Shown here in pieces: positions 1 to 64,000 of a stretch of 64,000 nucleotides of DNA. The notes beneath the pieces are model-generated. The model was not told the DNA's origin. It ran no database searches and saw nothing but the letters and a program-made list of their open reading frames with translations. Position 1 is the first letter of the stretch; each line of letters begins with the position of its first letter. The stretch lies in the NCBI RefSeq assembly GCF_005670685.2, contig NZ_CP062008.1:806001-870000 (forward strand). The letters run 5' to 3'. The position numbers and the translations under genes were made by a program. The stretch is from Mycolicibacterium mucogenicum DSM 44124. GTDB taxonomy: Bacteria > Actinomycetota > Actinomycetes > Mycobacteriales > Mycobacteriaceae.

Positions 1-1
1 C

Positions 2-961
2 TGCGACGACGAGCCGACGCTGGAGACACGAGGCCGGGAAGCCGAGCCGAATCCGTTGGAGCTGGCCACTCGTGGGCTCGCCGCGCTCCCCGTCCGAGGG
101 GTGCGGGCACTGCTGTCCACCCCGCAGACGATGGCGCACCTCGACCAGGTTCCGGCGATCCGTGCCCTGCCTGGCATCCAGACCCTGGCGCAGCTGATCC
201 GGCGCGACAGCGATGCGAAGCCGCTGCACTCGCCACGGACACGGTTCAACGTGAAACTTTCTGGCGAGCGCACCGTGGCGTTCGGGACGGTTCCGTTCGG
301 TGAGATCAAGTCGCTGAAGGCGCATTTCGGGATCACCGTCAACGACGTGGTGATCGCCCTATGCGCGGGTGCGTTGCGGCGCCGGCTCACCGAGACCGGC
401 GAAGTACCGGCGCAGCCACTGGTCGCCTACATTCCGGTGTCCAAACGGTCGCCCGATGCGCAGGACCGCTTCGGCAACGCGATCAGCTCCATCATCGCGC
501 CCGTGCCGGTTCATCTTTCCCAACTCGGAGAACGACTTTCGTACGCACACGAAACCATGACGCAGGCCAAGCATCGCACCAGCGAGGCTCCGGACACCCT
601 GCTGAGCGATGTGAACGACCCGATTCCCGTGCCGTTGTTCGGCTTCGCGGCGCGCGCTCTGATGGACCTGATCTCGTCGCGATTCTCGCGCCCGCCGATC
701 AACCTGGTGATCTCCAACGTGCCGGGGTCGCCGACCCGGATGACGTGTTCCGGCGCACCGCTCCTTGCGGCCTACCCCGGCAGCGTCGTGTTCGACGGCT
801 TCGCGCTCAACATCACCGTCGTCAGCTATCAGGATGGCCTCGACATCGGAATCGTCGGCGACGCAAAGGCTTTACCGGATGCCTGGGAACTGATGGCGGA
901 CTTCCGCCGCGAGCTGGATGACCTGTCCGCCTTGGTGAACGCAGAAAGGATTCCGCAGTGA
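2..961 (+). CDS. WS/DGAT-type wax ester synthase/diacylglycerol acyltransferase, C-terminal part
   Basis: This reading frame is already open at the left edge with no stop, so the gene is cut by the window. What remains (about 319 residues) is the second half of a WS/DGAT acyltransferase, the family that uses acyl-CoA to make triacylglycerol or wax ester at the membrane. The conserved C-terminal domain is clear, with an SNVPGSP motif and the block DGFALNITVVSYQDGLDIGIVGD. The catalytic HHxxxDG motif would lie upstream of the window and cannot be checked. The stop overlaps the start of the reductase gene, so it is the first visible gene of a catabolic operon. This suggests that acyl-CoA made by the pathway can be stored as lipid. 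Confidence 0.85.
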   Translation, partial: CDDEPTLETRGREAEPNPLELATRGLAALPVRGVRALLSTPQTMAHLDQVPAIRALPGIQTLAQLIRRDSDAKPLHSPRTRFNVKLSGERTVAFGTVPFGEIKSLKAHFGITVNDVVIALCAGALRRRLTETGEVPAQPLVAYIPVSKRSPDAQDRFGNAISSIIAPVPVHLSQLGERLSYAHETMTQAKHRTSEAPDTLLSDVNDPIPVPLFGFAARALMDLISSRFSRPPINLVISNVPGSPTRMTCSGAPLLAAYPGSVVFDGFALNITVVSYQDGLDIGIVGDAKALPDAWELMADFRRELDDLSALVNAERIPQ

Positions 962-1935
962 TGACAGCAACTGCCGACGAATTCACGGCTGAACTGGTGG
1001 TGCGGCGGCGAACGGCCGCGGCCGACGGGGTGGTGGCCCTGGAGCTTGTCGACCCGCAGGGCCATGCGCTGCCCGAATGGGAGCCCGGCGCGCACATCGA
1101 TCTGCTGCTCGACGAGGGCCTGGTGCGCCAGTACTCGCTGTGCGGTGATCCGCGCGAGGCCGGCAGCTGGCAGGTGGGCGTCCTGCTCGACCCGAACAGC
1201 CGCGGTGGCTCACAGCATGTGCACGAGCGTCTGCACGAAGGCGTTGCCATCCGGGTTCGCGGTCCCCGCAACAACTTTCCGCTCATCGACTCACCGAAAT
1301 ACCTGTTCATCGCCGGCGGCATCGGCATCACACCGATGAAGGCTATGGCGGAAAGCGCGGAGCGCGCGGGCCTCGACTGGACCATGCTCTACCTCGGCCG
1401 CACCCGGTCGACCATGGCGTTCCAGCAGGAATTGCAGGACACCTACGGCGACCGCGTGACGGTGTGGGCCGACGACGAGCGCGGCGGCTTCGCGGACCTG
1501 GCGGCCGTGCTGGCAGAACCGGCCGACGACACCGTGATCTACAGCTGCGGACCGGAGCCCCTGCTCGCGGCGGTCGAAAAGCACTGCGCCCACTGGCCGG
1601 ACGGCAGCCTGCACGTGGAGCGGTTCGCGGCGCAGGCGCCGTCTGCCGAGACGCTCGCCGAGGCGTTGGACAGCTACCAGGTGGTGTGCCGGCAGTCGGG
1701 AGTCACGGTCGAGGTGTCCGACGGCGTGCCGATGCTGGAGGCATTGGAGGACGCCGGCATTCCCATCATGTCCTCCTGTGGTGAAGGCGTCTGCGGCACC
1801 TGCCGGACCACCGTCCTGGAGGGCATCCCCGACCACCGCGACTCGCTGCTGACCGAGGCCGAGCGAGCCGCGGCCGACGTCATCCTGCCCTGCGTTTCGC
1901 ATTCGCGCTCCGAGAAATTGATCCTCGACCTCTGA
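958..1935 (+). CDS. PDR/VanB-type oxygenase reductase (FMN, NAD, 2Fe-2S)
   Basis: A 325-residue reductase of the phthalate dioxygenase reductase/VanB type. It should pass electrons from NAD(P)H through flavin to a [2Fe-2S] cluster and on to an oxygenase. The flavin-binding RQYSL motif is near residue 60, the nucleotide-binding GGIGITPM segment near 120, and a plant-type ferredoxin domain is at the C-terminus with cysteines C274, C279, C282 and C312. The start is GTG at 958 or the adjacent ATG at 961; both overlap the previous stop. It lies directly before a P450, but the island also encodes a Rieske oxygenase that has no reductase of its own, so it may serve either or both. Confidence 0.9.
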   Translation: MMTATADEFTAELVVRRRTAAADGVVALELVDPQGHALPEWEPGAHIDLLLDEGLVRQYSLCGDPREAGSWQVGVLLDPNSRGGSQHVHERLHEGVAIRVRGPRNNFPLIDSPKYLFIAGGIGITPMKAMAESAERAGLDWTMLYLGRTRSTMAFQQELQDTYGDRVTVWADDERGGFADLAAVLAEPADDTVIYSCGPEPLLAAVEKHCAHWPDGSLHVERFAAQAPSAETLAEALDSYQVVCRQSGVTVEVSDGVPMLEALEDAGIPIMSSCGEGVCGTCRTTVLEGIPDHRDSLLTEAERAAADVILPCVSHSRSEKLILDL

Positions 1936-1971
1936 CCTCGACATCAGCACCAACAAGCAAGGGAGTCCACC

Positions 1972-3216
1972 ATGAGCACCGAGACCTTTACCGACATCGA
2001 CCTCGCCACAGTCGATCTCACCGACCTGTCGTATTTCCAGGACGGACCGCCGCACGAGTTGTTCGCCCGCATGCGCAAAGAGCCCGGCCCGCACTGGAAC
2101 GCACTGACGGACGCCGACGAACCCGGCTTCTGGTCGTTCACCAGATATGACGACATCCAGGCGATCAGCAGCAACTCCCAGCTGTTCTCCTCGGCGCGGG
2201 GCGGGGTCTTCTTCACGGCCTCCCGGGGCGCCGCGCCGATCGAAGCCCTGCGCGAAGTCATCCTCGGGATGGACCCGCCGCGGCACACCCAGCAGCGCAT
2301 GGTGGTGCAGGCGGTGTTCACGCCCCGCATGATCCGGCAGATGGAGGCCGAGGTCCGCGCCACGGTCGCCCGGCTCATCGACGACGTGATCGAAAGGGGT
2401 ACATGTGATTTCGTCGAGGAGATCGCCGTCGAACTGCCCTTGATCGTGATCGCCGACATGCTCGGTGTCGTGCAGGACGACCGCCGACAGCTGTTCGAGT
2501 GGACCAACATGCTGTCCCGCGCGGCGGCCACCGGTGACTCCCAGATGGGCATGGGAGCCCTGATCCAGATCGGCGGCTACCTGACGGCGCTGACCGCGGC
2601 GCGCAAGGAGAACCCCGGCGAGGACCTGCTGTCGCGGATGCTGGCGGCCGAGGTGGACGGTGAGCGGCTGTCCGAAGCCGAGATCACGTTCTTCTTTGCG
2701 ATCCTGATGTTCGCGGGCAACGACACCACCCGCAACACCGCCTCGGGCGGCCTGCGGGCGCTCATCGAGAATCCGGCCGAACGGCAGAAGCTGCTCGACG
2801 ACCCGGAACTGATCCCGGGTGCCGTCGAGGAGATGCTGCGCTGGGTGTCCCCGGTCATCTACTTCACCCGCACCGTCACCGAGGACACCGTCGTCGGCGG
2901 ACACCCACTGAAAGAGGGTGAGCGCGTGTGCCTCTGGTACCCGGCCGGCTCGCGTGACCCGGAGAAGAACGAGAACCCCGAGACTTTCAACGTGTCGCGC
3001 GGGAAGATGCCGCACATGGCGTTCGGCGGCGGTGGCGCACATTTCTGCCTCGGTAATCAGTTGGCGCGCCTGGAATTGCGGGTGCTGTTCGAGGAACTCC
3101 TGCGCCGCATCCCGGACATGGAGATCACCGGACCGGTGACCCGGCTGGTCTCGACGTTCTCCAACGAATTGACCTCGATGCCGGTGCGCTTCACGCCGGG
3201 CACCCGGGAAGGCTGA
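1972..3216 (+). CDS. cytochrome P450 monooxygenase
   Basis: A full-length soluble bacterial P450 of 414 residues. The I-helix oxygen-activation motif AGNDTT is near residue 248, the ExxR motif is in EEMLRW, and the heme-ligand loop FGGGGAHFCLG places the thiolate at C359. The overall style (PHMAFGGGGAHFCLGNQLA) resembles the mycobacterial CYP124/125/142 group that hydroxylates sterol side chains and methyl-branched lipids, but I cannot assign a subfamily. The ATG start is preceded by AAGGGAG. It sits between the PDR-type reductase and an acyl-CoA ligase, consistent with oxidation of a lipid or terpenoid to an acid that is then activated. No ferredoxin gene is visible in the window. Confidence 0.93.
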   Translation: MSTETFTDIDLATVDLTDLSYFQDGPPHELFARMRKEPGPHWNALTDADEPGFWSFTRYDDIQAISSNSQLFSSARGGVFFTASRGAAPIEALREVILGMDPPRHTQQRMVVQAVFTPRMIRQMEAEVRATVARLIDDVIERGTCDFVEEIAVELPLIVIADMLGVVQDDRRQLFEWTNMLSRAAATGDSQMGMGALIQIGGYLTALTAARKENPGEDLLSRMLAAEVDGERLSEAEITFFFAILMFAGNDTTRNTASGGLRALIENPAERQKLLDDPELIPGAVEEMLRWVSPVIYFTRTVTEDTVVGGHPLKEGERVCLWYPAGSRDPEKNENPETFNVSRGKMPHMAFGGGGAHFCLGNQLARLELRVLFEELLRRIPDMEITGPVTRLVSTFSNELTSMPVRFTPGTREG

Positions 3217-3218
3217 CC

Positions 3219-4763
3219 ATGTTCCCGGGAACTCACGCGCTGACGATGCCGGACAAGGCGGCCGTCATCATGGCCGAGTCGGGGCGCACCGTCACCTATC
3301 GCGAACTCGACGACAGCTCAAGGCAACTCGCTGTCGCACTGGCCGATCTCGGCCTCGTCAAAGGCGATGTCATCGCAATGCTGAGCGACAACGCTGCCGA
3401 GTGCTTCACGATCTACTGGGCTGCACTGCGGTCGGGGCTGTACCTGACCGCGGTGAACTTCCACCTCACCGCTGAGGAAGCCGCCTACATCGTGGACGAC
3501 TGTGATGCCAAGGTGCTGATCGCCGCCGGTCGGCTGGGGGAGTTGGCCGAGCAGGTGCGGGGCCTGGTCCCCGGCGTCAAGCATGCCTACAGCTTCGGTG
3601 GGTGCCTGGCCGGATTCGGCTCGTATGCAGACCTTTTGGCGTCTGCGGGCGACCGGACTCTCGCCGACCAACCCCGGGGCAGTGACATGCTGTACTCGTC
3701 GGGCACCACGGGGCGTCCGAAAGGGATCAAGCCGCCGTTGCTGCCGATCCAGGTCGACGAACCGGGCGACCCCATCACCGGGTTGTTGGGCACGGCCTTC
3801 GGGGTGACCGCCGACGACGTCTATCTGTCTCCGGCGCCGATCTACCACGCCGCACCGCTGCGCTGGTGTGGGGCCGTCCAGGCGCACGGCGGCACCGTCG
3901 TGGTGCTCGAGCGATTCAAGGCCGAGACGACGCTCGACGCCGTGCAGCAGTATCGGGCCACGGTCATCCAGGTGGTGCCGACGATGTTCGTCCGGATGCT
4001 GCAATTGGCCGACGAGGCCCGGGCTTCCTATGACGTCTCGAGTCTGCGGTTGGCGGTGCACGCCGCGGCACCGTGCCCACCCGATGTGAAGCAGGCCATG
4101 ATCGATTGGTGGGGGCCGATTCTCGTCGAGTACTACTCGTCGACCGAGGCCTGCGGGTTCACCGTCATCAACTCGCAGGAGTGGCTGGCCAAACGCGGAT
4201 CGGTCGGCCGCAGCATGCTCGGCCCGGTGCACATCTGCGGCGACGACGGCGAGGAATTGCCCACGGGTGAACCGGGATTGGTGTACTTCGAGCGCGATGT
4301 GCGCCCGTTCGAGTACCACAACGACCCGGCCAAGACCAAGGAAGCCGAACATCCGGCGCACGACAACTGGACCACGGTGGGCGACATCGGCTACGTCGAC
4401 GCCGACGGTTATCTCTTTCTGACAGACCGGAAGTCGTTCATGATCATCTCGGGCGGCGTGAACATCTATCCGCAAGAGGTCGAGGACGCCCTGGCGTTGC
4501 ACCCGGCGGTGTTCGACGTCGCCGTCATCGGGGTTCCGGATCCGGCCATGGGCCAGCAGGTCAAAGCAGTCGTCCAACTGCGTGACGGCGTGGACCCGAG
4601 CGAGGAGCTGGCTGCGCAACTCATCGAGCATTCCCGAACGAAGGTCGCGGTGTTCAAGACACCGAAGACCGTCGACTTCGTCGAAAGCCTGCCGCGTACC
4701 CCGACCGGAAAGCTGGTCAAGCGCACACTGGTGCAAAAGTACGCGGCCATGCCGGCCGGCTGA
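3219..4763 (+). CDS. acyl-CoA ligase (FadD-like, ANL superfamily)
   Basis: A 514-residue AMP-forming acid:CoA ligase. The P-loop YSSGTTGRPKG is around residue 165, an acid-binding YYSSTEA motif lies mid-protein, the A8 hinge region DRKSFMIISGGVNIYPQEVE follows, and the A10 lysine is in RTPTGKLVK near the C-terminus. Length and motifs are complete. The gene begins two bases after the P450 stop and so is translationally linked to it. It probably forms the CoA ester of a carboxylic acid produced or released by the oxygenase. The substrate is not predictable from sequence alone. Confidence 0.92.
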   Translation: MFPGTHALTMPDKAAVIMAESGRTVTYRELDDSSRQLAVALADLGLVKGDVIAMLSDNAAECFTIYWAALRSGLYLTAVNFHLTAEEAAYIVDDCDAKVLIAAGRLGELAEQVRGLVPGVKHAYSFGGCLAGFGSYADLLASAGDRTLADQPRGSDMLYSSGTTGRPKGIKPPLLPIQVDEPGDPITGLLGTAFGVTADDVYLSPAPIYHAAPLRWCGAVQAHGGTVVVLERFKAETTLDAVQQYRATVIQVVPTMFVRMLQLADEARASYDVSSLRLAVHAAAPCPPDVKQAMIDWWGPILVEYYSSTEACGFTVINSQEWLAKRGSVGRSMLGPVHICGDDGEELPTGEPGLVYFERDVRPFEYHNDPAKTKEAEHPAHDNWTTVGDIGYVDADGYLFLTDRKSFMIISGGVNIYPQEVEDALALHPAVFDVAVIGVPDPAMGQQVKAVVQLRDGVDPSEELAAQLIEHSRTKVAVFKTPKTVDFVESLPRTPTGKLVKRTLVQKYAAMPAG

Positions 4764-4767
4764 GGCG

Positions 4768-5319
4768 ATGAGGCGAATCGTGGGCGTCGAGGATTACTTC
4801 GACGCGGCGATGGAACTCCTTGTGACGCAGGGCCCCACCAGCATCAAGGTGGGCGCCCTGTGTTCGATGCTGGGCGTGACGACGGGGTCGTTCTACGGCT
4901 ACTTCCGCGGATTCGAGGATTTCGTCGAAGCGCTGCTCATCGCGCGCTTGTCGACGCAGAACCGCCGGCTGGCCGAACTGACCGCCAGTCGTGCGTTGCC
5001 AGGAGCGCGAATGGCGCAGCTGCGAGAAGTTGCGCGGGACGTCCCGCACGAGGCCGAGGCCGCGTTGCGGACGTGGGCGGCCGGCAATCCGACGGTGGCT
5101 CGGCTGCAACAGCGCCTCGACGAGGAACGGTTCGCCATTCTGGTCGAATTCCTCGGCCCCATCGTGGCGACGCCGGAGGACGCCACTCGACTCGGCGACT
5201 TCGGGATGGTCCTTCTGATCGGGTGGCAGCACCGCCAGGCCGGCACCTGCGGCCCGAAGTTCGACGTCATGTTCGACCACTTCGAAGCAGTCATCCGCCA
5301 AGAAGCGCGGGCTGGGTAG
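4768..5319 (+). CDS. TetR-family transcriptional regulator (first of a tandem pair)
   Basis: A 183-residue protein with an N-terminal TetR DNA-binding domain (YFDAAMELLVTQGPTSIKVGALCSMLGVTTGSFYGYF, roughly residues 8-43) and a divergent ligand domain. The ATG at 4768 is four bases after the ligase stop, so I take it as the co-transcribed start; the frame is open further upstream but overlaps the ligase. It resembles the next gene closely in the HTH (both have VTTGSFYGYF and a following F-F region) and in the C-terminal pattern. The pair therefore looks like a tandem duplication. It probably controls this operon in response to a pathway CoA ester. Confidence 0.88.
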   Translation: MRRIVGVEDYFDAAMELLVTQGPTSIKVGALCSMLGVTTGSFYGYFRGFEDFVEALLIARLSTQNRRLAELTASRALPGARMAQLREVARDVPHEAEAALRTWAAGNPTVARLQQRLDEERFAILVEFLGPIVATPEDATRLGDFGMVLLIGWQHRQAGTCGPKFDVMFDHFEAVIRQEARAG

Positions 5320-5336
5320 CTGCACGCCGAGCGCAA

Positions 5337-5354
5337 ATGTAAGGATCATTACAT
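5337..5354. promoter_or_regulatory. inverted repeat between the two TetR genes (candidate operator)
   Basis: An 18-bp inverted repeat with perfect outer arms ATGTAA and TTACAT around a central GATC; 16 of 18 positions are self-complementary. It lies in the 86-bp gap between the paralogous TetR genes, just upstream of the second. Its size and symmetry fit a TetR-family operator. Which of the two repressors binds it is not determined by the sequence. Confidence 0.55.
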
Positions 5355-5405
5355 CGTGCCGGCACAGAGTCGGAGGGCTGGTTGAACCCGCGGGGAGGAG
5401 TTGCC

Positions 5406-5969
5406 GTGCGCCTCTTGGTCACGCGTGAGCAGTATTTCGACGCCGCCATGACGTTGTTGGCGACCGAAGGCGTCGGAAAGCTGAAGATCGCGACGCTGTG
5501 TAAGGCACTCAACGTCACGACCGGATCGTTCTACGGGTACTTCGGCAGCTTTGACGGATTCGTGGCCCAGTTCCTCGCCTATTGGGAGGAAACGCAGACC
5601 GAGCGGTTGGGGCAGTTGGCCGGCGTCCCCGGCGATCTCGCGGCACGCGTACACCTGCTGAAGCGCCTGACCGCGGGGCTGCCTCATTCGGCCGAAGCCG
5701 CGATCCGCGGCTGGGCCCATTCCGACGAGCAGGTCGCCGCGGCCCAGAAGCGGGTGGACGACCGCCGCATCGAGATCGTGACCGACCTTCTGGCACCCGC
5801 CGTCGGCTCGCGCCGCGAGGCGACCACATTGGCGATGATGGGTATCACCCTGCTGATCGGCATCCAGCAGTGGCGCTCGCCCGTGACTACCAGGGATTTC
5901 AACCGCATCTTCAACGAGTACGAGAAGGTGCTGTTCGCCCGGATGGCCGGCGATCAGGGCATCGTGTAG
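5406..5969 (+). CDS. TetR-family transcriptional regulator (second of a tandem pair)
   Basis: About 187 residues. The N-terminal HTH (YFDAAMTLLATEGVGKLKIATLCKALNVTTGSFYGYF) is strongly similar to that of the preceding gene. I chose the GTG at 5406 because GGGGAGGAG ends five bases upstream; an in-frame TTG at 5382 has no comparable site. The 3' end overlaps the convergent SDR gene by 16 bp. The inverted repeat in its own upstream gap suggests autoregulation. The two TetR paralogs could be alternative sensors for the P450/ligase operon and the neighbouring SDR/ligase operons. Confidence 0.87.
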   Translation: MRLLVTREQYFDAAMTLLATEGVGKLKIATLCKALNVTTGSFYGYFGSFDGFVAQFLAYWEETQTERLGQLAGVPGDLAARVHLLKRLTAGLPHSAEAAIRGWAHSDEQVAAAQKRVDDRRIEIVTDLLAPAVGSRREATTLAMMGITLLIGIQQWRSPVTTRDFNRIFNEYEKVLFARMAGDQGIV

Positions 5970-6751
5970 CCGCCGCTGACCGAGATCAGCTGCCCCGTCA
6001 CCTGGCGTGCGGCGAACGGCGACGAGAACCACGCCACCGCGCGGCCGACGTCCTCAGCGGTGGTCAAACGGCGCATCGGGGTGTCCTTCAACATGAAGTC
6101 GATCTGCTTGGGGTTGAAGACCTCGTCCTCGCCGACGGCCCACAGGCTCGAGGCGCCGATCGCGTCGGGCCCGTCGGGCATCACGAGGCCGGGGCACACG
6201 ACATTCGACCGGATCCCGTGCCGTCCGTGTTCACGTGCGGTGGTACGGGCCAGCGCAACCATGGCGGCCTTCGACGCGCCGTAAACCCCCTGCCGGATCT
6301 GTCCGAAAGCGGCGTCGCTGGCGATGAACACGATTGCGCCGCAGCCGGCATCGCGCATGGGACCGATCGCCGCCTGCGTCGCCGCCAGAGCGCTGAAGAA
6401 GTTGATCTCCATCGTGCGTTGCCATTTCACCCGGTCGGTATCGGTGGCCACGAACCCCGGGACGCTCCAGCCCGCGTTGTTGACGAGGACGTCCACTCCG
6501 CCCCAGGCATCGACGGCACGGCCGACGGCTGCCTCGGCGCTGCCGGGCACCGTGAGATCGGCGATGACGACCTCGACCTCCGAGGCGCCGTGTGCGAGCG
6601 CTTCGGTGCGAACCTTTTCGGCCTGGGGCGCGTCGATGTCGTTCAGGACGATCCGGGCCCCCTCGGCCGCGAAGACGTGCACGATGCCCCGGCCGATGTT
6701 GGAGGCGCCGCCGGTGATCACAACGCGGGCGCCCGCCAGTCCCAAGTCCAC
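5954..6751 (-). CDS. short-chain dehydrogenase/reductase
   Basis: A classical SDR of about 265 residues: cofactor motif TGGASNIG near the N-terminus, NNAG at mid-protein, the catalytic YGASK (YxxxK) and a conserved SGGY end. I chose GTG at 6751 because GGAGAGG is six bases upstream; a longer GTG frame begins at 6784 inside the operator region. It is transcribed divergently from the next SDR across a regulatory region with two sites of the island's operator family. It probably oxidises a hydroxyl group on a ring or side chain of the pathway intermediate. NAD rather than NADP use is suggested by the acidic NDID after the second strand. Confidence 0.88.
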   Translation of the reverse strand: MDLGLAGARVVITGGASNIGRGIVHVFAAEGARIVLNDIDAPQAEKVRTEALAHGASEVEVVIADLTVPGSAEAAVGRAVDAWGGVDVLVNNAGWSVPGFVATDTDRVKWQRTMEINFFSALAATQAAIGPMRDAGCGAIVFIASDAAFGQIRQGVYGASKAAMVALARTTAREHGRHGIRSNVVCPGLVMPDGPDAIGASSLWAVGEDEVFNPKQIDFMLKDTPMRRLTTAEDVGRAVAWFSSPFAARQVTGQLISVSGGYTMP

Positions 6752-6787
6752 GACGATCCTCTCCGACCGGGGCCTTCGCACCACGGA

Positions 6788-6804
6788 TTTAATTCAGAAT
6801 AGAA
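6788..6804. promoter_or_regulatory. operator-like AT-rich site 1 (upstream of the minus-strand SDR)
   Basis: The 17-mer TTTAATTCAGAATAGAA matches the site upstream of the MaoC gene (read on the minus strand) at 13 of 17 positions. It is an AT-rich island within GC-rich DNA, immediately upstream of the SDR start. A second short inverted repeat, GTAGA-N4-TCTAC, lies at 6812-6825. It is one of six related sites in promoters of this island. Confidence 0.5.
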
Positions 6805-6884
6805 ATCGAGAGTAGATTTGTCTACAAGTGATGGCGCCGATGATCCATGCAGCGCGCGAGCCGCCGGTCTTGACGCCTCAGCAA

Positions 6885-6901
6885 TTTCAAATCTAGATTC
6901 A
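6885..6901. promoter_or_regulatory. operator-like AT-rich site 2 (upstream of the plus-strand SDR)
   Basis: Minus-strand reading TTGAATCTAGATTTGAA, centred on a perfect 10-bp palindrome AATCTAGATT. It agrees with the MaoC-upstream site at 14 of 17 positions and lies 34 bp before the GTG start of the SDR at 6936. Together with site 1 it gives this divergent promoter two copies of the family. Confidence 0.55.
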
Positions 6902-6935
6902 ATATTTGAGATCGTTGGATCAGAGGGAGCAAGTC

Positions 6936-7796
6936 GTGGCAGGAGTGCAGGACAGGGTCATCGTCGTGACGGGCGCGGGAGGCGGGCTGGGGCGTTCCTA
7001 TGCCCGATTCCTTGCCGCGCACGGCGCGCTGGTCGTGGTCAACGACCTCGGCGGAGCACGGGACGGCTCGGGTGCCGGTACCTCGATGGCCGATACGGTT
7101 GTCGAGGAGATTCGCAGTGCGGGCGGGCGGGCAGTCGCGAACTACGCGTCGGTCGCCGACCCCGACGGCGCGGCCGACATCATCCACACCGCGCTGTCGG
7201 AATTCGGTGCGGTACACGGCGTCATCAGCAATGCCGGCATTCTGCGGGACGGGGCGTTCCACAAGATGACGCAGGACAACTGGGACGCGGTCATGCAGGT
7301 CCATCTCTATGGCGGCTACCACGTCATCCGGGCCGCCTGGCCGCACCTGCGGGAACAGAATTATGGACGCATCGTGGTGGCCACGTCGACCAGCGGCCTG
7401 TACGGCAACTTCGGTCAGGCGAACTACGGGGCGGCTAAAGCCGGCCTGGTCGGTTTGATCAACACCCTGGCGATCGAGGGCCGCAAGTACGGCATCACCG
7501 CCAACGCCGTCGCGCCGCTGGCTGCAACCCGGATGACCGCTGACATCGCGCCCGCGGAACTCCTGGACAAGCTCGACCCGGAACTGGTGGCCCCGGCCGT
7601 CGGGTACCTGGCGTCAGCGGAAAACACTGATACGGGTTCGGTTTTCGTCGTGGGCGGTGGTCTTGTGCAGCGCGTGGCGCAGTTCCAGAATGCCGGCGTC
7701 AACTTCACGTCCGCGCCGGATCTCGCGACGATCACCGACCGGTGGTCAGAGATCAGCGACATGTCGGCGGCGACGCTCGGTAGCAACCCGGTGTGA
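6936..7796 (+). CDS. SDR dehydrogenase of the HSD17B4/MFE-2 type
   Basis: A 286-residue SDR with TGAGGGLGRSYA, VVNDLGG, SNAG and catalytic YGAAK motifs. This pattern is typical of the (3R)-hydroxyacyl-CoA dehydrogenase domain of peroxisomal multifunctional enzyme 2 and of mycobacterial relatives. It probably oxidises a 3-hydroxyacyl-CoA to the 3-ketoacyl-CoA. The GTG at 6936 has GAGGGAG six bases upstream, so I prefer it to the TTG at 6906. The gene ends on the first base of the following ligase ATG. It heads an operon with two acyl-CoA ligases and lies behind an operator-like site. Confidence 0.9.
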   Translation: MAGVQDRVIVVTGAGGGLGRSYARFLAAHGALVVVNDLGGARDGSGAGTSMADTVVEEIRSAGGRAVANYASVADPDGAADIIHTALSEFGAVHGVISNAGILRDGAFHKMTQDNWDAVMQVHLYGGYHVIRAAWPHLREQNYGRIVVATSTSGLYGNFGQANYGAAKAGLVGLINTLAIEGRKYGITANAVAPLAATRMTADIAPAELLDKLDPELVAPAVGYLASAENTDTGSVFVVGGGLVQRVAQFQNAGVNFTSAPDLATITDRWSEISDMSAATLGSNPV

Positions 7797-9421
7797 TGGG
7801 CGCATCGGTGGAGGGCGTGACGCTGACGGAGTCCTACTGGCCGGCCGACCGCAGTGTGCCCCTGGTTGATTTCACGGTGGGTGCACTACTGGCCGATCGC
7901 GCTGCGGCGTTTCCGGACCGGGAAGCGCTCGTCGCCGTCCGCCACGGGACCGGCGAGACCGCCCGGCTGACCTATCGCGAACTGTTCGATGAGGCCTGCC
8001 GGGTTGCCACTGGTCTACGACGTATCGCGCAGCCCGGTGACTACGTGGCGCTGTGGGCGCCCAACGTGGTGGAGTGGACGACCATCCAATACGGTGCCGC
8101 GCTGGCCGGTGTGGTGCTCGTGGCGCTCAACCCGGTATTGCCGGCCGCAGACCTCGACTACGCGTTGCGTCATTGCGGCGCAGTCGTATTGCTGCACGCC
8201 GAGGAGAGCCGCGGCTACGCCATGGCGGATGTCGCCCGGGACGTGTGCGCAGCAATCTCGGGGCTTCGCCGAATATCGTTGTCGGACAGCGGTGCCTGGC
8301 GGGCCGACCACATCGACCACGATGTGGTCGCGCGTGCTCCCGTGGATCACGACCGTCCCGTCATGCTGCAGTACACGTCGGGCACGACAGGGCGGCCCAA
8401 GGGCGTCGTGCTGACCCATCGCGCGCTGGTGAACGTGGCGAAGTTGACGATGGAGGCTGCCGAAATCGAGTCGGCGGCCGTATGTCTGAACCCGTTGCCG
8501 CTGTTTCATACCGCCGGATGCGTGATCGCGACCCTCGGGCCGCTGTGGGTGGCCGGCACCGCCGTCGTCTGCGAACGATTCGTCGCACATGAGGTGCTGG
8601 ATGCGCTGCGCTTCGAGGAAGCATCTGTGTTGTTCTTCGTACCGACCGTCCTCACCGCGCTGCTGGCCGCGCAGGAGGTCAGCCGCCAACGACCGCCGCC
8701 GCTGCGCGTCATCATGGGTGGCGCCGCCACGGTTTCTCCACAGTTGATCGACAGTGCCGCAGAGGTTTTCGGCGCCGGGGTGTTCAATCTCTACGGGCAG
8801 ACGGAGCTGGCCCCGGTACTGACGCTGACGCGGCCGACGGACACCCGCGACGAGCGGCTGTCCACGGTCGGCCGGCCGTTGCCCCAAGTCGACTGTCGGA
8901 TCGTCGACCCGGCGACGGGGGACATCGCACCCATCGGGCAGGTGGGAGAGATCTGCGCGCGGGGCTATCAGCAATTCGTCGAGTACCTGCACGACCCCGA
9001 AGCCACGGCACGTGCGCTCGATCCGGACCACTTCGTCCGTACCGGCGACCTCGGCCGCATGGACTCGCGCGGCTTCGTGTCGGTGACGGGTCGGTTGAAG
9101 GAACTGATCATTCGTGGCGGTGAGAACATCGCACCCGCCGAGGTCGAACGTGTTGTCGTGGCCCACGACGAGGTCAGCGATGCGGTTGCGGTCGGCCTGC
9201 CCGACGAGCGCCTCGGCGAAATCGTCGCTGTGGTCTGCCGAGTGGCAGACCGGGCGGAACTCAAAGCCGATCTGGTGGACCACGCACGCCGGCACCTGCC
9301 CGCATACAAGGTGCCCGCCCGGTGGTTCGTCATCGATGCGTACCCGTCGACGGCGACCGGCAAGGTGCAGCGCCATGCCCTCGCCGCCGCGATCGAGCGC
9401 GGTGAGCTCCACGAATTATGA
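7796..9421 (+). CDS. acyl-CoA ligase (FadD-like)
   Basis: A 541-residue AMP-forming ligase with YTSGTTGRPKG, an YGQTELAP motif, the A8 region RLKELIIRGGENIAPAEVE and the A10 lysine in STATGKVQRH. The ATG at 7796 overlaps the SDR stop by one base; a GTG directly before it is an equally possible start. The 3' end overlaps the next ligase by four bases (ATGA). Two ligases in tandem may activate different intermediates of one pathway, for example the parent acid and a shortened or ring-opened acid. That division is inference. Confidence 0.92.
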   Translation: MGASVEGVTLTESYWPADRSVPLVDFTVGALLADRAAAFPDREALVAVRHGTGETARLTYRELFDEACRVATGLRRIAQPGDYVALWAPNVVEWTTIQYGAALAGVVLVALNPVLPAADLDYALRHCGAVVLLHAEESRGYAMADVARDVCAAISGLRRISLSDSGAWRADHIDHDVVARAPVDHDRPVMLQYTSGTTGRPKGVVLTHRALVNVAKLTMEAAEIESAAVCLNPLPLFHTAGCVIATLGPLWVAGTAVVCERFVAHEVLDALRFEEASVLFFVPTVLTALLAAQEVSRQRPPPLRVIMGGAATVSPQLIDSAAEVFGAGVFNLYGQTELAPVLTLTRPTDTRDERLSTVGRPLPQVDCRIVDPATGDIAPIGQVGEICARGYQQFVEYLHDPEATARALDPDHFVRTGDLGRMDSRGFVSVTGRLKELIIRGGENIAPAEVERVVVAHDEVSDAVAVGLPDERLGEIVAVVCRVADRAELKADLVDHARRHLPAYKVPARWFVIDAYPSTATGKVQRHALAAAIERGELHEL

Positions 9422-11148
9422 GCAGCACCAGTGCGATTGCCGAGCGGCGCGGGGAACTGCGGGCACACTTTCCGGTGTGGCGTGAACACACACTGGATGC
9501 CTGGCTCGATGAATGCGCCGCCCGGTACGCGTCGCGGCCGTTCGTGCTCACCGACGACGTCAGCCTGACCTACCGGCAGGTCGCCGACGAGTCCCGGCGG
9601 CTGGCAGCCGGCCTGACGAGGCTGGGGGTGCGGCCGGGCGACCGGGTTGGCCTCATCATGGCGAACTACCCGGAATTCGTGACGATGAAGTTCGCGATCG
9701 CCCGGGTCGGGGCGGTCGCGGTGCCCTTCAACTACCTCTACCGCAGCGACGAACTGGCGTTTGTACTAGAGGATTCCGGCTGCCGGCTGCTGGTCACCAT
9801 GACCGGATTCGGCGACCTGGACTACCAGGCGATGCTGGACGACATCGTCCCCGGCTGGGACCGCGACGACTTCGCCAACCGGTCCGGACGGTCCGGATGC
9901 ATCACCGCGCTCCGCCACGTCGTGGTCCTTGAAACCGACCGTCCACGCCGGGCTGGGGTGCGGTCGGTACGAGACCTGGCCGAACTTGCCGGCGCAGATG
10001 TTGCCGATCACGCGGCATCGCAAGGTGATCCGCGTGGCCCGGGGGACATCCTGTACACGTCCGGGACGACAGGATCGCCCAAGGGCGTGATGACCTCACA
10101 CGACGGCGTTCTGCGCACGGCTTTCGCCTCGGCGCTGTCGCGCGCGTACGAGGACGGTCGCCGGATTCTGTTCTCGTTGCCGTGTTATCACATGTTCGGT
10201 TACGTCGAGGGCCTGCTTTCGGTGATGTACGTCGGCGGCGCCGTGGTGTTGCAGCCCAGATTCAGCGCTGAAGGCTATTTCCGTGGCATTGAGCAGCACC
10301 GGGCCACCGATATCCTCTGTGTGCCCACCATGGCAGTGGCCTTGGTGGAGAGCCCGGCTCGCGAGAACTTCGATCTCTCCTCTCTGTCGGCGATCTTGTG
10401 CGGCTCGGCGCCGGCACCAATCTGGTTGTGGCAGAGGATCGAACGTGACTTCGGGGTGAGCGAGATCGTCACGGGTTATGGCATGACCGAATGCGGTGGT
10501 GCCATGACCCTCACGTTGCCCGAGGACGGCCTGTCATTGACGTCGGAGACGGTCGGTCGCCCGAAATTGGCCGGCGCCGCGGCGGTCGCGGGTACCGACG
10601 CGTTGGTCACCTACCGGGTGGTGGACCCGACGACCGGTGTGGATGTCGAACCCGGCGCCGAAGGCGAGCTGATCTCCAGCGGACCCGCCACCATGCTGGG
10701 CTACTGGAACCGTGCGGCCGAAACGTCGGCGGCCCTGCGCGGCGGCTGGCTGTGGTCGGGCGACCTCGGCTGCCGGTGTGACGATGGCTATCTCCGGGTG
10801 ACGGGCCGCACCAAAGAGATGTACAAGAGCGGCGGAGAGTTGGTGATGCCCAAGGAGATCGAGGACCTGCTCGCGGTGCATCCCGACATCAGCCAGGTGT
10901 TCGCCGTCGGATTGACCGACGACCGGTGGGGTGAAATCGGTTGTGTGATCGTCATTCCGGCTCCGGGAGCTGCCATCACCGAACAGGATGTGCTGGACAT
11001 CTGCCGGGCTCGGCTGGCTCGATTCAAAGTGCCCAAGCGGGTGGTGTTCTACCGGGCCGACCAGTTGCCGACCACGCCGACCGGCAAGGTGCAGAAGTTC
11101 CGTCTCGTGCAGCAGCTGCGTTCCGGCGGTGGCGCGCCGACTGACTAG
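9418..11148 (+). CDS. acyl-CoA ligase (FadD-like, longer form)
   Basis: A 576-residue ANL ligase: YTSGTTGSPKGV P-loop around residue 212, GYGMTECGG acid-binding motif, A8 region RTKEMYKSGGELVMPKEIE, and A10 lysine in TTPTGKVQK. Its closest style is the cyclohexanecarboxylate/medium-chain acid ligases and FadD3-like enzymes, but I cannot fix the substrate. The ATG overlaps the previous stop as ATGA. At the 3' end it overlaps the convergent MBL gene by four bases, leaving no room for a terminator between them. Confidence 0.92.
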   Translation: MSSTSAIAERRGELRAHFPVWREHTLDAWLDECAARYASRPFVLTDDVSLTYRQVADESRRLAAGLTRLGVRPGDRVGLIMANYPEFVTMKFAIARVGAVAVPFNYLYRSDELAFVLEDSGCRLLVTMTGFGDLDYQAMLDDIVPGWDRDDFANRSGRSGCITALRHVVVLETDRPRRAGVRSVRDLAELAGADVADHAASQGDPRGPGDILYTSGTTGSPKGVMTSHDGVLRTAFASALSRAYEDGRRILFSLPCYHMFGYVEGLLSVMYVGGAVVLQPRFSAEGYFRGIEQHRATDILCVPTMAVALVESPARENFDLSSLSAILCGSAPAPIWLWQRIERDFGVSEIVTGYGMTECGGAMTLTLPEDGLSLTSETVGRPKLAGAAAVAGTDALVTYRVVDPTTGVDVEPGAEGELISSGPATMLGYWNRAAETSAALRGGWLWSGDLGCRCDDGYLRVTGRTKEMYKSGGELVMPKEIEDLLAVHPDISQVFAVGLTDDRWGEIGCVIVIPAPGAAITEQDVLDICRARLARFKVPKRVVFYRADQLPTTPTGKVQKFRLVQQLRSGGGAPTD

Positions 11149-12167
11149 GCCACGGTGAAAACGCGGCCGTCGGCTTCGTCTTGGTGGGTCAGTATGTGTT
11201 GGGTGGCAAGCAGGTCCAGATGAGCGGCGACCTCGAGTACCGCGGTCATCTGATGGACGACGTCGAGGTCGCCGAGCGCCCGCTCATGCCGGGTCCAGCG
11301 CATCTGTGCTGCAACGTCAAACGCTGTGCACGGACCGGCTGCGACGAATTCGGCCACGAGCTCGAGTCGCTGCCGGTGATGATCGAGTAGTTCCTGAGCG
11401 CGATCTCCGGTGCGCTGGTTGGCCGGACCGTGCGCCGGTAGCATCCGGGACTGCGGTAACTCGAGAAACAGTTCCAGCGAGGACAGGTACGACTGCAGTG
11501 GCAGCGCCTCGGGAGCTCGTTCGAACGCGATGGACGGGGTGATCCGGGGCAGCAGGTGGTCTCCGGTGAACACCATGCCGTCGGCGACATCGTCGAAGAC
11601 CATGTGTCCGCGGGTGTGGCCCGGGGTGAACCGCGCGACGACCGACGTACCGCCACAGTCGATCACGTCACCATCTGTCAGCCACCGGTCCGGCGCGGTG
11701 AACGCGATACCGAGCTCGTACGACTCCCATCGCAGCCCTTCGACGGCGCGGGCGAGGCGTGGGGCTCCCGCGGTCATGAGCATTCCGACCTGCGTCGGAT
11801 GGACTCCGTTCACCGTCGCGAACGACTCGATGCTGTGCCGTTCCTCGTGCCCCAGCATCAGTTCCGCACCGTATGTGGCGCTCCACCGCAGCGCGAGTGA
11901 GTAGTGATCCCAATGTTGGTGGGTCACCAGGATTTGTCTGACGTCGGAGGGTCCGGCGCCGAAGCCGTGCAGCGCGTTGCACAGGGCCGTTTCCGCGGGC
12001 GTCCAGTCCCAGCCGGGATCGATGAGAGTGACTTCGTTCGCGCCGAGGATGAGGTAGGCGTTGACCGATGTGAGGCCGGGGAGCGGCAACGGCAGCGGCA
12101 CCCGGACGACGCGATCGGTGATCAGTTCACATCCGGGGTCGACACCGGAGGTACTCAGCGCAGACAT
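11145..12167 (-). CDS. metallo-beta-lactamase-fold hydrolase
   Basis: A 340-residue MBL-fold protein. The metal-binding motif THQHWDH gives H83, H85, D87 and H88; later ligands are in PGHTRGH and FTGDH. A C-terminal helical/winged extension follows, as in LACTB2-like and other acyl-thioesterase-like members. The ATG at 12167 has GGAGGA seven bases upstream and replaces a longer TTG frame. It is divergent from the CitE-like gene across an operator-like site. In this setting a thioesterase or lactonase role acting on a pathway intermediate is plausible but unproven. Confidence 0.85.
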   Translation of the reverse strand: MSALSTSGVDPGCELITDRVVRVPLPLPLPGLTSVNAYLILGANEVTLIDPGWDWTPAETALCNALHGFGAGPSDVRQILVTHQHWDHYSLALRWSATYGAELMLGHEERHSIESFATVNGVHPTQVGMLMTAGAPRLARAVEGLRWESYELGIAFTAPDRWLTDGDVIDCGGTSVVARFTPGHTRGHMVFDDVADGMVFTGDHLLPRITPSIAFERAPEALPLQSYLSSLELFLELPQSRMLPAHGPANQRTGDRAQELLDHHRQRLELVAEFVAAGPCTAFDVAAQMRWTRHERALGDLDVVHQMTAVLEVAAHLDLLATQHILTHQDEADGRVFTVA

Positions 12168-12200
12168 CTCGGCGTCCTCCAGGGCATCTCGTCCAACCAA

Positions 12201-12224
12201 TTTAATTTAACACAGAATTGAAAA
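12201..12224. promoter_or_regulatory. operator-like AT-rich site 3 (MBL/CitE-like divergent promoter)
   Basis: An AT-only-looking block in the 79-bp gap between divergent genes, reading TTTAATTTAACA then CAGAATTGAAAA. On the minus strand it matches the site upstream of the thiolase at 14 of 18 positions. It is the least symmetrical of the six related sites. Its placement between divergent starts would let one protein control both genes. Confidence 0.45.
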
Positions 12225-12246
12225 TGGTGTTACGCTGCGCGTCACG

Positions 12247-13113
12247 ATGGAACCACGCATTGAGAACGTCGGCGGCGCCCGCAGTGTGCTGTTCGTGCCG
12301 GGCGATCGACCGGACCGGTTCGCCAAGGCCGCTGCAAGCGGCGCCGATCTCATCGTGCTCGACCTCGAGGACGCGGTGGCGCCGGACGCGAAGAGCGCCG
12401 CGCGTGACGCGGTGGATGGGTGGCTGAGCGCCGGCCGGCAGGCCGTCGTCCGGGTCAACGGGACCGATACCCCGTGGTTCACCGACGACGTAGCCGTGGC
12501 GTCGGCTCACCAGTGCGCGGTCATGCTACCGAAAGCCCTTGGCGCCGAACATGTTGCGTTGGTCGCGCGCCGGCTGCCCTGCCGAATCCCGTTGATTGCG
12601 CTCATCGAGACGGCGTCGGGCATCCAGGCGGCCGGCGAGATTTGTGCCGCCGACCGGATCGCCGCCGTGGCGTTCGGAAGTATCGATCTCAGTGCGGAAC
12701 TGGGCATCCGCCCCGACGATCGGCAGGCCCTGCTGCACGCCCGCAGCGTCGTGGTGCTGGCGGCCGCCGCTGGGAAGCCGGCGCCCTGGGACGGGGTGAC
12801 CACCGCCGTGCACGACGACGAGGCTGTCCGCGCCGACGCGGCTCACGCCGCGCAATTGGGGTTCGGCGGCAAGCTCTGCATCCATCCCCGTCAGGTGGCG
12901 ATCGTCAACGCCCAGTTCGAGCCTTCGCCGGCGGAACAGGCGTGGGCGCAACGCGTTCTGGACGCGGCGGCGGACAGCCGGGGATCGGCATGTGTCATCG
13001 ATGGATGCATGGTCGACAAGCCCGTCCTCGACCGGGCTGCCCGACTTTTGGCAAGAGCCCGCAACGGCGAATCTCGCGCGGCGTGCGGCCACCTGGAAGG
13101 GAATTCGAATTGA
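12247..13113 (+). CDS. CitE/HpcH-family C-C lyase (citrate lyase beta subunit-like)
   Basis: A 288-residue TIM-barrel protein of the HpcH/HpaI and CitE superfamily. Conserved segments are SVLFVPGDRPDRFAKA, VLDLEDAV (metal/CoA region), the ALIET strand, GSIDLSAELGI and the C-terminal GFGGKLCIHPRQV. Stand-alone relatives cleave or form malyl-, citramalyl- or similar hydroxyacyl-CoA with Mg2+. No citrate lyase alpha or ACP subunit is present, so a stand-alone lyase of a beta-hydroxyacyl-CoA intermediate is likely. The stop overlaps the TTG start of the next gene. Confidence 0.87.
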   Translation: MEPRIENVGGARSVLFVPGDRPDRFAKAAASGADLIVLDLEDAVAPDAKSAARDAVDGWLSAGRQAVVRVNGTDTPWFTDDVAVASAHQCAVMLPKALGAEHVALVARRLPCRIPLIALIETASGIQAAGEICAADRIAAVAFGSIDLSAELGIRPDDRQALLHARSVVVLAAAAGKPAPWDGVTTAVHDDEAVRADAAHAAQLGFGGKLCIHPRQVAIVNAQFEPSPAEQAWAQRVLDAAADSRGSACVIDGCMVDKPVLDRAARLLARARNGESRAACGHLEGNSN

Positions 13114-14324
13114 CCGGGATCGACACCCCATTGACCGCCAACGCCGATGCCGCGCAACGGTTGTACGACGCGTTGCACGCTGGTGACCGAGACGCGCTGG
13201 CAGTCCTGCTGCATCCGGACTTCGTCGGCCACACCACGGCCGGTCTCCCGCTGGACCTCGGTGGTGATCGCTCGGGGCCGGACGAGATGCAGCGCGATTT
13301 CTGGTGGCGGATCGGCCGCCACTACGTGGCAGAGGCACATCCCGACGAGATGCGCCGACTCGATGACGGACGACTTTTCGTCCGGGGCCGGTACCGCGGC
13401 CATGGTCGCGTGTCGGGTAACCGCTTGGACGCCGAGTTCGTTCACGTCCTGACCTTCGCGGCCGACGGCACCATCGTGCGGCTCGATCAACTCACCGACA
13501 GCGCTTCCTGGGTTGCGGCGTTAGGCGATGCCGCCGCGCCGCCGGTGATCGATTACACGGTGAGTGACGGTGTCGCGACGGTCTGCCTGAACCGGCCCGA
13601 GGTGCGCAACGCGATCGACATGCGGATGGGGGAGGAGACGCTCCGGGTCGCCCAACGGATCGCCGAAGACGGCGCCGTGCGCGCCGTGCTGATCTGCGGC
13701 AACGGCCCGGCGCTGACGGTCGGTGGCGACATCGACTACTTTCTGACGACCCCGCCCGACCGGTTCGGCGCCCTGTTCGCCCGCATGACCAGTCCGTTCC
13801 ATGAGGCGTTCCGGATACTGAGCCGGATCGACGCGCCCATCGTGACCGCCGCACATGGCGCCGTCGCCGGCGGCGGACTCGGTTATGTCTATGCCGCCGA
13901 TCTCGTCGTCGCCGCGGAAGGCGCGAAATTCGTGACCGGGTTCGCCGGCCTTGGGCTGTCCGGCGACGGCGGTGGCACGTGGCACCTGCCGCGGCTGATC
14001 GGGGCGCGTCGAGCTGCCGAGGCCTACCTGCGCAACACCCCGATCACCGCGGACGAAGCGCAGCGCTGGGGGATGGTCAACGCGGTGGTCCCGGCTGACG
14101 ACCTGCGTGCGCAGGCACTGCAACTGGCCGCCGAGCTCGCTTCCGGGCCCACGCGCGCGTTCGGGCGAATGCGGGCGCTGCTGCGCGAGACGTGGACCCG
14201 CGACCTGTCCGAGCAGCTTCTGGCCGAGGCGGAGTCGATGCGGGATCTGGGCGGAAGTGCCGACGCTGCCGATGCCATCGCCGCGTTTGTCGAGAAGCGA
14301 AAGCCGCACTTCACCGGCAGGTGA
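13110..14324 (+). CDS. fusion: SnoaL-like (NTF2 fold) domain + crotonase
   Basis: A single 404-residue frame with two domains. Residues 1-135 look like a SnoaL/ketosteroid-isomerase fold (AAQRLYDALHAGDRDALAVLLHPDF, then FVHVLTFAADGTIVRLDQL). Residues from about 145 are an enoyl-CoA hydratase/isomerase domain (ATVCLNRPEVRNAI, AGGGLGY, SGDGGGTWHLPRLIG). Both hydratase glutamates of classical crotonases are replaced, while the Asp of PaaG-type isomerases is present in SGDGGG. The start is TTG at 13110, with GGAAGGG upstream and overlap with the lyase stop. An isomerase or hydrolase role is more likely than simple hydration. Confidence 0.82.
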   Translation: MTGIDTPLTANADAAQRLYDALHAGDRDALAVLLHPDFVGHTTAGLPLDLGGDRSGPDEMQRDFWWRIGRHYVAEAHPDEMRRLDDGRLFVRGRYRGHGRVSGNRLDAEFVHVLTFAADGTIVRLDQLTDSASWVAALGDAAAPPVIDYTVSDGVATVCLNRPEVRNAIDMRMGEETLRVAQRIAEDGAVRAVLICGNGPALTVGGDIDYFLTTPPDRFGALFARMTSPFHEAFRILSRIDAPIVTAAHGAVAGGGLGYVYAADLVVAAEGAKFVTGFAGLGLSGDGGGTWHLPRLIGARRAAEAYLRNTPITADEAQRWGMVNAVVPADDLRAQALQLAAELASGPTRAFGRMRALLRETWTRDLSEQLLAEAESMRDLGGSADAADAIAAFVEKRKPHFTGR

Positions 14325-14325
14325 G

Positions 14326-15006
14326 TTACCGGGCGCGTTTGGGACGCGGCGTGGCGTCCTCGTCGGTGCCGGGTGCGGCGATCGCGTTGCGGACGAATGA
14401 CGTCGCGTTGCGGACGACCGATTCCACCGATCCGCGGCGCGGCGTCCACCATTCGGCGGCCCAGTTGAGCGATCCGATGATCAGCAGCTGTGCGACGGTC
14501 AGATCGAGATCGTCGCGGAGCTGACCTTCGGCATGTGCTGCCCTCATGAGTTTGCGCCAAATGGCGGAGTAGGTGGCTTCCTCCGCCAGCTGCCGGGCGC
14601 GCAGGTGCTCGGGCACCTGGCCGCTGTTCCGGATCGATGCCGTGGCGTAGTCGGACAGTTCGAGTTCGTGGCGCAGATGGGTCTCGACCGCGATGAGAAT
14701 CCGGTCCAGCGGCGACGTGTCGGAGGGCAGCTCGTCGAGCACTGACTGCAGGTGCCGTGCCATGTCGGCGATGCCGCTCCACATCACCTCTTCGATCAGA
14801 TCTTCGCGTGAGGGGAAGTAGTAGTAGATCGCCGGCGCCTGGAGCTCCGCGTGCTCGGCGACGTCGGTGAGGCGAGTGCCCGCATAACCCTTCGTGCTCA
14901 GCACGTGCGCTGCGGCATCGAGGATGCGCCGACGGGTGCGAGCCGACTTGGAATCCGCGTCGCCACTGTCCTCTGACGCCAGAGCCTGAGCCGATTTTCT
15001 AGCCAT
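14326..15006 (-). CDS. TetR-family regulator, candidate master repressor of the island
   Basis: A 226-residue TetR protein: HTH TRRRILDAAAHVLSTKGYAGTRLTDVAEHAELQAPAIYYYFPSREDLI near residues 24-72, followed by a long helical ligand domain typical of FadR/KstR-like repressors that sense acyl-CoA. It is divergent from the maoC-crotonase-Rieske operon, and the 159-bp gap between them holds one of six related operator-like sites. That position makes it the best candidate for the regulator of the whole family of sites. The 3' end abuts the convergent crotonase fusion gene. Confidence 0.9.
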   Translation of the reverse strand: MARKSAQALASEDSGDADSKSARTRRRILDAAAHVLSTKGYAGTRLTDVAEHAELQAPAIYYYFPSREDLIEEVMWSGIADMARHLQSVLDELPSDTSPLDRILIAVETHLRHELELSDYATASIRNSGQVPEHLRARQLAEEATYSAIWRKLMRAAHAEGQLRDDLDLTVAQLLIIGSLNWAAEWWTPRRGSVESVVRNATSFVRNAIAAPGTDEDATPRPKRAR

Positions 15007-15120
15007 CGTTCAACTATATGGGGAACGGTGGGTAAACCGTCTGCCGGGCGCGCGGGCGGGTGCCTGTGCCGTTCACCGTGGACGTGCCGCTCACTCGGCC
15101 GTGATTGACCAACCTTCAAG

Positions 15121-15139
15121 TTTTAATCTATATTCAAAA
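15121..15139. promoter_or_regulatory. operator-like AT-rich site 4 (TetR/MaoC divergent promoter)
   Basis: Minus-strand reading TTTTGAATATAGATTAAAA. I used this copy as the reference for the six-site family. It lies 26 bp upstream of the MaoC start and about 115 bp upstream of the divergent TetR gene, so it could control both the operon and the regulator itself. Confidence 0.6.
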
Positions 15140-15165
15140 TTGACTGAGGTATGGAGGTGATGTGC

Positions 15166-15618
15166 GTGAAGGTTTTTCGAAGCATCGACGAGTTCGCGGC
15201 AGCGGAGGGGACATCGTTGGGCCCCACCGACTGGCTGACGATCGATCAGGACCGGGTGAACAAGTTCGCCGACGCCACCGGTGATCACCAGTGGATTCAC
15301 GTCGACCCGGAACGGGCCGCGCAGGGGCCCTTCGGAACCGCGATCGCCCACGGTCTGCTGACGCTGTCGCTGACACCGGTGCTGGCGCACGACCTCTACA
15401 CCGTTGAGGGGGTGAAGATGGCGGTGAACTACGGCTACAACAAGGTGCGCTTCGTCTCGCCGGTCCCCGTCGGCTCGAAGATCCGCGCTTCTGCCGTGGT
15501 CGGTCCGGTCACCGTGGTGCCGGGCGGTGTTCAGGGGCAGCTGACGACGACCATCGAGATCGAAGGCTCGGACAAGCCGGCGTGCGTCGTCGAATCCATT
15601 GTGCGGTACTACTCATGA
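15166..15618 (+). CDS. MaoC-like (R)-specific enoyl-CoA hydratase
   Basis: A 150-residue hot-dog-fold hydratase. The hydratase-2 motif is clear: FADATGDHQWIHVDPERA contains the D-x4-H dyad, followed by GPFGTAIAHGLLTLSL. It should add water to an enoyl-CoA. I chose GTG at 15166 because GGAGGT ends seven bases upstream; ATG codons at 15151 and 15160 are in frame but overlap that site. It opens an operon that runs through crotonases, the Rieske oxygenase and thiolases to 24691, mostly with overlapping genes. Confidence 0.9.
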   Translation: MKVFRSIDEFAAAEGTSLGPTDWLTIDQDRVNKFADATGDHQWIHVDPERAAQGPFGTAIAHGLLTLSLTPVLAHDLYTVEGVKMAVNYGYNKVRFVSPVPVGSKIRASAVVGPVTVVPGGVQGQLTTTIEIEGSDKPACVVESIVRYYS

Positions 15619-16355
15619 CCGAGCCGGTGCTGCTCGACGTGGCCGGCAGGGTGGCCACAGTCACGCTGAACCGTCCCGAGCAGCGCAATGCCATCACCGT
15701 CGCCCTCGGGGCGGCGTTGGATCGGTCCCTTCGTGAGGCTGCCAGCCTGGCCGACGTCGTCGTGGTTCGCGGTGCGGGTGGGAACTTCTGCGCAGGAGGG
15801 GATTTCCACGAGCTGGGACGTCTGCGTGCGGACGGCCGCGATGCGATGGCCAAACTCTTCGACAACTTCCGCCGTGCCTGCGCGGTGATCGAGAGTCTGC
15901 CGATACCGGTGATCTGCGCGGTGGAGGGCTATGCGACGGCCGGCGGTTTCGAGCTCGTCCAGGCGGCGGACATCGTGCTGCTGCACGAGAATGCGGTGCT
16001 TGCCGACATCCACACGAAGTTCGGGCAGATCCCGGGTGGCGGCAGCACGCAGCGCTTGCCGCGGCTCGTCGGACGTCAACGCGCACTCGCGCACATTCTC
16101 ACCGCGGACAAACTGACAGCTGCCGAAGCGCTCGACTGGGGCCTGGCGTACCGCGTGTTCGGGGCCGGCGAATTCGATTCGGCGGTGGCGGGTTTCGCCA
16201 CCACCCTGGCGATGAAGGACCGCACCGCACTCGAACGGACCAAGGCACTCGTCTACCGGGGGCTGCGGCTGCCGCTCGACGACGGCCTGGCGCTGGAGCG
16301 GGAAGCCGTCCTCGACCACGTCGCGCTGACCGGAACAGGAGTCGGGCGTGGCTGA
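15615..16355 (+). CDS. crotonase (enoyl-CoA hydratase/isomerase family)
   Basis: A 246-residue crotonase starting with an ATGA overlap on the MaoC gene. The oxyanion-hole regions are intact (NFCAGGDF and AGGFELVQAAD). By alignment to rat enoyl-CoA hydratase the first catalytic glutamate is kept (GGFEL), whereas the position of the second is a histidine (ADIHTKFGQIPGGG). It may therefore still hydrate, or act as an isomerase. It ends eight bases inside the next crotonase, which points to tight translational coupling. Confidence 0.87.
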   Translation: MTEPVLLDVAGRVATVTLNRPEQRNAITVALGAALDRSLREAASLADVVVVRGAGGNFCAGGDFHELGRLRADGRDAMAKLFDNFRRACAVIESLPIPVICAVEGYATAGGFELVQAADIVLLHENAVLADIHTKFGQIPGGGSTQRLPRLVGRQRALAHILTADKLTAAEALDWGLAYRVFGAGEFDSAVAGFATTLAMKDRTALERTKALVYRGLRLPLDDGLALEREAVLDHVALTGTGVGRG

Positions 16356-17142
16356 CCAACAGGTTCTCCTCGACGTCGCCGAAGACGGGGTGGCGCGGCT
16401 GCGCCTCAACCGGCCCGAGGCCGCCAACGGCATGAACGTGCCATTCCTGCAGGCCCTGCACGCTGCGATCATGCAATGTCACGGCGACCCGTCCGTCCGG
16501 GTCGTCATCATCACCGGCGAGGGCAAGAACTTCTGTGCCGGCGGCGACGTACGCACGTTCGCGTCGAAAGGTGAAGCGCTACCGGACTATCTGCGCGAGG
16601 CGACCGCCTGGCTGCAGCTCGCGGTCGACGCACTGCTCCAGTTGCAGGTGCCGGTGCTCGCCGGCGTGCACGGATTCGCCGCCGGCGGTGGCGGTTTCGG
16701 GCTGGTGTGCGCAGCGGATTTCGTCATCGCCGCCGAGTCCGCGAAGTTCATGTCAGGGGCCGTCCGCGTCGGGATGGCACCCGACGCCGGCGTATCGGTG
16801 ACCCTCACCCAGTTGGTCGGGTTCCGCAAGGCGATGGAGATCGTGCTCACCAATCCGACCCTGTCTGCGCAGGAGGCCCTCGCTCTCGGTCTGCTGACCA
16901 AGGTCGTGCCCGATGAACGTCTCGATGATGAGTTGACCGAATTCGCAGCACAATTCACCGAGATGGCGCCCAAAGCGGTCGGTGCGGCCAAGCGGCTGAT
17001 GTGGGGCGGCCTGGGTACCAGCGTGGTGCAGCGGCTGGGTGAGGAGGCGCGCACTGTGGCCGAACTGTCGGGCACGGCGGATTCGCGTGAAGGGCTGGCG
17101 GCCGTCATCGAGCGGCGGCCGCCACGGTTCACCGGGAAATGA
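16348..17142 (+). CDS. crotonase, PaaG-like residues
   Basis: A 264-residue crotonase starting at GTG and overlapping the previous gene by eight bases. The oxyanion motifs (NFCAGGDVR, AGGGGFGLVCAAD) are complete. The first hydratase glutamate is glycine, and the second region reads VGMAPDAGVSVTL, with an aspartate where PaaG-type delta3,delta2-enoyl-CoA isomerases have their catalytic Asp. I infer a double-bond isomerase, but hydrolase or dehalogenase activities are also known for such variants. Confidence 0.87.
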   Translation: MADQQVLLDVAEDGVARLRLNRPEAANGMNVPFLQALHAAIMQCHGDPSVRVVIITGEGKNFCAGGDVRTFASKGEALPDYLREATAWLQLAVDALLQLQVPVLAGVHGFAAGGGGFGLVCAADFVIAAESAKFMSGAVRVGMAPDAGVSVTLTQLVGFRKAMEIVLTNPTLSAQEALALGLLTKVVPDERLDDELTEFAAQFTEMAPKAVGAAKRLMWGGLGTSVVQRLGEEARTVAELSGTADSREGLAAVIERRPPRFTGK

Positions 17143-17143
17143 C

Positions 17144-17917
17144 ATGGACGACGTCGTATTGGTTTCCGATCACGGGCCCACCCGTGTCATCACGCTGAAC
17201 CGGCCCGACCGGCGGAATGCGATCGACATCCCGCTGCGAGTGGCGCTGGCCGAGCATCTCGAAGATGCCATGGCCGACAACGACGTTCGGGTTGTCGTGC
17301 TGACCGGTGCGGGCGCGAGCTTCTGCGCCGGCGGAGACATCTCGACGATGTGCCGGATGGCCGAGGCCGAGAGTCGACCACGTGCCGAAGCCGCCGCGCG
17401 GGTGGTCCGAGCCATCTGGTCAGGTGGCACACCGGTCGTCGCGGCGGTGGAAGGCGCCGCGTTCGGCGCCGGCGTCTCGCTTGCGCTGGCTTGCGACCGG
17501 GTGGTCGCCGCCGAGGACGCGGTCTTCTCCACGGCGTTCACGGGCGTCGGCCTGGCCGGCGACATGGGCATCTTCGCATCACTGCCCGCCCGCGTCGGCC
17601 CGGCCAAGGCACGTCAGCTGATGTTGTTGCCGCAGAAGTTGTCCGGCGCAGAAGCGCTCGCCCTCGGCCTCGTCGACGCCGTCGTGTCACCGGGTTCGGC
17701 GCTGACAGCGGCGCTGGCCGACGCCGAGCGGATAGCGGAGCTCGCGCCCCTGGCGGTCGGCGAGATCAAGAGAGCGTTGACGCGCTGGCCCAGTTCACCG
17801 CAGGCGATGCTCGATCACGAGGTCGACCTGGCCGTCCGCCTGTTCGACACCGAGGACTTCGACGAAGGCGTCGCCGCCTTCCATGCCCGTCGACCGCCCC
17901 GTTTCCGGGGCTGCTGA
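17144..17917 (+). CDS. crotonase, PaaG-like residues
   Basis: A 257-residue crotonase. Conserved features are ITLNRPDRRNAID, SFCAGGDIS and the second oxyanion loop GAAFGAGVSLALACD. The first hydratase glutamate is replaced by serine, and the catalytic region GVGLAGDMGIFASLP again has the PaaG-type Asp. The ATG lies one base after the previous stop. Three consecutive crotonases with different active-site residues suggest successive steps rather than redundancy. Confidence 0.87.
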   Translation: MDDVVLVSDHGPTRVITLNRPDRRNAIDIPLRVALAEHLEDAMADNDVRVVVLTGAGASFCAGGDISTMCRMAEAESRPRAEAAARVVRAIWSGGTPVVAAVEGAAFGAGVSLALACDRVVAAEDAVFSTAFTGVGLAGDMGIFASLPARVGPAKARQLMLLPQKLSGAEALALGLVDAVVSPGSALTAALADAERIAELAPLAVGEIKRALTRWPSSPQAMLDHEVDLAVRLFDTEDFDEGVAAFHARRPPRFRGC

Positions 17918-17926
17918 GGAGATTCC

Positions 17927-19168
17927 ATGACCACCGCAGTTGACTACTCACGGCTGATCGAGCCGACCCGCGTGCACGGCTCGCTGTACACCGACCCCGC
18001 CATCTTCGCCGAAGAACTCGAGCGCATCTGGTACGGCGGCTGGGTGTTCGTCGGTCACGAGAGCGAGATCACGCAGCCGAATGACTACGTGCGCAAGCAG
18101 ATCGGCCCGCAGGACATCATCATGACCCGCAGCCGTGACGGCGACGTCCACCTGCTGGTCAACCGCTGCGCCCACCGCGGCAACCTGGTGTGCGACGACG
18201 CGAGCGGAAACTCCGGCTCGTTCCGTTGCCCGTATCACGGCTGGACGTACCGCAATGACGGCGAGCTGGTCGGCTACCCGTTCAAGAAGGGATACGGCGA
18301 CGGCAAGCTGGACCTGGGTCTCGGGCGCCTGCCGAAAGTCGACAGCTACCACGGTTTCGTGTTCGGCAGCTTCAATGCCGACGTGCCGCCGCTGCTCGAG
18401 CACCTCGGCGCCGCGGCAGGTGAGATGGACCGGCTGGCGCGCCTGTCACCCGAAGGCAAGGTGCGGCTCGACGCCGGCTGGCTCAAACACAAGACGCGAG
18501 CGAACTGGAAGCTGTTGGCGGAGAATGAGACCGACGGCTACCACCCGCAGTTCGTGCACGGTTCGATCTTCTCGGTGACGGGCAGCACCATCGGTCCGCT
18601 CTACAGCGACAAGTCCACCGCCGTCACCCGGGCACTCGGAAACGGGCACAGCGAGAACGACCTTCGGCCGGAATTCCGCAAGTTCGCCGAACCGATGCGG
18701 TGGTTCGGCACGACAGCCGAACGGGTGCCGGACTACGTGGCCAGAATGCGGGCGCTGCACGGCGAAGCGGCCGAGCAGATCCTCATCGAGGGCGGCCCAC
18801 ACGTGATGGTGTTCCCGAACCTCTTCATCGCCGAGATTCAGGTGTTCAACATTCAGCCGTTGTCCGCGGGCGAGTGCATCCAGTACTCAACTGCGGTGCA
18901 GTTGGACGGCGCCCCCGAGCTCAACAAGCGCATGCTCTCGCAATCCATCGGATCGGTCGGGCCGGCGGGCATGCTGCTCGCCGACGACACCGAGATGTAC
19001 GAGCGTAACCAGGCCGGCGTCGCGCAACTCCTGCCTGAATGGCTCGACATCCGGCGTGGCACTGGCCGAGAGTGCCAGGACGAGAGCGGATTCCGGATCG
19101 GTGGCGCGACGGATGAGACGGCCATGCGCGCCTTCTGGGCGCACTACAAGACGCTGATGGAGCCATGA
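17927..19168 (+). CDS. Rieske non-heme iron ring-hydroxylating oxygenase, alpha subunit
   Basis: A 413-residue oxygenase alpha subunit. The Rieske [2Fe-2S] centre is C81-x-H83 (CAHRGN) and C101-x2-H104 (CPYHGW). The mononuclear iron site is in ENETDGYHPQFVH, with H206 and H211. The style is that of benzoate/cumate-type dioxygenases rather than naphthalene dioxygenases. With the small subunit next door it should form an alpha3beta3 oxygenase that adds O2 to an aromatic or unsaturated ring. No ferredoxin or reductase gene is adjacent; the PDR-type reductase at 958-1935 is the only candidate in the window. Confidence 0.93.
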   Translation: MTTAVDYSRLIEPTRVHGSLYTDPAIFAEELERIWYGGWVFVGHESEITQPNDYVRKQIGPQDIIMTRSRDGDVHLLVNRCAHRGNLVCDDASGNSGSFRCPYHGWTYRNDGELVGYPFKKGYGDGKLDLGLGRLPKVDSYHGFVFGSFNADVPPLLEHLGAAAGEMDRLARLSPEGKVRLDAGWLKHKTRANWKLLAENETDGYHPQFVHGSIFSVTGSTIGPLYSDKSTAVTRALGNGHSENDLRPEFRKFAEPMRWFGTTAERVPDYVARMRALHGEAAEQILIEGGPHVMVFPNLFIAEIQVFNIQPLSAGECIQYSTAVQLDGAPELNKRMLSQSIGSVGPAGMLLADDTEMYERNQAGVAQLLPEWLDIRRGTGRECQDESGFRIGGATDETAMRAFWAHYKTLMEP

Positions 19169-19653
19169 TGACCACATCGACCGGAGTCGAGCTGCGCGAG
19201 CTCGAGCAGTTCATCTACCGCGAGGCGCGCTTCGCCGACGAGCACGACTACGACGCGTGGGAGGCGTTGTGGACCGACGACGCGCTGTACTGGGTACCCG
19301 CAGCCGGGTCGCTCGCCGATCCCGAGCACCACGTCTCGGTGATCTACGACAACCGCCGCCGCATCTCCACGCGGCTGCAGCAGTTGCGCACCGGTAAGCG
19401 CTACTCGCAGGCACCGGCGTCGAACCTGCGCCGCATCATCTCGAACGTCGAGATCCTGTCGATCGACGGCGACGAGTCCACTGCCGGCGCGAATTTCGTG
19501 CTCTACGAATCGAAGTCACGCGGTATCGAGACCTGGGCCGGCCGGGTCACCTATGTGCTGCGTCGCGTCGACGGCGAGTTGAAGCTGGCCCGCAAGACGG
19601 TGGTGCTGGTGAACTGTGCCGAGGCGCTGCCGACACTCGGGTTCCTCATCTGA
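19165..19653 (+). CDS. ring-hydroxylating oxygenase, beta subunit
   Basis: A 162-residue NTF2-fold small subunit with the typical beginning LEQFIYREARFADEHDYDAWEALWTDDALYWVPA and central block YDNRRRISTRLQQL. It has a structural role in the alpha3beta3 Rieske oxygenase. It overlaps the alpha gene by four bases (ATGA), and its own stop overlaps the next small gene. A second ATG at 19168 is also possible. Confidence 0.93.
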   Translation: MMTTSTGVELRELEQFIYREARFADEHDYDAWEALWTDDALYWVPAAGSLADPEHHVSVIYDNRRRISTRLQQLRTGKRYSQAPASNLRRIISNVEILSIDGDESTAGANFVLYESKSRGIETWAGRVTYVLRRVDGELKLARKTVVLVNCAEALPTLGFLI

Positions 19654-19859
19654 TGAACGATGTCGTCCACAACGAGTTCGCTCAGGTATCGGTGCGTGTC
19701 GATCACACCGGGAACAGTCCCCGGCTGGTGCTCACCGACCTGAAGACCGGGCGGGCGCGATTCCTCGACGCCCTCGAACTCGAGACCATCGTGTGGCTAC
19801 CGGACGGGCACATGCAGAAGCTGCTCGACCCGTCCGCCGACCGGTGGAAGGAAGGATGA
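19653..19859 (+). CDS. 68-residue conserved-looking protein of unknown function in the Rieske operon
   Basis: A small acidic protein that overlaps both neighbours (TGATG with the beta subunit, ATGA with the CoA transferase), so it is very likely translated. It shows an alternating hydrophobic N-terminal half (NEFAQVSVRVDHTGNSPRLVLTDLKTG) and a C-terminal segment LDALELETIVWLPDGHM. It has no cysteine, membrane segment or recognisable motif. It is too short for an enzyme; a possible role is as an accessory or assembly factor for the oxygenase. I do not recognise a characterised family with confidence. Confidence 0.75.
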   Translation: MNDVVHNEFAQVSVRVDHTGNSPRLVLTDLKTGRARFLDALELETIVWLPDGHMQKLLDPSADRWKEG

Positions 19860-21037
19860 TCGACCTCGGCGCACACATTCGGCCGGGCGACACCGTCGTG
19901 TGGGGCCAGGCGTGTGCGGAGCCCCTGACGCTCACCGAGGCACTGACAGCACAGCGTGAGACCCTCGGTGGGATCACGGCTTTCATGGGAATCCAATTCG
20001 CCGGCACGTCGAAGCCGGAACACGCCGATCACATCCGGTTCGTCAGCTATTGCGGCACCGGAGCCAATCGGGCCCTGGCACAGGCCGGCGTTCTCGACAT
20101 CTATCCGGGCCATTACTCGACACTGCCCTGGCTGGTGTCACATGGACCGCTGCGTGCGGACGTGGTGCTCGTGCAGGTCTCACCGCCGGATGTCGACGGC
20201 AACTACAGCCTGGGGCTGGCGCATGACTACCTCACGGCCGCAATCGATGTCGCGCGGGTGGTGATCGCCGAGGTGAACGACCAGGTGCCGTTCGTCGCCG
20301 GCTCGCGTTATCTGACCGCCGCTGACATCGACGTGTTGATCGAGACCTCGCGGCCACCGGTGGAGGCGCCCGCGGGCCGGGTCGACGCGACCACGACGCG
20401 TATTGCCGAACTGGCTGCCGGCCTGGTCGAGGACGGCGCGGCGCTGCAGTTGGGCATCGGCGCCATCCCTGAATTGCTGCTGGGCGAATTGAAAGACCGA
20501 ACCGGCCTGAGGTTTCATTCCGGGCAGCTCAGCGATGGAGCGACCGACCTCATCGAGATCGGAGCGGCCCGCGGTGGGGTCGCGGCGTTTCTCATCGGAA
20601 CCCGCCGCCTGTTCGACTTCGCGCATTGCAATCCAGTCATCGCGTTGCGCCCGGCGTCCTACACGCATGACGCGGATGTTCTTGCCGCACAGCAGAAGTT
20701 CGTGGCCGTCAACTCGGCGGTGGAGGTTGATGTGACCGGGCAGGTCAATGCAGAGGTCGCCGCGGGTACATACGTCGGGGCGGTGGGCGGTGCCGCGGAC
20801 TTCCTTCGCGCCGCCGCCAGATCGCCGGGTGGGTTGCCGATCGTCGCGCTGCCCGCGAACCGGATCGTCACGGCACTGTCCGGACCGGTCTCGACGGCAC
20901 GGGCCGACGCCGGAATCTTCGTCACCGAGTACGGCATCGCGGATCTGCGTGGACAGTCCCTGGCGGAGCGGCGCCGTCGCATGGTGGAGATCGCCCACCC
21001 CGACCATCGAGAAGCCCTGTCGGAAGGAACAATATGA
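19856..21037 (+). CDS. CoA transferase/acetyl-CoA hydrolase family protein
   Basis: A 393-residue protein of the acetyl-CoA hydrolase/4-hydroxybutyrate CoA-transferase family. The N-terminal half has GDTVVWGQACAEPLTLTEAL, the middle has LQLGIGAIPE followed by FHSGQLSDG, and the C-terminal domain has VVTEYG-like VTEYGIADLRGQSLAERRRRMVEIAHPDHRE. These enzymes move CoA between acids through a glutamyl-CoA intermediate. It may recycle CoA onto the growth substrate or a product. It starts four bases inside the 68-residue gene and ends overlapping the thiolase. Confidence 0.88.
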   Translation: MIDLGAHIRPGDTVVWGQACAEPLTLTEALTAQRETLGGITAFMGIQFAGTSKPEHADHIRFVSYCGTGANRALAQAGVLDIYPGHYSTLPWLVSHGPLRADVVLVQVSPPDVDGNYSLGLAHDYLTAAIDVARVVIAEVNDQVPFVAGSRYLTAADIDVLIETSRPPVEAPAGRVDATTTRIAELAAGLVEDGAALQLGIGAIPELLLGELKDRTGLRFHSGQLSDGATDLIEIGAARGGVAAFLIGTRRLFDFAHCNPVIALRPASYTHDADVLAAQQKFVAVNSAVEVDVTGQVNAEVAAGTYVGAVGGAADFLRAAARSPGGLPIVALPANRIVTALSGPVSTARADAGIFVTEYGIADLRGQSLAERRRRMVEIAHPDHREALSEGTI

Positions 21038-22230
21038 GACGCGCGGCCATTGTGAGCCCACTGCGCACCCCGGTCGGCACTTTCGGCGGTGCACTTCGTT
21101 CGGTGCCCGCCGAGCGGTTGGCGTCCACGATTCTCAAAGCCGTCGTGGACGCGTCGGGTGTCGATCCGGCGCGGATCGACGATGTGGCCATGGCCCAGTC
21201 GTACGCCAACTCCGAGGCGCCCTGTATCGGGCGGTGGGCGGCCCTGGATGCCGGTTTGCCGGTGGAACTCCCCGGATTTCAGACCGATCGCCGCTGCGGC
21301 GGCGGATTACAGGCGGTGGTGACGGCGGCAATGATGGTCCAGACCGGGGCCGCCGACGTCGTCCTGGCCGGCGGCGTCGAGAGCATGAGCAACATCGAGT
21401 ACTACACCCAATCGACCCGGTGGGGTTCGCGGTCGGGCAATGCCACGCTGTACGACCGGCTGGATCGCGGACGGGAACGCTCGCAGCCGCAGTGGCGGTT
21501 CGGAGCGATCAGCGGAATGATCGAAACCGCCGAGAACCTCGCGACCGAGTACGGCATCACCCGTGCCGCAGCCGACGAGTTCGCGGCACGCAGCCATCAA
21601 CGTGCCGCAGCCGCATGGGAATCCGCACGGTTCGCCGACGAGGTGGTTTCGGTCGAGGTGCCGCAGCGTAAGGGCGACCCGATCATCTTCGCGAAAGACG
21701 AAGGCGTCCGGCCTGACTCAACCGCGGACTCTCTTGCGAACCTTCGCGTGATCACGCCCGGCGGCACCGTGACCGCCGGGAACTCCAGCCAGCAGAACGA
21801 CGCGGCCGCGGCGTGTCTGGTGGTCGCCGAGGACCGGCTCGACGAGCTGGGTCTCGAACCGATCGGCTTTCTGCACAGCTGGGCCGCGGCGGGCTGCGAA
21901 CCACGGGTGATGGGTATCGGCCCGGTACCGGCGGTGGCGAAACTCTTCGCCCGCACCGGGCTGTCTTTCGACGACATGGATCTGGTCGAGCTGAACGAAG
22001 CGTTCGCGGTCCAGGCGCTGGCCGTGCTGAAAGGCTGGGGATTCGACGACATCGAGCGGCTCAACGTCAATGGCTCCGGCATCTCACTCGGACACCCGAT
22101 CGGTGCCACCGGTGTCCGGATCCTGACGACGATGTCACACGAGCTGCGCCGCCGCGGTGGCAAGTACGCGCTGGAGGCGATGTGCATCGGTGGCGGACAG
22201 GGTATGGCGGCGATCGTCGAGGCACCATGA
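21034..22230 (+). CDS. thiolase (acetyl-CoA acyltransferase)
   Basis: A 398-residue thiolase with all catalytic elements: nucleophile Cys in TDRRCGGGLQAV (near residue 88), NEAFAVQAL, the His in GHPIGATG, and the C-terminal Cys in CIGGGQGMA. It should cleave a 3-ketoacyl-CoA with free CoA, releasing acetyl- or propionyl-CoA. The ATG overlaps the CoA-transferase stop, and its end overlaps the HMGCS-like/DUF35 gene. Confidence 0.93.
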   Translation: MRRAAIVSPLRTPVGTFGGALRSVPAERLASTILKAVVDASGVDPARIDDVAMAQSYANSEAPCIGRWAALDAGLPVELPGFQTDRRCGGGLQAVVTAAMMVQTGAADVVLAGGVESMSNIEYYTQSTRWGSRSGNATLYDRLDRGRERSQPQWRFGAISGMIETAENLATEYGITRAAADEFAARSHQRAAAAWESARFADEVVSVEVPQRKGDPIIFAKDEGVRPDSTADSLANLRVITPGGTVTAGNSSQQNDAAAACLVVAEDRLDELGLEPIGFLHSWAAAGCEPRVMGIGPVPAVAKLFARTGLSFDDMDLVELNEAFAVQALAVLKGWGFDDIERLNVNGSGISLGHPIGATGVRILTTMSHELRRRGGKYALEAMCIGGGQGMAAIVEAP

Positions 22231-23501
22231 TCGGGATCGTCTCGTACGCAACGTATCTGCCGTCGCACCGGTTGCGAGGCAGTCGCGTCGTCGCGTCGTT
22301 CGATGAGGACAGCACGACACTGGGCGTCGCTGCGGCGCAAGCCGCCCTCGGCGACAAACCGGTGGATGCCCTGTATTTCGCGTCCACCACACCTGCGTAT
22401 GCGGACAAGGCGAACGCCACTGCCATCCATGCCGCGCTCGGCCTGCCGGTAGATACATTCGCGGTCGACCTGATGGGTTCGGCACGCAGCGCCGTCGCGG
22501 CACTCCGGTCGGCGTCGACGTCATGCGGTATGGCGGTGCTGGCCGACGTCCGGGTCGGGCGGGCCGGATCGTCCGACGAGAGAGACGGCGCCGACGCCGC
22601 CGCCGCCTTCCTGTTCGGCGATGGTGACACGATCGCCAACATCATCGGGTACGCCTGTGCCACCACGGAATTCCTCGATCGCTGGCGGTCGCCCGGTGGG
22701 GTCAGCGCGCAATGGGAGGAGCGGTTCGGCTTCGAGCAATATCTGCCGCTCATCGAATCGGTGCGTGCCCAGGTCGGTATCGACGACCCCGATCATGTGG
22801 TGGTGGTGTCGCCGAACACGGCGGTGCGCAAGTGGGCCGCTCGGACGTTCACGACATCGCCGGTCGGCCATGCGGGCGCGGCCGATCTGGGTATCGCACT
22901 GGCGCACGTCCTGGACACCGCGCAGCCCGGCGAGACCATCCTGCTCATCTCGGCGGCAGACGGTGTCGATGCCATCGCCTTACGCGTCACCGCGCAGGTC
23001 CGGCGGCAACCGGTTTCCGTGGTGGAGCAGCTGGCCGCCGGTGTCGATGCCGATTACCTGACGTACCTCAGCTGGCGGGGGCTGATCGAGCAGGAGCCGC
23101 CCCGGCGGCCGGAGCCCGACCGCGTTGCGGCACCACCCGCGGCCCGTGATCGGGACTGGAAATTCGGCTTCACCGCAAGCTGTTGCGCGGCCTGCTCGTT
23201 CGTGCACCTGCCGCCGGTGCGGGCCTGCAAGAACTGCGGTGCTGTCGACCAGATGACGTCGCAACCGCTGCGTGGGGCGGGGACGGTTGCGACCTTCACG
23301 GTAGACCGGCTGGCGTACTCGCCCGCGCCGCCTGTGGTCGGCGCGGTCGTCGACTTCGACGGCGGCGGGCGCTACACCCTTGAGCTCGCCGACGGCGACG
23401 CCGACCGCATCGCTGTCGGTTCCCGCGTCGGACTGACGTTCCGCCGGCTGCACAGCGCAGGTGGAGTCCACAACTACTTCTGGAAGGCGAAACTCCTGTG
23501 A
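22227..23501 (+). CDS. fusion: HMG-CoA-synthase-like thiolase fold + zinc ribbon/OB-fold (DUF35)
   Basis: A 424-residue two-part protein. The first 300 or so residues resemble the HMG-CoA synthase/KAS III fold (GIVSYATYLPSHRL, DGADAAAAFLFGDGD, GHAGAADLGIAL). The C-terminal 120 residues are a DUF35 unit: zinc ribbon CCAAC...CKNC followed by an OB fold. At the usual nucleophile position the sequence is DLMGSARSAVAAL, with no cysteine, so condensation activity is doubtful. In steroid side-chain retro-aldolases, DUF35 proteins bind CoA and pair with Ltp/SCP-x thiolase-like partners. The next gene is such a partner and overlaps by four bases. Confidence 0.85.
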   Translation: MIGIVSYATYLPSHRLRGSRVVASFDEDSTTLGVAAAQAALGDKPVDALYFASTTPAYADKANATAIHAALGLPVDTFAVDLMGSARSAVAALRSASTSCGMAVLADVRVGRAGSSDERDGADAAAAFLFGDGDTIANIIGYACATTEFLDRWRSPGGVSAQWEERFGFEQYLPLIESVRAQVGIDDPDHVVVVSPNTAVRKWAARTFTTSPVGHAGAADLGIALAHVLDTAQPGETILLISAADGVDAIALRVTAQVRRQPVSVVEQLAAGVDADYLTYLSWRGLIEQEPPRRPEPDRVAAPPAARDRDWKFGFTASCCAACSFVHLPPVRACKNCGAVDQMTSQPLRGAGTVATFTVDRLAYSPAPPVVGAVVDFDGGGRYTLELADGDADRIAVGSRVGLTFRRLHSAGGVHNYFWKAKLL

Positions 23502-24691
23502 GTAGTGGCGGCATCCGCGACAAGGTCGCGGTGGTGGGCATGGGCTGCACGCGATTCGGTGAACGGTTCGGCGCTTCGGCCGAGGACCTGATCATCGAAG
23601 CGATCGACGAATGCTTCACTGCCAACCCCAGACTCGACCGGACCGGTGTCGGCGCGTACTGGCTGGGCACGCTCGCCACCGGTCAGAGCGGACTGACTCT
23701 CAGCAAGGCGCTCGCCCTGGACTACACGCCGGTGACCCGGGTCGAAAACTATTGCGCCAGCGGCTCCGAGTCCTTCCGCAACGCCTGCTTCGCGGTCGCG
23801 TCCGGCGCCTACGACATGGTCGTGGCCGTCGGTGTCGAGAAACTGAAAGACTCGGGATACTCAGGGCTGCTGCGCGGTGACCCGCCGAGTGACGGCACCG
23901 CCTCGGAGCTCTCGTTCACCGCCCCGGCGGCATTCTCGCTGCTGGATCCGGCCTACTGCGCCCGCTACGGCGTCGACCCCGCCGCGATGCGCGATGCGAT
24001 GACACACGTGGCCTGGAAGAACCATCGCAACGGGGCACGAAATCCCAAGGCACAGTTCCGTTCGGAGGTCTCCAAAGAGAAGATCACACACGCGCCCACC
24101 GTCGCCGGCCGGCTCGGCGTATTCGACTGCTCGGGTGTGTCGGACGGCGCGGCCTGCGCGGTCATCGTTCCCGCCGAGCGCGCGGCCGACTACACCGACC
24201 GGCCGATGTACGTGAAAGGTATTGCGCTGGCGGCAGGTTCCGGAAGGGGAGCCGCCGATCCCGGCTACGACTTCACCACCTTCCCCGAAGTCGTCCGCTC
24301 CGCACACGACGCCTATGCGCAGGCGGGGATCGAAAACCCGAGCGCCGACATCTCCTTCGCCGAGGTGCACGACTGCTTCACCCCCACGGAGTTGGTGCTC
24401 ATGGAGGACCTGGGGTTCGTCGACCGGGGCGACGCCTGGCGGGCAAGCCTGGCTGGTGAGTTCGACGCGGACGGCCGGCTACCGGTCAATGTCGACGGTG
24501 GCCTCAAGTCGTTCGGCCATCCGGTCGGGGCCAGTGGGCTGCGCATGCTCTACGAATGCTGGCTGCAGTTCTGCGGTGAAGCCGGCGACCGGCAACTCGC
24601 GGATCCGCGAACGGCGTTGACACACAATCTCGGTGGCCGCCCGGGCGCCTGTGTATCGCTGGTCACGGTAGTCGGTAACGAGCTCGGCTGA
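23498..24691 (+). CDS. SCP-x/lipid-transfer-type thiolase (Ltp-like)
   Basis: A 397-residue member of the SCP2-thiolase group. It has KVAVVGMGCTRFGER at the start, the Cys in NYCASGSES, HDCFTPTELVLMEDLG, GHPVGASGLRM and the C-terminal NLGGRPGACVSL. Family members are either true thiolases or, with a DUF35 partner, retro-aldolases such as Ltp2. Adjacency to the DUF35 fusion and a GTGA overlap argue for a complex. It is the last gene of the operon that begins with maoC. Confidence 0.92.
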   Translation: MSSGGIRDKVAVVGMGCTRFGERFGASAEDLIIEAIDECFTANPRLDRTGVGAYWLGTLATGQSGLTLSKALALDYTPVTRVENYCASGSESFRNACFAVASGAYDMVVAVGVEKLKDSGYSGLLRGDPPSDGTASELSFTAPAAFSLLDPAYCARYGVDPAAMRDAMTHVAWKNHRNGARNPKAQFRSEVSKEKITHAPTVAGRLGVFDCSGVSDGAACAVIVPAERAADYTDRPMYVKGIALAAGSGRGAADPGYDFTTFPEVVRSAHDAYAQAGIENPSADISFAEVHDCFTPTELVLMEDLGFVDRGDAWRASLAGEFDADGRLPVNVDGGLKSFGHPVGASGLRMLYECWLQFCGEAGDRQLADPRTALTHNLGGRPGACVSLVTVVGNELG

Positions 24692-24733
24692 CGCCGGGAG
24701 CACGGCAGCTCCGTTGACCGCCCTGTCCCATTA

Positions 24734-24752
24734 TTTTATTATAGATTCAAAA
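24734..24752. promoter_or_regulatory. operator-like AT-rich site 5 (upstream of acyl-CoA dehydrogenase)
   Basis: Minus-strand reading TTTTGAATCTATAATAAAA; 14 of 17 core positions match the MaoC-upstream site. It lies in the 95-bp gap before the acyl-CoA dehydrogenase/CrtI-like operon, again as a sharp AT-rich block in GC-rich DNA. Confidence 0.55.
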
Positions 24753-24786
24753 TTGCTACGAAGTAGCTCGACGAAATGTGGATCAG

Positions 24787-25953
24787 ATGACTCTCACCAG
24801 CCTGGTTGCTGATACTGCCGACCACGCGATGTTGCGCGACACGGTCGCCAAGATTGCCGACAAATACGGGGCGGACTACTTCCTGGAACGGTCGCGGGCC
24901 GGCGCGAAAGTCGACGAACTCTGGGCCGACCTCGGTGCCGCCGGGTTGCTCGGGGTGCACCTGCCGGAAGAATACGGTGGTGGCGGCGCAGGCATGTCCG
25001 AGCTCGCCATCGTCATCGAAGAACTTGCCGCCCATGGAATTCCGCTGCTCCTGACGGTCATCTCACCGGCGATCTGCGGTTCGATTCTCGACGCCCACGG
25101 CTCACCCGAGATGAAGCAGGAATGGCTCCCCGGCATCGCCGACGGCTCGCGGAAGATGGCGTTCGCACTCACCGAACCGGATTCGGGGTCCAACAGTCAC
25201 CAGGTCAAGACCACGGCTCGCCGGGACGGCGACGGCTGGGTGGTGTCCGGCGGCAAGTACTTCATCTCCGCCGCCGATGAGGCACAGGCGCTGCTGGTGG
25301 TGGCCCGGGACGGCACCGCCGCGGACAACGGGCGGAACCCGCTCTCGCTCTTCGTGGTACCGACTGATGCTCCGGGCGTCACGCTGCAGTTGCTCGAGAC
25401 GACCGTGACCTCGCCGGATCACCAGTTCACGGTGTTCTTCGACGACGTGCGGGTCGGACCGGAAGGGCTGATCGGCACCGCCGGCAACGGGCTGCGGCAA
25501 GTGTTCGCCGGGCTCAATCCGGAGCGGATTCTGGCGTCCGCGCTGAGCGGCGGGATCGGCCGCTACGCGGTCGACAAGGCGGTCGCCTACGCGAAGGACC
25601 GCGCGGTGTGGTCGGTGCCGATCGGTGCGCACCAGGGTATTTCGCACCCCATCGCCGATTGCCACATCCAGGTCGAGCTGGCGCGGCTCGCCACGCAGCG
25701 CGCCGCTCAGATCTTCGACGAGGGCGGCAACGCCGCCGCCGCGGCGAACATTGCCAAGTATGCGGCGGCCGAGGCCTCGCTGAAGGCGCTCGACCAGGCC
25801 ATCCAAACCCATGGCGGCAATGGACTTTCCAAGGAGTACGGGCTGGCCGAGCTGTGGTTCGTGGCCCGTCTCATGCGCACCGCACCCGTGAGTCGCGAGA
25901 TGGTGCTGAATTTCGTCGCCCAAACCATGCTCGAGCTGCCGGCTTCGTACTGA
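24787..25953 (+). CDS. acyl-CoA dehydrogenase
   Basis: A 388-residue flavoprotein of the acyl-CoA dehydrogenase family. It has the FAD/substrate motif FALTEPDSGSNSHQVKTTA, then GWVVSGGKYFIS, and a helical C-terminal domain with AVAYAKDRAVWSVPIGAHQGISHPIAD. The C-terminus (GLAELWFVARLMRTAPVSREMVLNF) departs from the usual IYEGT pattern, so the catalytic base is not obvious. ATG at 24787 is taken as start; GTG at 24778 is in frame and neither has a strong ribosome site. It is followed nine bases later by the CrtI-like gene. Confidence 0.9.
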   Translation: MTLTSLVADTADHAMLRDTVAKIADKYGADYFLERSRAGAKVDELWADLGAAGLLGVHLPEEYGGGGAGMSELAIVIEELAAHGIPLLLTVISPAICGSILDAHGSPEMKQEWLPGIADGSRKMAFALTEPDSGSNSHQVKTTARRDGDGWVVSGGKYFISAADEAQALLVVARDGTAADNGRNPLSLFVVPTDAPGVTLQLLETTVTSPDHQFTVFFDDVRVGPEGLIGTAGNGLRQVFAGLNPERILASALSGGIGRYAVDKAVAYAKDRAVWSVPIGAHQGISHPIADCHIQVELARLATQRAAQIFDEGGNAAAAANIAKYAAAEASLKALDQAIQTHGGNGLSKEYGLAELWFVARLMRTAPVSREMVLNFVAQTMLELPASY

Positions 25954-25962
25954 GGAGAATCC

Positions 25963-27267
25963 ATGACACAGAACACCTTTGACGCCCTCGTCGTCGGCGC
26001 CGGCGCGGGCGGCCTGTTCGCCGCAGCCCGGCTCTCGCACCTGGGCTACCGGACGCTCGTCGTCGAGCGTCTCGAGTTCGTCGGCGGGCGCGCATCGACG
26101 CGCGACATCGACGGGTTCAAGATCAACAACGGCGCCGTCGTCATCGAAACCGGCGGCCTCACCGAGGAGACGTTCCACGAGGTCGGTGCGAAGTTCGATG
26201 TCCGCGCCGCCGAACCGCCGATCTTGTACCGCATCGGCGACAAGGACGTCGACGTCACCGGTGGCGGCTGGGGGTTCCTGCTGTCCAAGCTGACGCGTCA
26301 GGGCGCGAAGCTGGTATCGGGAATCGGCGCCGCCCGCAACGACTCCGGGCTGCCGGAAGACGAGCTGTCGACCGCGGACTGGGTGGCGAAGTACACCAAG
26401 AACGAGTCGGTGCACGGCATCTTCCGCAACATGTGTGGCTCGGTCTTCGCGGTCGGTTCCGAGGAGCTGCCCGCGCGGGTGTTCCTCACCTACTTCACCC
26501 GCAAGAGCGCATTCAAGAAGTTCGGCTTCTGCCCGGAGGGCACCATCGGTGTCTGGCAGGCATTGGCTGAGGTGGTGCAGAAGAACGGGGGAGCGGTCTG
26601 GCTCTCGGCGGAGGTCAAGGAGCTGCACCTCACCGACGGCCGCGTCACCGGCGCCACCGTTGATCGCGGCGGTGAAACCGTCGACATCTCTTGTGATTTC
26701 GCGGTGAGCGACATCGGACCCGCTGCGACGGTCGAGTTGGTCGGCAGCCACAACCTGCCTGCCGACTATGTCACGAAGGTCGATGAGGCGAACCGGCCCT
26801 GCTCGATGATCACCGTCAACTTCGCGAGTCAGCGAAAGCTGTTGAAAGCTCCGGGCATGCTGAGCTTCGCAAAGACCCGGCGGCTGTGCTACGTCGCGAA
26901 TTTCACCGAGACCTGTCCCGAGATGGCGCCCGAGGGGTGGCACCTCTACGCGGGCACCGCAGTGCCGAAGCCCGCGGTCGGCGACTTCGACGAGAACGCG
27001 GAAACCGAACTGCTGCTGGCTGATCTGCGTGAGGAGATCGACGGATTCGCCGACGCGCGCATCTTGTCGATCGCCGTCACCCGTGACGGCTGGCCGCCGC
27101 AGCGCGCCGTCGCCGGCTTTGATCTGCCACACGACACTCCGATCGCCAACCTGTGGAATGTCGGCGACGCCGTCAAGGAATACGCCAACGGTGGGACCAC
27201 GGCGTGCGCCGAGACCGCCAAGATCGTCGTGGACAAGATTCGGGAGGCGTATCCGCAGAACGCGTGA
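25963..27267 (+). CDS. CrtI/phytoene-desaturase-like FAD oxidoreductase
   Basis: A 434-residue flavoprotein. The N-terminal dinucleotide fold is VVGAGAGGLFAAARLSHLGY followed by EFVGGRAST, as in phytoene desaturases and amine oxidases. The C-terminal FAD segment is NLWNVGDAVKEYANGGTTACAE. It should desaturate, isomerise or oxidise a hydrophobic substrate. Its pairing with an acyl-CoA dehydrogenase and an upstream site of the island's operator family ties it to the catabolic route, not to carotenoid synthesis; no other carotenoid gene is present. Confidence 0.88.
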   Translation: MTQNTFDALVVGAGAGGLFAAARLSHLGYRTLVVERLEFVGGRASTRDIDGFKINNGAVVIETGGLTEETFHEVGAKFDVRAAEPPILYRIGDKDVDVTGGGWGFLLSKLTRQGAKLVSGIGAARNDSGLPEDELSTADWVAKYTKNESVHGIFRNMCGSVFAVGSEELPARVFLTYFTRKSAFKKFGFCPEGTIGVWQALAEVVQKNGGAVWLSAEVKELHLTDGRVTGATVDRGGETVDISCDFAVSDIGPAATVELVGSHNLPADYVTKVDEANRPCSMITVNFASQRKLLKAPGMLSFAKTRRLCYVANFTETCPEMAPEGWHLYAGTAVPKPAVGDFDENAETELLLADLREEIDGFADARILSIAVTRDGWPPQRAVAGFDLPHDTPIANLWNVGDAVKEYANGGTTACAETAKIVVDKIREAYPQNA

Positions 27268-27286
27268 GTTTGTTCTGCGCAATGCA

Positions 27287-27332
27287 AAACGTCGTGGCCG
27301 GCAGTGTGGGTGCACAGCCGGCCACGACGTTT
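27287..27332. terminator. bidirectional hairpin between convergent genes
   Basis: A perfect inverted repeat with 16-bp arms (AAACGTCGTGGCCGGC and its complement) around a 14-base loop, in the 68-bp gap between the convergent CrtI-like and acyl-CoA dehydrogenase genes. The A/T bases at the outer ends give a short U tract on each transcript, so it can terminate both. Confidence 0.8.
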
Positions 27333-27335
27333 GTG

Positions 27336-28490
27336 TCAGTTGGTCAGTCCGCCGCGCGCGACGAGCTGCGACGCGATGACGTTGCGCTGGATTTCGTTGG
27401 TGCCCTCGCCGACGATCATCAGCGGCGCGTCACGGAAGTAGCGCTCGACGTCGTATTCCGTTGAGTAGCCGTATCCGCCGTGGATACGGACGGCATTGAG
27501 CGCGACCTCCATGGCGACCTCGGACGCGTAGTACTTGGCCATGCCGGCCTCCATGTCGCAGCGTTCGCCGGCGTCGAACCGTCGGGCGGCGTGCAGTACC
27601 AGCTGACGGGCAGCCGTCAGCTTGGTGGCCATCTCGGCGAGGTAGCCGCCGACGGCCTGGTGCTTCCAGATCGGGACGCCGAAGCTCTCGCGTTGCTGGG
27701 CGTACGCCAAGGCATCGTCGAAGGCGGCCTGGCCGACGCCAAGGGCACGGGATGCGACCTGGATGCGGCCTGTCTCAAGGCCTTTCATCATCTGGGCGAA
27801 ACCGTGGCCTTCGACGCCGCCGAGGACGGCGTCAAGCGGCGCGCGGTAGTTGTCGAACGCGAGCTCGCAGCTCTCCACGCCCTTGTATCCCAGCTTGGGT
27901 AGGTCGCGCGAGACGATCAGTCCCGGGTCGTGTTCGACCAGCAGGATGCTGACGCCGCGATGACGGGGTGTGGCCGTCGGGTCGGTCTTGCACAACAGCG
28001 CGATGAGCTGAGACCGGCGGGCGTTGCTGATCCAGGTCTTGGCGCCGTTGACGGTGTACCCGTCCCCGTCACGGCGCGCCGTGGTGGTCATCGCCTGCAG
28101 GTCGGAGCCGCCGCCCGGTTCGGTGAGTGCCATGGTGGCCCGGATTTCTCCCGTGGCCATCCGGGGCAGGTAGCGGTTCTTCTGCTCGTCGGTCCCGAAG
28201 GCCAGGATCAACTTGGAGACGACGGTGTGGCCACCCATGGCGCCGGCCAGGCTCATCCAGCCCCGCGCCAGCTCTTCGGTCACGCCGACGTAGCACTGCG
28301 TGGACACGGGCGCCTCGCCGTACGGCTCCGGTATCGCGAGGCCGAAGATTCCCATCTGCTTCATCTGGTCGATGAGCTTTTCCGGGTACTCGTTGGCATG
28401 CTCGAGATCGCGGGCGACGGGCCGCACCTCACGGTCGACCCAGTCCCGCACTGTCGCGACGACCTGCCGTTCCTCGGCGGACAACTCCAT
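27336..28490 (-). CDS. acyl-CoA dehydrogenase (short/medium-chain type)
   Basis: A 384-residue acyl-CoA dehydrogenase. It has MALTEPGGGSDLQAMTTTA, the WISNA flavin segment, RESFGVPIWKHQAVGGYLAEMATKL and the C-terminal GEGTNEIQRNVIA, where the catalytic Glu of MCAD-type enzymes is present. It follows a second dehydrogenase gene by 21 bp on the same strand and belongs to the thiolase-dehydrogenase-dehydrogenase operon read from 30818 downwards. It should introduce an alpha-beta double bond in an acyl-CoA. Confidence 0.93.
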   Translation of the reverse strand: MELSAEERQVVATVRDWVDREVRPVARDLEHANEYPEKLIDQMKQMGIFGLAIPEPYGEAPVSTQCYVGVTEELARGWMSLAGAMGGHTVVSKLILAFGTDEQKNRYLPRMATGEIRATMALTEPGGGSDLQAMTTTARRDGDGYTVNGAKTWISNARRSQLIALLCKTDPTATPRHRGVSILLVEHDPGLIVSRDLPKLGYKGVESCELAFDNYRAPLDAVLGGVEGHGFAQMMKGLETGRIQVASRALGVGQAAFDDALAYAQQRESFGVPIWKHQAVGGYLAEMATKLTAARQLVLHAARRFDAGERCDMEAGMAKYYASEVAMEVALNAVRIHGGYGYSTEYDVERYFRDAPLMIVGEGTNEIQRNVIASQLVARGGLTN

Positions 28491-28511
28491 CGGGTGGACT
28501 CCTATCTGTGA

Positions 28512-29663
28512 TCAGCAGGCCGCGATGTCGCGGCCGATGATCTCTTTCATGATCTCGGTCGTACCGCCGTAGATCGTTTGGATGCGGGTGTCGAGATAGG
28601 CTCGGGCCACTGGGTATTCGGTCATGTAGCCGTAGCCGCCGTGCAGTTGCAGGCACCGGTCGATCACTCGTTTTTGCAGCTCGCTGACGTACCACTTGCC
28701 CTTGGCCGCGTCGATCGCGCTCAGGGTTCCAGCGTTGTACGCCAACACTGACCGGTCGACGTACGACTCGGCGATGTCGATCTCCGTTGCCATCTCGGCG
28801 AGTTCGAACCTGATGTGCTGTTTATCGGTCAGCGGTTTCCCGAAGGCGTGGCGCTGCCGGCAGTAGTCGACGGTGCTGTCGAAGATGGCACGGGTCGTCG
28901 CAATCGCCTTGGCACTGACCCCGAGGCGTTCCCGCGGAAGGTGACTCATCAAGTACGGCAGGCCCATTCCCACTTCACCCAGCAGATTGGCAGCGGGTAC
29001 TTCGGCGTCGCGGAAGTACAGCTCAGCGGTGTCCTGCGCGGGAAGCCCGATCTTGTCGAGCTTGCGTCCGCGCTCGAATCCCGGGGTATTGCGCTCCACG
29101 ACGAACAGGCTGAATCCGCGCGAGCCGGCGTTCGGGTCCGTGCGGGCAGCGACGACCACCAGGTCGGACATGATGCCGCTGGAGATGAAGGTCTTCTGCC
29201 CGTTGAGGATCCAGGTGTCGCCTTCGCGACGCGCCGTCGTGCGGATGCCCCGGAGATCGCTGCCGGCACCGGGCTCGGTCATGGCCAGCGCGCCGATGAT
29301 CTCCCCGGCGGCGAATCCCGGTAGCCAGCGCTTCTTCTGTTCTTCGTTTGTCAGGTCGAGTAGATAGTGCAGGACGAGGTCGTCCTGCAGGCTGATCGTC
29401 AGGCCGAACGAGAGGGCGTTGATCCGGGAAACCTCTTCGCACACCACCATTCGGTAGCGGTAGTCGGATTCGCCGGCGCCGTCGTACTGCTCGTCGACCT
29501 GCAGGGCGTAGATGCCCGCCTTGGCGGCGCGAGCGAACACGGTGCGATCGATCCAGCGGTCGCGATCCCAATCATGTTGGTGGGGAACGACTTCACGCGC
29601 GAGGAACTCGCGCACCGTCTCGCGGTAGGCCGCGTGGTCCGCGGTGTAGAGCGCGCGCTCCAT
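28512..29663 (-). CDS. acyl-CoA dehydrogenase (long-chain LCAD-like type)
   Basis: A 383-residue acyl-CoA dehydrogenase with AMTEPGAGSDLRGIRTTA, RHAFGKPLTDKQHIRFELAEMATEI and the C-terminal IYGGTTEIMKEIIGRD. Glycine replaces the Glu of the IYEGT motif, as in LCAD-like enzymes, where the base is instead the Glu in the LPRERL helix seen here. It starts three bases after the thiolase stop. A different base position from its neighbour suggests a different substrate shape, possibly branched or cyclic acyl-CoA. Confidence 0.93.
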   Translation of the reverse strand: MERALYTADHAAYRETVREFLAREVVPHQHDWDRDRWIDRTVFARAAKAGIYALQVDEQYDGAGESDYRYRMVVCEEVSRINALSFGLTISLQDDLVLHYLLDLTNEEQKKRWLPGFAAGEIIGALAMTEPGAGSDLRGIRTTARREGDTWILNGQKTFISSGIMSDLVVVAARTDPNAGSRGFSLFVVERNTPGFERGRKLDKIGLPAQDTAELYFRDAEVPAANLLGEVGMGLPYLMSHLPRERLGVSAKAIATTRAIFDSTVDYCRQRHAFGKPLTDKQHIRFELAEMATEIDIAESYVDRSVLAYNAGTLSAIDAAKGKWYVSELQKRVIDRCLQLHGGYGYMTEYPVARAYLDTRIQTIYGGTTEIMKEIIGRDIAAC

Positions 29664-29666
29664 GAC

Positions 29667-30818
29667 TTACAGCCGCTCGATGATGGTGACGTTGGCCTGT
29701 CCGCCGCCTTCGCACATGGTCTGCAGTCCGTACCGGCCGCCGGTGCGTTCCAGCTCGTGCAGCATCGAGGTCATCAGACGGGCGCCCGTGCAGCCGATCG
29801 GGTGCCCCAGGGCGATGGCACCGCCGTTGGGATTGACCTTGGCCGGATCGGCGTTCAGTTCGGCGAGCCAGGCGAGGACGACGGGCGCGAATGCTTCGTT
29901 GATCTCGACGACGTCGATGTCGTCGATGGACAGTCCGGCGCGCTTCAAGGCGTGCTGGGTTGCCGGGATCGGTGCGGTCAGCATCATCACGGGATCGGCG
30001 CCGCGCACCGACATGTGGTGGATGCGGGCCCGCGGGGTGAGCCCGAACCGGTCGACCGCGCCCTGCGAGGCGATGAGCAGGGCGGCCGCCCCGTCCGAGA
30101 GCTGGCTTGCCACAGCCGCGGTGACCACGCCGCCGTCGACCAGGGTCGGCAGGCCGGCCATCTTTTCCAGTGAGGTATCGGCGCGTGGACCTTCGTCGAC
30201 GCTGACGCCGGCGAACTCGGTGATCTCGCGGGCGAAGCGTCCCTCGGCAATGGCGGCCAGGGCGCGCTGGTGACTGGTCAGGGCGAACCGTTCGTTGTCC
30301 TCGCGGGTCAGTTTCCAGTGCGCGGCAATGAGTTCCGCGCCGCGGAACTGGGAGATCTCCTGGTCGCCGTAGCGTGCCCGCCAGCCTTCGCAGCCGGTCC
30401 ATGGGTCGGTGGCGCCATAGGGTTCGCCGGCGCTGAACGCGCTCAGGATCGGGTATTGGCTCATCTTCTGGACGCCGCCGGCGACGATGAGGTCGCAGGT
30501 GCCGCTCATGACCGCTTGTGCGGCAAAGTGAACCGCCTGCTGAGCCGATCCGCACTGCCGGTCGATCGTCACGCCGGGCACGGATTCTGGCAGCCCGGCC
30601 GCGAGTGCCGCAGTGCGTGCGATGTCGCCGGCCTGCGCACCGATGTTGTCCAGACAGCCGAAGATGACGTCGTCGATGGCCTCCGGGTCGATGTCCTGAC
30701 CGCCCACAACGCCCTTGATGACGTGTGCGGCCAGATCTGCGGGGTGGACGCTCGAAAATCCGCCGCCACGCTTGCCGACGGCAGTACGGGTGGCGTCGAC
30801 GATGTATGCCTCAGTCAT
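29667..30818 (-). CDS. thiolase (acetyl-CoA acyltransferase)
   Basis: A 383-residue thiolase: catalytic Cys in DRQCGSAQQAVHF, NEAFAPVVLAW, GHPIGCTGARLM and C-terminal CEGGGQANV. It is the first gene of a minus-strand operon with two acyl-CoA dehydrogenases. The ATG has no ribosome-binding site upstream, and the AT-rich operator-like palindrome ends only four bases before it. This suggests a leaderless or near-leaderless transcript whose promoter is covered by the regulator. Confidence 0.93.
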   Translation of the reverse strand: MTEAYIVDATRTAVGKRGGGFSSVHPADLAAHVIKGVVGGQDIDPEAIDDVIFGCLDNIGAQAGDIARTAALAAGLPESVPGVTIDRQCGSAQQAVHFAAQAVMSGTCDLIVAGGVQKMSQYPILSAFSAGEPYGATDPWTGCEGWRARYGDQEISQFRGAELIAAHWKLTREDNERFALTSHQRALAAIAEGRFAREITEFAGVSVDEGPRADTSLEKMAGLPTLVDGGVVTAAVASQLSDGAAALLIASQGAVDRFGLTPRARIHHMSVRGADPVMMLTAPIPATQHALKRAGLSIDDIDVVEINEAFAPVVLAWLAELNADPAKVNPNGGAIALGHPIGCTGARLMTSMLHELERTGGRYGLQTMCEGGGQANVTIIERL

Positions 30819-30822
30819 AAAA

Positions 30823-30843
30823 TCGAATTTAACATAAATTCGA
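30823..30843. promoter_or_regulatory. operator-like AT-rich site 6 (thiolase promoter), the most symmetrical copy
   Basis: A perfect inverted repeat TCGAATTTA-N3-TAAATTCGA with 9-bp arms, ending four bases before the thiolase ATG. Read on the minus strand it contains TATGTT, a possible -10 element, so binding would block RNA polymerase directly. It is the best palindrome of the six related sites and probably close to the true operator. Confidence 0.65.
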
Positions 30844-30939
30844 AAACGTGATCAATGGCCAACGGCAGTGCTCGACGCAGGCTATCGATGCGATTGCGAT
30901 GGGGGACCGGAACCCGGCAGGTGCTGGGCCGGTCTGGCG

Positions 30940-31560
30940 TCAGACGAGTTCCGGCACTCGCAGATGAGCGATGGCCAGTTCGAACTCACAGATATCGACC
31001 AAGCTGCCGCCCAACTGGGCGAGCTTTTCGGTACGTAGCGCGCTGGCTTGTTCGCGGTTGTTGTCCAGCGCGATGGCGCTGTCGAACGTCACGGACGAAA
31101 CGGCGCGTCCGGACGGCTTGTCGAGCAGGAGGCTGGCGCTGCAGAACCCCTCGAGTTTCTCCAACGGCGGCAGGACCAGCGTCCGGTAGAAGTCGGTGAG
31201 CAGGTCCGCCTGATGGGGTTCGACAGAGAACCAGGCAACGCGAAGGCAGGCGCCCTCCGGCGAGCGGTGGCGGCGGTGCAGCGCCGTGACCTCCCACTCG
31301 CTGATCTCTTTTCGGGTTCCGTTCAGCAGCTCTGCCGCGCGTTCCCCGAGGGGCCGGGCGGCATGCGCCGTCAAGTGCATCACCGCTTCGGATTCCCAGG
31401 AGCTGGTGGCGATGCAGCGCCCCAGTCGCCGGTCAACCAGCAGTGACATTCCCGCCGCCCCCAGCTCCTCCAGGGCGGGCAGCACGGTGTCGCGCATGTA
31501 CGCAACGCCCGCGTCGATCGACGCCGGCTCGGCCTGAAACGTGGTTGAGCGTGCGTACAC
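30940..31560 (-). CDS. tandem ABM-like (dimeric alpha-beta barrel) protein
   Basis: A 206-residue protein made of two similar halves, each with the pattern of an antibiotic-biosynthesis-monooxygenase-type ferredoxin fold. The first has TVLPALEELGAAGMSLLVDRRLGRCIATSSWES, the second LVLPPLEKLEGFCSASLLLDKPSGRAVSSVTFDS. Such folds act as small cofactor-free oxygenases or binding proteins; no specific active site can be named. The start is GTG at 31560. It lies between the thiolase operon and a PucR regulator on the same strand. Confidence 0.75.
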   Translation of the reverse strand: MYARSTTFQAEPASIDAGVAYMRDTVLPALEELGAAGMSLLVDRRLGRCIATSSWESEAVMHLTAHAARPLGERAAELLNGTRKEISEWEVTALHRRHRSPEGACLRVAWFSVEPHQADLLTDFYRTLVLPPLEKLEGFCSASLLLDKPSGRAVSSVTFDSAIALDNNREQASALRTEKLAQLGGSLVDICEFELAIAHLRVPELV

Positions 31561-31668
31561 CAGGCGCTCCTCGGTTGCGGCAGCGCCCCGTGGCGCTGCT
31601 GGTTCTCCCCACAGCGTCCCTTGTCGACCCCGATAGTGTATGGACTTTGCCGGAATCCACAGGTTGCG

Positions 31669-32937
31669 TTAAGGAGCGAGAACCGCGGCGCCGAACCAAT
31701 GGCAAAGCAGCAGTGCGACTTCCACGTCGATGCGGTCGTCTTCGATCGGTCTGCCGCGACGCTCGATGGCGCGCTGTACCCGGTACTTCACCGAGTTGAC
31801 GTGCAGGTGCAGCTCGTCGGCGCTGGATTTGAAGCTGGAACTGTTGCGCAGGAACCCGCGGAGGGTGTCCCGCAGCCGTTCATCGCTGTCGGTGTCCGCG
31901 GCGAGCGGGCCGAGGACATGGTTGACCCACGATCGGGCATGTTCGAGGTCGGAGCTGAACTGTGCTGCGACGACGAGTCCCGGTTCATCGGCGGCGGTGA
32001 CGGGCCGCGGGGGCGCACCCGGTGCCATCGCGACCGTCCTCGCGGCGACGGCCTGACGGTGCGAGTCGCGGAACCCGCGTAGCCCGGCCAGCGGATTTCC
32101 CACCGTCAGCCATGGCGCGTCCGGGCGCGACCGGACGAACTCGCGGATTTGGCCCGCTGGATCGTCGGCGTCGGCCGGTAACGGAATCCACGCCCATCCG
32201 GTGGTCCGATCCGACGCGACGAACAAGGGGCGCTCGCGAGAACCCAGGACGGCTGCGAGATCGGCGACGAACCGCTCCATGGCGGCCAGCTCGTCGCCCT
32301 CGGCTTGCTCGGCGCACCAGGCGATGAGTGCGAGGTGGATGCGGTGCAAGGGGTAGCGGATGAGGTCGGTCGTCTCGTCGATGTCGAGATCGCCGCCGTC
32401 GAGCACCTCGCGGACCCGCAGTGCGCGCACCTGGTTCTGGTTCGTCAGCCAGCGGTCGCGCTCGGTTTGATAGGCGGTGACGACCTGGTGCGACACCCGG
32501 TCGATGTAGGTGAACGAGCTGGCGGCGATCTCTTCGAACACCTGCAGCCCCAGCTCGGTGGAGAGTTGTGCGGCCCGGACCTCATCGAGGATCAATTTGA
32601 GAACGCTGTGGTGCCCGAGGCGGTAGGCCCGGACCAGCTCGTCGACATCGGTGCCGCGCTGAGCCATCCGGCGCGCATGTTCCAGCGCTGCCGTGGGCGG
32701 TTCGATGCGGTCGATGGGGATCCCGTGGCGGATGGCGGGGAAGAAGGCTTCGAGGTTGCCCTGTACGGCGTCGTAGAGCAGCTCCATCAACTCGCCGTCA
32801 CCGGCCATTTCGGACCGCTCCTGGGCCAGCAACTCCTGAATCGAACGGGTCGTGGCCGGCAGCTTATCGCCCAACCGATCCACGATCATCGCGGCGGTCT
32901 CGGCGGCGAGTGTCCCGGTGTCGTGGCTTCGCGACAT
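31669..32937 (-). CDS. PucR/CdaR-family transcriptional regulator
   Basis: A 422-residue regulator. The N-terminal two-thirds form a helical sensing region (LMELLYDAVQGNLEAFFPAIRHGI, DVDELVRAYRLGHHSVLKL), and the C-terminus carries the PucR-type HTH (LRGFLRNSSSFKSSADELHLHVNSVKYRVQRAIERRGR). Regulators of this class usually activate nearby catabolic genes. It lies 108 bp upstream of the ABM-like gene on the same strand, so it probably controls that gene or the edge of the island. The effector is unknown. Confidence 0.88.
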   Translation of the reverse strand: MSRSHDTGTLAAETAAMIVDRLGDKLPATTRSIQELLAQERSEMAGDGELMELLYDAVQGNLEAFFPAIRHGIPIDRIEPPTAALEHARRMAQRGTDVDELVRAYRLGHHSVLKLILDEVRAAQLSTELGLQVFEEIAASSFTYIDRVSHQVVTAYQTERDRWLTNQNQVRALRVREVLDGGDLDIDETTDLIRYPLHRIHLALIAWCAEQAEGDELAAMERFVADLAAVLGSRERPLFVASDRTTGWAWIPLPADADDPAGQIREFVRSRPDAPWLTVGNPLAGLRGFRDSHRQAVAARTVAMAPGAPPRPVTAADEPGLVVAAQFSSDLEHARSWVNHVLGPLAADTDSDERLRDTLRGFLRNSSSFKSSADELHLHVNSVKYRVQRAIERRGRPIEDDRIDVEVALLLCHWFGAAVLAP

Positions 32938-33015
32938 CGCCCGACTCTATGGCTTGGCGGGCGTGCCTATCTGGGAATGCGGGCGCGACCCGCGACTGAC
33001 TGGATCGTCAATTTG

Positions 33016-33219
33016 TTACTGGCCGGTGGCGTAGGCCAGGGTGTGCGCGCGGGCCGGCGCGGCGACGTGCGGCAACGCCACCGAGTGGACGGCGGCAGCG
33101 GCGGCACTGCGGCGGGCGTTGAACCAGCGGACGCCGGCGGCGCCGACGACCAGCAGCAGCGGCCACAGGCCGATGGAGAAGAGGACGATGGCGTCGAAGA
33201 TGAAGGCGGGCTCGAACAT
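33016..33219 (-). CDS. small single-span membrane protein
   Basis: A 67-residue protein: MFEPAFIFDAIVLFSIGLWPLLLVVGAAGVRWFNARR gives one clear hydrophobic helix of about 22 residues followed by a basic stop-transfer segment and an Ala/His-rich tail. ATG at 33219 is preceded by AGGAGC at six bases, which decides the start. I do not recognise a family. It is monocistronic between the PucR gene and a small HTH-like gene. Confidence 0.65.
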   Translation of the reverse strand: MFEPAFIFDAIVLFSIGLWPLLLVVGAAGVRWFNARRSAAAAAVHSVALPHVAAPARAHTLAYATGQ

Positions 33220-33519
33220 GGCTGTGCTCCTGGGTTGATGAAATGTATTTGTTCCGTTGATGTTTGGAGTTTTCTCAACGGGGAAGCTGATACCAGAACG
33301 GTACGGCGCGGGCACGCGGCGACCCAGGTACCGCCGAGACAATCTTTTGCCGATCTGGCCCGAATCGTTGTCCCTGACGAACAAAGGGGCATCAATTTCC
33401 GCGGGTGGCCCCCATTCCGGCGCGCCGCGCCGACAATTGATGGTGACGGCAGCAACCGAACCGAAGGCCTCCGACGTGTCCGAACCCGACGAAACGCAAC
33501 GTGGCGTCGCGACCGGCTG
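33220..33519. other. 300-bp stretch without a convincing gene
   Basis: Upstream region of the small membrane protein. Frames on both strands are open in places but lack ribosome sites and typical third-position GC bias. I see no strong repeat, hairpin or recognisable operator here; it should hold the membrane-protein promoter near 33240-33290, where the sequence is relatively AT-rich. Confidence 0.5.
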
Positions 33520-33807
33520 CTACTGCAGACCGGCGACGGAGTCCTGGTGGTCTGGTGGTCCGGCCTTGCGGTCGATCCCGAGAACCGTTTGAACGACGTC
33601 GGCGATGGTGGGGATGTCGTCGGACATGTCGGTCGAGGGAGATGCGGTGGCGCTCAGCGCCGTTGCGATGACGTCCCAGGTGTGGCCGGCGGCATGTGCC
33701 GCCTCGACAGCCTCGCGCAGTTCACGCTGGGCGGCGCGCAGCGCCTGATGAGCTGCGCCGATGCGCTCGATGTACGCGAGGTGCGTTTCCTGCTTCTCTG
33801 CTGACAT
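33520..33807 (-). CDS. small helical protein with HTH-like segment
   Basis: A 95-residue protein beginning MSAEKQETHLAYIERIGAAHQALRAAQRELREAVEAAH (a long amphipathic helix, perhaps coiled coil) followed by AGHTWDVIATALSATAS, which reads like a minimal helix-turn-helix, and an acidic tail. ATG at 33807 has a GGAG about eight bases upstream. It is divergent from the MerR-type gene across a 260-bp region with two inverted repeats. Function unknown; a DNA-binding or regulator-partner role is a guess. Confidence 0.65.
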   Translation of the reverse strand: MSAEKQETHLAYIERIGAAHQALRAAQRELREAVEAAHAAGHTWDVIATALSATASPSTDMSDDIPTIADVVQTVLGIDRKAGPPDHQDSVAGLQ

Positions 33808-33862
33808 CACTTGTGCTCCAGCCGTTCCTGAGGCTGATGACCGATTCGGGCGCCGAGACTGA

Positions 33863-33901
33863 GCTTGTGTGTCAAATCCAGCCCAGATCTGGCACACAAG
33901 C
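33863..33901. promoter_or_regulatory. wide inverted repeat in divergent promoter region
   Basis: Perfect 9-bp arms GCTTGTGTG and CACACAAGC separated by 21 bases, with additional partial symmetry inside (TCA/TGG). It lies just upstream of the small HTH-like gene. It could be a two-half-site operator or a hairpin. The arms recall the HspR HAIR element, but sequence and spacing do not fit it. Confidence 0.45.
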
Positions 33902-33992
33902 TCATGTTCGTCAGCGCAGCCGGAAGGCCAGGCCCTCAGGCGGTCACCTCAACCGTCGTTTCCTTTACCGCCTGTTCAACTCAAGGTAGTTT

Positions 33993-34014
33993 ATCTATGG
34001 CAACTGACATAGAT
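33993..34014. promoter_or_regulatory. inverted repeat upstream of MerR-type gene
   Basis: Perfect 7-bp arms ATCTATG and CATAGAT around an 8-base spacer, in an AT-rich patch 54-75 bp before the MerR-family start. Size and position fit an autoregulatory MerR-family operator. Confidence 0.5.
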
Positions 34015-34067
34015 TTCTATATAGCACCGATGCATGATTCAATGCAAGTAGTGGAACAGGGAATCTC

Positions 34068-34406
34068 ATGAACGATGCAGATCGCCGGCTGGTGCCGCCG
34101 AGCGCAGGACCCGCTGCCGCGGGCCCGGCATCCGATCATGCGGTGTACGGGATCACGGTCGCCGCGGAACTCTCCGGTGCCCCAACACAATCACTGCGGC
34201 TGTGGGAGCGGCACGGGCTTCTCACACCGGCGCGCACCGACGGCGGCACGCGCCGCTACAGCGCCGACGACGTGGCCCGGATCGGGCGGATCGTCGCCCT
34301 GGTCGCCTCGGGCGTGAACATCGCGGGAATCAGCAGGATCCTCGAATTGGAAGACGACAACAGCGCACTGCGCAGCGCGGCCGATCGGCGCAACCGCTCG
34401 AAGTGA
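34068..34406 (+). CDS. MerR-family (HspR-like) transcriptional regulator
   Basis: A 112-residue protein with an N-terminal MerR winged-helix: YGITVAAELSGAPTQSLRLWERHGLLTPARTDGGTRRYSADDVARIGRIVALVASGVNIAGISRILELEDD. This is the HspR-like subclass, with no cysteine metal site. The ATG is preceded by AGGGA. It is divergent from the small helical gene and convergent with the FAD-Rieske oxidoreductase gene. The signal it senses is not evident; stress or small-molecule sensing are both possible. Confidence 0.88.
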   Translation: MNDADRRLVPPSAGPAAAGPASDHAVYGITVAAELSGAPTQSLRLWERHGLLTPARTDGGTRRYSADDVARIGRIVALVASGVNIAGISRILELEDDNSALRSAADRRNRSK

Positions 34407-34426
34407 CGGGCGGCTGACCAGCTCGG

Positions 34427-35998
34427 TTATCGTGCCTGGGTTTTCGCCGCGAGACCTCGGGTGGCGGGCCCCTCCAGGAGCCGACCGTCCGGCGCGAACC
34501 GCGAACCGTGCAGCGGACACTCCCAGGCCCGGTCGGCGTCGTTCCACCGCACCACGCCGCCCAGGTGCGGGCAGATCGCCGACACGGTGCGTTGTTCCCC
34601 GTCGACCAGGCTTTCGGCGCGTAGCTGCCACGGGGGTCCACTGACCACCCCGGCGCCTTCGGAGATCCCGTCCGGCGACGCGGAAAGCGGCATGATCCAG
34701 CCTTTGGCCAGATTCAGTCCGACCTCGAGATTCGCGCGCAGCGCGGCCGTCACGCCGCGCAGTTCGTGCGGACTCCAACTGGCGAACGCGCGAGCCCACT
34801 CGATGTGGCCGCCGAGCATCTGCGCCGAGAGGGCGAGCGCCGCCGCAACACCGTTGGTCAGGCCCCACTTGTCGAAACCTGTTGCCACCCGAATCTTTTC
34901 GTAACCCGGAAGCAGGGGGCCGACGTACGGCAACTCATCGATGGGCGAATAGTCCTGGGCCGACCAGAAGTGTGTCGGACGGGCACCTGGATAGTGCAGT
35001 TCCGCCCATTTGGTGAGCTCGGCGACGTCGTGGGCGGGTGTGTGCGCGCGGCCCACCGGATGGCCGGCGCCACCGACGATGAGTTTCTCGCCGCTCGCGG
35101 ATGGCGCGTACCGCACCGACCTGGTGGGGGAATCGACCGAGATGAACATGCCGCCCGCCGCCTCCCGGGTGACGTCAAATGCCATGCAGTAGGAGCGTTT
35201 CGCCGTCAGCCGTGCGAAGAAGCCGCCGCGGTCCAGGATCGGTGTTCCGGTCGCCAGGATGCACCGGTGCGCGGTGACCGACATGTTGGACCCCGCGGCA
35301 TCAACCGTGGGGTGCGTTGCCTGCAGCGCCACGCGCACCAATCCGTCGTCGGCCACCGACACCGCGCGGACGCCCTGCAGCAGGGTGCCGCCGTGGGCTT
35401 CGAATTCGACCGCCAGACTGTTCAGCAGAGGCATCGGATCGACCTGTGCCTGTTCCGGTAGCCGCACGCCGCCATGGAACGGGAACGGCACATCGGCGGT
35501 GTCGACCCACTGCGCCTGCGTCAATCCCGCTTCCTGGCAGGCGCTGAACGTGTCACGCGCGGTGGCGACACCCGAGAACGTCTGGGCGTAGGCGTGGTCG
35601 GGTTCGGCCTGCCACGGGATCGCATGGTTCTCGCAATGGCGCACCAGCCAATCACGTCCCTCGGCGTTGCCGCGGACGTAGTCGCGCAAGACGTCCGCGC
35701 TGTGCTTGGCGGCAATGCGCGCCAGCTTGCTGCCCTGCAAGACGGTCAACTTGCCGGTGGTGTTGCCGGTTGTGCCGGCACCCACATACCGCGCCTCGAC
35801 AACCGTGACGTTCTTGCCCGCCCGGGCCAGCAGCACGGCGGTCGTCAGCCCGGTGATGCCGGCGCCGATCACGACCACGTCGGCGGGCGACGCGAGGTCC
35901 GTCGACTCCGGCGACGGCGGCGAAGTCGGCGACATCTCGCGGTCGGCCAACCACAACGAGGTCCGGTGGCAACCATTCGGAGGTCCGGTCACCGCCAT
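34427..35998 (-). CDS. FAD-dependent oxidoreductase with C-terminal Rieske domain
   Basis: A 523-residue fusion. The N-terminal DAO-type FAD fold is DVVVIGAGITGLTTAVLLARAGKNVTVVEA; the C-terminal about 80 residues are a Rieske [2Fe-2S] domain with CPHLGG and CPLHGSRF ligand motifs. I chose ATG at 35998 because relatives begin with a short TSLWLA-type lead segment, present here; ATG 35935 is an alternative. The gene lies two bases after the hemophore-like gene. The family is widespread in actinobacteria but its substrate is unknown. Confidence 0.88.
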   Translation of the reverse strand: MAVTGPPNGCHRTSLWLADREMSPTSPPSPESTDLASPADVVVIGAGITGLTTAVLLARAGKNVTVVEARYVGAGTTGNTTGKLTVLQGSKLARIAAKHSADVLRDYVRGNAEGRDWLVRHCENHAIPWQAEPDHAYAQTFSGVATARDTFSACQEAGLTQAQWVDTADVPFPFHGGVRLPEQAQVDPMPLLNSLAVEFEAHGGTLLQGVRAVSVADDGLVRVALQATHPTVDAAGSNMSVTAHRCILATGTPILDRGGFFARLTAKRSYCMAFDVTREAAGGMFISVDSPTRSVRYAPSASGEKLIVGGAGHPVGRAHTPAHDVAELTKWAELHYPGARPTHFWSAQDYSPIDELPYVGPLLPGYEKIRVATGFDKWGLTNGVAAALALSAQMLGGHIEWARAFASWSPHELRGVTAALRANLEVGLNLAKGWIMPLSASPDGISEGAGVVSGPPWQLRAESLVDGEQRTVSAICPHLGGVVRWNDADRAWECPLHGSRFAPDGRLLEGPATRGLAAKTQAR

Positions 35999-36000
35999 GC

Positions 36001-36378
36001 CTAACCGGCCATGAATTCGGCGTAGGCGGAAGCCAATTCGGGCGGCAGCACCGTCACGTTGCACCGCTGCTGCGTGTCACCGATCGGCGCCAGGATTCCA
36101 CGCAGGTCCTGATACTGCTGGGGGTGGGCCGTGAAGTACGCCCGGAGATCGGCCGACGCCATCGGCCGCGGCTGCGAATATGACGCCACCACAACCTGAT
36201 TGGCATCGGGATGTGCTGTCAGGTAATTGCTGGCCGCTCCGGTGGCCGAACTGACGGTATTAGCAACGGATTCCGGGCTGCAGTCGGCTTCCGCAATCGC
36301 TGTCGTGGGTGTGATCAGACTCAGACACAGCGGTACGGCGGCCAGTACCGGGGTCAGGCTGGTGAATCGAAGCGTCAT
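36001..36378 (-). CDS. secreted hemophore-like protein
   Basis: A 125-residue exported protein. The signal peptide runs to about residue 30 (TSLTPVLAAVPLCLSLITPTTAIAEA). The mature part contains C-S-P-E near its start and a second Cys in TQQRCNVTVLP, with the motif YLTAHPDANQVV and AYFTAHPQQYQDLRGI. This is the pattern of the mycobacterial hemophore-related family (Rv0203-like), small helical proteins that bind heme outside the membrane. ATG 36378 has GGAGGAC five bases upstream. Heme binding itself is not shown by sequence alone. Confidence 0.78.
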   Translation of the reverse strand: MTLRFTSLTPVLAAVPLCLSLITPTTAIAEADCSPESVANTVSSATGAASNYLTAHPDANQVVVASYSQPRPMASADLRAYFTAHPQQYQDLRGILAPIGDTQQRCNVTVLPPELASAYAEFMAG

Positions 36379-36653
36379 GGTATGTCCTCCTCTGTGTTTC
36401 GTTGCCCGACTGGATGCAGATCAGTTGGACGGCATCCGCCAGGCACCGGTCGTCATATACCCGCGGTCGTGAATCTGAACCCACCGGATTTTGCTGTCTC
36501 GCATCCACACTGCGTGTTTCAAAGCACCGGAGCGGGTATTCAACCGGCGTCAGGTGGATTCCGAACTCGACGTCCGCTGGAGTGGCTCCGACACTGCCGT
36601 CGCTTCTCTCCGGTTCCACAGATCCGGGCGTCCGGTCGGTCGACACCGGCACC

Positions 36654-36690
36654 GCCGGGACGGTCCAGCCGCAAACAGGACCGTCCCGGC
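36654..36690. terminator. hairpin terminator downstream of the MFS gene
   Basis: Perfect 13-bp arms GCCGGGACGGTCC and GGACCGTCCCGGC around an 11-base loop, about 30 bp past the stop of the minus-strand MFS gene. There is no U tract, as is usual in mycobacteria. It lies in the 343-bp stretch 36379-36721, in which I see no other feature except the hemophore promoter region next to 36378. Confidence 0.7.
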
Positions 36691-36721
36691 AATCCGGTAG
36701 CTGAGTCCGGCGCTGATCGCG

Positions 36722-39446
<2,725 letters not shown>

Positions 39447-39498
39447 GTGGCTGTTGATACCCCCAGAGGCGGCGCCCAAACGTGGCCCTGGCACGCCG

Positions 39499-40320
39499 TC
39501 AGCGCAGTTCTGCGATGACTTTGGCGAACGCCTCCGAATGCTGTTGCTGGACAATGAAGTAGGTCACCCCGTAGCGATCCCGCAGGTCGCGGATCCGGGC
39601 GGCCATGTCGGTGGTGCTGCCGCTGAGGGCGCCCGGAGTCGTCAACAGCTCGGCGTCGCTGAGGTCGGGCTGGAAGCGCCGGGTCATGGAAAGGTCCGGT
39701 ATCCCGGACCCGTCGGTCGGCACCGCGGTGATGGCCAGGTTCAGCTCCAGTTCATCGAACCGGTCGCCGGCGGCGTTGCGCACGAACGAAATTCGCTCCG
39801 CGAGCGGATCGTGGTCGGCGGACGGCGGCCCGCCTCCGGTCAGCCCGATGATCTGCGCCTGCTGGGCGGCGACCGTCAGTAGCTTGTCGCCGGCACCGGC
39901 GATCATCACCGGCACGTCGGGCAGGTGGGTGCGCAGATACGAGGTCACGTGCGCGGTGTACGCCACCCGGTTCCCGGCGCTGGGGAACGGCAGTTCGGCG
40001 GCATCGAATTCTTCCTTGACGTACCCGGCGCCGAGGCCTGCCTCGAAACGCCCCTCGGTCAGGTCGCGCATGGCCGCGATGTCGCGGGCCAGCAGCGCGG
40101 GCTTGTAGAAGCAGGCGTTGAACACGAAGGTGCCCAGGTGCAGTGTGCTGCTCGCGGCAGCGGCGGTCGCCAGCACCGGGAACGGGGCCGGTGCGCCCAG
40201 ATGGTCGGGCACGAGCAGGACGTCGTAGCCGAGGTCCTCGCCACGGCGCGCCGCGTCCTGGACCGCTGACCGGCTGTCGGTGTGCCGCAGGCCGACGCCG
40301 AACCGGAAATCTCTCGTCAT
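39499..40320 (-). CDS. LLM-class F420-dependent oxidoreductase
   Basis: A 273-residue luciferase-like monooxygenase-fold protein (FRFGVGLRHTDSR, VLLVPDHLGAPAPFPVLATAAAAS, LHLGTFVFNACFYKPALLARDIAAMRDLTEGRFEAGLGAGY). It matches the small mycobacterial LLM group related to MSMEG_2516, which are expected to use coenzyme F420. ATG 40320 is the start. The gene is first in an operon with DJ-1 and an MFS exporter and is divergent from a second MFS gene. A detoxification role is an inference from that context. Confidence 0.87.
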   Translation of the reverse strand: MTRDFRFGVGLRHTDSRSAVQDAARRGEDLGYDVLLVPDHLGAPAPFPVLATAAAASSTLHLGTFVFNACFYKPALLARDIAAMRDLTEGRFEAGLGAGYVKEEFDAAELPFPSAGNRVAYTAHVTSYLRTHLPDVPVMIAGAGDKLLTVAAQQAQIIGLTGGGPPSADHDPLAERISFVRNAAGDRFDELELNLAITAVPTDGSGIPDLSMTRRFQPDLSDAELLTTPGALSGSTTDMAARIRDLRDRYGVTYFIVQQQHSEAFAKVIAELR

Positions 40321-40372
40321 GTGTTCGACCTTACGGACGCGCGGAGCGTGCCCGCCGGTGCAAACTGCAGGT

Positions 40373-41899
40373 GTGCGCCCCAGACTGACACTGACCGCGG
40401 TCTGCGTGGTGGTGTTCATGCTGCTGCTCGACATGACGATCGTGGCCGCGGCACTGGCCGACATCCAGGCTTCACTGCACGCGCCGCTGTCGGGATTGCA
40501 GTGGGTGGTCGACGCCTACGCGCTGCCGATGGCCGGATTACTGCTCACGGCGGCGACGGTGGGGGACCGGCTGGGGCGGCGGCGGTTGTATCTCGGCGGC
40601 CTGGTGGTGTTCATGTTCGCGTCGGCCGGGTGCGCGCTGGCCCGCAACATCGACGCACTCAACGGGCTGCGGGCGGTGCAGGGCGCGGCCGGCGCGGTGC
40701 TGCTCGGGGTGTCGCTGCCGATGCTCGCGGCCGCGTTCCCCGACGCGCGCCAGCGGGCGGGCGCCATTGCGGCGTACGGCGCGGCGATGGGAGCAGGCGG
40801 TGCCGTCGGGCCGCTGCTGGGCGGTGCGCTGGTCACGGCGTACGGGTGGCCGTCGATCTTCCTGATCAACCTGCCGGTCGGCGTGGTCGCGCTGTACATC
40901 GTCATCTTCGCCGTCCCCGAAAGCGTCGTCCCGCGGTCACGTCCCGTCGATATCTGGGGCACGGTGGTGCTGACGGCGGCGCTGTTCGCGGGCGTGTACG
41001 TGCTGATCGAGGGCAACCACTTCGGTTGGGGCAGCCCGATCATGTTGGGACTGAGTGTTTTCTGTGTGGTCGCCCTGGCCGCCTTCGGGCTACGCGAGTC
41101 CCGTCTGGCCGAGCCGATGCTCGACGTGCGGCTGCTCGCCGGTCCCGGATTCGCGGGTGTCTCCCTGGCCGCGTTCGCTGCGACCGGGACGCTGATCGCG
41201 TCGACGAACTACCTCGCGTTGTATTTCATGAACACGTTGGGGTTCAGCCCCTTTGGCGCCGGGTTACGGTCGCTGCCGCTGACGCTGGCCATCGTGCTGG
41301 GTGCCCCGCTGGCGATGATCGCGGCGCGGCGGATACCGGTGGTCGCAACGATCCCGGCCGGCGTCGCATTGATTGCCGCGGGTATGTGGATGATGACGGC
41401 AGTAAACGCGAACACGACATGGACGCACTTCATCTCGGGGTCGGTCGTGGCCGGGCTGGGACTCGGTGGACTGTCGGCGTTGACGTCTGACGCGGCGCTG
41501 CGTTTCGTGCCGGTCGCCGACGCCGGGATGGCGACCGGAACGGTCAGCACGGCGCGGCAGATCGGCATCCTGGCCGGTGTCGCCGGGCTGGGCGCCTTGT
41601 TCAGCCGGCACGCGGGCGACCTTGCCACATCGCGGCTTTCCGCAGTGCCGGGCCTTGGCGCCGAACCCGGCCGGCAGCTCAGTGACGGGCTGGCGGCCGG
41701 CGCCGGGCTGCGGGCGCTGGAGGTGGTGCCCGACCGGCTGCGCCCCGCGCTCGCCGCGGTCGCACGGGAAGCCAGCGCGACCGGCATGCAGTCCGCGTTG
41801 ACCGCCGCCGCGCTGGCCGCCACCACGGCCACGCTGTTCGTGGCGCTGCTCGTCCGGATGGGCGCCCGGCAAACAATCCATGTGGAGTCTGTGGATTAG
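40373..41899 (+). CDS. DHA2-family MFS transporter (14 TM)
   Basis: A 508-residue EmrB/SmvA-like exporter: VVFMLLLDMTIVAAALADIQASL in the first helix, TVGDRLGRRRLY loop, then 13 further hydrophobic helices. GTG at 40373 is the preferred start; no ribosome site precedes it and the gap to the divergent LLM gene is only 52 bp, so the transcript may be leaderless. It is followed 46 bp later by an N-acyltransferase and an amino-acid N-hydroxylase, which suggests it might export their product. Confidence 0.88.
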   Translation: MRPRLTLTAVCVVVFMLLLDMTIVAAALADIQASLHAPLSGLQWVVDAYALPMAGLLLTAATVGDRLGRRRLYLGGLVVFMFASAGCALARNIDALNGLRAVQGAAGAVLLGVSLPMLAAAFPDARQRAGAIAAYGAAMGAGGAVGPLLGGALVTAYGWPSIFLINLPVGVVALYIVIFAVPESVVPRSRPVDIWGTVVLTAALFAGVYVLIEGNHFGWGSPIMLGLSVFCVVALAAFGLRESRLAEPMLDVRLLAGPGFAGVSLAAFAATGTLIASTNYLALYFMNTLGFSPFGAGLRSLPLTLAIVLGAPLAMIAARRIPVVATIPAGVALIAAGMWMMTAVNANTTWTHFISGSVVAGLGLGGLSALTSDAALRFVPVADAGMATGTVSTARQIGILAGVAGLGALFSRHAGDLATSRLSAVPGLGAEPGRQLSDGLAAGAGLRALEVVPDRLRPALAAVAREASATGMQSALTAAALAATTATLFVALLVRMGARQTIHVESVD

Positions 41900-41945
41900 C
41901 CGAAGTTGCTACGGCCGAGCCGCAATGCGGATATTTTCGAAGCTT

Positions 41946-42755
41946 ATGTTCGGCGCTGCTGTTCTCATCCCAGCGACCGATTCCGGCCGCTACAGCATCG
42001 TCATCTCCGACGATCCCGATGAGATCGAAGCGGCGCAGCGTCTGCGGTACCAGACGTTCGCCGAAGAGCTGGGTGCCGCACTCCCACAAGCGATTCGCGG
42101 ACCGCGCACCGGCGAGATGATCGACGTCGACCGCTTCGACGCCTACAGCGATCACCTGCTGGCCCGGGACGAACAGACCGGGGCGATCGTCGGCTGTTAC
42201 CGCTTGCTGCCCCCGGATGGTGCGCGCGCGGCCGGCGGCATCTTCACCGACACCAACTTCGAGCTCGGCGCCGGCATCGACGCGCTGCGGCCCTCACTGG
42301 TCGAGTTGGGCCGTGCCAGCGTGCATCCCGACCATCGCAACGGTGCGGTGATGGCGATGCTGTGGGCCGGGATTCTGCGCTATCAGGAACTGACCGGATA
42401 CCGGTGGGCGATCGGTAGTCTGTCGGTGCGCATGGAGGACGGCGGTGCGCGTGGTGCGCTGGTGCGCGGCGTTCTCGACCGGGCGTACCGGCGGCACCCG
42501 GCACCGCCGGAGTTCCGCGTGACACCACGAAACCCGGTGCAGGTCAACGGAATACCTCTCGCCGACCTGCCCGATCCCGGCCGCGTGCGGGTGCCGCCGA
42601 TGGTGGCCGGCAGCCTGCGGATCGGCGGTGTGATCTGTGGGGAACCGTCGTACGACCCGGAATTCGACATGGCCGATTTCGTGGTGCTGATCAACCGGGA
42701 CATGGTGCATCAGCTCTACCTTGCCCGGCTCACCCGTAACCATGTCCAGACCTGA
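41946..42755 (+). CDS. GNAT-fold N-acyltransferase (OlsB/hemolysin-like)
   Basis: A protein of about 269 residues with the signature of the OlsB/acyl-homoserine-lactone-synthase-like GNAT family: EAAQRLRYQTFAEELG, MIDVDRFDAYSDHLLARD, GCYRLLPP and ELGRASVHPDHRNG. OlsB acylates ornithine with a 3-hydroxyacyl group from ACP. I prefer ATG 41946; ATG 41925 is also in frame. The gene overlaps the following ornithine/lysine N-hydroxylase by 14 bp, so an N-acylated and N-hydroxylated diamino acid is a reasonable inference. Confidence 0.83.
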   Translation: MFGAAVLIPATDSGRYSIVISDDPDEIEAAQRLRYQTFAEELGAALPQAIRGPRTGEMIDVDRFDAYSDHLLARDEQTGAIVGCYRLLPPDGARAAGGIFTDTNFELGAGIDALRPSLVELGRASVHPDHRNGAVMAMLWAGILRYQELTGYRWAIGSLSVRMEDGGARGALVRGVLDRAYRRHPAPPEFRVTPRNPVQVNGIPLADLPDPGRVRVPPMVAGSLRIGGVICGEPSYDPEFDMADFVVLINRDMVHQLYLARLTRNHVQT

Positions 42756-43968
42756 CGCTCCCGACATGCTGGGAGTCGGGTTCGGGCCGTCGAATCTGGC
42801 GCTGGCCGTGGCCCTCGCCGAGCGCGGCGTGCGCGGCCGCTTCGTCGATGCCCAGCCGCGGTTCGGCTGGCACCGCGACATGTTGCTGCCCGGCACCCGG
42901 ATGCAGATCCCGTTCCTCAAAGACCTGGCGACGCTGCGCAATCCGCAGAGCGCATTCACGTTCGTGAACTACCTGAGTGATCGCGGCAGGCTGGTCGAAT
43001 TCATCGGTCGCCACGACGTGTTCCCGAGCCGGCACGAATTCCACGACTACCTGCAGTGGGCCGCGGACCAGTTCGCGGACGACGTGCGCTACGGCCGCCG
43101 CGTGGTCGGGGTGACGGCAGGTGATGCCGGATTCGCGGTGCAGCTCGACCCCGGCGAGGTCATCTCGACACGGACCCTGGTGCTGGGCACCGGCCTGCAC
43201 CCGGTGCTGCCGACGGGCACGCGCTCGACCCTGCGCCAGTGGCACAGCCACCAATTGCTCAGTGCCGTGGCGGCGCTCGGCGCGGTGGACGGCGGCCGGT
43301 TCGCCGTGGTGGGTGCGGGGCAGAGCGCCGCCGAGGTGGTTTCCTACCTGCACCGCACCTACCCGCGCGCCGAGGTGCACGCGGTGTTCGGCCGGTACGG
43401 ATACAGCCTCGCCGACGACAGTGCCTTCGTGAACCGCATCTTCGATCCCGCAGCGGTCGACGAGTTCTACGGCGCGGACGGCGCGGAACGTCAGCGTCTG
43501 CTCGACTACCACCGGTCGGCCAACTACTCGGCCGTCGACGTCGACCTCATCGCGGACCTGTATGAACGCGAGTACGACGAACGCGTCAGCGGGGCCCGCC
43601 GGCTGTTCCTGCATCGGGCCTGCAGTGTCACCGGTGCCGACGAAGACGACGCGGAGGTCCGGCTGGGCCTGCGCAACCGCATCGACAACACGACCGAGAC
43701 CGTGCGCTGCGATGCCGTGGTGTACGCGACCGGCTACGCCCCGATGGATGTGCCGGCTTTCCTGGGCGAGCTGGCGTCCTGCTACGAGTTCGACGACCAT
43801 GGCCGCCCGCTGGCCACGCGCGATTACCAGTTGGTGGCCAGGCCGGGCGCTCCCGGCGACATCTACCTCAACGGTGCGACCGTCGAACACAGCCACGGGC
43901 TCGGCGCGACGCTGCTTTCGAACGTGGCCGTCCGCAGCGGCGAGATCGCGGCGGCAATCAGCCCGTGA
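42742..43968 (+). CDS. L-ornithine/L-lysine N-monooxygenase (SidA/PvdA/IucD family)
   Basis: A 408-residue flavin-dependent N-hydroxylase. The FAD motif GVGFGPSNLALAVAL is at the N-terminus, the NADPH motif VVGAGQSAAEVVSYL is central, and ATGYAPMDVP near the C-terminus completes the family pattern. It hydroxylates the side-chain amine of ornithine or lysine, the committed step in hydroxamate siderophores. It is unlike MbtG, which lacks the GFGPSNL motif. No NRPS or NIS synthetase is in the window. It overlaps convergent mntH by 11 bp. Confidence 0.9.
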   Translation: MSRPDAPDMLGVGFGPSNLALAVALAERGVRGRFVDAQPRFGWHRDMLLPGTRMQIPFLKDLATLRNPQSAFTFVNYLSDRGRLVEFIGRHDVFPSRHEFHDYLQWAADQFADDVRYGRRVVGVTAGDAGFAVQLDPGEVISTRTLVLGTGLHPVLPTGTRSTLRQWHSHQLLSAVAALGAVDGGRFAVVGAGQSAAEVVSYLHRTYPRAEVHAVFGRYGYSLADDSAFVNRIFDPAAVDEFYGADGAERQRLLDYHRSANYSAVDVDLIADLYEREYDERVSGARRLFLHRACSVTGADEDDAEVRLGLRNRIDNTTETVRCDAVVYATGYAPMDVPAFLGELASCYEFDDHGRPLATRDYQLVARPGAPGDIYLNGATVEHSHGLGATLLSNVAVRSGEIAAAISP

Positions 43969-45193
43969 CGGTCAGGTAGATCAGGACCACATTCAGGACC
44001 GAAATCAGCACGGCCACAGCCCATCCCAGTGCCGTGACGAGCCGGTGGTTGATGTTCTCGCCCATCACGGCGCGGTTGCTGGTCAGGCGGACCAACGGGA
44101 TGAGCGCGAACGGGATGCCGAACGACAGCACCACCTGCGAGATGACCAGCGCGCGCGTCGGGTCGAATCCGACGGCCAGCACCACCAGCGCCGGAATGAC
44201 CGTGACGGCCCGGCGGAGCAACAGCGGGTACGACCGGTTCAGCAGGCCCTGCATGATCATCGCGCCGGCGTACGCGCCGACCGACGAGGACGCCAGGCCC
44301 GAAGCCAGCAGGCCGATGGCGAAGCACAGCGCGATCGCCGGACCCAGGGCATTGCCGACCGCGGCGTGCGCGCCCGCGATGGTGTCGGTGCCCGCGACGC
44401 CCTGCAGATGCGTCGCCGCGACCAGCAGCATCGACAGGTTCACCGCGCCCGCGACCACCATCGCCAGGCCGACGTCGACGCGCGTGACGCGCAGCATGTG
44501 GCGCAGTGGCGCGCCGGCCTCGGGCTTCCCGTGCCGGTCGCGAGCCAGACCGGAGTGCAGGTAGACGACGTGCGGCATGACCGTCGCGCCCAGGATCGCA
44601 GTGGCCAGCAGGAGGCTCTCGGGTCCGGCGAAGTGGGGCACCATGCCGCCGAGAACATCGCCGGGCGCGGGCGGATCGACGATCAGGCTGGTGAGGAAGC
44701 CGATGGTGATGACCATCAGCAGGCCGGCGATGATCCGTTCGAATGCGCGCTGACTGCCCCGGTTCTGTACCGACAGCAGGCACATGGAAACCACGCCCGT
44801 GATCACGCCGCCCACCAGCATGGGCAGGCCGAACAGCAGTTGCAGCGCGATGGCACCGCCGACCACTTCGGCGAGATCGGTTGCCACGGCCACCATTTCG
44901 GCCTGCACCCAGAACGCGAGCCGGGTTGGCGTGCGGCAGTTCTCGGCGACCAGCTCCGGCAGGGACCGGCCGGTCGTCAGGCCCAGCTTGGCCGACAGGT
45001 ACTGCACCAGGCCGGCCATGACGTTGGCCAGCAGGATCACCCACACCAGCAGGAAACCGAACTTCGCGCCCGCGCTGATGTTGGCCGCGACGTTGCCCGG
45101 ATCCACATAGGCGATGGCAGCGACGAACGCCGGGCCCAACAGGGACCAGGTCGAGCGCGACGAGCGTGACGGTGCGCGGGTGTCGGTCAGCAT
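43958..45193 (-). CDS. mntH: Nramp-family divalent metal (Mn2+/Fe2+) transporter
   Basis: A 411-residue Nramp protein with about 11 membrane helices. The two metal-binding motifs are present: DPGN at residues 31-34 in helix 1 and ATVMPHVVYLHSG in helix 6. It imports Mn2+ (and possibly Fe2+) with protons. A DtxR-family metal box lies 37 bp upstream of the ATG. Position relative to the DapB-like and SDR genes matches Rv0924c of M. tuberculosis. Confidence 0.93.
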   Translation of the reverse strand: MLTDTRAPSRSSRSTWSLLGPAFVAAIAYVDPGNVAANISAGAKFGFLLVWVILLANVMAGLVQYLSAKLGLTTGRSLPELVAENCRTPTRLAFWVQAEMVAVATDLAEVVGGAIALQLLFGLPMLVGGVITGVVSMCLLSVQNRGSQRAFERIIAGLLMVITIGFLTSLIVDPPAPGDVLGGMVPHFAGPESLLLATAILGATVMPHVVYLHSGLARDRHGKPEAGAPLRHMLRVTRVDVGLAMVVAGAVNLSMLLVAATHLQGVAGTDTIAGAHAAVGNALGPAIALCFAIGLLASGLASSSVGAYAGAMIMQGLLNRSYPLLLRRAVTVIPALVVLAVGFDPTRALVISQVVLSFGIPFALIPLVRLTSNRAVMGENINHRLVTALGWAVAVLISVLNVVLIYLTVTG

Positions 45194-45229
45194 GCACTCA
45201 CTTTCTATCCGGGTTTGCGAATAGAAAAG

Positions 45230-45248
45230 TTAGGTTAGCCGAAATCTA
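45230..45248. promoter_or_regulatory. DtxR-family (MntR/IdeR-like) metal box upstream of mntH
   Basis: The sequence TTAGGTTAGCC followed by GAAATCTA matches the left half of the mycobacterial iron box TTAGGTTAG-S-CTAACCTAA exactly and the right half partly. It sits 37-55 bp upstream of mntH. Given the target, MntR is a likelier ligand than IdeR. Confidence 0.6.
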
Positions 45249-45257
45249 CGCTTCGGA

Positions 45258-46337
45258 TCAACGTGGGTCGTGATACAGCCCTTTACCGGTGATGAGCGGC
45301 AGATCCAGCGTGGTGCGGATGCCCGGTTCGGCGGCGACGACCGCCGGGATGGCGTTCACGACGCGGGCCGCGGTGGCAACCAGACCGGCGTGGTTGTGGT
45401 CGCCCTTGCGGCTGCTCAGGCACAGGTCCAGGGCGTACGACGGCTCGCCCGTCACCTCGACGCGGTACGAGCCGCCCTCCTGTGCGGGCTGCGGCCAGTC
45501 GGGGCAGATGTCGTCGCGCAGTCGGGTGATGTGCTCGAGCACGACGGCCGGGTGGCCGTCCTTCATGCCGCGCACCTCGAACCGCATGGCTGCCGTCGTG
45601 CCCGCCGGGATGTGGCCCGACGCGATGTCGAAGTCCTCGGGCGCGGGCACCCGGGTGTGCGTCTCGGTCAGCTCGTCGAGTTCGATGCCGAGGCCCGCGG
45701 CCAGTTGCCGCACGACCGAACCCCACGCCAGGCTCAGCACGCCGGGCTGCAGCAGCATCGGCAATTCATCGATGGGCTTGCCGAAGCCCATGACGTCGAA
45801 CATCACCGTCGCGCTGTCGTAGGTGGCGTAGTCGACGATCTCCATGCACCGGACCTGCTCGACGCTCTGGCAGGTGCCCATGAGGGCAAGGGGGAGAAGG
45901 TCATTGGCGAAGCCGGGATCGATGCCGTTGACAAAGAGGGACGAACCGCCTTGCTGTGCGGCCTCTTCGAGGGGCGCGATCAGTTCGGCGGGCAGCACCT
46001 GCCACGGGTACTGCAGGAACACCGCCGCACTGGCGACGACGTTGACGCCGGCGGCCAGGATGCGCCGGTAGTCCTCCAGTGCCTCGGGCAGCCGGTTGTC
46101 GGCCATGGCCGTGTAGACGACACAGTCCGGCTTGCCGGACAAGATGGCGTCGAGGTCATCGGTGGCCGTGACGCCGGTCGAAACGTCAAGTCCGGCAAGC
46201 TCTCCGGCATCCTTGCCGGCCTTGGTGGCCGAGGACACCCAGACGCCCGTCAGTTCATACGCGGGGTCATTGATGAGCTGCGTCAGGGCATGGCGGCCGA
46301 CGTTGCCAGTGCCGACTGCGGCGACTTTGATGGGCAT
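45258..46337 (-). CDS. DapB-like NAD(P)-binding reductase (Rv0926c-type)
   Basis: A 359-residue protein with an N-terminal Rossmann fold (KVAAVGTGNVGRHALTQLI) and a dihydrodipicolinate-reductase-like overall layout; it is longer than true DapB (about 245 residues) and lacks the DapB lysine-pathway motif. In this family 2,4-diaminopentanoate dehydrogenases and uncharacterised mycobacterial proteins are found. AGGA eight bases before ATG 46337 supports the start. It follows the SDR gene by 11 bp on the same strand and probably shares its KstR-type control. Confidence 0.85.
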   Translation of the reverse strand: MPIKVAAVGTGNVGRHALTQLINDPAYELTGVWVSSATKAGKDAGELAGLDVSTGVTATDDLDAILSGKPDCVVYTAMADNRLPEALEDYRRILAAGVNVVASAAVFLQYPWQVLPAELIAPLEEAAQQGGSSLFVNGIDPGFANDLLPLALMGTCQSVEQVRCMEIVDYATYDSATVMFDVMGFGKPIDELPMLLQPGVLSLAWGSVVRQLAAGLGIELDELTETHTRVPAPEDFDIASGHIPAGTTAAMRFEVRGMKDGHPAVVLEHITRLRDDICPDWPQPAQEGGSYRVEVTGEPSYALDLCLSSRKGDHNHAGLVATAARVVNAIPAVVAAEPGIRTTLDLPLITGKGLYHDPR

Positions 46338-46348
46338 GTGGGCGTTCC

Positions 46349-47140
46349 TCACAGGTCCGGGATGGGGAGATCGAGGTTGGGAAACGTGAGGCCGCCATCG
46401 ACCTCCAGCACCTTGCCGGTGACGTAGGCGCCGGCCGGTGAGGCCAGATACAGCGCGGCGGCGGCGATGTCCTCGGGGTCGCCGAGACGGCGCATCGGGG
46501 TGGCCTTCTCCATGGGGTCGCGCAACGCGTCGTTGGAGGCGACGATGTCCAGCGCCGAGGTCAGGATCGAACCCGGTGCGATGCCGTTGACCCGGATCTT
46601 CGGGCACAGGTCCATGGCGGCGAGCTTGGTGTAGTGCGCCAACGCCGCCTTGGCGGTGCCGTACGCGGCGAATCCGCGGCCCGCGAGCCGGCCGACGGCC
46701 GAGGTGATGTTGATGACGCTGCCGCCGCCGGCGTGCTCCAGCATCAGCGGGACCGCGGCCTGTGTCAGCGCGTGCGCGGTGGCGACGTTGAACGTGAAGG
46801 CGTCTTTGAGATCCTGCGGTGAGGTGTACATCAGTGGCCCGGGCATGGTGCCGCCGACGTTGTTGACGACGATGTCTAGTCGGCCGAACGCCTCGACCGC
46901 CGCGGCGGCGAGCTTGGCGGTCTCGTCCGGGTGGGCCAGGTCGGCGGCGATGACGTGCGCCTTGCGCCCGGCCGCCTCGACCTGCGCGGCGACCTCCTGC
47001 AACTGGGACTCGGTCCGTGAGGCAATCACCACGTCAGCACCGGCTTCGGCGAATGCGACGGCAATGGCCGCGCCGAGGCCGCGGCCTGCGCCGGTCACCA
47101 CCGCTACCTGGTTGTCGAGCCGGAATCTGTCCAGAATCAC
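46349..47140 (-). CDS. short-chain dehydrogenase/reductase (Rv0927c-type)
   Basis: A 263-residue [31 protein letters not shown], catalytic ITSAV...YGTAK, and DGGLTF at the end. GTG at 47140 has GAGG five bases upstream and gives the family-typical N-terminus [13 protein letters not shown]; a longer GTG frame begins at 47179. A KstR-type box lies 75 bp upstream, which points to a role in sterol or related lipid catabolism. Gene order matches Rv0926c-Rv0927c. Confidence 0.9.
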
Positions 47141-47214
47141 GTGTGCCTCACTCGCCTCGTCGTGGTCGTTGTTAGGCACGCTAGCAAGTTAGAGGCGCTG
47201 CGGGAACGAATTTC

Positions 47215-47228
47215 TAGAACACGTTTCA
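47215..47228. promoter_or_regulatory. KstR-type operator upstream of the SDR/DapB-like operon
   Basis: TAGAACACGTTTCA fits the KstR consensus TNNAACNNGTTNNA at every fixed position. It lies 75 bp upstream of the GTG of the minus-strand SDR, within the 251-bp gap to ku. KstR represses cholesterol-catabolic genes in mycobacteria. Confidence 0.65.
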
Positions 47229-47391
47229 ATTGGCCGCCGACGCGATGGCCGCACCAGCCATCGGGTGCCGCCCACGGTGCTACGGCGAGCGTGCAGGTTT
47301 CGGGCGCGGATCCGCCGAGGAGTGCACCAAAGCGACACACTCGTCGCAGGACGCGCGGGCGACTGAGGCGAGAGACCGCCGCCCCTCGGGG

Positions 47392-48225
47392 CTACCGGGA
47401 CTTCGCGCTGGACTTCGCACCGGACTTGGCGCTGGACTTCCGCGACTTCACGCTGGCTTCCAGCTTGGCCAGCAGATCGGAGACGTCCTCGGTCGCGTCC
47501 AGTTCGGTCGCCGCTTCCTCGGTGGTGAATGCCTCTCCGCCCGCGATCTTGGCTTCGATGAGCTCTTCCATCTGCTCGCGGTAGGTGTCGTGGAACTGTT
47601 CGGGCTGGAAGTCCTCGGTCATGGAGTCCACCACCTGGCCGGCCATCGTCAGCTCGGCCTTCTTGATCTCGACTTCCTTGTCCAGCACCGGGAAATCGGG
47701 GTCGCGGATCTCGTCGGGCCACAGCAGCGTGTGCACGATCATCACGTTGCGCTTGCCGAAATCCTTGACGCGCAACGCGGCAAGCCGCGTCTTGTTGCGC
47801 AGCGAGAAGTGCACGATGGCCACGCGTTCGGTCTGCGCCAGCGTCTGGGCCAGCAGCACGTACGACTTCGACGACTTCGAGTCGGGCTCGAGGAAATAGC
47901 TGCGGTCGTACATCAGCGGATCGATCTGCTCGGCCGGGACGAACTCGACGACCTCGATCTCACGGCTGCGCTCTTCCGGCAGCGTGGCGATGTCCTCGTC
48001 GGTGATGATGACCGTCTGGCCGTCCTCGGATTCGAAAGACTTGGCGATGTCCCGGAACTCGACCACCTCGCCGCAGACCTCGCACACCCGCTTGTATCGG
48101 ATGCGGCCATTGTCCTTGGCGTGCACCTGATGAAACTTGATGTCGTGATCCTCAGTGGCGCTGTACACCTTCACTGGCACATTGACCAGACCGAAGGCGA
48201 CTGACCCCTTCCAGATGGACCGCAT
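47392..48225 (-). CDS. ku: Ku protein (non-homologous end joining)
   Basis: A 277-residue bacterial Ku: RSIWKGSVAFGLVNVPVKVYSAT, HQVHAKDNGRIRYKRVCEVCG, and the core DNA-ring segments. A lysine/serine/alanine-rich C-terminal tail (SRKSSAKSGAKSSAKSR) is present, as in other mycobacterial Ku proteins. It binds double-strand DNA ends as a homodimer and recruits LigD, encoded divergently next door. ATG 48225 is the family start. Confidence 0.95.
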   Translation of the reverse strand: MRSIWKGSVAFGLVNVPVKVYSATEDHDIKFHQVHAKDNGRIRYKRVCEVCGEVVEFRDIAKSFESEDGQTVIITDEDIATLPEERSREIEVVEFVPAEQIDPLMYDRSYFLEPDSKSSKSYVLLAQTLAQTERVAIVHFSLRNKTRLAALRVKDFGKRNVMIVHTLLWPDEIRDPDFPVLDKEVEIKKAELTMAGQVVDSMTEDFQPEQFHDTYREQMEELIEAKIAGGEAFTTEEAATELDATEDVSDLLAKLEASVKSRKSSAKSGAKSSAKSR

Positions 48226-48259
48226 ACCCCAGTATGGCCCATGATCGCGCCGCGGCTTG

Positions 48260-48265
48260 GATACT
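48260..48265 (+). promoter_or_regulatory. -10 element giving a leaderless ligD transcript
   Basis: GATACT lies six bases before the GTG at 48272. This spacing would place the transcription start on the GTG itself. No ribosome-binding site is present, and the ku-ligD gap is only 46 bp. Confidence 0.45.
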
Positions 48266-48271
48266 TGGGAT

Positions 48272-50512
48272 GTGGAGCAATTCGGGCGGGTGCGGCTGAC
48301 CAACCCCGACAAGGTGCTCTACCCGGCGACCGGCACCACCAAGGCCGACGTTTTCGACTATTACCTCGCCGTCGCGGGCGCGATGTTGCCGCACATCGCG
48401 GGCCGTCCCGTGACGCGCAAGCGGTGGCCCAATGGTGTTGCGCAGCAGCCGTTCTTCGAGAAGCAGCTGGCCTCGTCGGCGCCGGAGTGGCTGGACCGCG
48501 GTGCCATCACACATCGCAGCGGGACCACCGTCTACCCGATCATCGACACCCCCGAGGGGCTCGCCTGGATCGCCCAGCAGGCGTCGTTGGAAGTGCATGT
48601 GCCGCAATGGCGCTTCGTCGGTGCGGGCGGCGGGCCGCGCGATGTCCCCGCTCCGGGACCCGCGACACGCATCGTGTTCGACCTGGATCCCGGCGACGGC
48701 GTCACCATGGCGCAGCTGTGCGAGGTGGCGCGCGCTGTCCGCGAACTCGTCGCCGGCATGGACCTGGAGGCCCATCCGGTGACCAGCGGCAGCAAGGGTC
48801 TGCATCTCTATGTGCCGCTGGCCGCGCCCGTCAGCTCCCGCGGTGCGTCGGCTGTGGCCAAACGTGTTGCCCAGCAACTCGAATCATCGATGGGCGGGCT
48901 GGTCACCGCGACCATGACCCGCAGTCTGCGGGCCGGCAAGGTGTTCCTGGACTGGAGCCAGAACTCCTCCGCCAAGACGACGGTGTCACCGTATTCCTTG
49001 AGAGGCCGCGACGAGCCGACGGTGGCCGCGCCGCGCACCTGGGAAGAACTCGACGATCCGGAGTTGCGCCAGCTGCGGTTCGACGAGGTGCTGGCCCGGC
49101 TGGCCCGCGACGGTGACCTGCTCGCCGACATGGATGGCGACGCGCCGGTGGCCGATCGGCTCACCACCTACCGCAGCATGCGGGACCCTGGCCGGACGCC
49201 GGAGCCGGTGCCGGCGGCCCGGCCCGCGTCGGGGCTCAACAACCGCTTCGTCATCCAGGAGCATCACGCCCGCCGGTTGCACTACGACTTCCGGCTGGAA
49301 CGCGACGGCGTGCTGGTCAGTTGGGCTGTCCCGAAAAACCTTCCGGACACCTCGACCATCAACCATCTGGCGGTGCACACCGAAGACCACCCGCTGGAAT
49401 ACGCCACCTTCGAAGGCGACATCCCCAAGGGCGAATACGGCGGCGGGCACGTCACGATCTGGGACTCGGGCACCTACGACACCGAAAAGTTCCGGGACTC
49501 AGGCGAAAACGGCGAGGTGATCGTCAACCTCCACGGCAGCCGGGTTTCCGGGCGGTACGTGCTGATCCAGACCGAAGGCAAGAACTGGCTGGTGCGCCGG
49601 ATGAAAGAGCAACGGCTGCAACCCATGCTGGCCACCCACGGCTCGGTGGATCGACTGTCTCCGGACCACTGGGCATTCGAGGGAAAGTGGGACGGCTATC
49701 GGCTGCTGGTCGACGCCGACCACGGCCGAATCCGGCTGACCGCCCGCAGCGGCCGCGACGTCACGGGGGAGTTTCCGCAATTGCAGTCGGTGGCAGCCGA
49801 TCTCGCCGATCACCACGTGATCCTGGACGGCGAGGTGGTGGCCTTACAGGACGGCGTACCCAGTTTTCAGGCCATGCAGAACCGCGGCTCCGGCAGTCAC
49901 ATCGAATTCTGGTGCTTCGACATCCTGTCCCTCGACGGACGCGACCTGACTCGCGCAAAGTATCGGGATCGGCGAAAGCTGTTGGAAACCCTGGCCTCTG
50001 ACGGTGCGCTGACGGTGCCGCCGCTGTTGCCCGCGGAGAGCCCCCTGAAGTTCGCGGACGAGCGCGGCTTCGAAGGGGTGGTCGCGAAGAAGTGGGATTC
50101 CGGATACCGGCCCGGGCGGTCGGAGGCCTGGGTGAAGGACAAGTTCTGGCGCACACAGGAAGTGGTGATCGGCGGCTGGCGTGCCGGGGAGGGCGGCCGC
50201 ACCAGCGGCATCGGGGCGCTGCTGGTCGGGGTTCCCGAGGGCGACGGCCTACAGTTCGTCGGCCGCGTGGGTACCGGGTTCACCGACAAGATGCTGGCTG
50301 ATCTGAAGGCGATGCTCAAGCCGCTCGAGACCCGCGAATCGCCTTTTACCGCACCGCTTTCCACGCTCGATGCCAAAGGCGTGACGTACGTGCGGCCCGA
50401 GCTCGTGGGTGAGGTGCGCTACAGCGAGCGCACGTCCGACAACCGCCTGCGCCAGCCCAGTTGGCGTGGCCTCCGCCCGGACAAGACGCCGGGGGAGGTC
50501 ACCTGGGAGTGA
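48272..50512 (+). CDS. ligD: multifunctional ATP-dependent DNA ligase D (polymerase-phosphoesterase-ligase)
   Basis: A 746-residue NHEJ enzyme in the mycobacterial domain order. The primase-like polymerase domain is first (about 1-290; LTNPDKVLYPATGTTKADVFDYY, FDLDPG with catalytic acidic residues). The 3'-phosphoesterase follows (about 310-450; FVIQEHHARRLHYDFRLE, HTEDHPLEYATFEGDIPKGEYGGG). The ligase is last (FEGKWDGYRLL, nucleophile about K471). GTG 48272 is preferred to TTG 48257. The stop lies inside the palindrome shared with convergent rnhA. Equivalent to Rv0938. Confidence 0.96.
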   Translation: MEQFGRVRLTNPDKVLYPATGTTKADVFDYYLAVAGAMLPHIAGRPVTRKRWPNGVAQQPFFEKQLASSAPEWLDRGAITHRSGTTVYPIIDTPEGLAWIAQQASLEVHVPQWRFVGAGGGPRDVPAPGPATRIVFDLDPGDGVTMAQLCEVARAVRELVAGMDLEAHPVTSGSKGLHLYVPLAAPVSSRGASAVAKRVAQQLESSMGGLVTATMTRSLRAGKVFLDWSQNSSAKTTVSPYSLRGRDEPTVAAPRTWEELDDPELRQLRFDEVLARLARDGDLLADMDGDAPVADRLTTYRSMRDPGRTPEPVPAARPASGLNNRFVIQEHHARRLHYDFRLERDGVLVSWAVPKNLPDTSTINHLAVHTEDHPLEYATFEGDIPKGEYGGGHVTIWDSGTYDTEKFRDSGENGEVIVNLHGSRVSGRYVLIQTEGKNWLVRRMKEQRLQPMLATHGSVDRLSPDHWAFEGKWDGYRLLVDADHGRIRLTARSGRDVTGEFPQLQSVAADLADHHVILDGEVVALQDGVPSFQAMQNRGSGSHIEFWCFDILSLDGRDLTRAKYRDRRKLLETLASDGALTVPPLLPAESPLKFADERGFEGVVAKKWDSGYRPGRSEAWVKDKFWRTQEVVIGGWRAGEGGRTSGIGALLVGVPEGDGLQFVGRVGTGFTDKMLADLKAMLKPLETRESPFTAPLSTLDAKGVTYVRPELVGEVRYSERTSDNRLRQPSWRGLRPDKTPGEVTWE

Positions 50513-50561
50513 TTTGTGCACGATTTTCCGCGCCCACCGCGGATTTTCGTGCACAAATCAC
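50509..50561. repeat. stop-codon-spanning palindrome, copy 1 (ligD/rnhA)
   Basis: Inverted repeat with 24-bp arms and a 5-base loop containing GATTTGTGCACGATTTTCC. The stop codons of both convergent genes fall in the arms. The right arm has GGATTTTCG where perfect pairing would give GGAAAATCG, so three pairs are lost relative to the other two copies. Likely a bidirectional terminator. Confidence 0.85.
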
Positions 50562-51022
50562 GGTCGGCAGAGTGCGCCGGCGACAGCCTCTTCGAGGCCG
50601 CGCGTCGCCAGCTGGTCGGCCAACTCGTTGTCGGCGACGCCGGCATGCCCCTTCACCCAGAACCACTCGACCTCATGCCGTGCGCAGGCGGCCTGCAGCC
50701 GCTTCCACAGATCCACGTTCTTCACCGGCTGCTTCGCCGCCGTCATCCACCCGTTGCGTTCCCAGCCGTGGACCCATTTGGTGATGCCGTTGCGGACGTA
50801 GGTGCTGTCGGTGTGCAGGTGCACGACGACGGGCCGCGTCAGTGCTTCGAGCGCCATGATGGGTGCCGTCAGCTCCATGCGGTTGTTGCTGGTTTCACCG
50901 GCCTCGCCACCGAACATTTCGCGCACGTGATGGCGCATGCGCAGCACGGCGCCCCAGCCGCCGGGGCCGGGGTTGGGACGGCAGCCGCCGTCGGTGTGGA
51001 TGACCACGACGTCGTCGCTCAT
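50558..51022 (-). CDS. rnhA: ribonuclease HI
   Basis: A 154-residue RNase HI. All four carboxylate positions are present: D11 (HTDGG), E50 (NRMELTA), D72 (TDSTYV) and D136 (NELADQL). The basic handle region [10 protein letters not shown] is also present. It degrades RNA in RNA-DNA hybrids. Its ATG overlaps the stop of an upstream 59-residue HhH gene as ATGA, and its stop is inside the palindrome shared with ligD. Confidence 0.95.
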
Positions 51023-51198
51023 GACTGGCGTGCCTCCTGGAGCAGTCGTACAGCCTTCGGTCCGACACCATGCAGGGCGAGAAGCTCGTTGAGATCAGCC
51101 GGCAGGTCCGCGACAGAGTGGTAACCGGCGTCGATGAGTGCGCCGGTAGCGGGTCGGCCGATCGAGATGCCGTCGAAGACGGGGCCGCGGTCGGTCAT
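51019..51198 (-). CDS. 59-residue helix-hairpin-helix protein
   Basis: A short gene that I translated directly. It begins [19 protein letters not shown] and ends LQEARQS. The central part ([24 protein letters not shown]) is a clean helix-hairpin-helix with the GVGPKA hairpin, a non-specific DNA-binding element. It overlaps the rnhA start by four bases (ATGA), so the two are translationally coupled. It could target RNase HI or another repair factor to DNA. This pairing is inference from context. Confidence 0.75.
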
Positions 51199-51242
51199 GG
51201 AGTGAGGTTAGCGTCCCGGGCCGGCTCGATCACAACGTCAGG

Positions 51243-51286
51243 CTGAGCGCGTCGCTAACCGCATATACGTTTATCGGCGCGCTCAG
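51243..51286. terminator. possible terminator hairpin after the VOC gene
   Basis: Perfect 9-bp arms CTGAGCGCG and CGCGCTCAG around a 26-base loop, 20 bp past the stop of the minus-strand VOC gene. The large loop makes it a weak prediction. Confidence 0.35.
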
Positions 51287-51305
51287 AAGGACATTGCGTC
51301 GGCGC

Positions 51306-51926
51306 TCAGTGCCCGGAGATCATCGCCGTGCGGACCGACATCCCGAATTCCTGATGTCGCAGCGTGGTGATCCGGCGTCCGGGTTGCACCGCCGGTTTGA
51401 CCGGCGCGGTGCGGTCGCCGAAGAACGCGGCGGTCGCGTCGATGTCCTGCACGACGTACGTCAGCCCCCATAACGCGGACGGGCCTTCTCCCGTGGCGTC
51501 GGGGGAGCCGACGACTTCGAGGATCACTTCACCCAGCCGGAAGAAGATCTGCCGCATCGGCCGGCCGCCGAGTTGGCCGTCCCGTTCCCGGCGCGGGTGG
51601 ACATCGACGGCCGCCAGCGTCGCGACGGTCCGCTTCAGATCGGGGGACAGCAGCACGACGTGGTCGACCGATACGGCGCCGTTGGCATGCTCGGCAGGCG
51701 TCGGCCGCGGCGCGTCCGATGAGGTGGTGGGGATGCCGTCGAGCGGCTGGTCGGACGGCACGCCGCGCAGTGCCCATCCGACGATGCCCGTGCCGCGCTC
51801 GCGTCCGACCAGGCGAACCCGGACGCCGCCGATCCGGCACGCGTCGTCGGGGTCGACGGTGAAGCCGACCGCGGTCCACGCGTCGGCGGTGTCCGCGACC
51901 TCGAACTCATCGACGGTGACGGTCAT
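51306..51926 (-). CDS. VOC-superfamily (glyoxalase-like) protein
   Basis: A 206-residue protein with two vicinal-oxygen-chelate-type halves. The second is clear: SVDHVVLLSPDLKRTVATLAAVDVHPRRERDGQLGGRPMRQIFFRLGEVILEVVG, then LWGLTYVVQDIDATAAFFGD. Potential metal ligands are H (VDHV) and E (ILEVVG). It overlaps the TetR stop by four bases (ATGA), so the pair forms one unit. The specific reaction is not predictable. Confidence 0.8.
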   Translation of the reverse strand: MTVTVDEFEVADTADAWTAVGFTVDPDDACRIGGVRVRLVGRERGTGIVGWALRGVPSDQPLDGIPTTSSDAPRPTPAEHANGAVSVDHVVLLSPDLKRTVATLAAVDVHPRRERDGQLGGRPMRQIFFRLGEVILEVVGSPDATGEGPSALWGLTYVVQDIDATAAFFGDRTAPVKPAVQPGRRITTLRHQEFGMSVRTAMISGH

Positions 51927-52501
51927 TGGCCGGCCTCGTCGACCGTCACCCGAAGCCGCGGCGGCTTCGTATCCGGCGCCACCCGTGCCCACACCGCATC
52001 GACCATGGGCGCCAACAGTAGTTCGCCCATCTGCCGGGCCAGCACGGCGACGACCTGGGTGTTCTCGCGGCGGGTGGTCGAGGCGCGACCGGTCTTGCGG
52101 GCCGCTCGGACCTCGCGCTGCGTCAGGTCGACGATGACGTCGACCAGGTGGCTGTCGGCGACGTTCGGTTGCAGCAGGGCGCGGCGCACGTAGTCGACCA
52201 CCGCCGGATTGGCCCGCAGCATGTCGCGGACCGCGGCGTCGCGCACTGCGGTGGAGGCGTCTTCGGGCACCTCGGCCAGGGCGCCCGCGAAGTAGTCGAC
52301 CACCAGCTGGTCCACCGCGTTCCGCAGGCCGGCCTTGGTCTTGAAGTGGTGCTGCACCAGGCCGACCGCGACGCCGGCCTCGGCGGCGATGGCGCGCAAC
52401 GAGATTCGGTCTTCGCCGTGTTTGGCGTACAGGTCCAGCGCGGTGTTGCGGATGCGTGCCTTGGCTGTCAGGTCGTCGACAGTTGCCCTCGGATCAACCA
52501 T
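51923..52501 (-). CDS. TetR-family transcriptional regulator
   Basis: A 192-residue TetR protein (TAKARIRNTALDLYAKHGEDRISLRAIAAEAGVAVGLVQHHFKTKAGL HTH near residues 12-58). I take ATG 52501, preceded by GGGAGGT. It is divergent from an acyl-CoA dehydrogenase gene, with two palindromic sites in the 93-bp gap, and is co-transcribed with the VOC gene. It probably represses both directions in response to an acyl-CoA. Confidence 0.9.
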   Translation of the reverse strand: MVDPRATVDDLTAKARIRNTALDLYAKHGEDRISLRAIAAEAGVAVGLVQHHFKTKAGLRNAVDQLVVDYFAGALAEVPEDASTAVRDAAVRDMLRANPAVVDYVRRALLQPNVADSHLVDVIVDLTQREVRAARKTGRASTTRRENTQVVAVLARQMGELLLAPMVDAVWARVAPDTKPPRLRVTVDEAGQ

Positions 52502-52528
52502 CAGACCTCCCGTCGGCAACCAGATCAA

Positions 52529-52539
52529 TGTACTGTACA
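52529..52539. promoter_or_regulatory. palindrome TGTAC-N-GTACA in TetR/acyl-CoA dehydrogenase promoter
   Basis: An 11-bp perfect palindrome (arms TGTAC/GTACA) 28 bp upstream of the TetR start. A looser TGTAC-N8-GTACA occurs at 59443-59460 before the Fpg/Nei gene. Candidate autoregulatory site. Confidence 0.4.
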
Positions 52540-52552
52540 CATGAACAGGGGC

Positions 52553-52568
52553 CTATACAGTTGTATAG
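52553..52568. promoter_or_regulatory. palindrome CTATAC-N4-GTATAG upstream of acyl-CoA dehydrogenase
   Basis: A perfect 16-bp inverted repeat 27 bp before the acyl-CoA dehydrogenase ATG. It overlaps a TATA-rich stretch that could serve as a -10 element, so occupancy would block transcription. Confidence 0.5.
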
Positions 52569-52594
52569 CGCGCGAAATCTAGCGAGGTGGACCA

Positions 52595-53755
52595 ATGTCA
52601 GAGCTTTTCCCGAAGTACCGGGCCAGCTGGGAGACCGATCAGCACCGCGAGCTGCGGCAGCACGCGGCGGCGTTCCTCGCCAAGGAGGCCACGCCCAACC
52701 AGGAGCGGTGGGCCAAGAACCACCAGGTCGACCGCGAGTTCTGGAACAAGCTCGGCGACGCCGGCCTGCTGGGCCTGGACCTGCCCGAGGAGTACGGCGG
52801 TGCGGGCGGCGACTTCGGGTTCTCGGCCGTGGTGGCCGAAGAGTTTGCGCTGGCCCATGATTCGGCCTCGGGCTGGTCGGTGCACTCGCCGATCGTGGCG
52901 CACTACATCGACACCTACGGCAACGCGGAGCAGAAGGCCCGCTGGATGCCGAAGATCATCAGCGGCGAGACTGTGCTGGCCATCGCGATGACCGAGCCGG
53001 GCACCGGTTCGGACCTGCAGGCCGTCCGCACCACCGCCATCCGTGACGGTGACCACTACGTCATCAACGGCTCAAAGACATTCATCTCCAACGGATCTCT
53101 GTGCGACATGGTGGTGATCGTCGCCAAGACCGATCCCACTCAGGGAGCGGCCGGGGTGTCTCTGATCGTCGCCGAGGTCAACGACCTGCCGGGCTTCGAG
53201 CGCGGCCGGGTGCTGGAGAAGGTCGGTCAGCACGGCCAGGACACCCGCGAGCTGTTCTTCACCGACATGCGCGTGCCCGTCACCAACCTGCTCGGTGAGC
53301 AGGAAGGCCTGGGCTTCTACCAGCTGATGTCGCAGCTGGCGCGCGAGCGGCTCGTCATCGGCTCGATCTGCGCCGGCATGGCCGAGGCCGCGGTACTGGA
53401 GGCCATCAAGTACACCAAGCAGCGCGAGGCCTTCGGCAAACCGCTGATCAACTTCCAGCACAACCGATTCCAGCTCGCCGAGCTCAAGGCCGAGGTGCTG
53501 TCCATCAAGACCACCGTGGACTACTGCGTGCAGGCCCTGATCGACGGCGACAACGATCCGGCGATCGCGTCCATGGGCAAGCTGATCGCCGCCGACCGGG
53601 CCGTGGCCGTCGTCGACCGTTGTGTGCAGTTCTTCGGCGGGTACGGGTACATGATGGAGTACCCGATCGGCCGGGCCTACGCGGCGGCGCGCGTCAACAA
53701 GATCTACGGCGGCACAAGCGAAATCATGAAGGAGATCATCAGCCGCACGCTGTGA
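52595..53755 (+). CDS. acyl-CoA dehydrogenase (LCAD-like)
   Basis: A 386-residue dehydrogenase: AIAMTEPGTGSDLQAVRTTA, TFISNGS, REAFGKPLINFQHNRFQLAELKAEV, and C-terminal IYGGTSEIMKEIISR. As in LCAD-type enzymes, the catalytic Glu is expected in LARERL rather than at the IYGGT position. It is monocistronic: a long palindrome follows the stop directly. Divergent TetR control suggests induction by its own substrate class. Confidence 0.94.
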   Translation: MSELFPKYRASWETDQHRELRQHAAAFLAKEATPNQERWAKNHQVDREFWNKLGDAGLLGLDLPEEYGGAGGDFGFSAVVAEEFALAHDSASGWSVHSPIVAHYIDTYGNAEQKARWMPKIISGETVLAIAMTEPGTGSDLQAVRTTAIRDGDHYVINGSKTFISNGSLCDMVVIVAKTDPTQGAAGVSLIVAEVNDLPGFERGRVLEKVGQHGQDTRELFFTDMRVPVTNLLGEQEGLGFYQLMSQLARERLVIGSICAGMAEAAVLEAIKYTKQREAFGKPLINFQHNRFQLAELKAEVLSIKTTVDYCVQALIDGDNDPAIASMGKLIAADRAVAVVDRCVQFFGGYGYMMEYPIGRAYAAARVNKIYGGTSEIMKEIISRTL

Positions 53756-53763
53756 TCCCGTTC

Positions 53764-53825
53764 CGCGAGCAGACATAAATGTCCCCGACACCTCGCCGTG
53801 TCGGGGACATTTGTGTCTGCTCGCG
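53764..53825. terminator. long palindromic terminator after the acyl-CoA dehydrogenase gene
   Basis: Inverted repeat with 28-bp arms and a 6-base loop; only one position departs from Watson-Crick pairing, and it allows a G-U pair. The arm core is AATGTCCCCGACAC. It lies nine bases after the dehydrogenase stop and before a gene on the same strand. The sequence is unrelated to the stop-codon palindromes. Confidence 0.8.
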
Positions 53826-53855
53826 AAAGGGGCCGTTCGGTGGCATTCTGGGGCC

Positions 53856-54215
53856 ATGAGCTCAGGCGATTACACCGACGAGGATGACGATCAGCTGACG
53901 CAGGAGGACATGCTGATCGACCGCGGCGTCGACGACCTGCTGGACGAGGGCTACTCGCCGCCGGACGAGTGGCGCGAGCCCCGGGATGACGAGACCCTCG
54001 ATGAACTGCTCGCCGAGGAAGAGCCGGACCCGGCGCTGCAGCTTGACGATGCTGACGATCCCGACGAGCAGTGGGGCGACGACGAGGTCGGTGACCAGCG
54101 GTCCGGTCGGCTCGTGGCCGGCGAGCAGGACGGTGAGCTGCTCGCCGGGGACGTCGGCATCGACGGGAGCGCGGCCTCCGCCGAGGAGGCCGCGGTCCAC
54201 GTCATCGACGAATAG
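53856..54215 (+). CDS. acidic DUF5709-type protein
   Basis: A 119-residue very acidic protein (YTDEDDDQLTQEDMLIDRGVDDLLDEGYSPPDEWREP is the conserved start). It matches the actinobacterial DUF5709 pattern, whose members are small soluble proteins of unknown function. About a third of residues are Asp or Glu and it is probably partly disordered. ATG 53856 is the start. It is convergent with the LLM gene, with four bases between the stops. Confidence 0.82.
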   Translation: MSSGDYTDEDDDQLTQEDMLIDRGVDDLLDEGYSPPDEWREPRDDETLDELLAEEEPDPALQLDDADDPDEQWGDDEVGDQRSGRLVAGEQDGELLAGDVGIDGSAASAEEAAVHVIDE

Positions 54216-54219
54216 CCGC

Positions 54220-55095
54220 TCAGACCTTGGCGATGACGTTCTCGGCGAACATCTCCAGGTGCTTGATCTTCTCGTCGAGCGGCTGGGTGTCCTCGCCCAT
54301 GATGTAGGGCACGCGGAAGCCGACGATGACGTCGGTGACGCCCTTGTCTTCCAGGCGCTTAACGCCGTCGACTGTGAAGCCGTCGATCGAGATGACGTGA
54401 ATCTGGAACTCGTCGCACAGGCCGATGCGCTCCTCGGATTCCCGGTACTGCGCGAGCTTCTTGAGCAGCGGGTCGAGGTCGGCCGGGTCGCCGCCACCGT
54501 GCATCCAGCCGTCGTTGCGGGCGGCACGCTTGAGCGCGGCATCGGCGTGACCACCGACGAGGATCGGCACCGGCTTGGTCGGCGCGGGCGTCATCTTGGT
54601 CTTGGGGATGTCGTAGAACTCGCCGTGGTACTCGAAGTAGTCGCCCTGCGTCAGGCCGCGGATGACGTCGATGCACTCGTCCATGCGCTTGCCGCGACGG
54701 GCGAACGGCACACCCATGACCTCGTAGTCCTCGGGCCACGGGCTGGTGCCGACGCCAAGGCCCAGGCGGTTGTCGAACATCGCGGCCAGAGACCCGGCCT
54801 GCTTGGCCACCAGGGCCGGCGGCCGGATCGGCAGCTTCAGCACGAAGATGTTGAAGTGCAGCTTGGTGGTGACGGCCGACAGCGCGCCGATCAAGGAGAA
54901 CGACTCGATGAACGACTTGCCGTCGAGGAACTCGCGGCTGCCGTCGGCGGTGTACGGGTACGTCGAGTCGGACTCGAAGGGGTAGGCGATGCTGTCCGGG
55001 ATGGTCATCGCGTGGTAGCCGGCTTCGTCAGCCGCCTTGGCCAGCGGGATGTAGTAGGACGGGTCGGTCATCGCTTCGGCGTAGGTGAACCTCAT
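54220..55095 (-). CDS. LLM-class F420-dependent oxidoreductase (Rv0940c-type)
   Basis: A 291-residue luciferase-like enzyme (MRFTYAEAMTDPSYYIPLAKAADEAGYHAMTIPDSI, LHFNIFVLKLPIRPPALVAKQAGSLAAMFDNRLGLGVGTSPWPEDYEVMG). It belongs to the F420-dependent family typical of mycobacteria. A perfect KstR-type palindrome lies ten bases upstream of the ATG, consistent with a role in sterol or lipid catabolism. From memory, Rv0940c is its counterpart. Confidence 0.9.
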   Translation of the reverse strand: MRFTYAEAMTDPSYYIPLAKAADEAGYHAMTIPDSIAYPFESDSTYPYTADGSREFLDGKSFIESFSLIGALSAVTTKLHFNIFVLKLPIRPPALVAKQAGSLAAMFDNRLGLGVGTSPWPEDYEVMGVPFARRGKRMDECIDVIRGLTQGDYFEYHGEFYDIPKTKMTPAPTKPVPILVGGHADAALKRAARNDGWMHGGGDPADLDPLLKKLAQYRESEERIGLCDEFQIHVISIDGFTVDGVKRLEDKGVTDVIVGFRVPYIMGEDTQPLDEKIKHLEMFAENVIAKV

Positions 55096-55104
55096 GAACC
55101 GATG

Positions 55105-55120
55105 CTAGAACGTGTTCTAG
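55105..55120. promoter_or_regulatory. KstR-type operator upstream of the LLM gene
   Basis: A perfect 16-bp palindrome CTAGAAC-GT-GTTCTAG that fits the KstR consensus TNNAACNNGTTNNA exactly. It lies about ten bases before the LLM start codon. Confidence 0.8.
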
Positions 55121-55154
55121 TTTTGTGGAATGGGTACCGCCCATTCAGTGGCGG

Positions 55155-56351
55155 TCAAGTCAGCGGGAACGGCGGCAGGCCGGTGCCGCTGATGGCGTAG
55201 CCGCCCTGTTGGCTGCGCTCGGTGACGCGCGCCGCCGCGGTGCGCTCGCCCACCGCCACGGTGACGGCGGTGCGGGGCAGTTCGTCGAGCGTCTCGAAAA
55301 CCGTTCCCCGCCAATGGTACTGGCCGTCGATGGGATCGAGGTGCCCCGCCAGCCGCACTCGCACGTCGCGGCCGTCGATGGTGGCCGGTCCGTCGTACAG
55401 GTCTTCGGCTTCCGCGATCTCCGCCCGCGCGGCAGGCGCCACGGGGCCGCCGGGCAGGAAGCCGGTCCGCCGCCACAACCGCCGTGCGATGGGGCCGAGG
55501 AGTCCAACTTCCTCCAGGAACGACGCGAGCGGCGCGAACCCGGCGATCTGTGTCTCGATCCGGTGCGGCGACGTCCGCGCCATCCGCCGGGCCGCGCGGG
55601 CGTCCAATCCGACGCGGCGGTACTGCACCTTGTTGGTGAACAGGAACCGGAAGAACAAGCCGCCGACACCGTTGAGGTTGCCGATCCAGAACCGCTTCGG
55701 CCATGACATCTCCGGCGCGCGCTTGCGCAGCCCGTCGCGGGCGAACTGGATGTGCCGGGCTTCCTCGGTCACGTGAATGCGCATGAGCCGCTGCACCATT
55801 GGCTGCAGCTCGGGATCATCCATCATCTGGCGTTGCAACGAATCGAAGATTTCCTCGCCGATCAAAGCGGCCACCCACAACACCGAACCTTGGAAGGCGA
55901 ACGGCAGCATGTTGATGATCGTGCGCTGGTACCACTTCGGTCGCACCGGGTCGGCGCCGACCTTCTCGATGGCCTTGCCGAACATCACCATGTGGCGGGT
56001 CTCGTCACCGAGTTCGGTCAGCTCGTAGTGGGTGGCGCTCGCAGTCGGGTCCTGATGCATCGCCTTGCGCAGCAGGGCCTGGTTGAGGATGTTCTCGAAC
56101 CAGATGCCCGCCGACAGGGTGTTGACCAGTTCCTGGCGGGACAGCTCGATCTGCTCGGCCCGGCTCATCGACTCCCAGAGCGGGGTGCCGTACAGCGACA
56201 CCACTTTCGGTGGCAGGAAGTACTTGTCCGGGTCGATCGGCGCGTCCCAGTCGATGTCGACGATCGGCGCGTAAGACTTGCGCACCGAGCCTTTGAGCAG
56301 GCGTTCGGCGAATTCCGCGCGCGTCGTCTGGCCTTTGACCGAAGCTGTCAT
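55155..56351 (-). CDS. AurF-like diiron oxygenase with C-terminal DUF4873 domain
   Basis: A 398-residue protein. The N-terminal 280 or so residues are a ferritin-like diiron domain with metal motifs NILNQ...ELGDETRHMVMFG, EEIFD and EEARHIQFAR, as in AurF-type N-oxygenases. The C-terminal about 110 residues (EDLYDGPATIDGRDVRVRLAGHLDPIDGQYHWRGTVF) are a DUF4873-type unit. ATG 56351 is chosen because GAAGGG lies nine bases upstream; ATG 56360 overlaps that site. Substrate unknown. A tandem TACC-N3-GGTA site lies in the divergent promoter with cobF. Confidence 0.85.
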   Translation of the reverse strand: MTASVKGQTTRAEFAERLLKGSVRKSYAPIVDIDWDAPIDPDKYFLPPKVVSLYGTPLWESMSRAEQIELSRQELVNTLSAGIWFENILNQALLRKAMHQDPTASATHYELTELGDETRHMVMFGKAIEKVGADPVRPKWYQRTIINMLPFAFQGSVLWVAALIGEEIFDSLQRQMMDDPELQPMVQRLMRIHVTEEARHIQFARDGLRKRAPEMSWPKRFWIGNLNGVGGLFFRFLFTNKVQYRRVGLDARAARRMARTSPHRIETQIAGFAPLASFLEEVGLLGPIARRLWRRTGFLPGGPVAPAARAEIAEAEDLYDGPATIDGRDVRVRLAGHLDPIDGQYHWRGTVFETLDELPRTAVTVAVGERTAAARVTERSQQGGYAISGTGLPPFPLT

Positions 56352-56397
56352 CGTTGACATCCCTTCGAAAGTGTCTGTAATCCGAAGCTACGTCCGA

Positions 56398-56424
56398 TAC
56401 CAGAGGTAGTCAATACCTGCGGTA
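56398..56424. promoter_or_regulatory. tandem TACC-N3-GGTA palindromes in AurF-like/cobF divergent promoter
   Basis: TACCAGAGGTA at 56398-56408 and TACCTGCGGTA at 56414-56424: two 11-bp inverted repeats with identical arms, 16 bp (about one and a half helical turns) apart. The arrangement fits two dimers of one regulator. Confidence 0.5.
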
Positions 56425-56466
56425 CTGGATAAAAGTTGGGCCGTCGCGGGCCGCTAGCCTTCGCGG

Positions 56467-57213
56467 ATGCGCACAATCCACGTCATCGGTATCGGTGCCG
56501 GCGACCCGGACTACGTCACCGCTCAAGCCGTCGCGGCGCTCAACGACACGCAGGTGTTCTTCGCGATGGACAAAGGCGACACCAAGGACGACCTCGTCGC
56601 GCTGCGCCGGCTGATCTGTGAGCGTTTCATCGAAGACCCCGGCTACCGGTTCGTGGCGCTGCCGGATCCGGTGAGGGCCAAAGATCGTGAGTACCACGAA
56701 GCGGTGGCCGAATGGCACGCCGCACGAGCGCGGCTGTGGGCGGAGGCCATCGAGACCGAACTGGGGCCCGACGGCGTCGGCGCCTTCCTGGCGTGGGGCG
56801 ACCCGTCGCTCTACGACAGCACGCTGCGCATCCTGGACCGCGTCGCCGAACACGTCGAGTTCGAGTTCGACGTCATCCCCGGCATCACGGCCATCCAGGC
56901 ACTCACCGCTCGACATCGCATCCCGCTCAACGACATTGGCGAGCCGGTAATGATCACGACGGGGCGTCAGCTGCGTGAGCACGGGCTGGCCGGCGCCGCG
57001 GTGGTGATGCTCGACGGTGAGTGCTCGTTCCTGGAATGCCCACCGCAGACCCGGATTTGGTGGGGCGCCTACCTCGGCACGCCCGACGAGATGCTCATCG
57101 CCGGCACCGTCGGCGAGGTCGGGGAACGGATCGCCCGGGAGCGCGCCGAGGCCCGGACGCGGCACGGCTGGATCATGGACACCTATCTGCTGCGGGCAGA
57201 ATCGACAGCATGA
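56467..57213 (+). CDS. cobF: precorrin-6A synthase (deacetylating), CobF
   Basis: A 248-residue SAM-dependent tetrapyrrole methylase. HVIGIGAGDPDYVTAQAVAAL is the first SAM loop, GAFLAWGDPSLYDSTLRIL the second, and VIPGITAIQALTARHRIPLNDIGEP the CobF-type third. It methylates C1 of precorrin-5 with loss of acetate in aerobic cobalamin synthesis. From memory, cobF is missing from M. tuberculosis but retained in environmental mycobacteria. No other cob gene is next to it. Its stop overlaps the following small membrane gene. Confidence 0.93.
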   Translation: MRTIHVIGIGAGDPDYVTAQAVAALNDTQVFFAMDKGDTKDDLVALRRLICERFIEDPGYRFVALPDPVRAKDREYHEAVAEWHAARARLWAEAIETELGPDGVGAFLAWGDPSLYDSTLRILDRVAEHVEFEFDVIPGITAIQALTARHRIPLNDIGEPVMITTGRQLREHGLAGAAVVMLDGECSFLECPPQTRIWWGAYLGTPDEMLIAGTVGEVGERIARERAEARTRHGWIMDTYLLRAESTA

Positions 57214-57605
57214 AATCGTTGCTGCTGCGGGCCTGCGTGACCGGCCTGGCGTTGTGGTTGGTCACGCGCATGGTGTCGGGGATCTATTTCGTCTTCCCCG
57301 TGGGCGCCGGCCAACTCGAGCGCGTCGGCATCATCCTGGTGGTGGCGTTCGTCTTCGGGTTGGTCAACGCCATCATCAAGCCGATCGTGCAGCTGTTCGC
57401 GATCCCGCTGTACATCCTCACCCTCGGCCTGATCCACATCGTCATCAACGCCTGGATGCTGTGGATCACCTCGTGGATCACCGAGAACACCACGCACTGG
57501 GGCCTGGGCATCGACCAGTTCTGGTTCACCGCGATCTGGGCGGCGATCCTGCTGTCGATCGTCGGCTGGGCGCTGGGTCTGGTGCAGCGCGCCGTCGAGA
57601 GCTAG
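57210..57605 (+). CDS. phage-holin-4-type small membrane protein
   Basis: A 131-residue protein with four predicted membrane helices (LLLRACVTGLALWLVTRMV, VGIILVVAFVFGLVNAII, LFAIPLYILTLGLIHIVINAWML, FWFTAIWAAILLSIVGWAL). This is the pattern of the phage holin family 4 (DUF/YvlD-like) proteins common in actinobacteria, with no proven function. The ATG overlaps the cobF stop. Its own stop is inside a perfect 26-bp-arm palindrome. Confidence 0.87.
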   Translation: MKSLLLRACVTGLALWLVTRMVSGIYFVFPVGAGQLERVGIILVVAFVFGLVNAIIKPIVQLFAIPLYILTLGLIHIVINAWMLWITSWITENTTHWGLGIDQFWFTAIWAAILLSIVGWALGLVQRAVES

Positions 57606-57659
57606 GGATTTGTGCACGATTTTCCGCGGTCGGCGCGGAAAATCGTGCACAAATCCCTA
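57603..57659. repeat. stop-codon-spanning palindrome, copy 2 (holin-like/FUSC)
   Basis: Perfect 26-bp arms with a 5-base loop (GTCGG). The left arm begins with the TAG of the plus-strand gene and the right arm ends with the CTA that is the stop of the minus-strand gene. Arm core TTTGTGCACGATTTTCCGCG. Same element as at 61700-61756. Confidence 0.9.
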
Positions 57660-59441
57660 CGTCAGCGACGCCTGGATCGCGCGTAACTCGTTGGCGCCGA
57701 ACGCCGGTGGCTCGGTGATCTCGGCTGCCGGGCGTCCGGCGCGGACCGAGTCGGCCAGGTCGGCGAGCGTCGCGGTCAGCTGTGCGGCGGCGTCCGGGGT
57801 GATCGGCGCTTCGGATCGCTCGGTGGCCCAGCCCGCGGCGAGCGTCCGGTATGCGAGCTGCTCGGTCGCGACGATGGTCGGCCAAAGCCGTTCTGCCGCA
57901 ACGCGGCTCCGGGGTGAACCGCCGATGGCGGTGTCGTAGACCGGAAGCATGGCCATCGCGCGGAGCTGCAGGTCGCGACGGTCGTTGCGGGCCTGATCGG
58001 TGGTCACCTGACCTGCGGCCAGATGGCCGACCACGACCGCGACCGCATCCAGCGTGGCCGCGATCGACTCGGCGGGGCGCGCCGCGGGATGGCCGCGTCG
58101 CGTCACCCACAACACCAGAAGTGCCACCGCGCAACCGATCACGGTGTCGATGCCGCGGGCGAGCAGCATGGCGGGGACGTCGGCGATGTGGTGTCCGCCC
58201 GACGCGATGGTCAAGGCCGCGGGCGTGATGAAGATGACCGCGACGGTGTAGTTACGCACCACGAACATCTCGATGACGAACTGCAGCGTGCCGACGATCA
58301 GGGCGAGCCACGGTCCGCCCGGCGCGGCGATCAGGACACCGCCCGCCAGCACCAGGCCGAGCCAGGTGCCCAGGGTGCGTTCGATGCCGCGTTGTACGGT
58401 GCGCCGCCAATCGAAGCCTTGATGCAGCATCAGCACCGCCGCCGCCATGGCCCAGTACGCGTGGTCGATGTTCAGACCGACGGCGACGGTGCCGGCGATC
58501 GCGACGGCGACCGCGGTGCGCAGTGCCGCGGTCAGGGCGGGAGACCCCGGCGTCACCGCACGGCGCAGCAGCGTCGCGACGGACGGCCGTCCCAGCGGGA
58601 TCAGGCCCTCGAAACTGCCGCCGATGTCGTCGGGCACCGTGCCCAGCTGCCGGGCCCGCGCGGCGTCGTCGACGGACAGTGGTTGGCCGCGGTCGGCGGC
58701 CGCCATGGCTTCGGCGAACAACACGTGCAGCCGGCGGTTCGTCATCCGCAGCCGATAGAGGGCGTCATCGGGCTTCGGGTGGACGGGCTGGAACGTGACG
58801 AGCGTGATCCACGCTTCGTGCAGCAGCTGCGCGGCGCGGTGCCGCGCGTCGGGTGATGAGGTCTCGATGTAGGTGGCCACCGCTTCGGCGGCAGCGGCGA
58901 CCGCGGCGCGTTCCGGCGCGCGCGGACGGACCAGTACCCCGGCCATGTGCACCACCCAGGCGAAGGCGCCGCCGGCCAGCACCAGCGCGCCCAGCCGCCA
59001 CGGGCTGAGGTGCTCGGCCGCGATCCCGACGGCAGCCGCGCAGGCCAGCACCGGCATGTAGGCGCCGGGCGGTCCGACCGACAGGGCCTGGCAGATCAGG
59101 ACGGCAACCATCGCGATCACCGTCACCACCAGCACCGCCGACCACGGGGTGGCCGCCGCCCAGTCGCCGAGCGCCACGACCACCGCGAACGAGACGGCGA
59201 TGGCGCCGAGGTACATCGCGCGGTTGAGATACGGACGCCCGCTGCCGTACAGCGACGTGAATCCACCGATGGTGGCGATCAGCCCGGCCGACACATCGCC
59301 GGCTGCCCACCCGGCGAGAATCGGCACCACCATGCAGATCGAGGCCCGGAGCGCGAACGGCCAGCGGCGCGGCACAGTATTCATGACCAGGATGCGTCGC
59401 AGTGGATTGGTGGCCGGGGCGGGTGCCGAGCGGTCTGCCAT
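57657..59441 (-). CDS. FUSC-family integral membrane transporter
   Basis: A 594-residue protein with the duplicated FUSC layout: an N-terminal group of helices (ASICMVVPILAGWAAGDVSAGLIATIGGFTSLYGSGRPYLNRA), a cytoplasmic helical middle, and a second group with the TVQRGIERTLGTWLGLVLAGGVLI signature. The family includes fusaric-acid/aromatic-acid efflux proteins (AaeB-like). An efflux role is likely, but the substrate is unknown. ATG 59441 is 40 bp from the divergent Fpg/Nei gene. Confidence 0.87.
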   Translation of the reverse strand: MADRSAPAPATNPLRRILVMNTVPRRWPFALRASICMVVPILAGWAAGDVSAGLIATIGGFTSLYGSGRPYLNRAMYLGAIAVSFAVVVALGDWAAATPWSAVLVVTVIAMVAVLICQALSVGPPGAYMPVLACAAAVGIAAEHLSPWRLGALVLAGGAFAWVVHMAGVLVRPRAPERAAVAAAAEAVATYIETSSPDARHRAAQLLHEAWITLVTFQPVHPKPDDALYRLRMTNRRLHVLFAEAMAAADRGQPLSVDDAARARQLGTVPDDIGGSFEGLIPLGRPSVATLLRRAVTPGSPALTAALRTAVAVAIAGTVAVGLNIDHAYWAMAAAVLMLHQGFDWRRTVQRGIERTLGTWLGLVLAGGVLIAAPGGPWLALIVGTLQFVIEMFVVRNYTVAVIFITPAALTIASGGHHIADVPAMLLARGIDTVIGCAVALLVLWVTRRGHPAARPAESIAATLDAVAVVVGHLAAGQVTTDQARNDRRDLQLRAMAMLPVYDTAIGGSPRSRVAAERLWPTIVATEQLAYRTLAAGWATERSEAPITPDAAAQLTATLADLADSVRAGRPAAEITEPPAFGANELRAIQASLT

Positions 59442-59481
59442 GTGTACAGCATGCGGTACATCCAGTCGCTAGCCTGAACCC

Positions 59482-60345
59482 ATGCCGGAACTTCCCGAGG
59501 TCGAGGCGCTCGCCGATCACCTGCGTCGTCATGCGGTCGGTCTGCCGGTGGGCCGCATCGATGTCTCCGCCTTCTCGGTGCTCAAAACCTTCGACCCGCC
59601 ACCGACCGCGTTGTACGGCGTGGAGGTGACGGGTGCCAACCGCTGGGGCAAGTACCTCGGGCTGCAGGTCGGCGACCTGCACCTGATCACCCACCTGTCA
59701 CGGGCTGGGTGGCTGCGATGGTCGGAGAAGCTGGCGGCCGCGCCGCTGAAACCGGGCAAAGGACCGATCGCCCTGCGGGTGCATCTCGGAAAACCGGGTG
59801 AGGCACCGGGTTTCGACCTCACCGAGGCGGGAACCCAGAAGCGGCTCGCGGTCTGGCTGGTAAACGACCCGCTGGCCGTGCCGCAGATCGCCACGTTGGG
59901 ACCCGACGCGCTGTCACTCGGGCCGGCGGAATTGGGCGCGGTGCTGGCCGGCAACACCGGCCGGATCAAGAACGTCATCACCGATCAACGGGTGATCGCC
60001 GGGATCGGTAACGCCTACAGCGACGAAATCCTGCACGTGGCCAAGCTGTCGCCGTTCGCGACGGCGGGCAAGCTCACCGCGGAACAGCTGGGGACATTGC
60101 ACGACGCGATGATCTCGGTGCTCTCCGACGCGGTGACCCGCTCGGTCGGTCAAGGCGCGGCAACCCTCAAGGGGGAGAAGCGCTCTGGGCTCCGGGTCCA
60201 TGCCCGCACCGGGCTGCCCTGCCCGGTCTGCGGCGATACCGTCCGCGAAGTGTCCTTCGCGGACAAGTCTTTTCAGTATTGCGCGACGTGCCAGACCGGT
60301 GGCAAGGTGCTGGCCGACCGGCGGATGTCCAAACTGCTCAAGTGA
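59482..60345 (+). CDS. Fpg/Nei-family DNA glycosylase
   Basis: A 287-residue base-excision glycosylase/AP lyase. The mature N-terminus PELPEVE supplies the catalytic proline and glutamate. A helix-two-turn-helix (GRIKNVITDQRVIAGIGNAYSDEIL) and a C-terminal zinc finger (CPVC...CATC) complete the family. It removes oxidised bases from DNA. M. tuberculosis Rv0944, at the same place, is to my memory only a fragment, whereas this gene is full length. Confidence 0.92.
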   Translation: MPELPEVEALADHLRRHAVGLPVGRIDVSAFSVLKTFDPPPTALYGVEVTGANRWGKYLGLQVGDLHLITHLSRAGWLRWSEKLAAAPLKPGKGPIALRVHLGKPGEAPGFDLTEAGTQKRLAVWLVNDPLAVPQIATLGPDALSLGPAELGAVLAGNTGRIKNVITDQRVIAGIGNAYSDEILHVAKLSPFATAGKLTAEQLGTLHDAMISVLSDAVTRSVGQGAATLKGEKRSGLRVHARTGLPCPVCGDTVREVSFADKSFQYCATCQTGGKVLADRRMSKLLK

Positions 60346-60346
60346 T

Positions 60347-60907
60347 TCAGCTGCAGTAGTTCCTGGTCGCCGCCACCAGTGCCTGCTGGTACAGCGGGTC
60401 GAGTTGCCGGTTCATGGTGACCTGTGTGCGGGCAACATCGACCGCGGCGGCGCAGCCCGGACCGTGCAGGATGCCCTGTTGTGCGGCCAGCTCGGCGACC
60501 ATGGTGCGGTTGAAACCGTCTATCGCCGTGCGTGATTCGGACAAATCCGGGGCGGTGGTCGGCGCCGCGGCCGGATCGAACTTCCACTGGCTGAACCGCA
60601 GGTATTCGATGCCCTCGGTGGCGTGAATCTGGTCGGTGAACACCTTCTGCACGAACTCCGGGTCGGTACCCGACGCGGTGGCCTGGGCGCCGACGGCTTT
60701 CAGCACCTGCTCCACCCGTGCGGGGTCCTCGATCGAGCCGCCGTTGATCCACTTGACCGCGGCCACCGGATCGGCGGTCTGCAGCCGCTGGGCGGCGGTG
60801 TCGACCAACCGGAACAGCGGGTCGTCATCGGCGTGGGCGAGGGGCACCGACGTCATGCCCACGACGGCGACCAGCAGGGCGGCAAGCTTCATCCTTCGAT
60901 CCTGCAT
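60347..60907 (-). CDS. secreted AroQ-gamma chorismate mutase
   Basis: A 186-residue exported protein. The signal peptide MQDRRMKLAALLVAVVGMTSVPLAHA is followed by an all-helical domain very like M. tuberculosis *MtCM (Rv1885c): LVDTAAQRLQTADPVAAVKW, IEDPARVEQVLKAVG, VFTDQIHATEGIEYLRFSQWKFDPA and SRTAIDGFNRTMV. Two cysteines (GPGCAAA and NYCS) match the known disulfide. It converts chorismate to prephenate outside the cytoplasm. ATG 60907 is chosen for AAAGG at seven bases. It is convergent with Fpg/Nei. Confidence 0.88.
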   Translation of the reverse strand: MQDRRMKLAALLVAVVGMTSVPLAHADDDPLFRLVDTAAQRLQTADPVAAVKWINGGSIEDPARVEQVLKAVGAQATASGTDPEFVQKVFTDQIHATEGIEYLRFSQWKFDPAAAPTTAPDLSESRTAIDGFNRTMVAELAAQQGILHGPGCAAAVDVARTQVTMNRQLDPLYQQALVAATRNYCS

Positions 60908-60920
60908 CATCCGACCTTTC

Positions 60921-60946
60921 TTGACAGGTGTCGAGTTGGTTACGCT
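60921..60946 (+). promoter_or_regulatory. promoter of the SDR gene, leaderless
   Basis: TTGACA at 60921-60926 and TACGCT at 60941-60946, six bases before the ATG at 60953. The -35/-10 spacing is short (14), but the -10 to ATG distance fits a leaderless mRNA, and there is no ribosome-binding site. Confidence 0.5.
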
Positions 60947-60952
60947 GCAGGC

Positions 60953-61702
60953 ATGACTCGGCAGAAAATCCTCATCACCGGCGCGAGCTCGGGCCTGGGC
61001 GCCGGTATGGCCCGGCAGTTCGCCGCCAAGGGCCGCGACCTCGCGCTGTGTGCCCGCCGGCTGGACAACCTCGAAGAACTGAAGGCCGAACTGACGGCGC
61101 AGTACCCCGGGGTCACCGTGGCCATCGCGGCGCTGGACGTCAACGACCACGACCAGGTGCCCAAGGTGTTCGAGGAGCTGTCCGATCAGTTGGGCGGTAT
61201 CGACTGCGTCATCGTCAACGCCGGCATCGGCAAGGGCTACCCGCTGGGCGGCGGCAAGCTGTGGGCGAACAAGGCGACCATCGAGACGAATCTCGTTGCG
61301 GCGCTGGTGCAGATCGAAACGGCGCTGGAGATGTTCAAGGCCGCGGGCAGGGGCCACCTGGTCCTGGTGTCGTCGGTGCTCGGCAACGTCGGGGTGCCGG
61401 GATTCAAGGCCGCGTATGCCGCGAGCAAGGCCGGCGTCACGTCGTTGGGTGAGTCGCTGCGCGCGGAGTACCCGTCCGGACCCATCAAGATCACGGTCCT
61501 CGAGCCCGGCTACATCGAGTCGGAGATGACGGCCAAGTCCAACTCGACCATGCTCATGGTCGACAACGAGACCGGCGTGAAAGCCATGGTCGACGCCATC
61601 GAGAAGGAGAAGGGCCGCGCCGTCGTCCCCGGCTGGCCGTGGTGGCCGCTGGTCGAGGTGATGAAGTTGGTGCCGCCGCGTTTCACCAAGTACTTCGCCT
61701 AG
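60953..61702 (+). CDS. short-chain dehydrogenase/reductase (Rv0945-type)
   Basis: A 249-residue classical SDR: KILITGASSGLGAGMARQFAAKG, VNAGIGKG, SSVLG and catalytic YAASK. The C-terminal PWWPLVEVMKLVPPRFTKYF is typical of this mycobacterial clade. It lies between the chorismate mutase and pgi genes as Rv0945 does in M. tuberculosis. Substrate unknown. Its stop codon is the first three bases of a perfect palindrome shared with convergent pgi. Confidence 0.92.
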   Translation: MTRQKILITGASSGLGAGMARQFAAKGRDLALCARRLDNLEELKAELTAQYPGVTVAIAALDVNDHDQVPKVFEELSDQLGGIDCVIVNAGIGKGYPLGGGKLWANKATIETNLVAALVQIETALEMFKAAGRGHLVLVSSVLGNVGVPGFKAAYAASKAGVTSLGESLRAEYPSGPIKITVLEPGYIESEMTAKSNSTMLMVDNETGVKAMVDAIEKEKGRAVVPGWPWWPLVEVMKLVPPRFTKYFA

Positions 61703-61756
61703 GGATTTGTGCACGATTTTCCGCGCCGGCCGCGGAAAATCGTGCACAAATCCCTA
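61700..61756. repeat. stop-codon-spanning palindrome, copy 3 (SDR/pgi)
   Basis: Perfect 26-bp arms identical to copy 2; only the 5-base loop differs (CCGGC). The outermost bases are the TAG of the SDR gene and the CTA that is the stop of pgi. Likely a bidirectional terminator. Confidence 0.9.
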
Positions 61757-63418
61757 CGAAACGCGGCCGCGCTCGGTTCGGTAGCGACGCACGAGGGCGT
61801 CGGTCGAGCTGTCGGACTGCGGGGCGGGCGAGGCGTCGGACGTGATGACCGGCAGCAGCGCCTTGGCCTGCGTCTTGCCGAGCTCGACACCCCACTGGTC
61901 GAACGAGTCGATGCCCCAGATGACGCCCTCGGTGAAGACCTGGTGCTCGTACAGCGCGATCAACTGTCCGACCACCGACGGCGTCAGCTTGGTCGCCAAA
62001 ATCGAAGTGGTGGGCCGGTTTCCGGGCATCACCTTGTGCGGGACGACGGTGGCCGGGGTGCCCTCGGCGGCGATCTCCTCGGCGGTCTTGCCGAAGGCCA
62101 GCACCTGCGTCTGGGCGAAGAAGTTGCTCATCAGCAGGTCGTGCATGCTGCCGGTGCCGTCGGCGGTGGGCAGATCGTCGGTCGGCTCGCTGAAGCCGAT
62201 GAAGTCCGCCGGCACCAGCCGGGTGCCCTGGTGCAGCAGTTGGTAGAAGGCGTGCTGGCCGTTGGTTCCTGGTTCGCCCCAGAAGATTTCGCCGGTGTCG
62301 GTGGTCACCGGGGTGCCGTCGGCGCGCACCGACTTGCCGTTGGACTCCATGGTCAGCTGCTGCAGGTAGGCCGCGAAGCGGGCCATGTCGTTGGAGTAGG
62401 GGAGCACCGCACGCGCCTGTGCCCCAAAGAAATTCGAGTACCACAGGCCGATGAGGCCGAGCAGCGCCGGCGCGTTCGCTTCCAGCGGCGCGGTGCGGAA
62501 GTGTTCGTCGACCAGGTGGAAGCCGGCCAGGAATTCGCCGAACCGTTCCTTGCCGATGACGGCCATCACCGAGAGCCCGATGGCGCTGTCCACGGAGTAG
62601 CGGCCACCGACCCAGTCCCAGAAGCCGAACATGTTCGCGGTGTCGATGCCGAACTCGGACACCAGCTTTGCGTTGGTCGACACCGCGACGAAGTGCTTGG
62701 CAACGGCGTCGTCACCCAGCGCGGCGACGAGCCAGCGCCGGGCGGCAGTGGCGTTCGTCAGCGTCTCCAACGTCGAGAACGTCTTGGAGGCGACGATGAA
62801 AAGCGTTGTGGCAGGGTCGAGTCCGTCGAGCTTGGCCACCAGGTCGGCCGGGTCGACGTTCGACACGAACCGGGCCGAGATGCCCGCGTCGGCGTAGTGA
62901 CGCAGGGCCTGGTCGACCATCACGGGCCCCAGATCGGAACCACCGATACCGATGTTGACGACGGTCGTGATGCGCTGCCCGGTGGCCCCGGTCCACTCAC
63001 CGCTGCGCAACTTATCGGTGAATGTCCCCATTGCATCGAGCACGGAATGTACGTCGGCGACCACGTCCTGGCCGTCGACCACCAACGAGGCGCCACGGGG
63101 CAGCCGCAGCGCGGTGTGCAGCACGGCGCGGTCCTCGGAGGTGTTGATGTGTTCGCCGGCGAACATGGCGTCGCGCCGCTCCTCCAGGCCGGCTGCCCGG
63201 GCCAGATCGAGCAGCAGCGCAAGGGTTTCCCTTGTCACGCGGTGCTTGCTGTAGTCGATGTACAGGTCGCCGACGGTCAGCGTCAGCTCCCGGCCGCGGT
63301 CCGGGTCGTCGGCGAACAACTCGCGCAGCGTGGTCGCCTCGACCGCGGCATGGTGCGCGCTGAGCGCCTTCCAGGCTGAGGTGGTGGTGATGTCGGCAGC
63401 GGGAGTGTGATCAGCCAT
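61754..63418 (-). CDS. pgi: glucose-6-phosphate isomerase
   Basis: A 554-residue phosphoglucose isomerase. Conserved segments are [27 protein letters not shown] (sugar phosphate loop), [29 protein letters not shown] (PGI signature) and [16 protein letters not shown] with [14 protein letters not shown]. It interconverts glucose-6-phosphate and fructose-6-phosphate in the cytoplasm. Corresponds to Rv0946c. ATG 63418 is the start. Confidence 0.96.
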
Positions 63419-63468
63419 GCCTCAAACCCTAGTGTGACGTAGGAAACGCCGCCGTACATGATGGGTGT

Positions 63469-64000
63469 ATGGACATCGCCGCGCTGTTGTCGTCTGTCCC
63501 AACTGGCCTCTGGATCGGCGGTGAGGAGCGCGCCGGTCAATCCACGTTCGAAGTGCTCAACCCGGCTACCGAGGATGTCATCGCCCGCGTCGCCGACGCC
63601 ACGCCGCAGGACGGCATCGCCGCACTCGACGCCGCGGCGGCCGTCGAAAAGGAGTGGGCGGCAACCCCGCCCCGTGAGCGCGGCGAAATCCTTCGGTCGG
63701 TGTTCGAGACCATCACCGCCCGGGCCGAGGACGTGGCCACGCTGATGACGCTCGAGATGGGCAAGGTGCTCGCCGAGAGCCGTGGCGAGGTCAAGTACGG
63801 CGCCGAGTTCTTCCGCTGGTTCGCCGAAGAGGCCGTCCGCATCGGCGGCCGCTACACCCCGAGCCCGGCCGGCACCGGGCGCATCGTCGTCACCAAGTCG
63901 CCCGTCGGCCCGTGTTATGCGGTGACGCCGTGGAACTTCCCGCTGGCCATGGGTACTCGCAAGATCGGCCCGGCCCTGGCGGCCGGTTGCACCATGCTGG
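63469..64000 (+). CDS. NAD(P)-dependent aldehyde dehydrogenase, succinate-semialdehyde type (partial)
   Basis: The N-terminal 177 residues of an aldehyde dehydrogenase; the gene runs off the right edge. It begins MDIAALLSSVPTGLWIGGE, followed by FEVLNPATEDVIARVADA, LMTLEMGKVLAESRGEV and the family motif VTPWNFPLAM. The style is that of GabD-like succinate-semialdehyde dehydrogenases. The catalytic Cys and Glu lie outside the window. It is divergent from pgi with a 50-bp gap. Confidence 0.87.
   Translation, partial: MDIAALLSSVPTGLWIGGEERAGQSTFEVLNPATEDVIARVADATPQDGIAALDAAAAVEKEWAATPPRERGEILRSVFETITARAEDVATLMTLEMGKVLAESRGEVKYGAEFFRWFAEEAVRIGGRYTPSPAGTGRIVVTKSPVGPCYAVTPWNFPLAMGTRKIGPALAAGCTML

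Follow-up and report, generated by a model that had tools for sequence, protein, structure and literature searches.

Six related AT-rich sites, here named A to F, precede the operons of a predicted aromatic-acid/beta-oxidation cluster of Mycolicibacterium mucogenicum DSM 44124. Together, probably, with a weaker seventh site at a tetR start codon, they are best read from the sequence as operators of the TetR-family protein encoded at 14326..15006 (minus strand; domains TetR_N and TetR_C_24), which would repress both the cluster and its own gene; we place the probability of this reading at roughly 0.84. The window analyzed is a stretch of 64,000 nucleotides (NZ_CP062008.1, positions 806,001 to 870,000), and coordinates refer to it unless the genome is named. 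The original prediction of a regulon with this TetR as the candidate binder is upheld by the sequence evidence, including the co-occurrence of motif and TetR, and a keyword search of the open-access literature returned no description of the motif or regulon among the matches listed. A limitation of the regulon to this one island did not hold, as the motif also lies near relatives of the TetR in other genera and on plasmids.

A sequence check located all six sites where they had been predicted, and A to F align in one 17-bp register, in line with the shared core claimed for them. Identity of 13–14 of 17, claimed for most pairs, is true in the common register of only 6 of the 15; the remaining nine share 8–12 of 17 positions. 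Dyad symmetry is weak at A and C (4 of 8 and 3 of 8 pairs). The perfect 9-3-9 palindrome reported at F (30823-30843) is present, but its centre, 30833, lies 2.5 bp off the motif dyad axis at 30835.5. A division into two site classes, with longer palindromes by eye at A, C and F than at B, D and E, was dropped because the single 17-bp register fits all six.

Each site coincides with a predicted promoter element, the hexamers in the window having been chosen by eye and then located. Operator A (6787..6806, plus strand, register start 6788) covers the −10 element TATTCT (6801-6796) of the minus-strand SDR oxidoreductase gene (5954..6784), while operator B (6884..6903, minus strand, register start 6887) covers the −10 element TAGATT (6894-6899) of plus-strand genes for an SDR and two FadD-like acyl-CoA ligases (6906..11148; ORF start at 6906, gene caller start at 6936). 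Operator C (12205..12224, plus strand, register start 12206) lies between divergent genes for an MBL-fold hydrolase (11145..12200, minus strand) and a CitE/RipC-like lyase, the latter joined by an enoyl-CoA hydratase-containing protein (12247..14324, plus strand), and overlaps the −35 element TTAACA (12207-12212) of the CitE-like gene. Operator D (15121..15140, plus strand, register start 15122) covers the −10 element TATATT (15129-15134) of a MaoC-to-thiolase run of eleven called genes (15151..24691, plus strand). The first part of this run encodes MaoC, three enoyl-CoA hydratases, the alpha and beta subunits of a Rieske dioxygenase and a small ORF, and the rest a CoA-transferase, a thiolase, a ChsH2-type OB-fold protein and an SCP-type thiolase. 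Operator E (24734..24753, plus strand, register start 24735) covers the −10 element TATTAT (24737-24742) of an acyl-CoA dehydrogenase gene, which is followed by a FAD oxidoreductase gene (24778..27267, plus strand). Operator F (30827..30846, plus strand, register start 30828) overlaps the −10 element TAAATT (30831-30826) of a minus-strand thiolase gene grouped with two acyl-CoA dehydrogenase genes (27336..30818); this hexamer lies 7 nt before the thiolase ATG, and the gene is possibly leaderless. The TetR gene is no more than 17 kb from any of the six sites. In M. llatzerense, sites A to E and the start-codon site occupy the same places and differ little in sequence, F being outside the stretch compared.

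The occurrence of the motif outside the island was assessed by pattern scans of the 6.10-Mb genome. The pattern WTTNAANNNANANTNRAAW matched only the six sites at 0 mismatches; as it was written from them, only this exclusivity is informative. The consensus of the relatives, ATTTAAYNTAGATTMRAAAW, likewise matched only the six sites at up to three mismatches (F with one, A, B, D and E with two, C with three), D being matched on both strands and the reversed-pattern control nowhere; the limit of three was chosen after seeing that C needs it, so that exclusivity is again the result. The whole-genome scan thus found no random spread of the motif over AT-rich intergenic places, and the regulon claim stood. 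Another explanation is that the sites are no more than AT-rich promoter elements, alike by composition in a genome that is GC-rich. Their overlap with predicted −10 elements would fit this, as would their AT content: only seven stretches of the window reach 14 A/T per 17 bases, and six of them are these sites, the seventh, 34007-34023, being absent from the motif matches. Against it, the relatives' consensus has no further match in the 6.10 Mb, composition-matched controls (permuted matrices, reversed patterns, shuffled intergenic DNA) fail, and the presence of the motif follows the TetR across genomes; we regard it as highly improbable. By these sequence criteria, the six sites are confirmed as real and non-random members of one predicted operator set.

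Across 77 loci from other organisms, the untrained six-site matrix found 473 positions of at least 14 bits, spread over 74 of the loci. Sixty column-permuted matrices averaged 93 positions (at most 278) in 42 loci (at most 66). With the threshold relaxed to 8 bits the difference was small (968 versus a permuted maximum of 884). A second matrix, which started from the six window sites and was afterwards trained on the 77 loci, gave 225 sites of at least 22 bits in 72 of them, 217 of these sites within −60..350 of a start, against a mean of 5.6 and a maximum of 34 for 30 column-permuted versions. Seeding and training make the recovery of the six sites and the counts in these loci in-sample, and because of this circularity the untrained matrix and a random-start expectation maximization (EM) are also reported. 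The seed-free EM ran from 157 random starts, with 660 intergenic segments from the 77 loci as input and the window and M. llatzerense excluded. Its best motif correlated with the seeded matrix at r = 0.99 (59 of the 157 starts exceeded r 0.8), with a log-likelihood gain of 1629 versus up to 188 on shuffled segments (84 starts), and it ranked the six window sites 1–6, with 27.2 (A), 24.7 (B), 24.0 (C), 32.0 (D), 29.9 (E) and 29.7 bits (F). The motif matrix is self-complementary (r = 0.82 at shift −1), and its conserved arms read TTTAA and TTAAA.

Genes in the loci were called with a GC3-trained caller, not a standard gene finder. Among the families of the window's genes, a site was directly upstream in 16 of the 17 members found of the SDR family (5954..6784), 16 of 20 of the CitE family and, in the loci scanned, 28 of 31 of the family of the 27336 dehydrogenase and 37 of 53 of the thiolase family (27336..30818); the MBL-fold family (11145..12200) had a site upstream in 8 of 10 members. 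The pentamer TTGAC has peaks at two positions upstream of the site centres, 24 bp (13 cases) and 29 bp (8 cases), on a background averaging 0.69 per position. A point against the operator model is a further TTGAC peak of 12 cases, 36 bp on the downstream side of the centres.

The proposed binder matches TetR_N (PF00440) with an E-value of 6.9e-15 and a score of 55 bits, where 24 is the cut-off, and its structural model shows an all-helical TetR fold (pLDDT 87.7). Its distribution was compared with that of the motif by pattern in 198 genomes, our own included, and by matrix in 79 loci and 8 plasmid regions. The motif was present in 16 of 19 TetR-bearing genomes versus 1 of 179 lacking the TetR, with 45 pattern matches overall against 2 for the reversed pattern. 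The TetR loci of six of the 19 (G018, G019, G027, G043, G068, G109) overlap the training set; with our own and the training genomes removed, the motif remained in 9 of 12 TetR-bearing genomes (p about 3e-12, a value that, like the other p-values, overstates independence because genomes share ancestry). An earlier pattern gave a weaker contrast (15 of 19 versus 17 of 179); it also caught the palindrome TTTCAANNNNNATTGAAA, mostly in TetR-lacking genomes, and owing to this low specificity the relatives' consensus was used instead. Three TetR-bearing genomes, G081, G090 and G099, had no pattern match at 2 mismatches; by matrix, the first two carry 24–26-bit sites beside their TetR, but no position in the G099 TetR locus exceeds 5 bits. 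Among the TetR-lacking genomes, G023 carries a 26.7-bit site. In six genomes that each consist of one large contig (G012 with a second one), 19 of 21 matches had a TetR relative no more than 50 kb away. Genera in which the motif was found near such relatives include Mycobacterium, Nocardia, Gordonia, Nocardioides and Amycolatopsis, and it was also present in the 8 plasmid records, of 19, that were scanned. A similar cluster with a tetR relative is carried by Rhodococcus opacus PD630.

TetR is also the family most often directly downstream of a site in the 79 loci. Still, the sites could be true operators bound by another regulator of the island, or be shared by several TetR paralogues. Two small TetR_N proteins are encoded nearby, at 4780 and 5406, 12 of the 19 TetR-bearing genomes have 2–4 relatives of the 14326-15006 protein, and of the 108 TetR-family genes in the 79 loci only 50 are directly preceded by a site of 19 bits. 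Against a different binder, the genome studied here has one member of the family at E <= 1e-40 and still carries the six sites, and the 4780/5406 family occurs in only 8 of 79 loci, where 3 of its 9 members are preceded by a site. We therefore consider such an arrangement unlikely and retain the 14326-15006 protein as the probable binder.

The putative seventh operator (14997..15013, minus strand) lies across the tetR start codon, next to a −10-like TATAGT (15018-15013). It scores 23.8 bits with the seeded matrix and 13.6 with the seed-free one, where it ranks seventh, closely followed by the next match at 11.7. With the seeded matrix, 29 of 78 TetR loci reach at least 16 bits at this place and 49 stay below. 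The site is identical in M. llatzerense. Near tetR, the candidate operators are this weak site and D, which is 115 bp away and faces the divergent MaoC gene. A contrast in AGA codons at the start-codon site is partly built in, because the right arm of the site contains that codon. Leaderless mRNAs are described as common in mycobacteria (PMC4633059), and the tetR transcript may be one of them.

A wider reading can be offered tentatively, at somewhat less than even odds for its parts taken jointly. A family of more than 2,500 TetR proteins, often with several members in one genome, would read one AT-rich operator, a code of Actinobacteria resembling that of KstR but separate from it. This operator would govern mobile catabolic islands, both chromosomal and on plasmids of Rhodococcus, Pseudonocardia and Mycobacterium, and in relatives its targets would include Mce-type importer genes. 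An autoregulatory operator would lie inside the tetR start codon, so that the N-terminal residues and the rare AGA codons of a leaderless gene are set by the needs of DNA binding. The protein set behind this comprises 2541 matches to the TetR at E <= 1e-50, with only generic names among the 120 listed. For this large and little-studied repressor family, the operator code described here offers a binding site and a list of targets that can be tested. It would allow the operons of uncharacterized catabolic islands that are switched together to be listed from sequence alone, and hence suggest which enzymes form one pathway. Biosensors for aromatic or other acyl-CoA intermediates could also draw on its promoter-repressor parts.

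We hypothesize that a dimer of the TetR binds a near-palindrome close to TTTAATNTANATTAAA at each promoter, covering its −10 or −35 element, and in this way keeps the dioxygenase and beta-oxidation operons off while also repressing its own gene. That the protein is instead an activator, as some TetR-family proteins are, appears quite improbable, given that a dimer bound on −10/−35 elements would be expected to block RNA polymerase, as has been argued for KstR (PMC1995591). The predicted repressor would act in a mode like that of KstR, KstR2 and BkaR. KstR, described as controlling the cholesterol catabolism regulon of mycobacteria, is likewise a self-repressing TetR protein with many lipid and acyl-CoA catabolism operons and an operator overlapping the −10 element (PMC1995591).

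The motif itself was predicted to be neither that of KstR nor that of KstR2, and both boxes, with consensus sequences taken from PMC1995591 and PMC3068626, indeed fit poorly at every site: at best, 2–3 of 8 positions mismatch for the KstR operator TnnAACnnGTTnnA and 3–5 of 10 for the KstR2 operator AnCAAGnnCTTGnT. With the NCBIfam KstR equivalog, whose cut-off is 280 bits, the protein reaches 33 bits, and it is 17% identical to KstR2 over the structural alignment. BkaR, reported as a self-repressing TetR regulator of branched-chain keto-acid metabolism in mycobacteria, has a 16-bp palindromic operator core, GTTA(N)T(N4)A(N)TAAC (PMC3920632). Its layout is that of TTTAATNTANATTAAA, in which T/A replaces the outer G/C, and the BkaR core was therefore tested on the six sites; 3–5 of its 10 core positions mismatch, which sets BkaR apart at the level of the operator. 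A perfect pair of BkaR boxes lies elsewhere in the genome, at 1,559,772 and 1,559,798, about 0.7 Mb away; at one mismatch the reversed control exceeds the pattern (38 versus 28 strand-wise matches), which leaves only the two perfect boxes meaningful. PccD of Mycolicibacterium is also said to bind a BkaR-like motif (PMC11596240).

If related regulators are a guide, the TetR would probably be released by an acyl-CoA intermediate of the pathway. MbdR responds to 3-methylbenzoyl-CoA, and structure entry titles pair AibR with isovaleryl-CoA and FadR with stearoyl-CoA. All three share the TetR fold with the 14326-15006 protein at 15–20% identity; the top structural neighbours of its model are tied and single out no ligand class. 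As for the pathway, domain content likens the cluster to the ipf (ibuprofen/aryl-propionate) cluster, with a Rieske dioxygenase pair, an SCP-type thiolase, an OB-fold partner and an acyl-CoA ligase in common, whereas a CoA-transferase, a CitE-like lyase, hydratases and dehydrogenases are extra in the window. Proteins 45/44% identical to IpfA/B are reported from a Mycolicibacterium aubagnense strain (PMC11347016).

The six AT-rich sites predicted between 6.8 and 30.8 kb with a common core were all found at their coordinates, and a single 17-bp register accommodates them, starting at 6788, 6887, 12206, 15122, 24735 and 30828 (sites A to F). Their mutual similarity had been overstated: in this common register, six of the 15 pairs agree at 13–14 positions and the others at 8–12, rather than 13–14 for most pairs. 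The palindrome at 30823–30843 is perfect as described, but its centre sits 2.5 bp away from the motif axis. Across the whole M. mucogenicum genome (a single contig of 6,099,273 bases), the pattern derived from the six sites matched exactly those six, with 0 mismatches. A consensus taken from the matrix of relatives returned the same six places at up to three mismatches, and its reversed-pattern control none; the limit of three was set because site C requires it, the informative part being that no other place in the genome passes. The genome scan, a check proposed with the original prediction, thus confined the matches to the six sites, for which AT-richness alone is an insufficient explanation.

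Relatives of the TetR-family protein encoded at 14326–15006 on the reverse strand (the TetR) were gathered from 198 genomes, 19 of which, the own genome counted, contain one at E <= 1e-40, and from 78 loci of named genomes; the closest named protein, from Mycolicibacterium llatzerense, is 93% identical. With M. llatzerense excluded, a matrix built only from the six window sites reached 14 bits or more at 473 positions, spread over 74 of 77 foreign loci; 60 permuted versions of it did so at 93 positions on average and at no more than 278. Seed-free EM was applied to 660 intergenic segments from the same 77 loci; of its 157 randomly started runs, the best ones arrived at TTTAATATAGATTAAAA. When this motif was scanned on the window, the six sites took ranks 1–6 (24.0–32.0 bits), followed by a site at the tetR start codon (13.6 bits) and then by scores of 11.7 bits and lower. 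The log-likelihood gain was 1629 on real segments versus at best 188 on shuffled ones (84 starts). A matrix seeded with the six sites and trained on the 77 loci scored 22 bits or higher at 225 sites in 72 of these same (in-sample) loci; 217 lie close to the start of a gene and four within coding sequence. Its 30 permuted controls averaged 5.6 such sites and never exceeded 34.

Presence of the motif tracks that of the TetR. The consensus (up to two mismatches) occurs in 16 of the 19 TetR-bearing genomes versus 1 of 179 others (p about 1e-19), and in the hold-out, with the own genome and the six TetR-bearing genomes that fed the consensus removed, in 9 of 12 versus 1 of 179 (p about 3e-12), both p-values overstating independence because the genomes have common ancestry. 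At the same stringency, the 198 genomes contain 45 matches to the consensus and 2 to its reversed control. The contrast was weaker with a looser pattern tried earlier (15/19 versus 17/179). Two TetR-bearing genomes lacking a consensus match, G081 and G090, have 24–26-bit sites adjoining the TetR, and a matrix scan of the TetR locus in the third, G099, found nothing above 5 bits. In six genomes represented by one large contig each, a TetR relative is found within 50 kb of 19 of the 21 matches. The co-occurrence is consistent with the original nomination of this TetR as candidate binder, and we put the probability that A–F, probably together with the start-codon site, are operators of the local TetR at roughly 0.84.

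Upstream of sites in relatives, TTGAC is over-represented at distances of 24 bp (13 cases) and 29 bp (8 cases) from the site centre, the mean being 0.69 per position; this places the operator on the −10 element. TTGAC has another maximum 36 bp downstream of the centre (12 cases). Hexamers picked by eye allow −35/−10-like pairs to be placed in the window, with A, B, D, E and F over the −10 and C over the −35. In the alignment with M. llatzerense, also judged by eye, sites and TTGACC boxes are little changed and the flanks partly diverged.

The start-codon site runs on across the first codons of tetR, with TATAGT six bases ahead of the ATG. By the seeded matrix, 29 of 78 TetR loci have such a site of at least 16 bits. 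TANNNT lies 12–14 nt ahead of the start in all 29 and in 41 of the 49 others, a result favoured by having chosen, as start codon, whichever candidate gave the highest site score. Third-position arginine is AGA in 26/26 cases in loci with the site versus 12/27 without, AGA forming 1.6% of arginine codons in these loci; this contrast is partly built in because the site itself contains AGA. We read it as a putative autoregulatory operator of a leaderless tetR gene, less certain in the window than A–F because it is weak there.

A home-made gene caller supplied the genes of 79 loci, window and M. llatzerense counted, and the 266 sites there that score at least 19 bits were assigned to the gene directly downstream. 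The commonest downstream family is TetR itself, 50 of whose 108 members have a site directly upstream. That this is fewer than half makes our reading of A–F less certain and speaks for a true operator set bound by another island regulator or by several TetR paralogues, which we consider unlikely. Sites directly precede 37/53 members of a thiolase family, 28/31 members of the acyl-CoA dehydrogenase family of gene 27336, 18/36 of an enoyl-CoA hydratase family, 16/20 of the CitE-like family and 16/17 of the SDR family of gene 5954, and 11/13 members of a permease family (loci L039, L040, L049, L059, L083, L084, L092, L096, L097, L105 and L108). The L083 permease scores 136 bits with the MlaE/YrbE permease model, under the cut-off of 212; this one below-cut-off match suggests that an Mce-type importer is part of the regulon in relatives. 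Somewhat short of an even chance, the TetR family may have a common AT-rich operator code for mobile catabolic islands, Mce-type importers included, with start-codon autoregulation. This broader reading is weakened by the same shortfall of sites upstream of TetR-family genes, and both it and TetR control of A–F are less certain because the permease family was recognized from that single match. Another family has sites directly upstream in 7/12 members (L053, L057, L061, L064, L076, L077 and L088), the L064 member being cytochrome oxidase subunit III-like with a score below cut-off.

By domains and families, the island encodes acyl-CoA ligases, a Rieske dioxygenase, hydratases, a CoA-transferase and a CitE-like lyase, as well as acyl-CoA dehydrogenases and thiolases with a ChsH2-type OB-fold partner. 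A similar dioxygenase/OB-fold/thiolase cluster adjoins a TetR relative and motif sites on two Rhodococcus plasmids. Our guess at the substrate is an aromatic or alicyclic acid, broken down as its CoA ester. Upstream of the island, two small TetR_N proteins are encoded (4780–5319 and 5406–5969), with P450 and FadD genes alongside that lack the motif. TetR relatives and motif sites also occur on plasmids of Mycobacterium avium, Rhodococcus and Pseudonocardia (loci L155–L162), with transposase or integrase genes at L157 and L162.

The proposed regulon would work in like manner to those of KstR, KstR2 and BkaR. Neither the KstR nor the KstR2 operator fits A–F, as had been predicted, and against the KstR protein model the window TetR reaches 33 bits, where the cut-off is 280. 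The BkaR operator core as given in PMC3920632, GTTA(N)T(N4)A(N)TAAC, has the same layout as the motif but does not fit A–F, where 3–5 of 10 positions are mismatched. A pair of perfect BkaR-type boxes lies 0.7 Mb away in the own genome (G000:C1:1559772-1559787, L198, and 1559798-1559813, L199). At E <= 1e-50, 2541 proteins match the window TetR; the best 120 have non-specific names, in some cases 'cholesterol catabolism regulator'. Keyword searches of the open-access literature found no description of the motif or regulon among the matches listed. We file the system as a new TetR regulon of a kind already known.

Outside the island, the window has perfect KstR boxes, TAGAACACGTTTCA and TAGAACGTGTTCTA, at 47215–47228 and 55106–55119; the first lies a short way ahead of an SDR gene, the second of an F420-oxidoreductase-like gene. 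A different palindrome, TTTCAANNNNNATTGAAA, recurs in genomes of the same genus, seven of eight without this TetR (loci L130, L134, L135, L146, L148, L149, L152 and L153).
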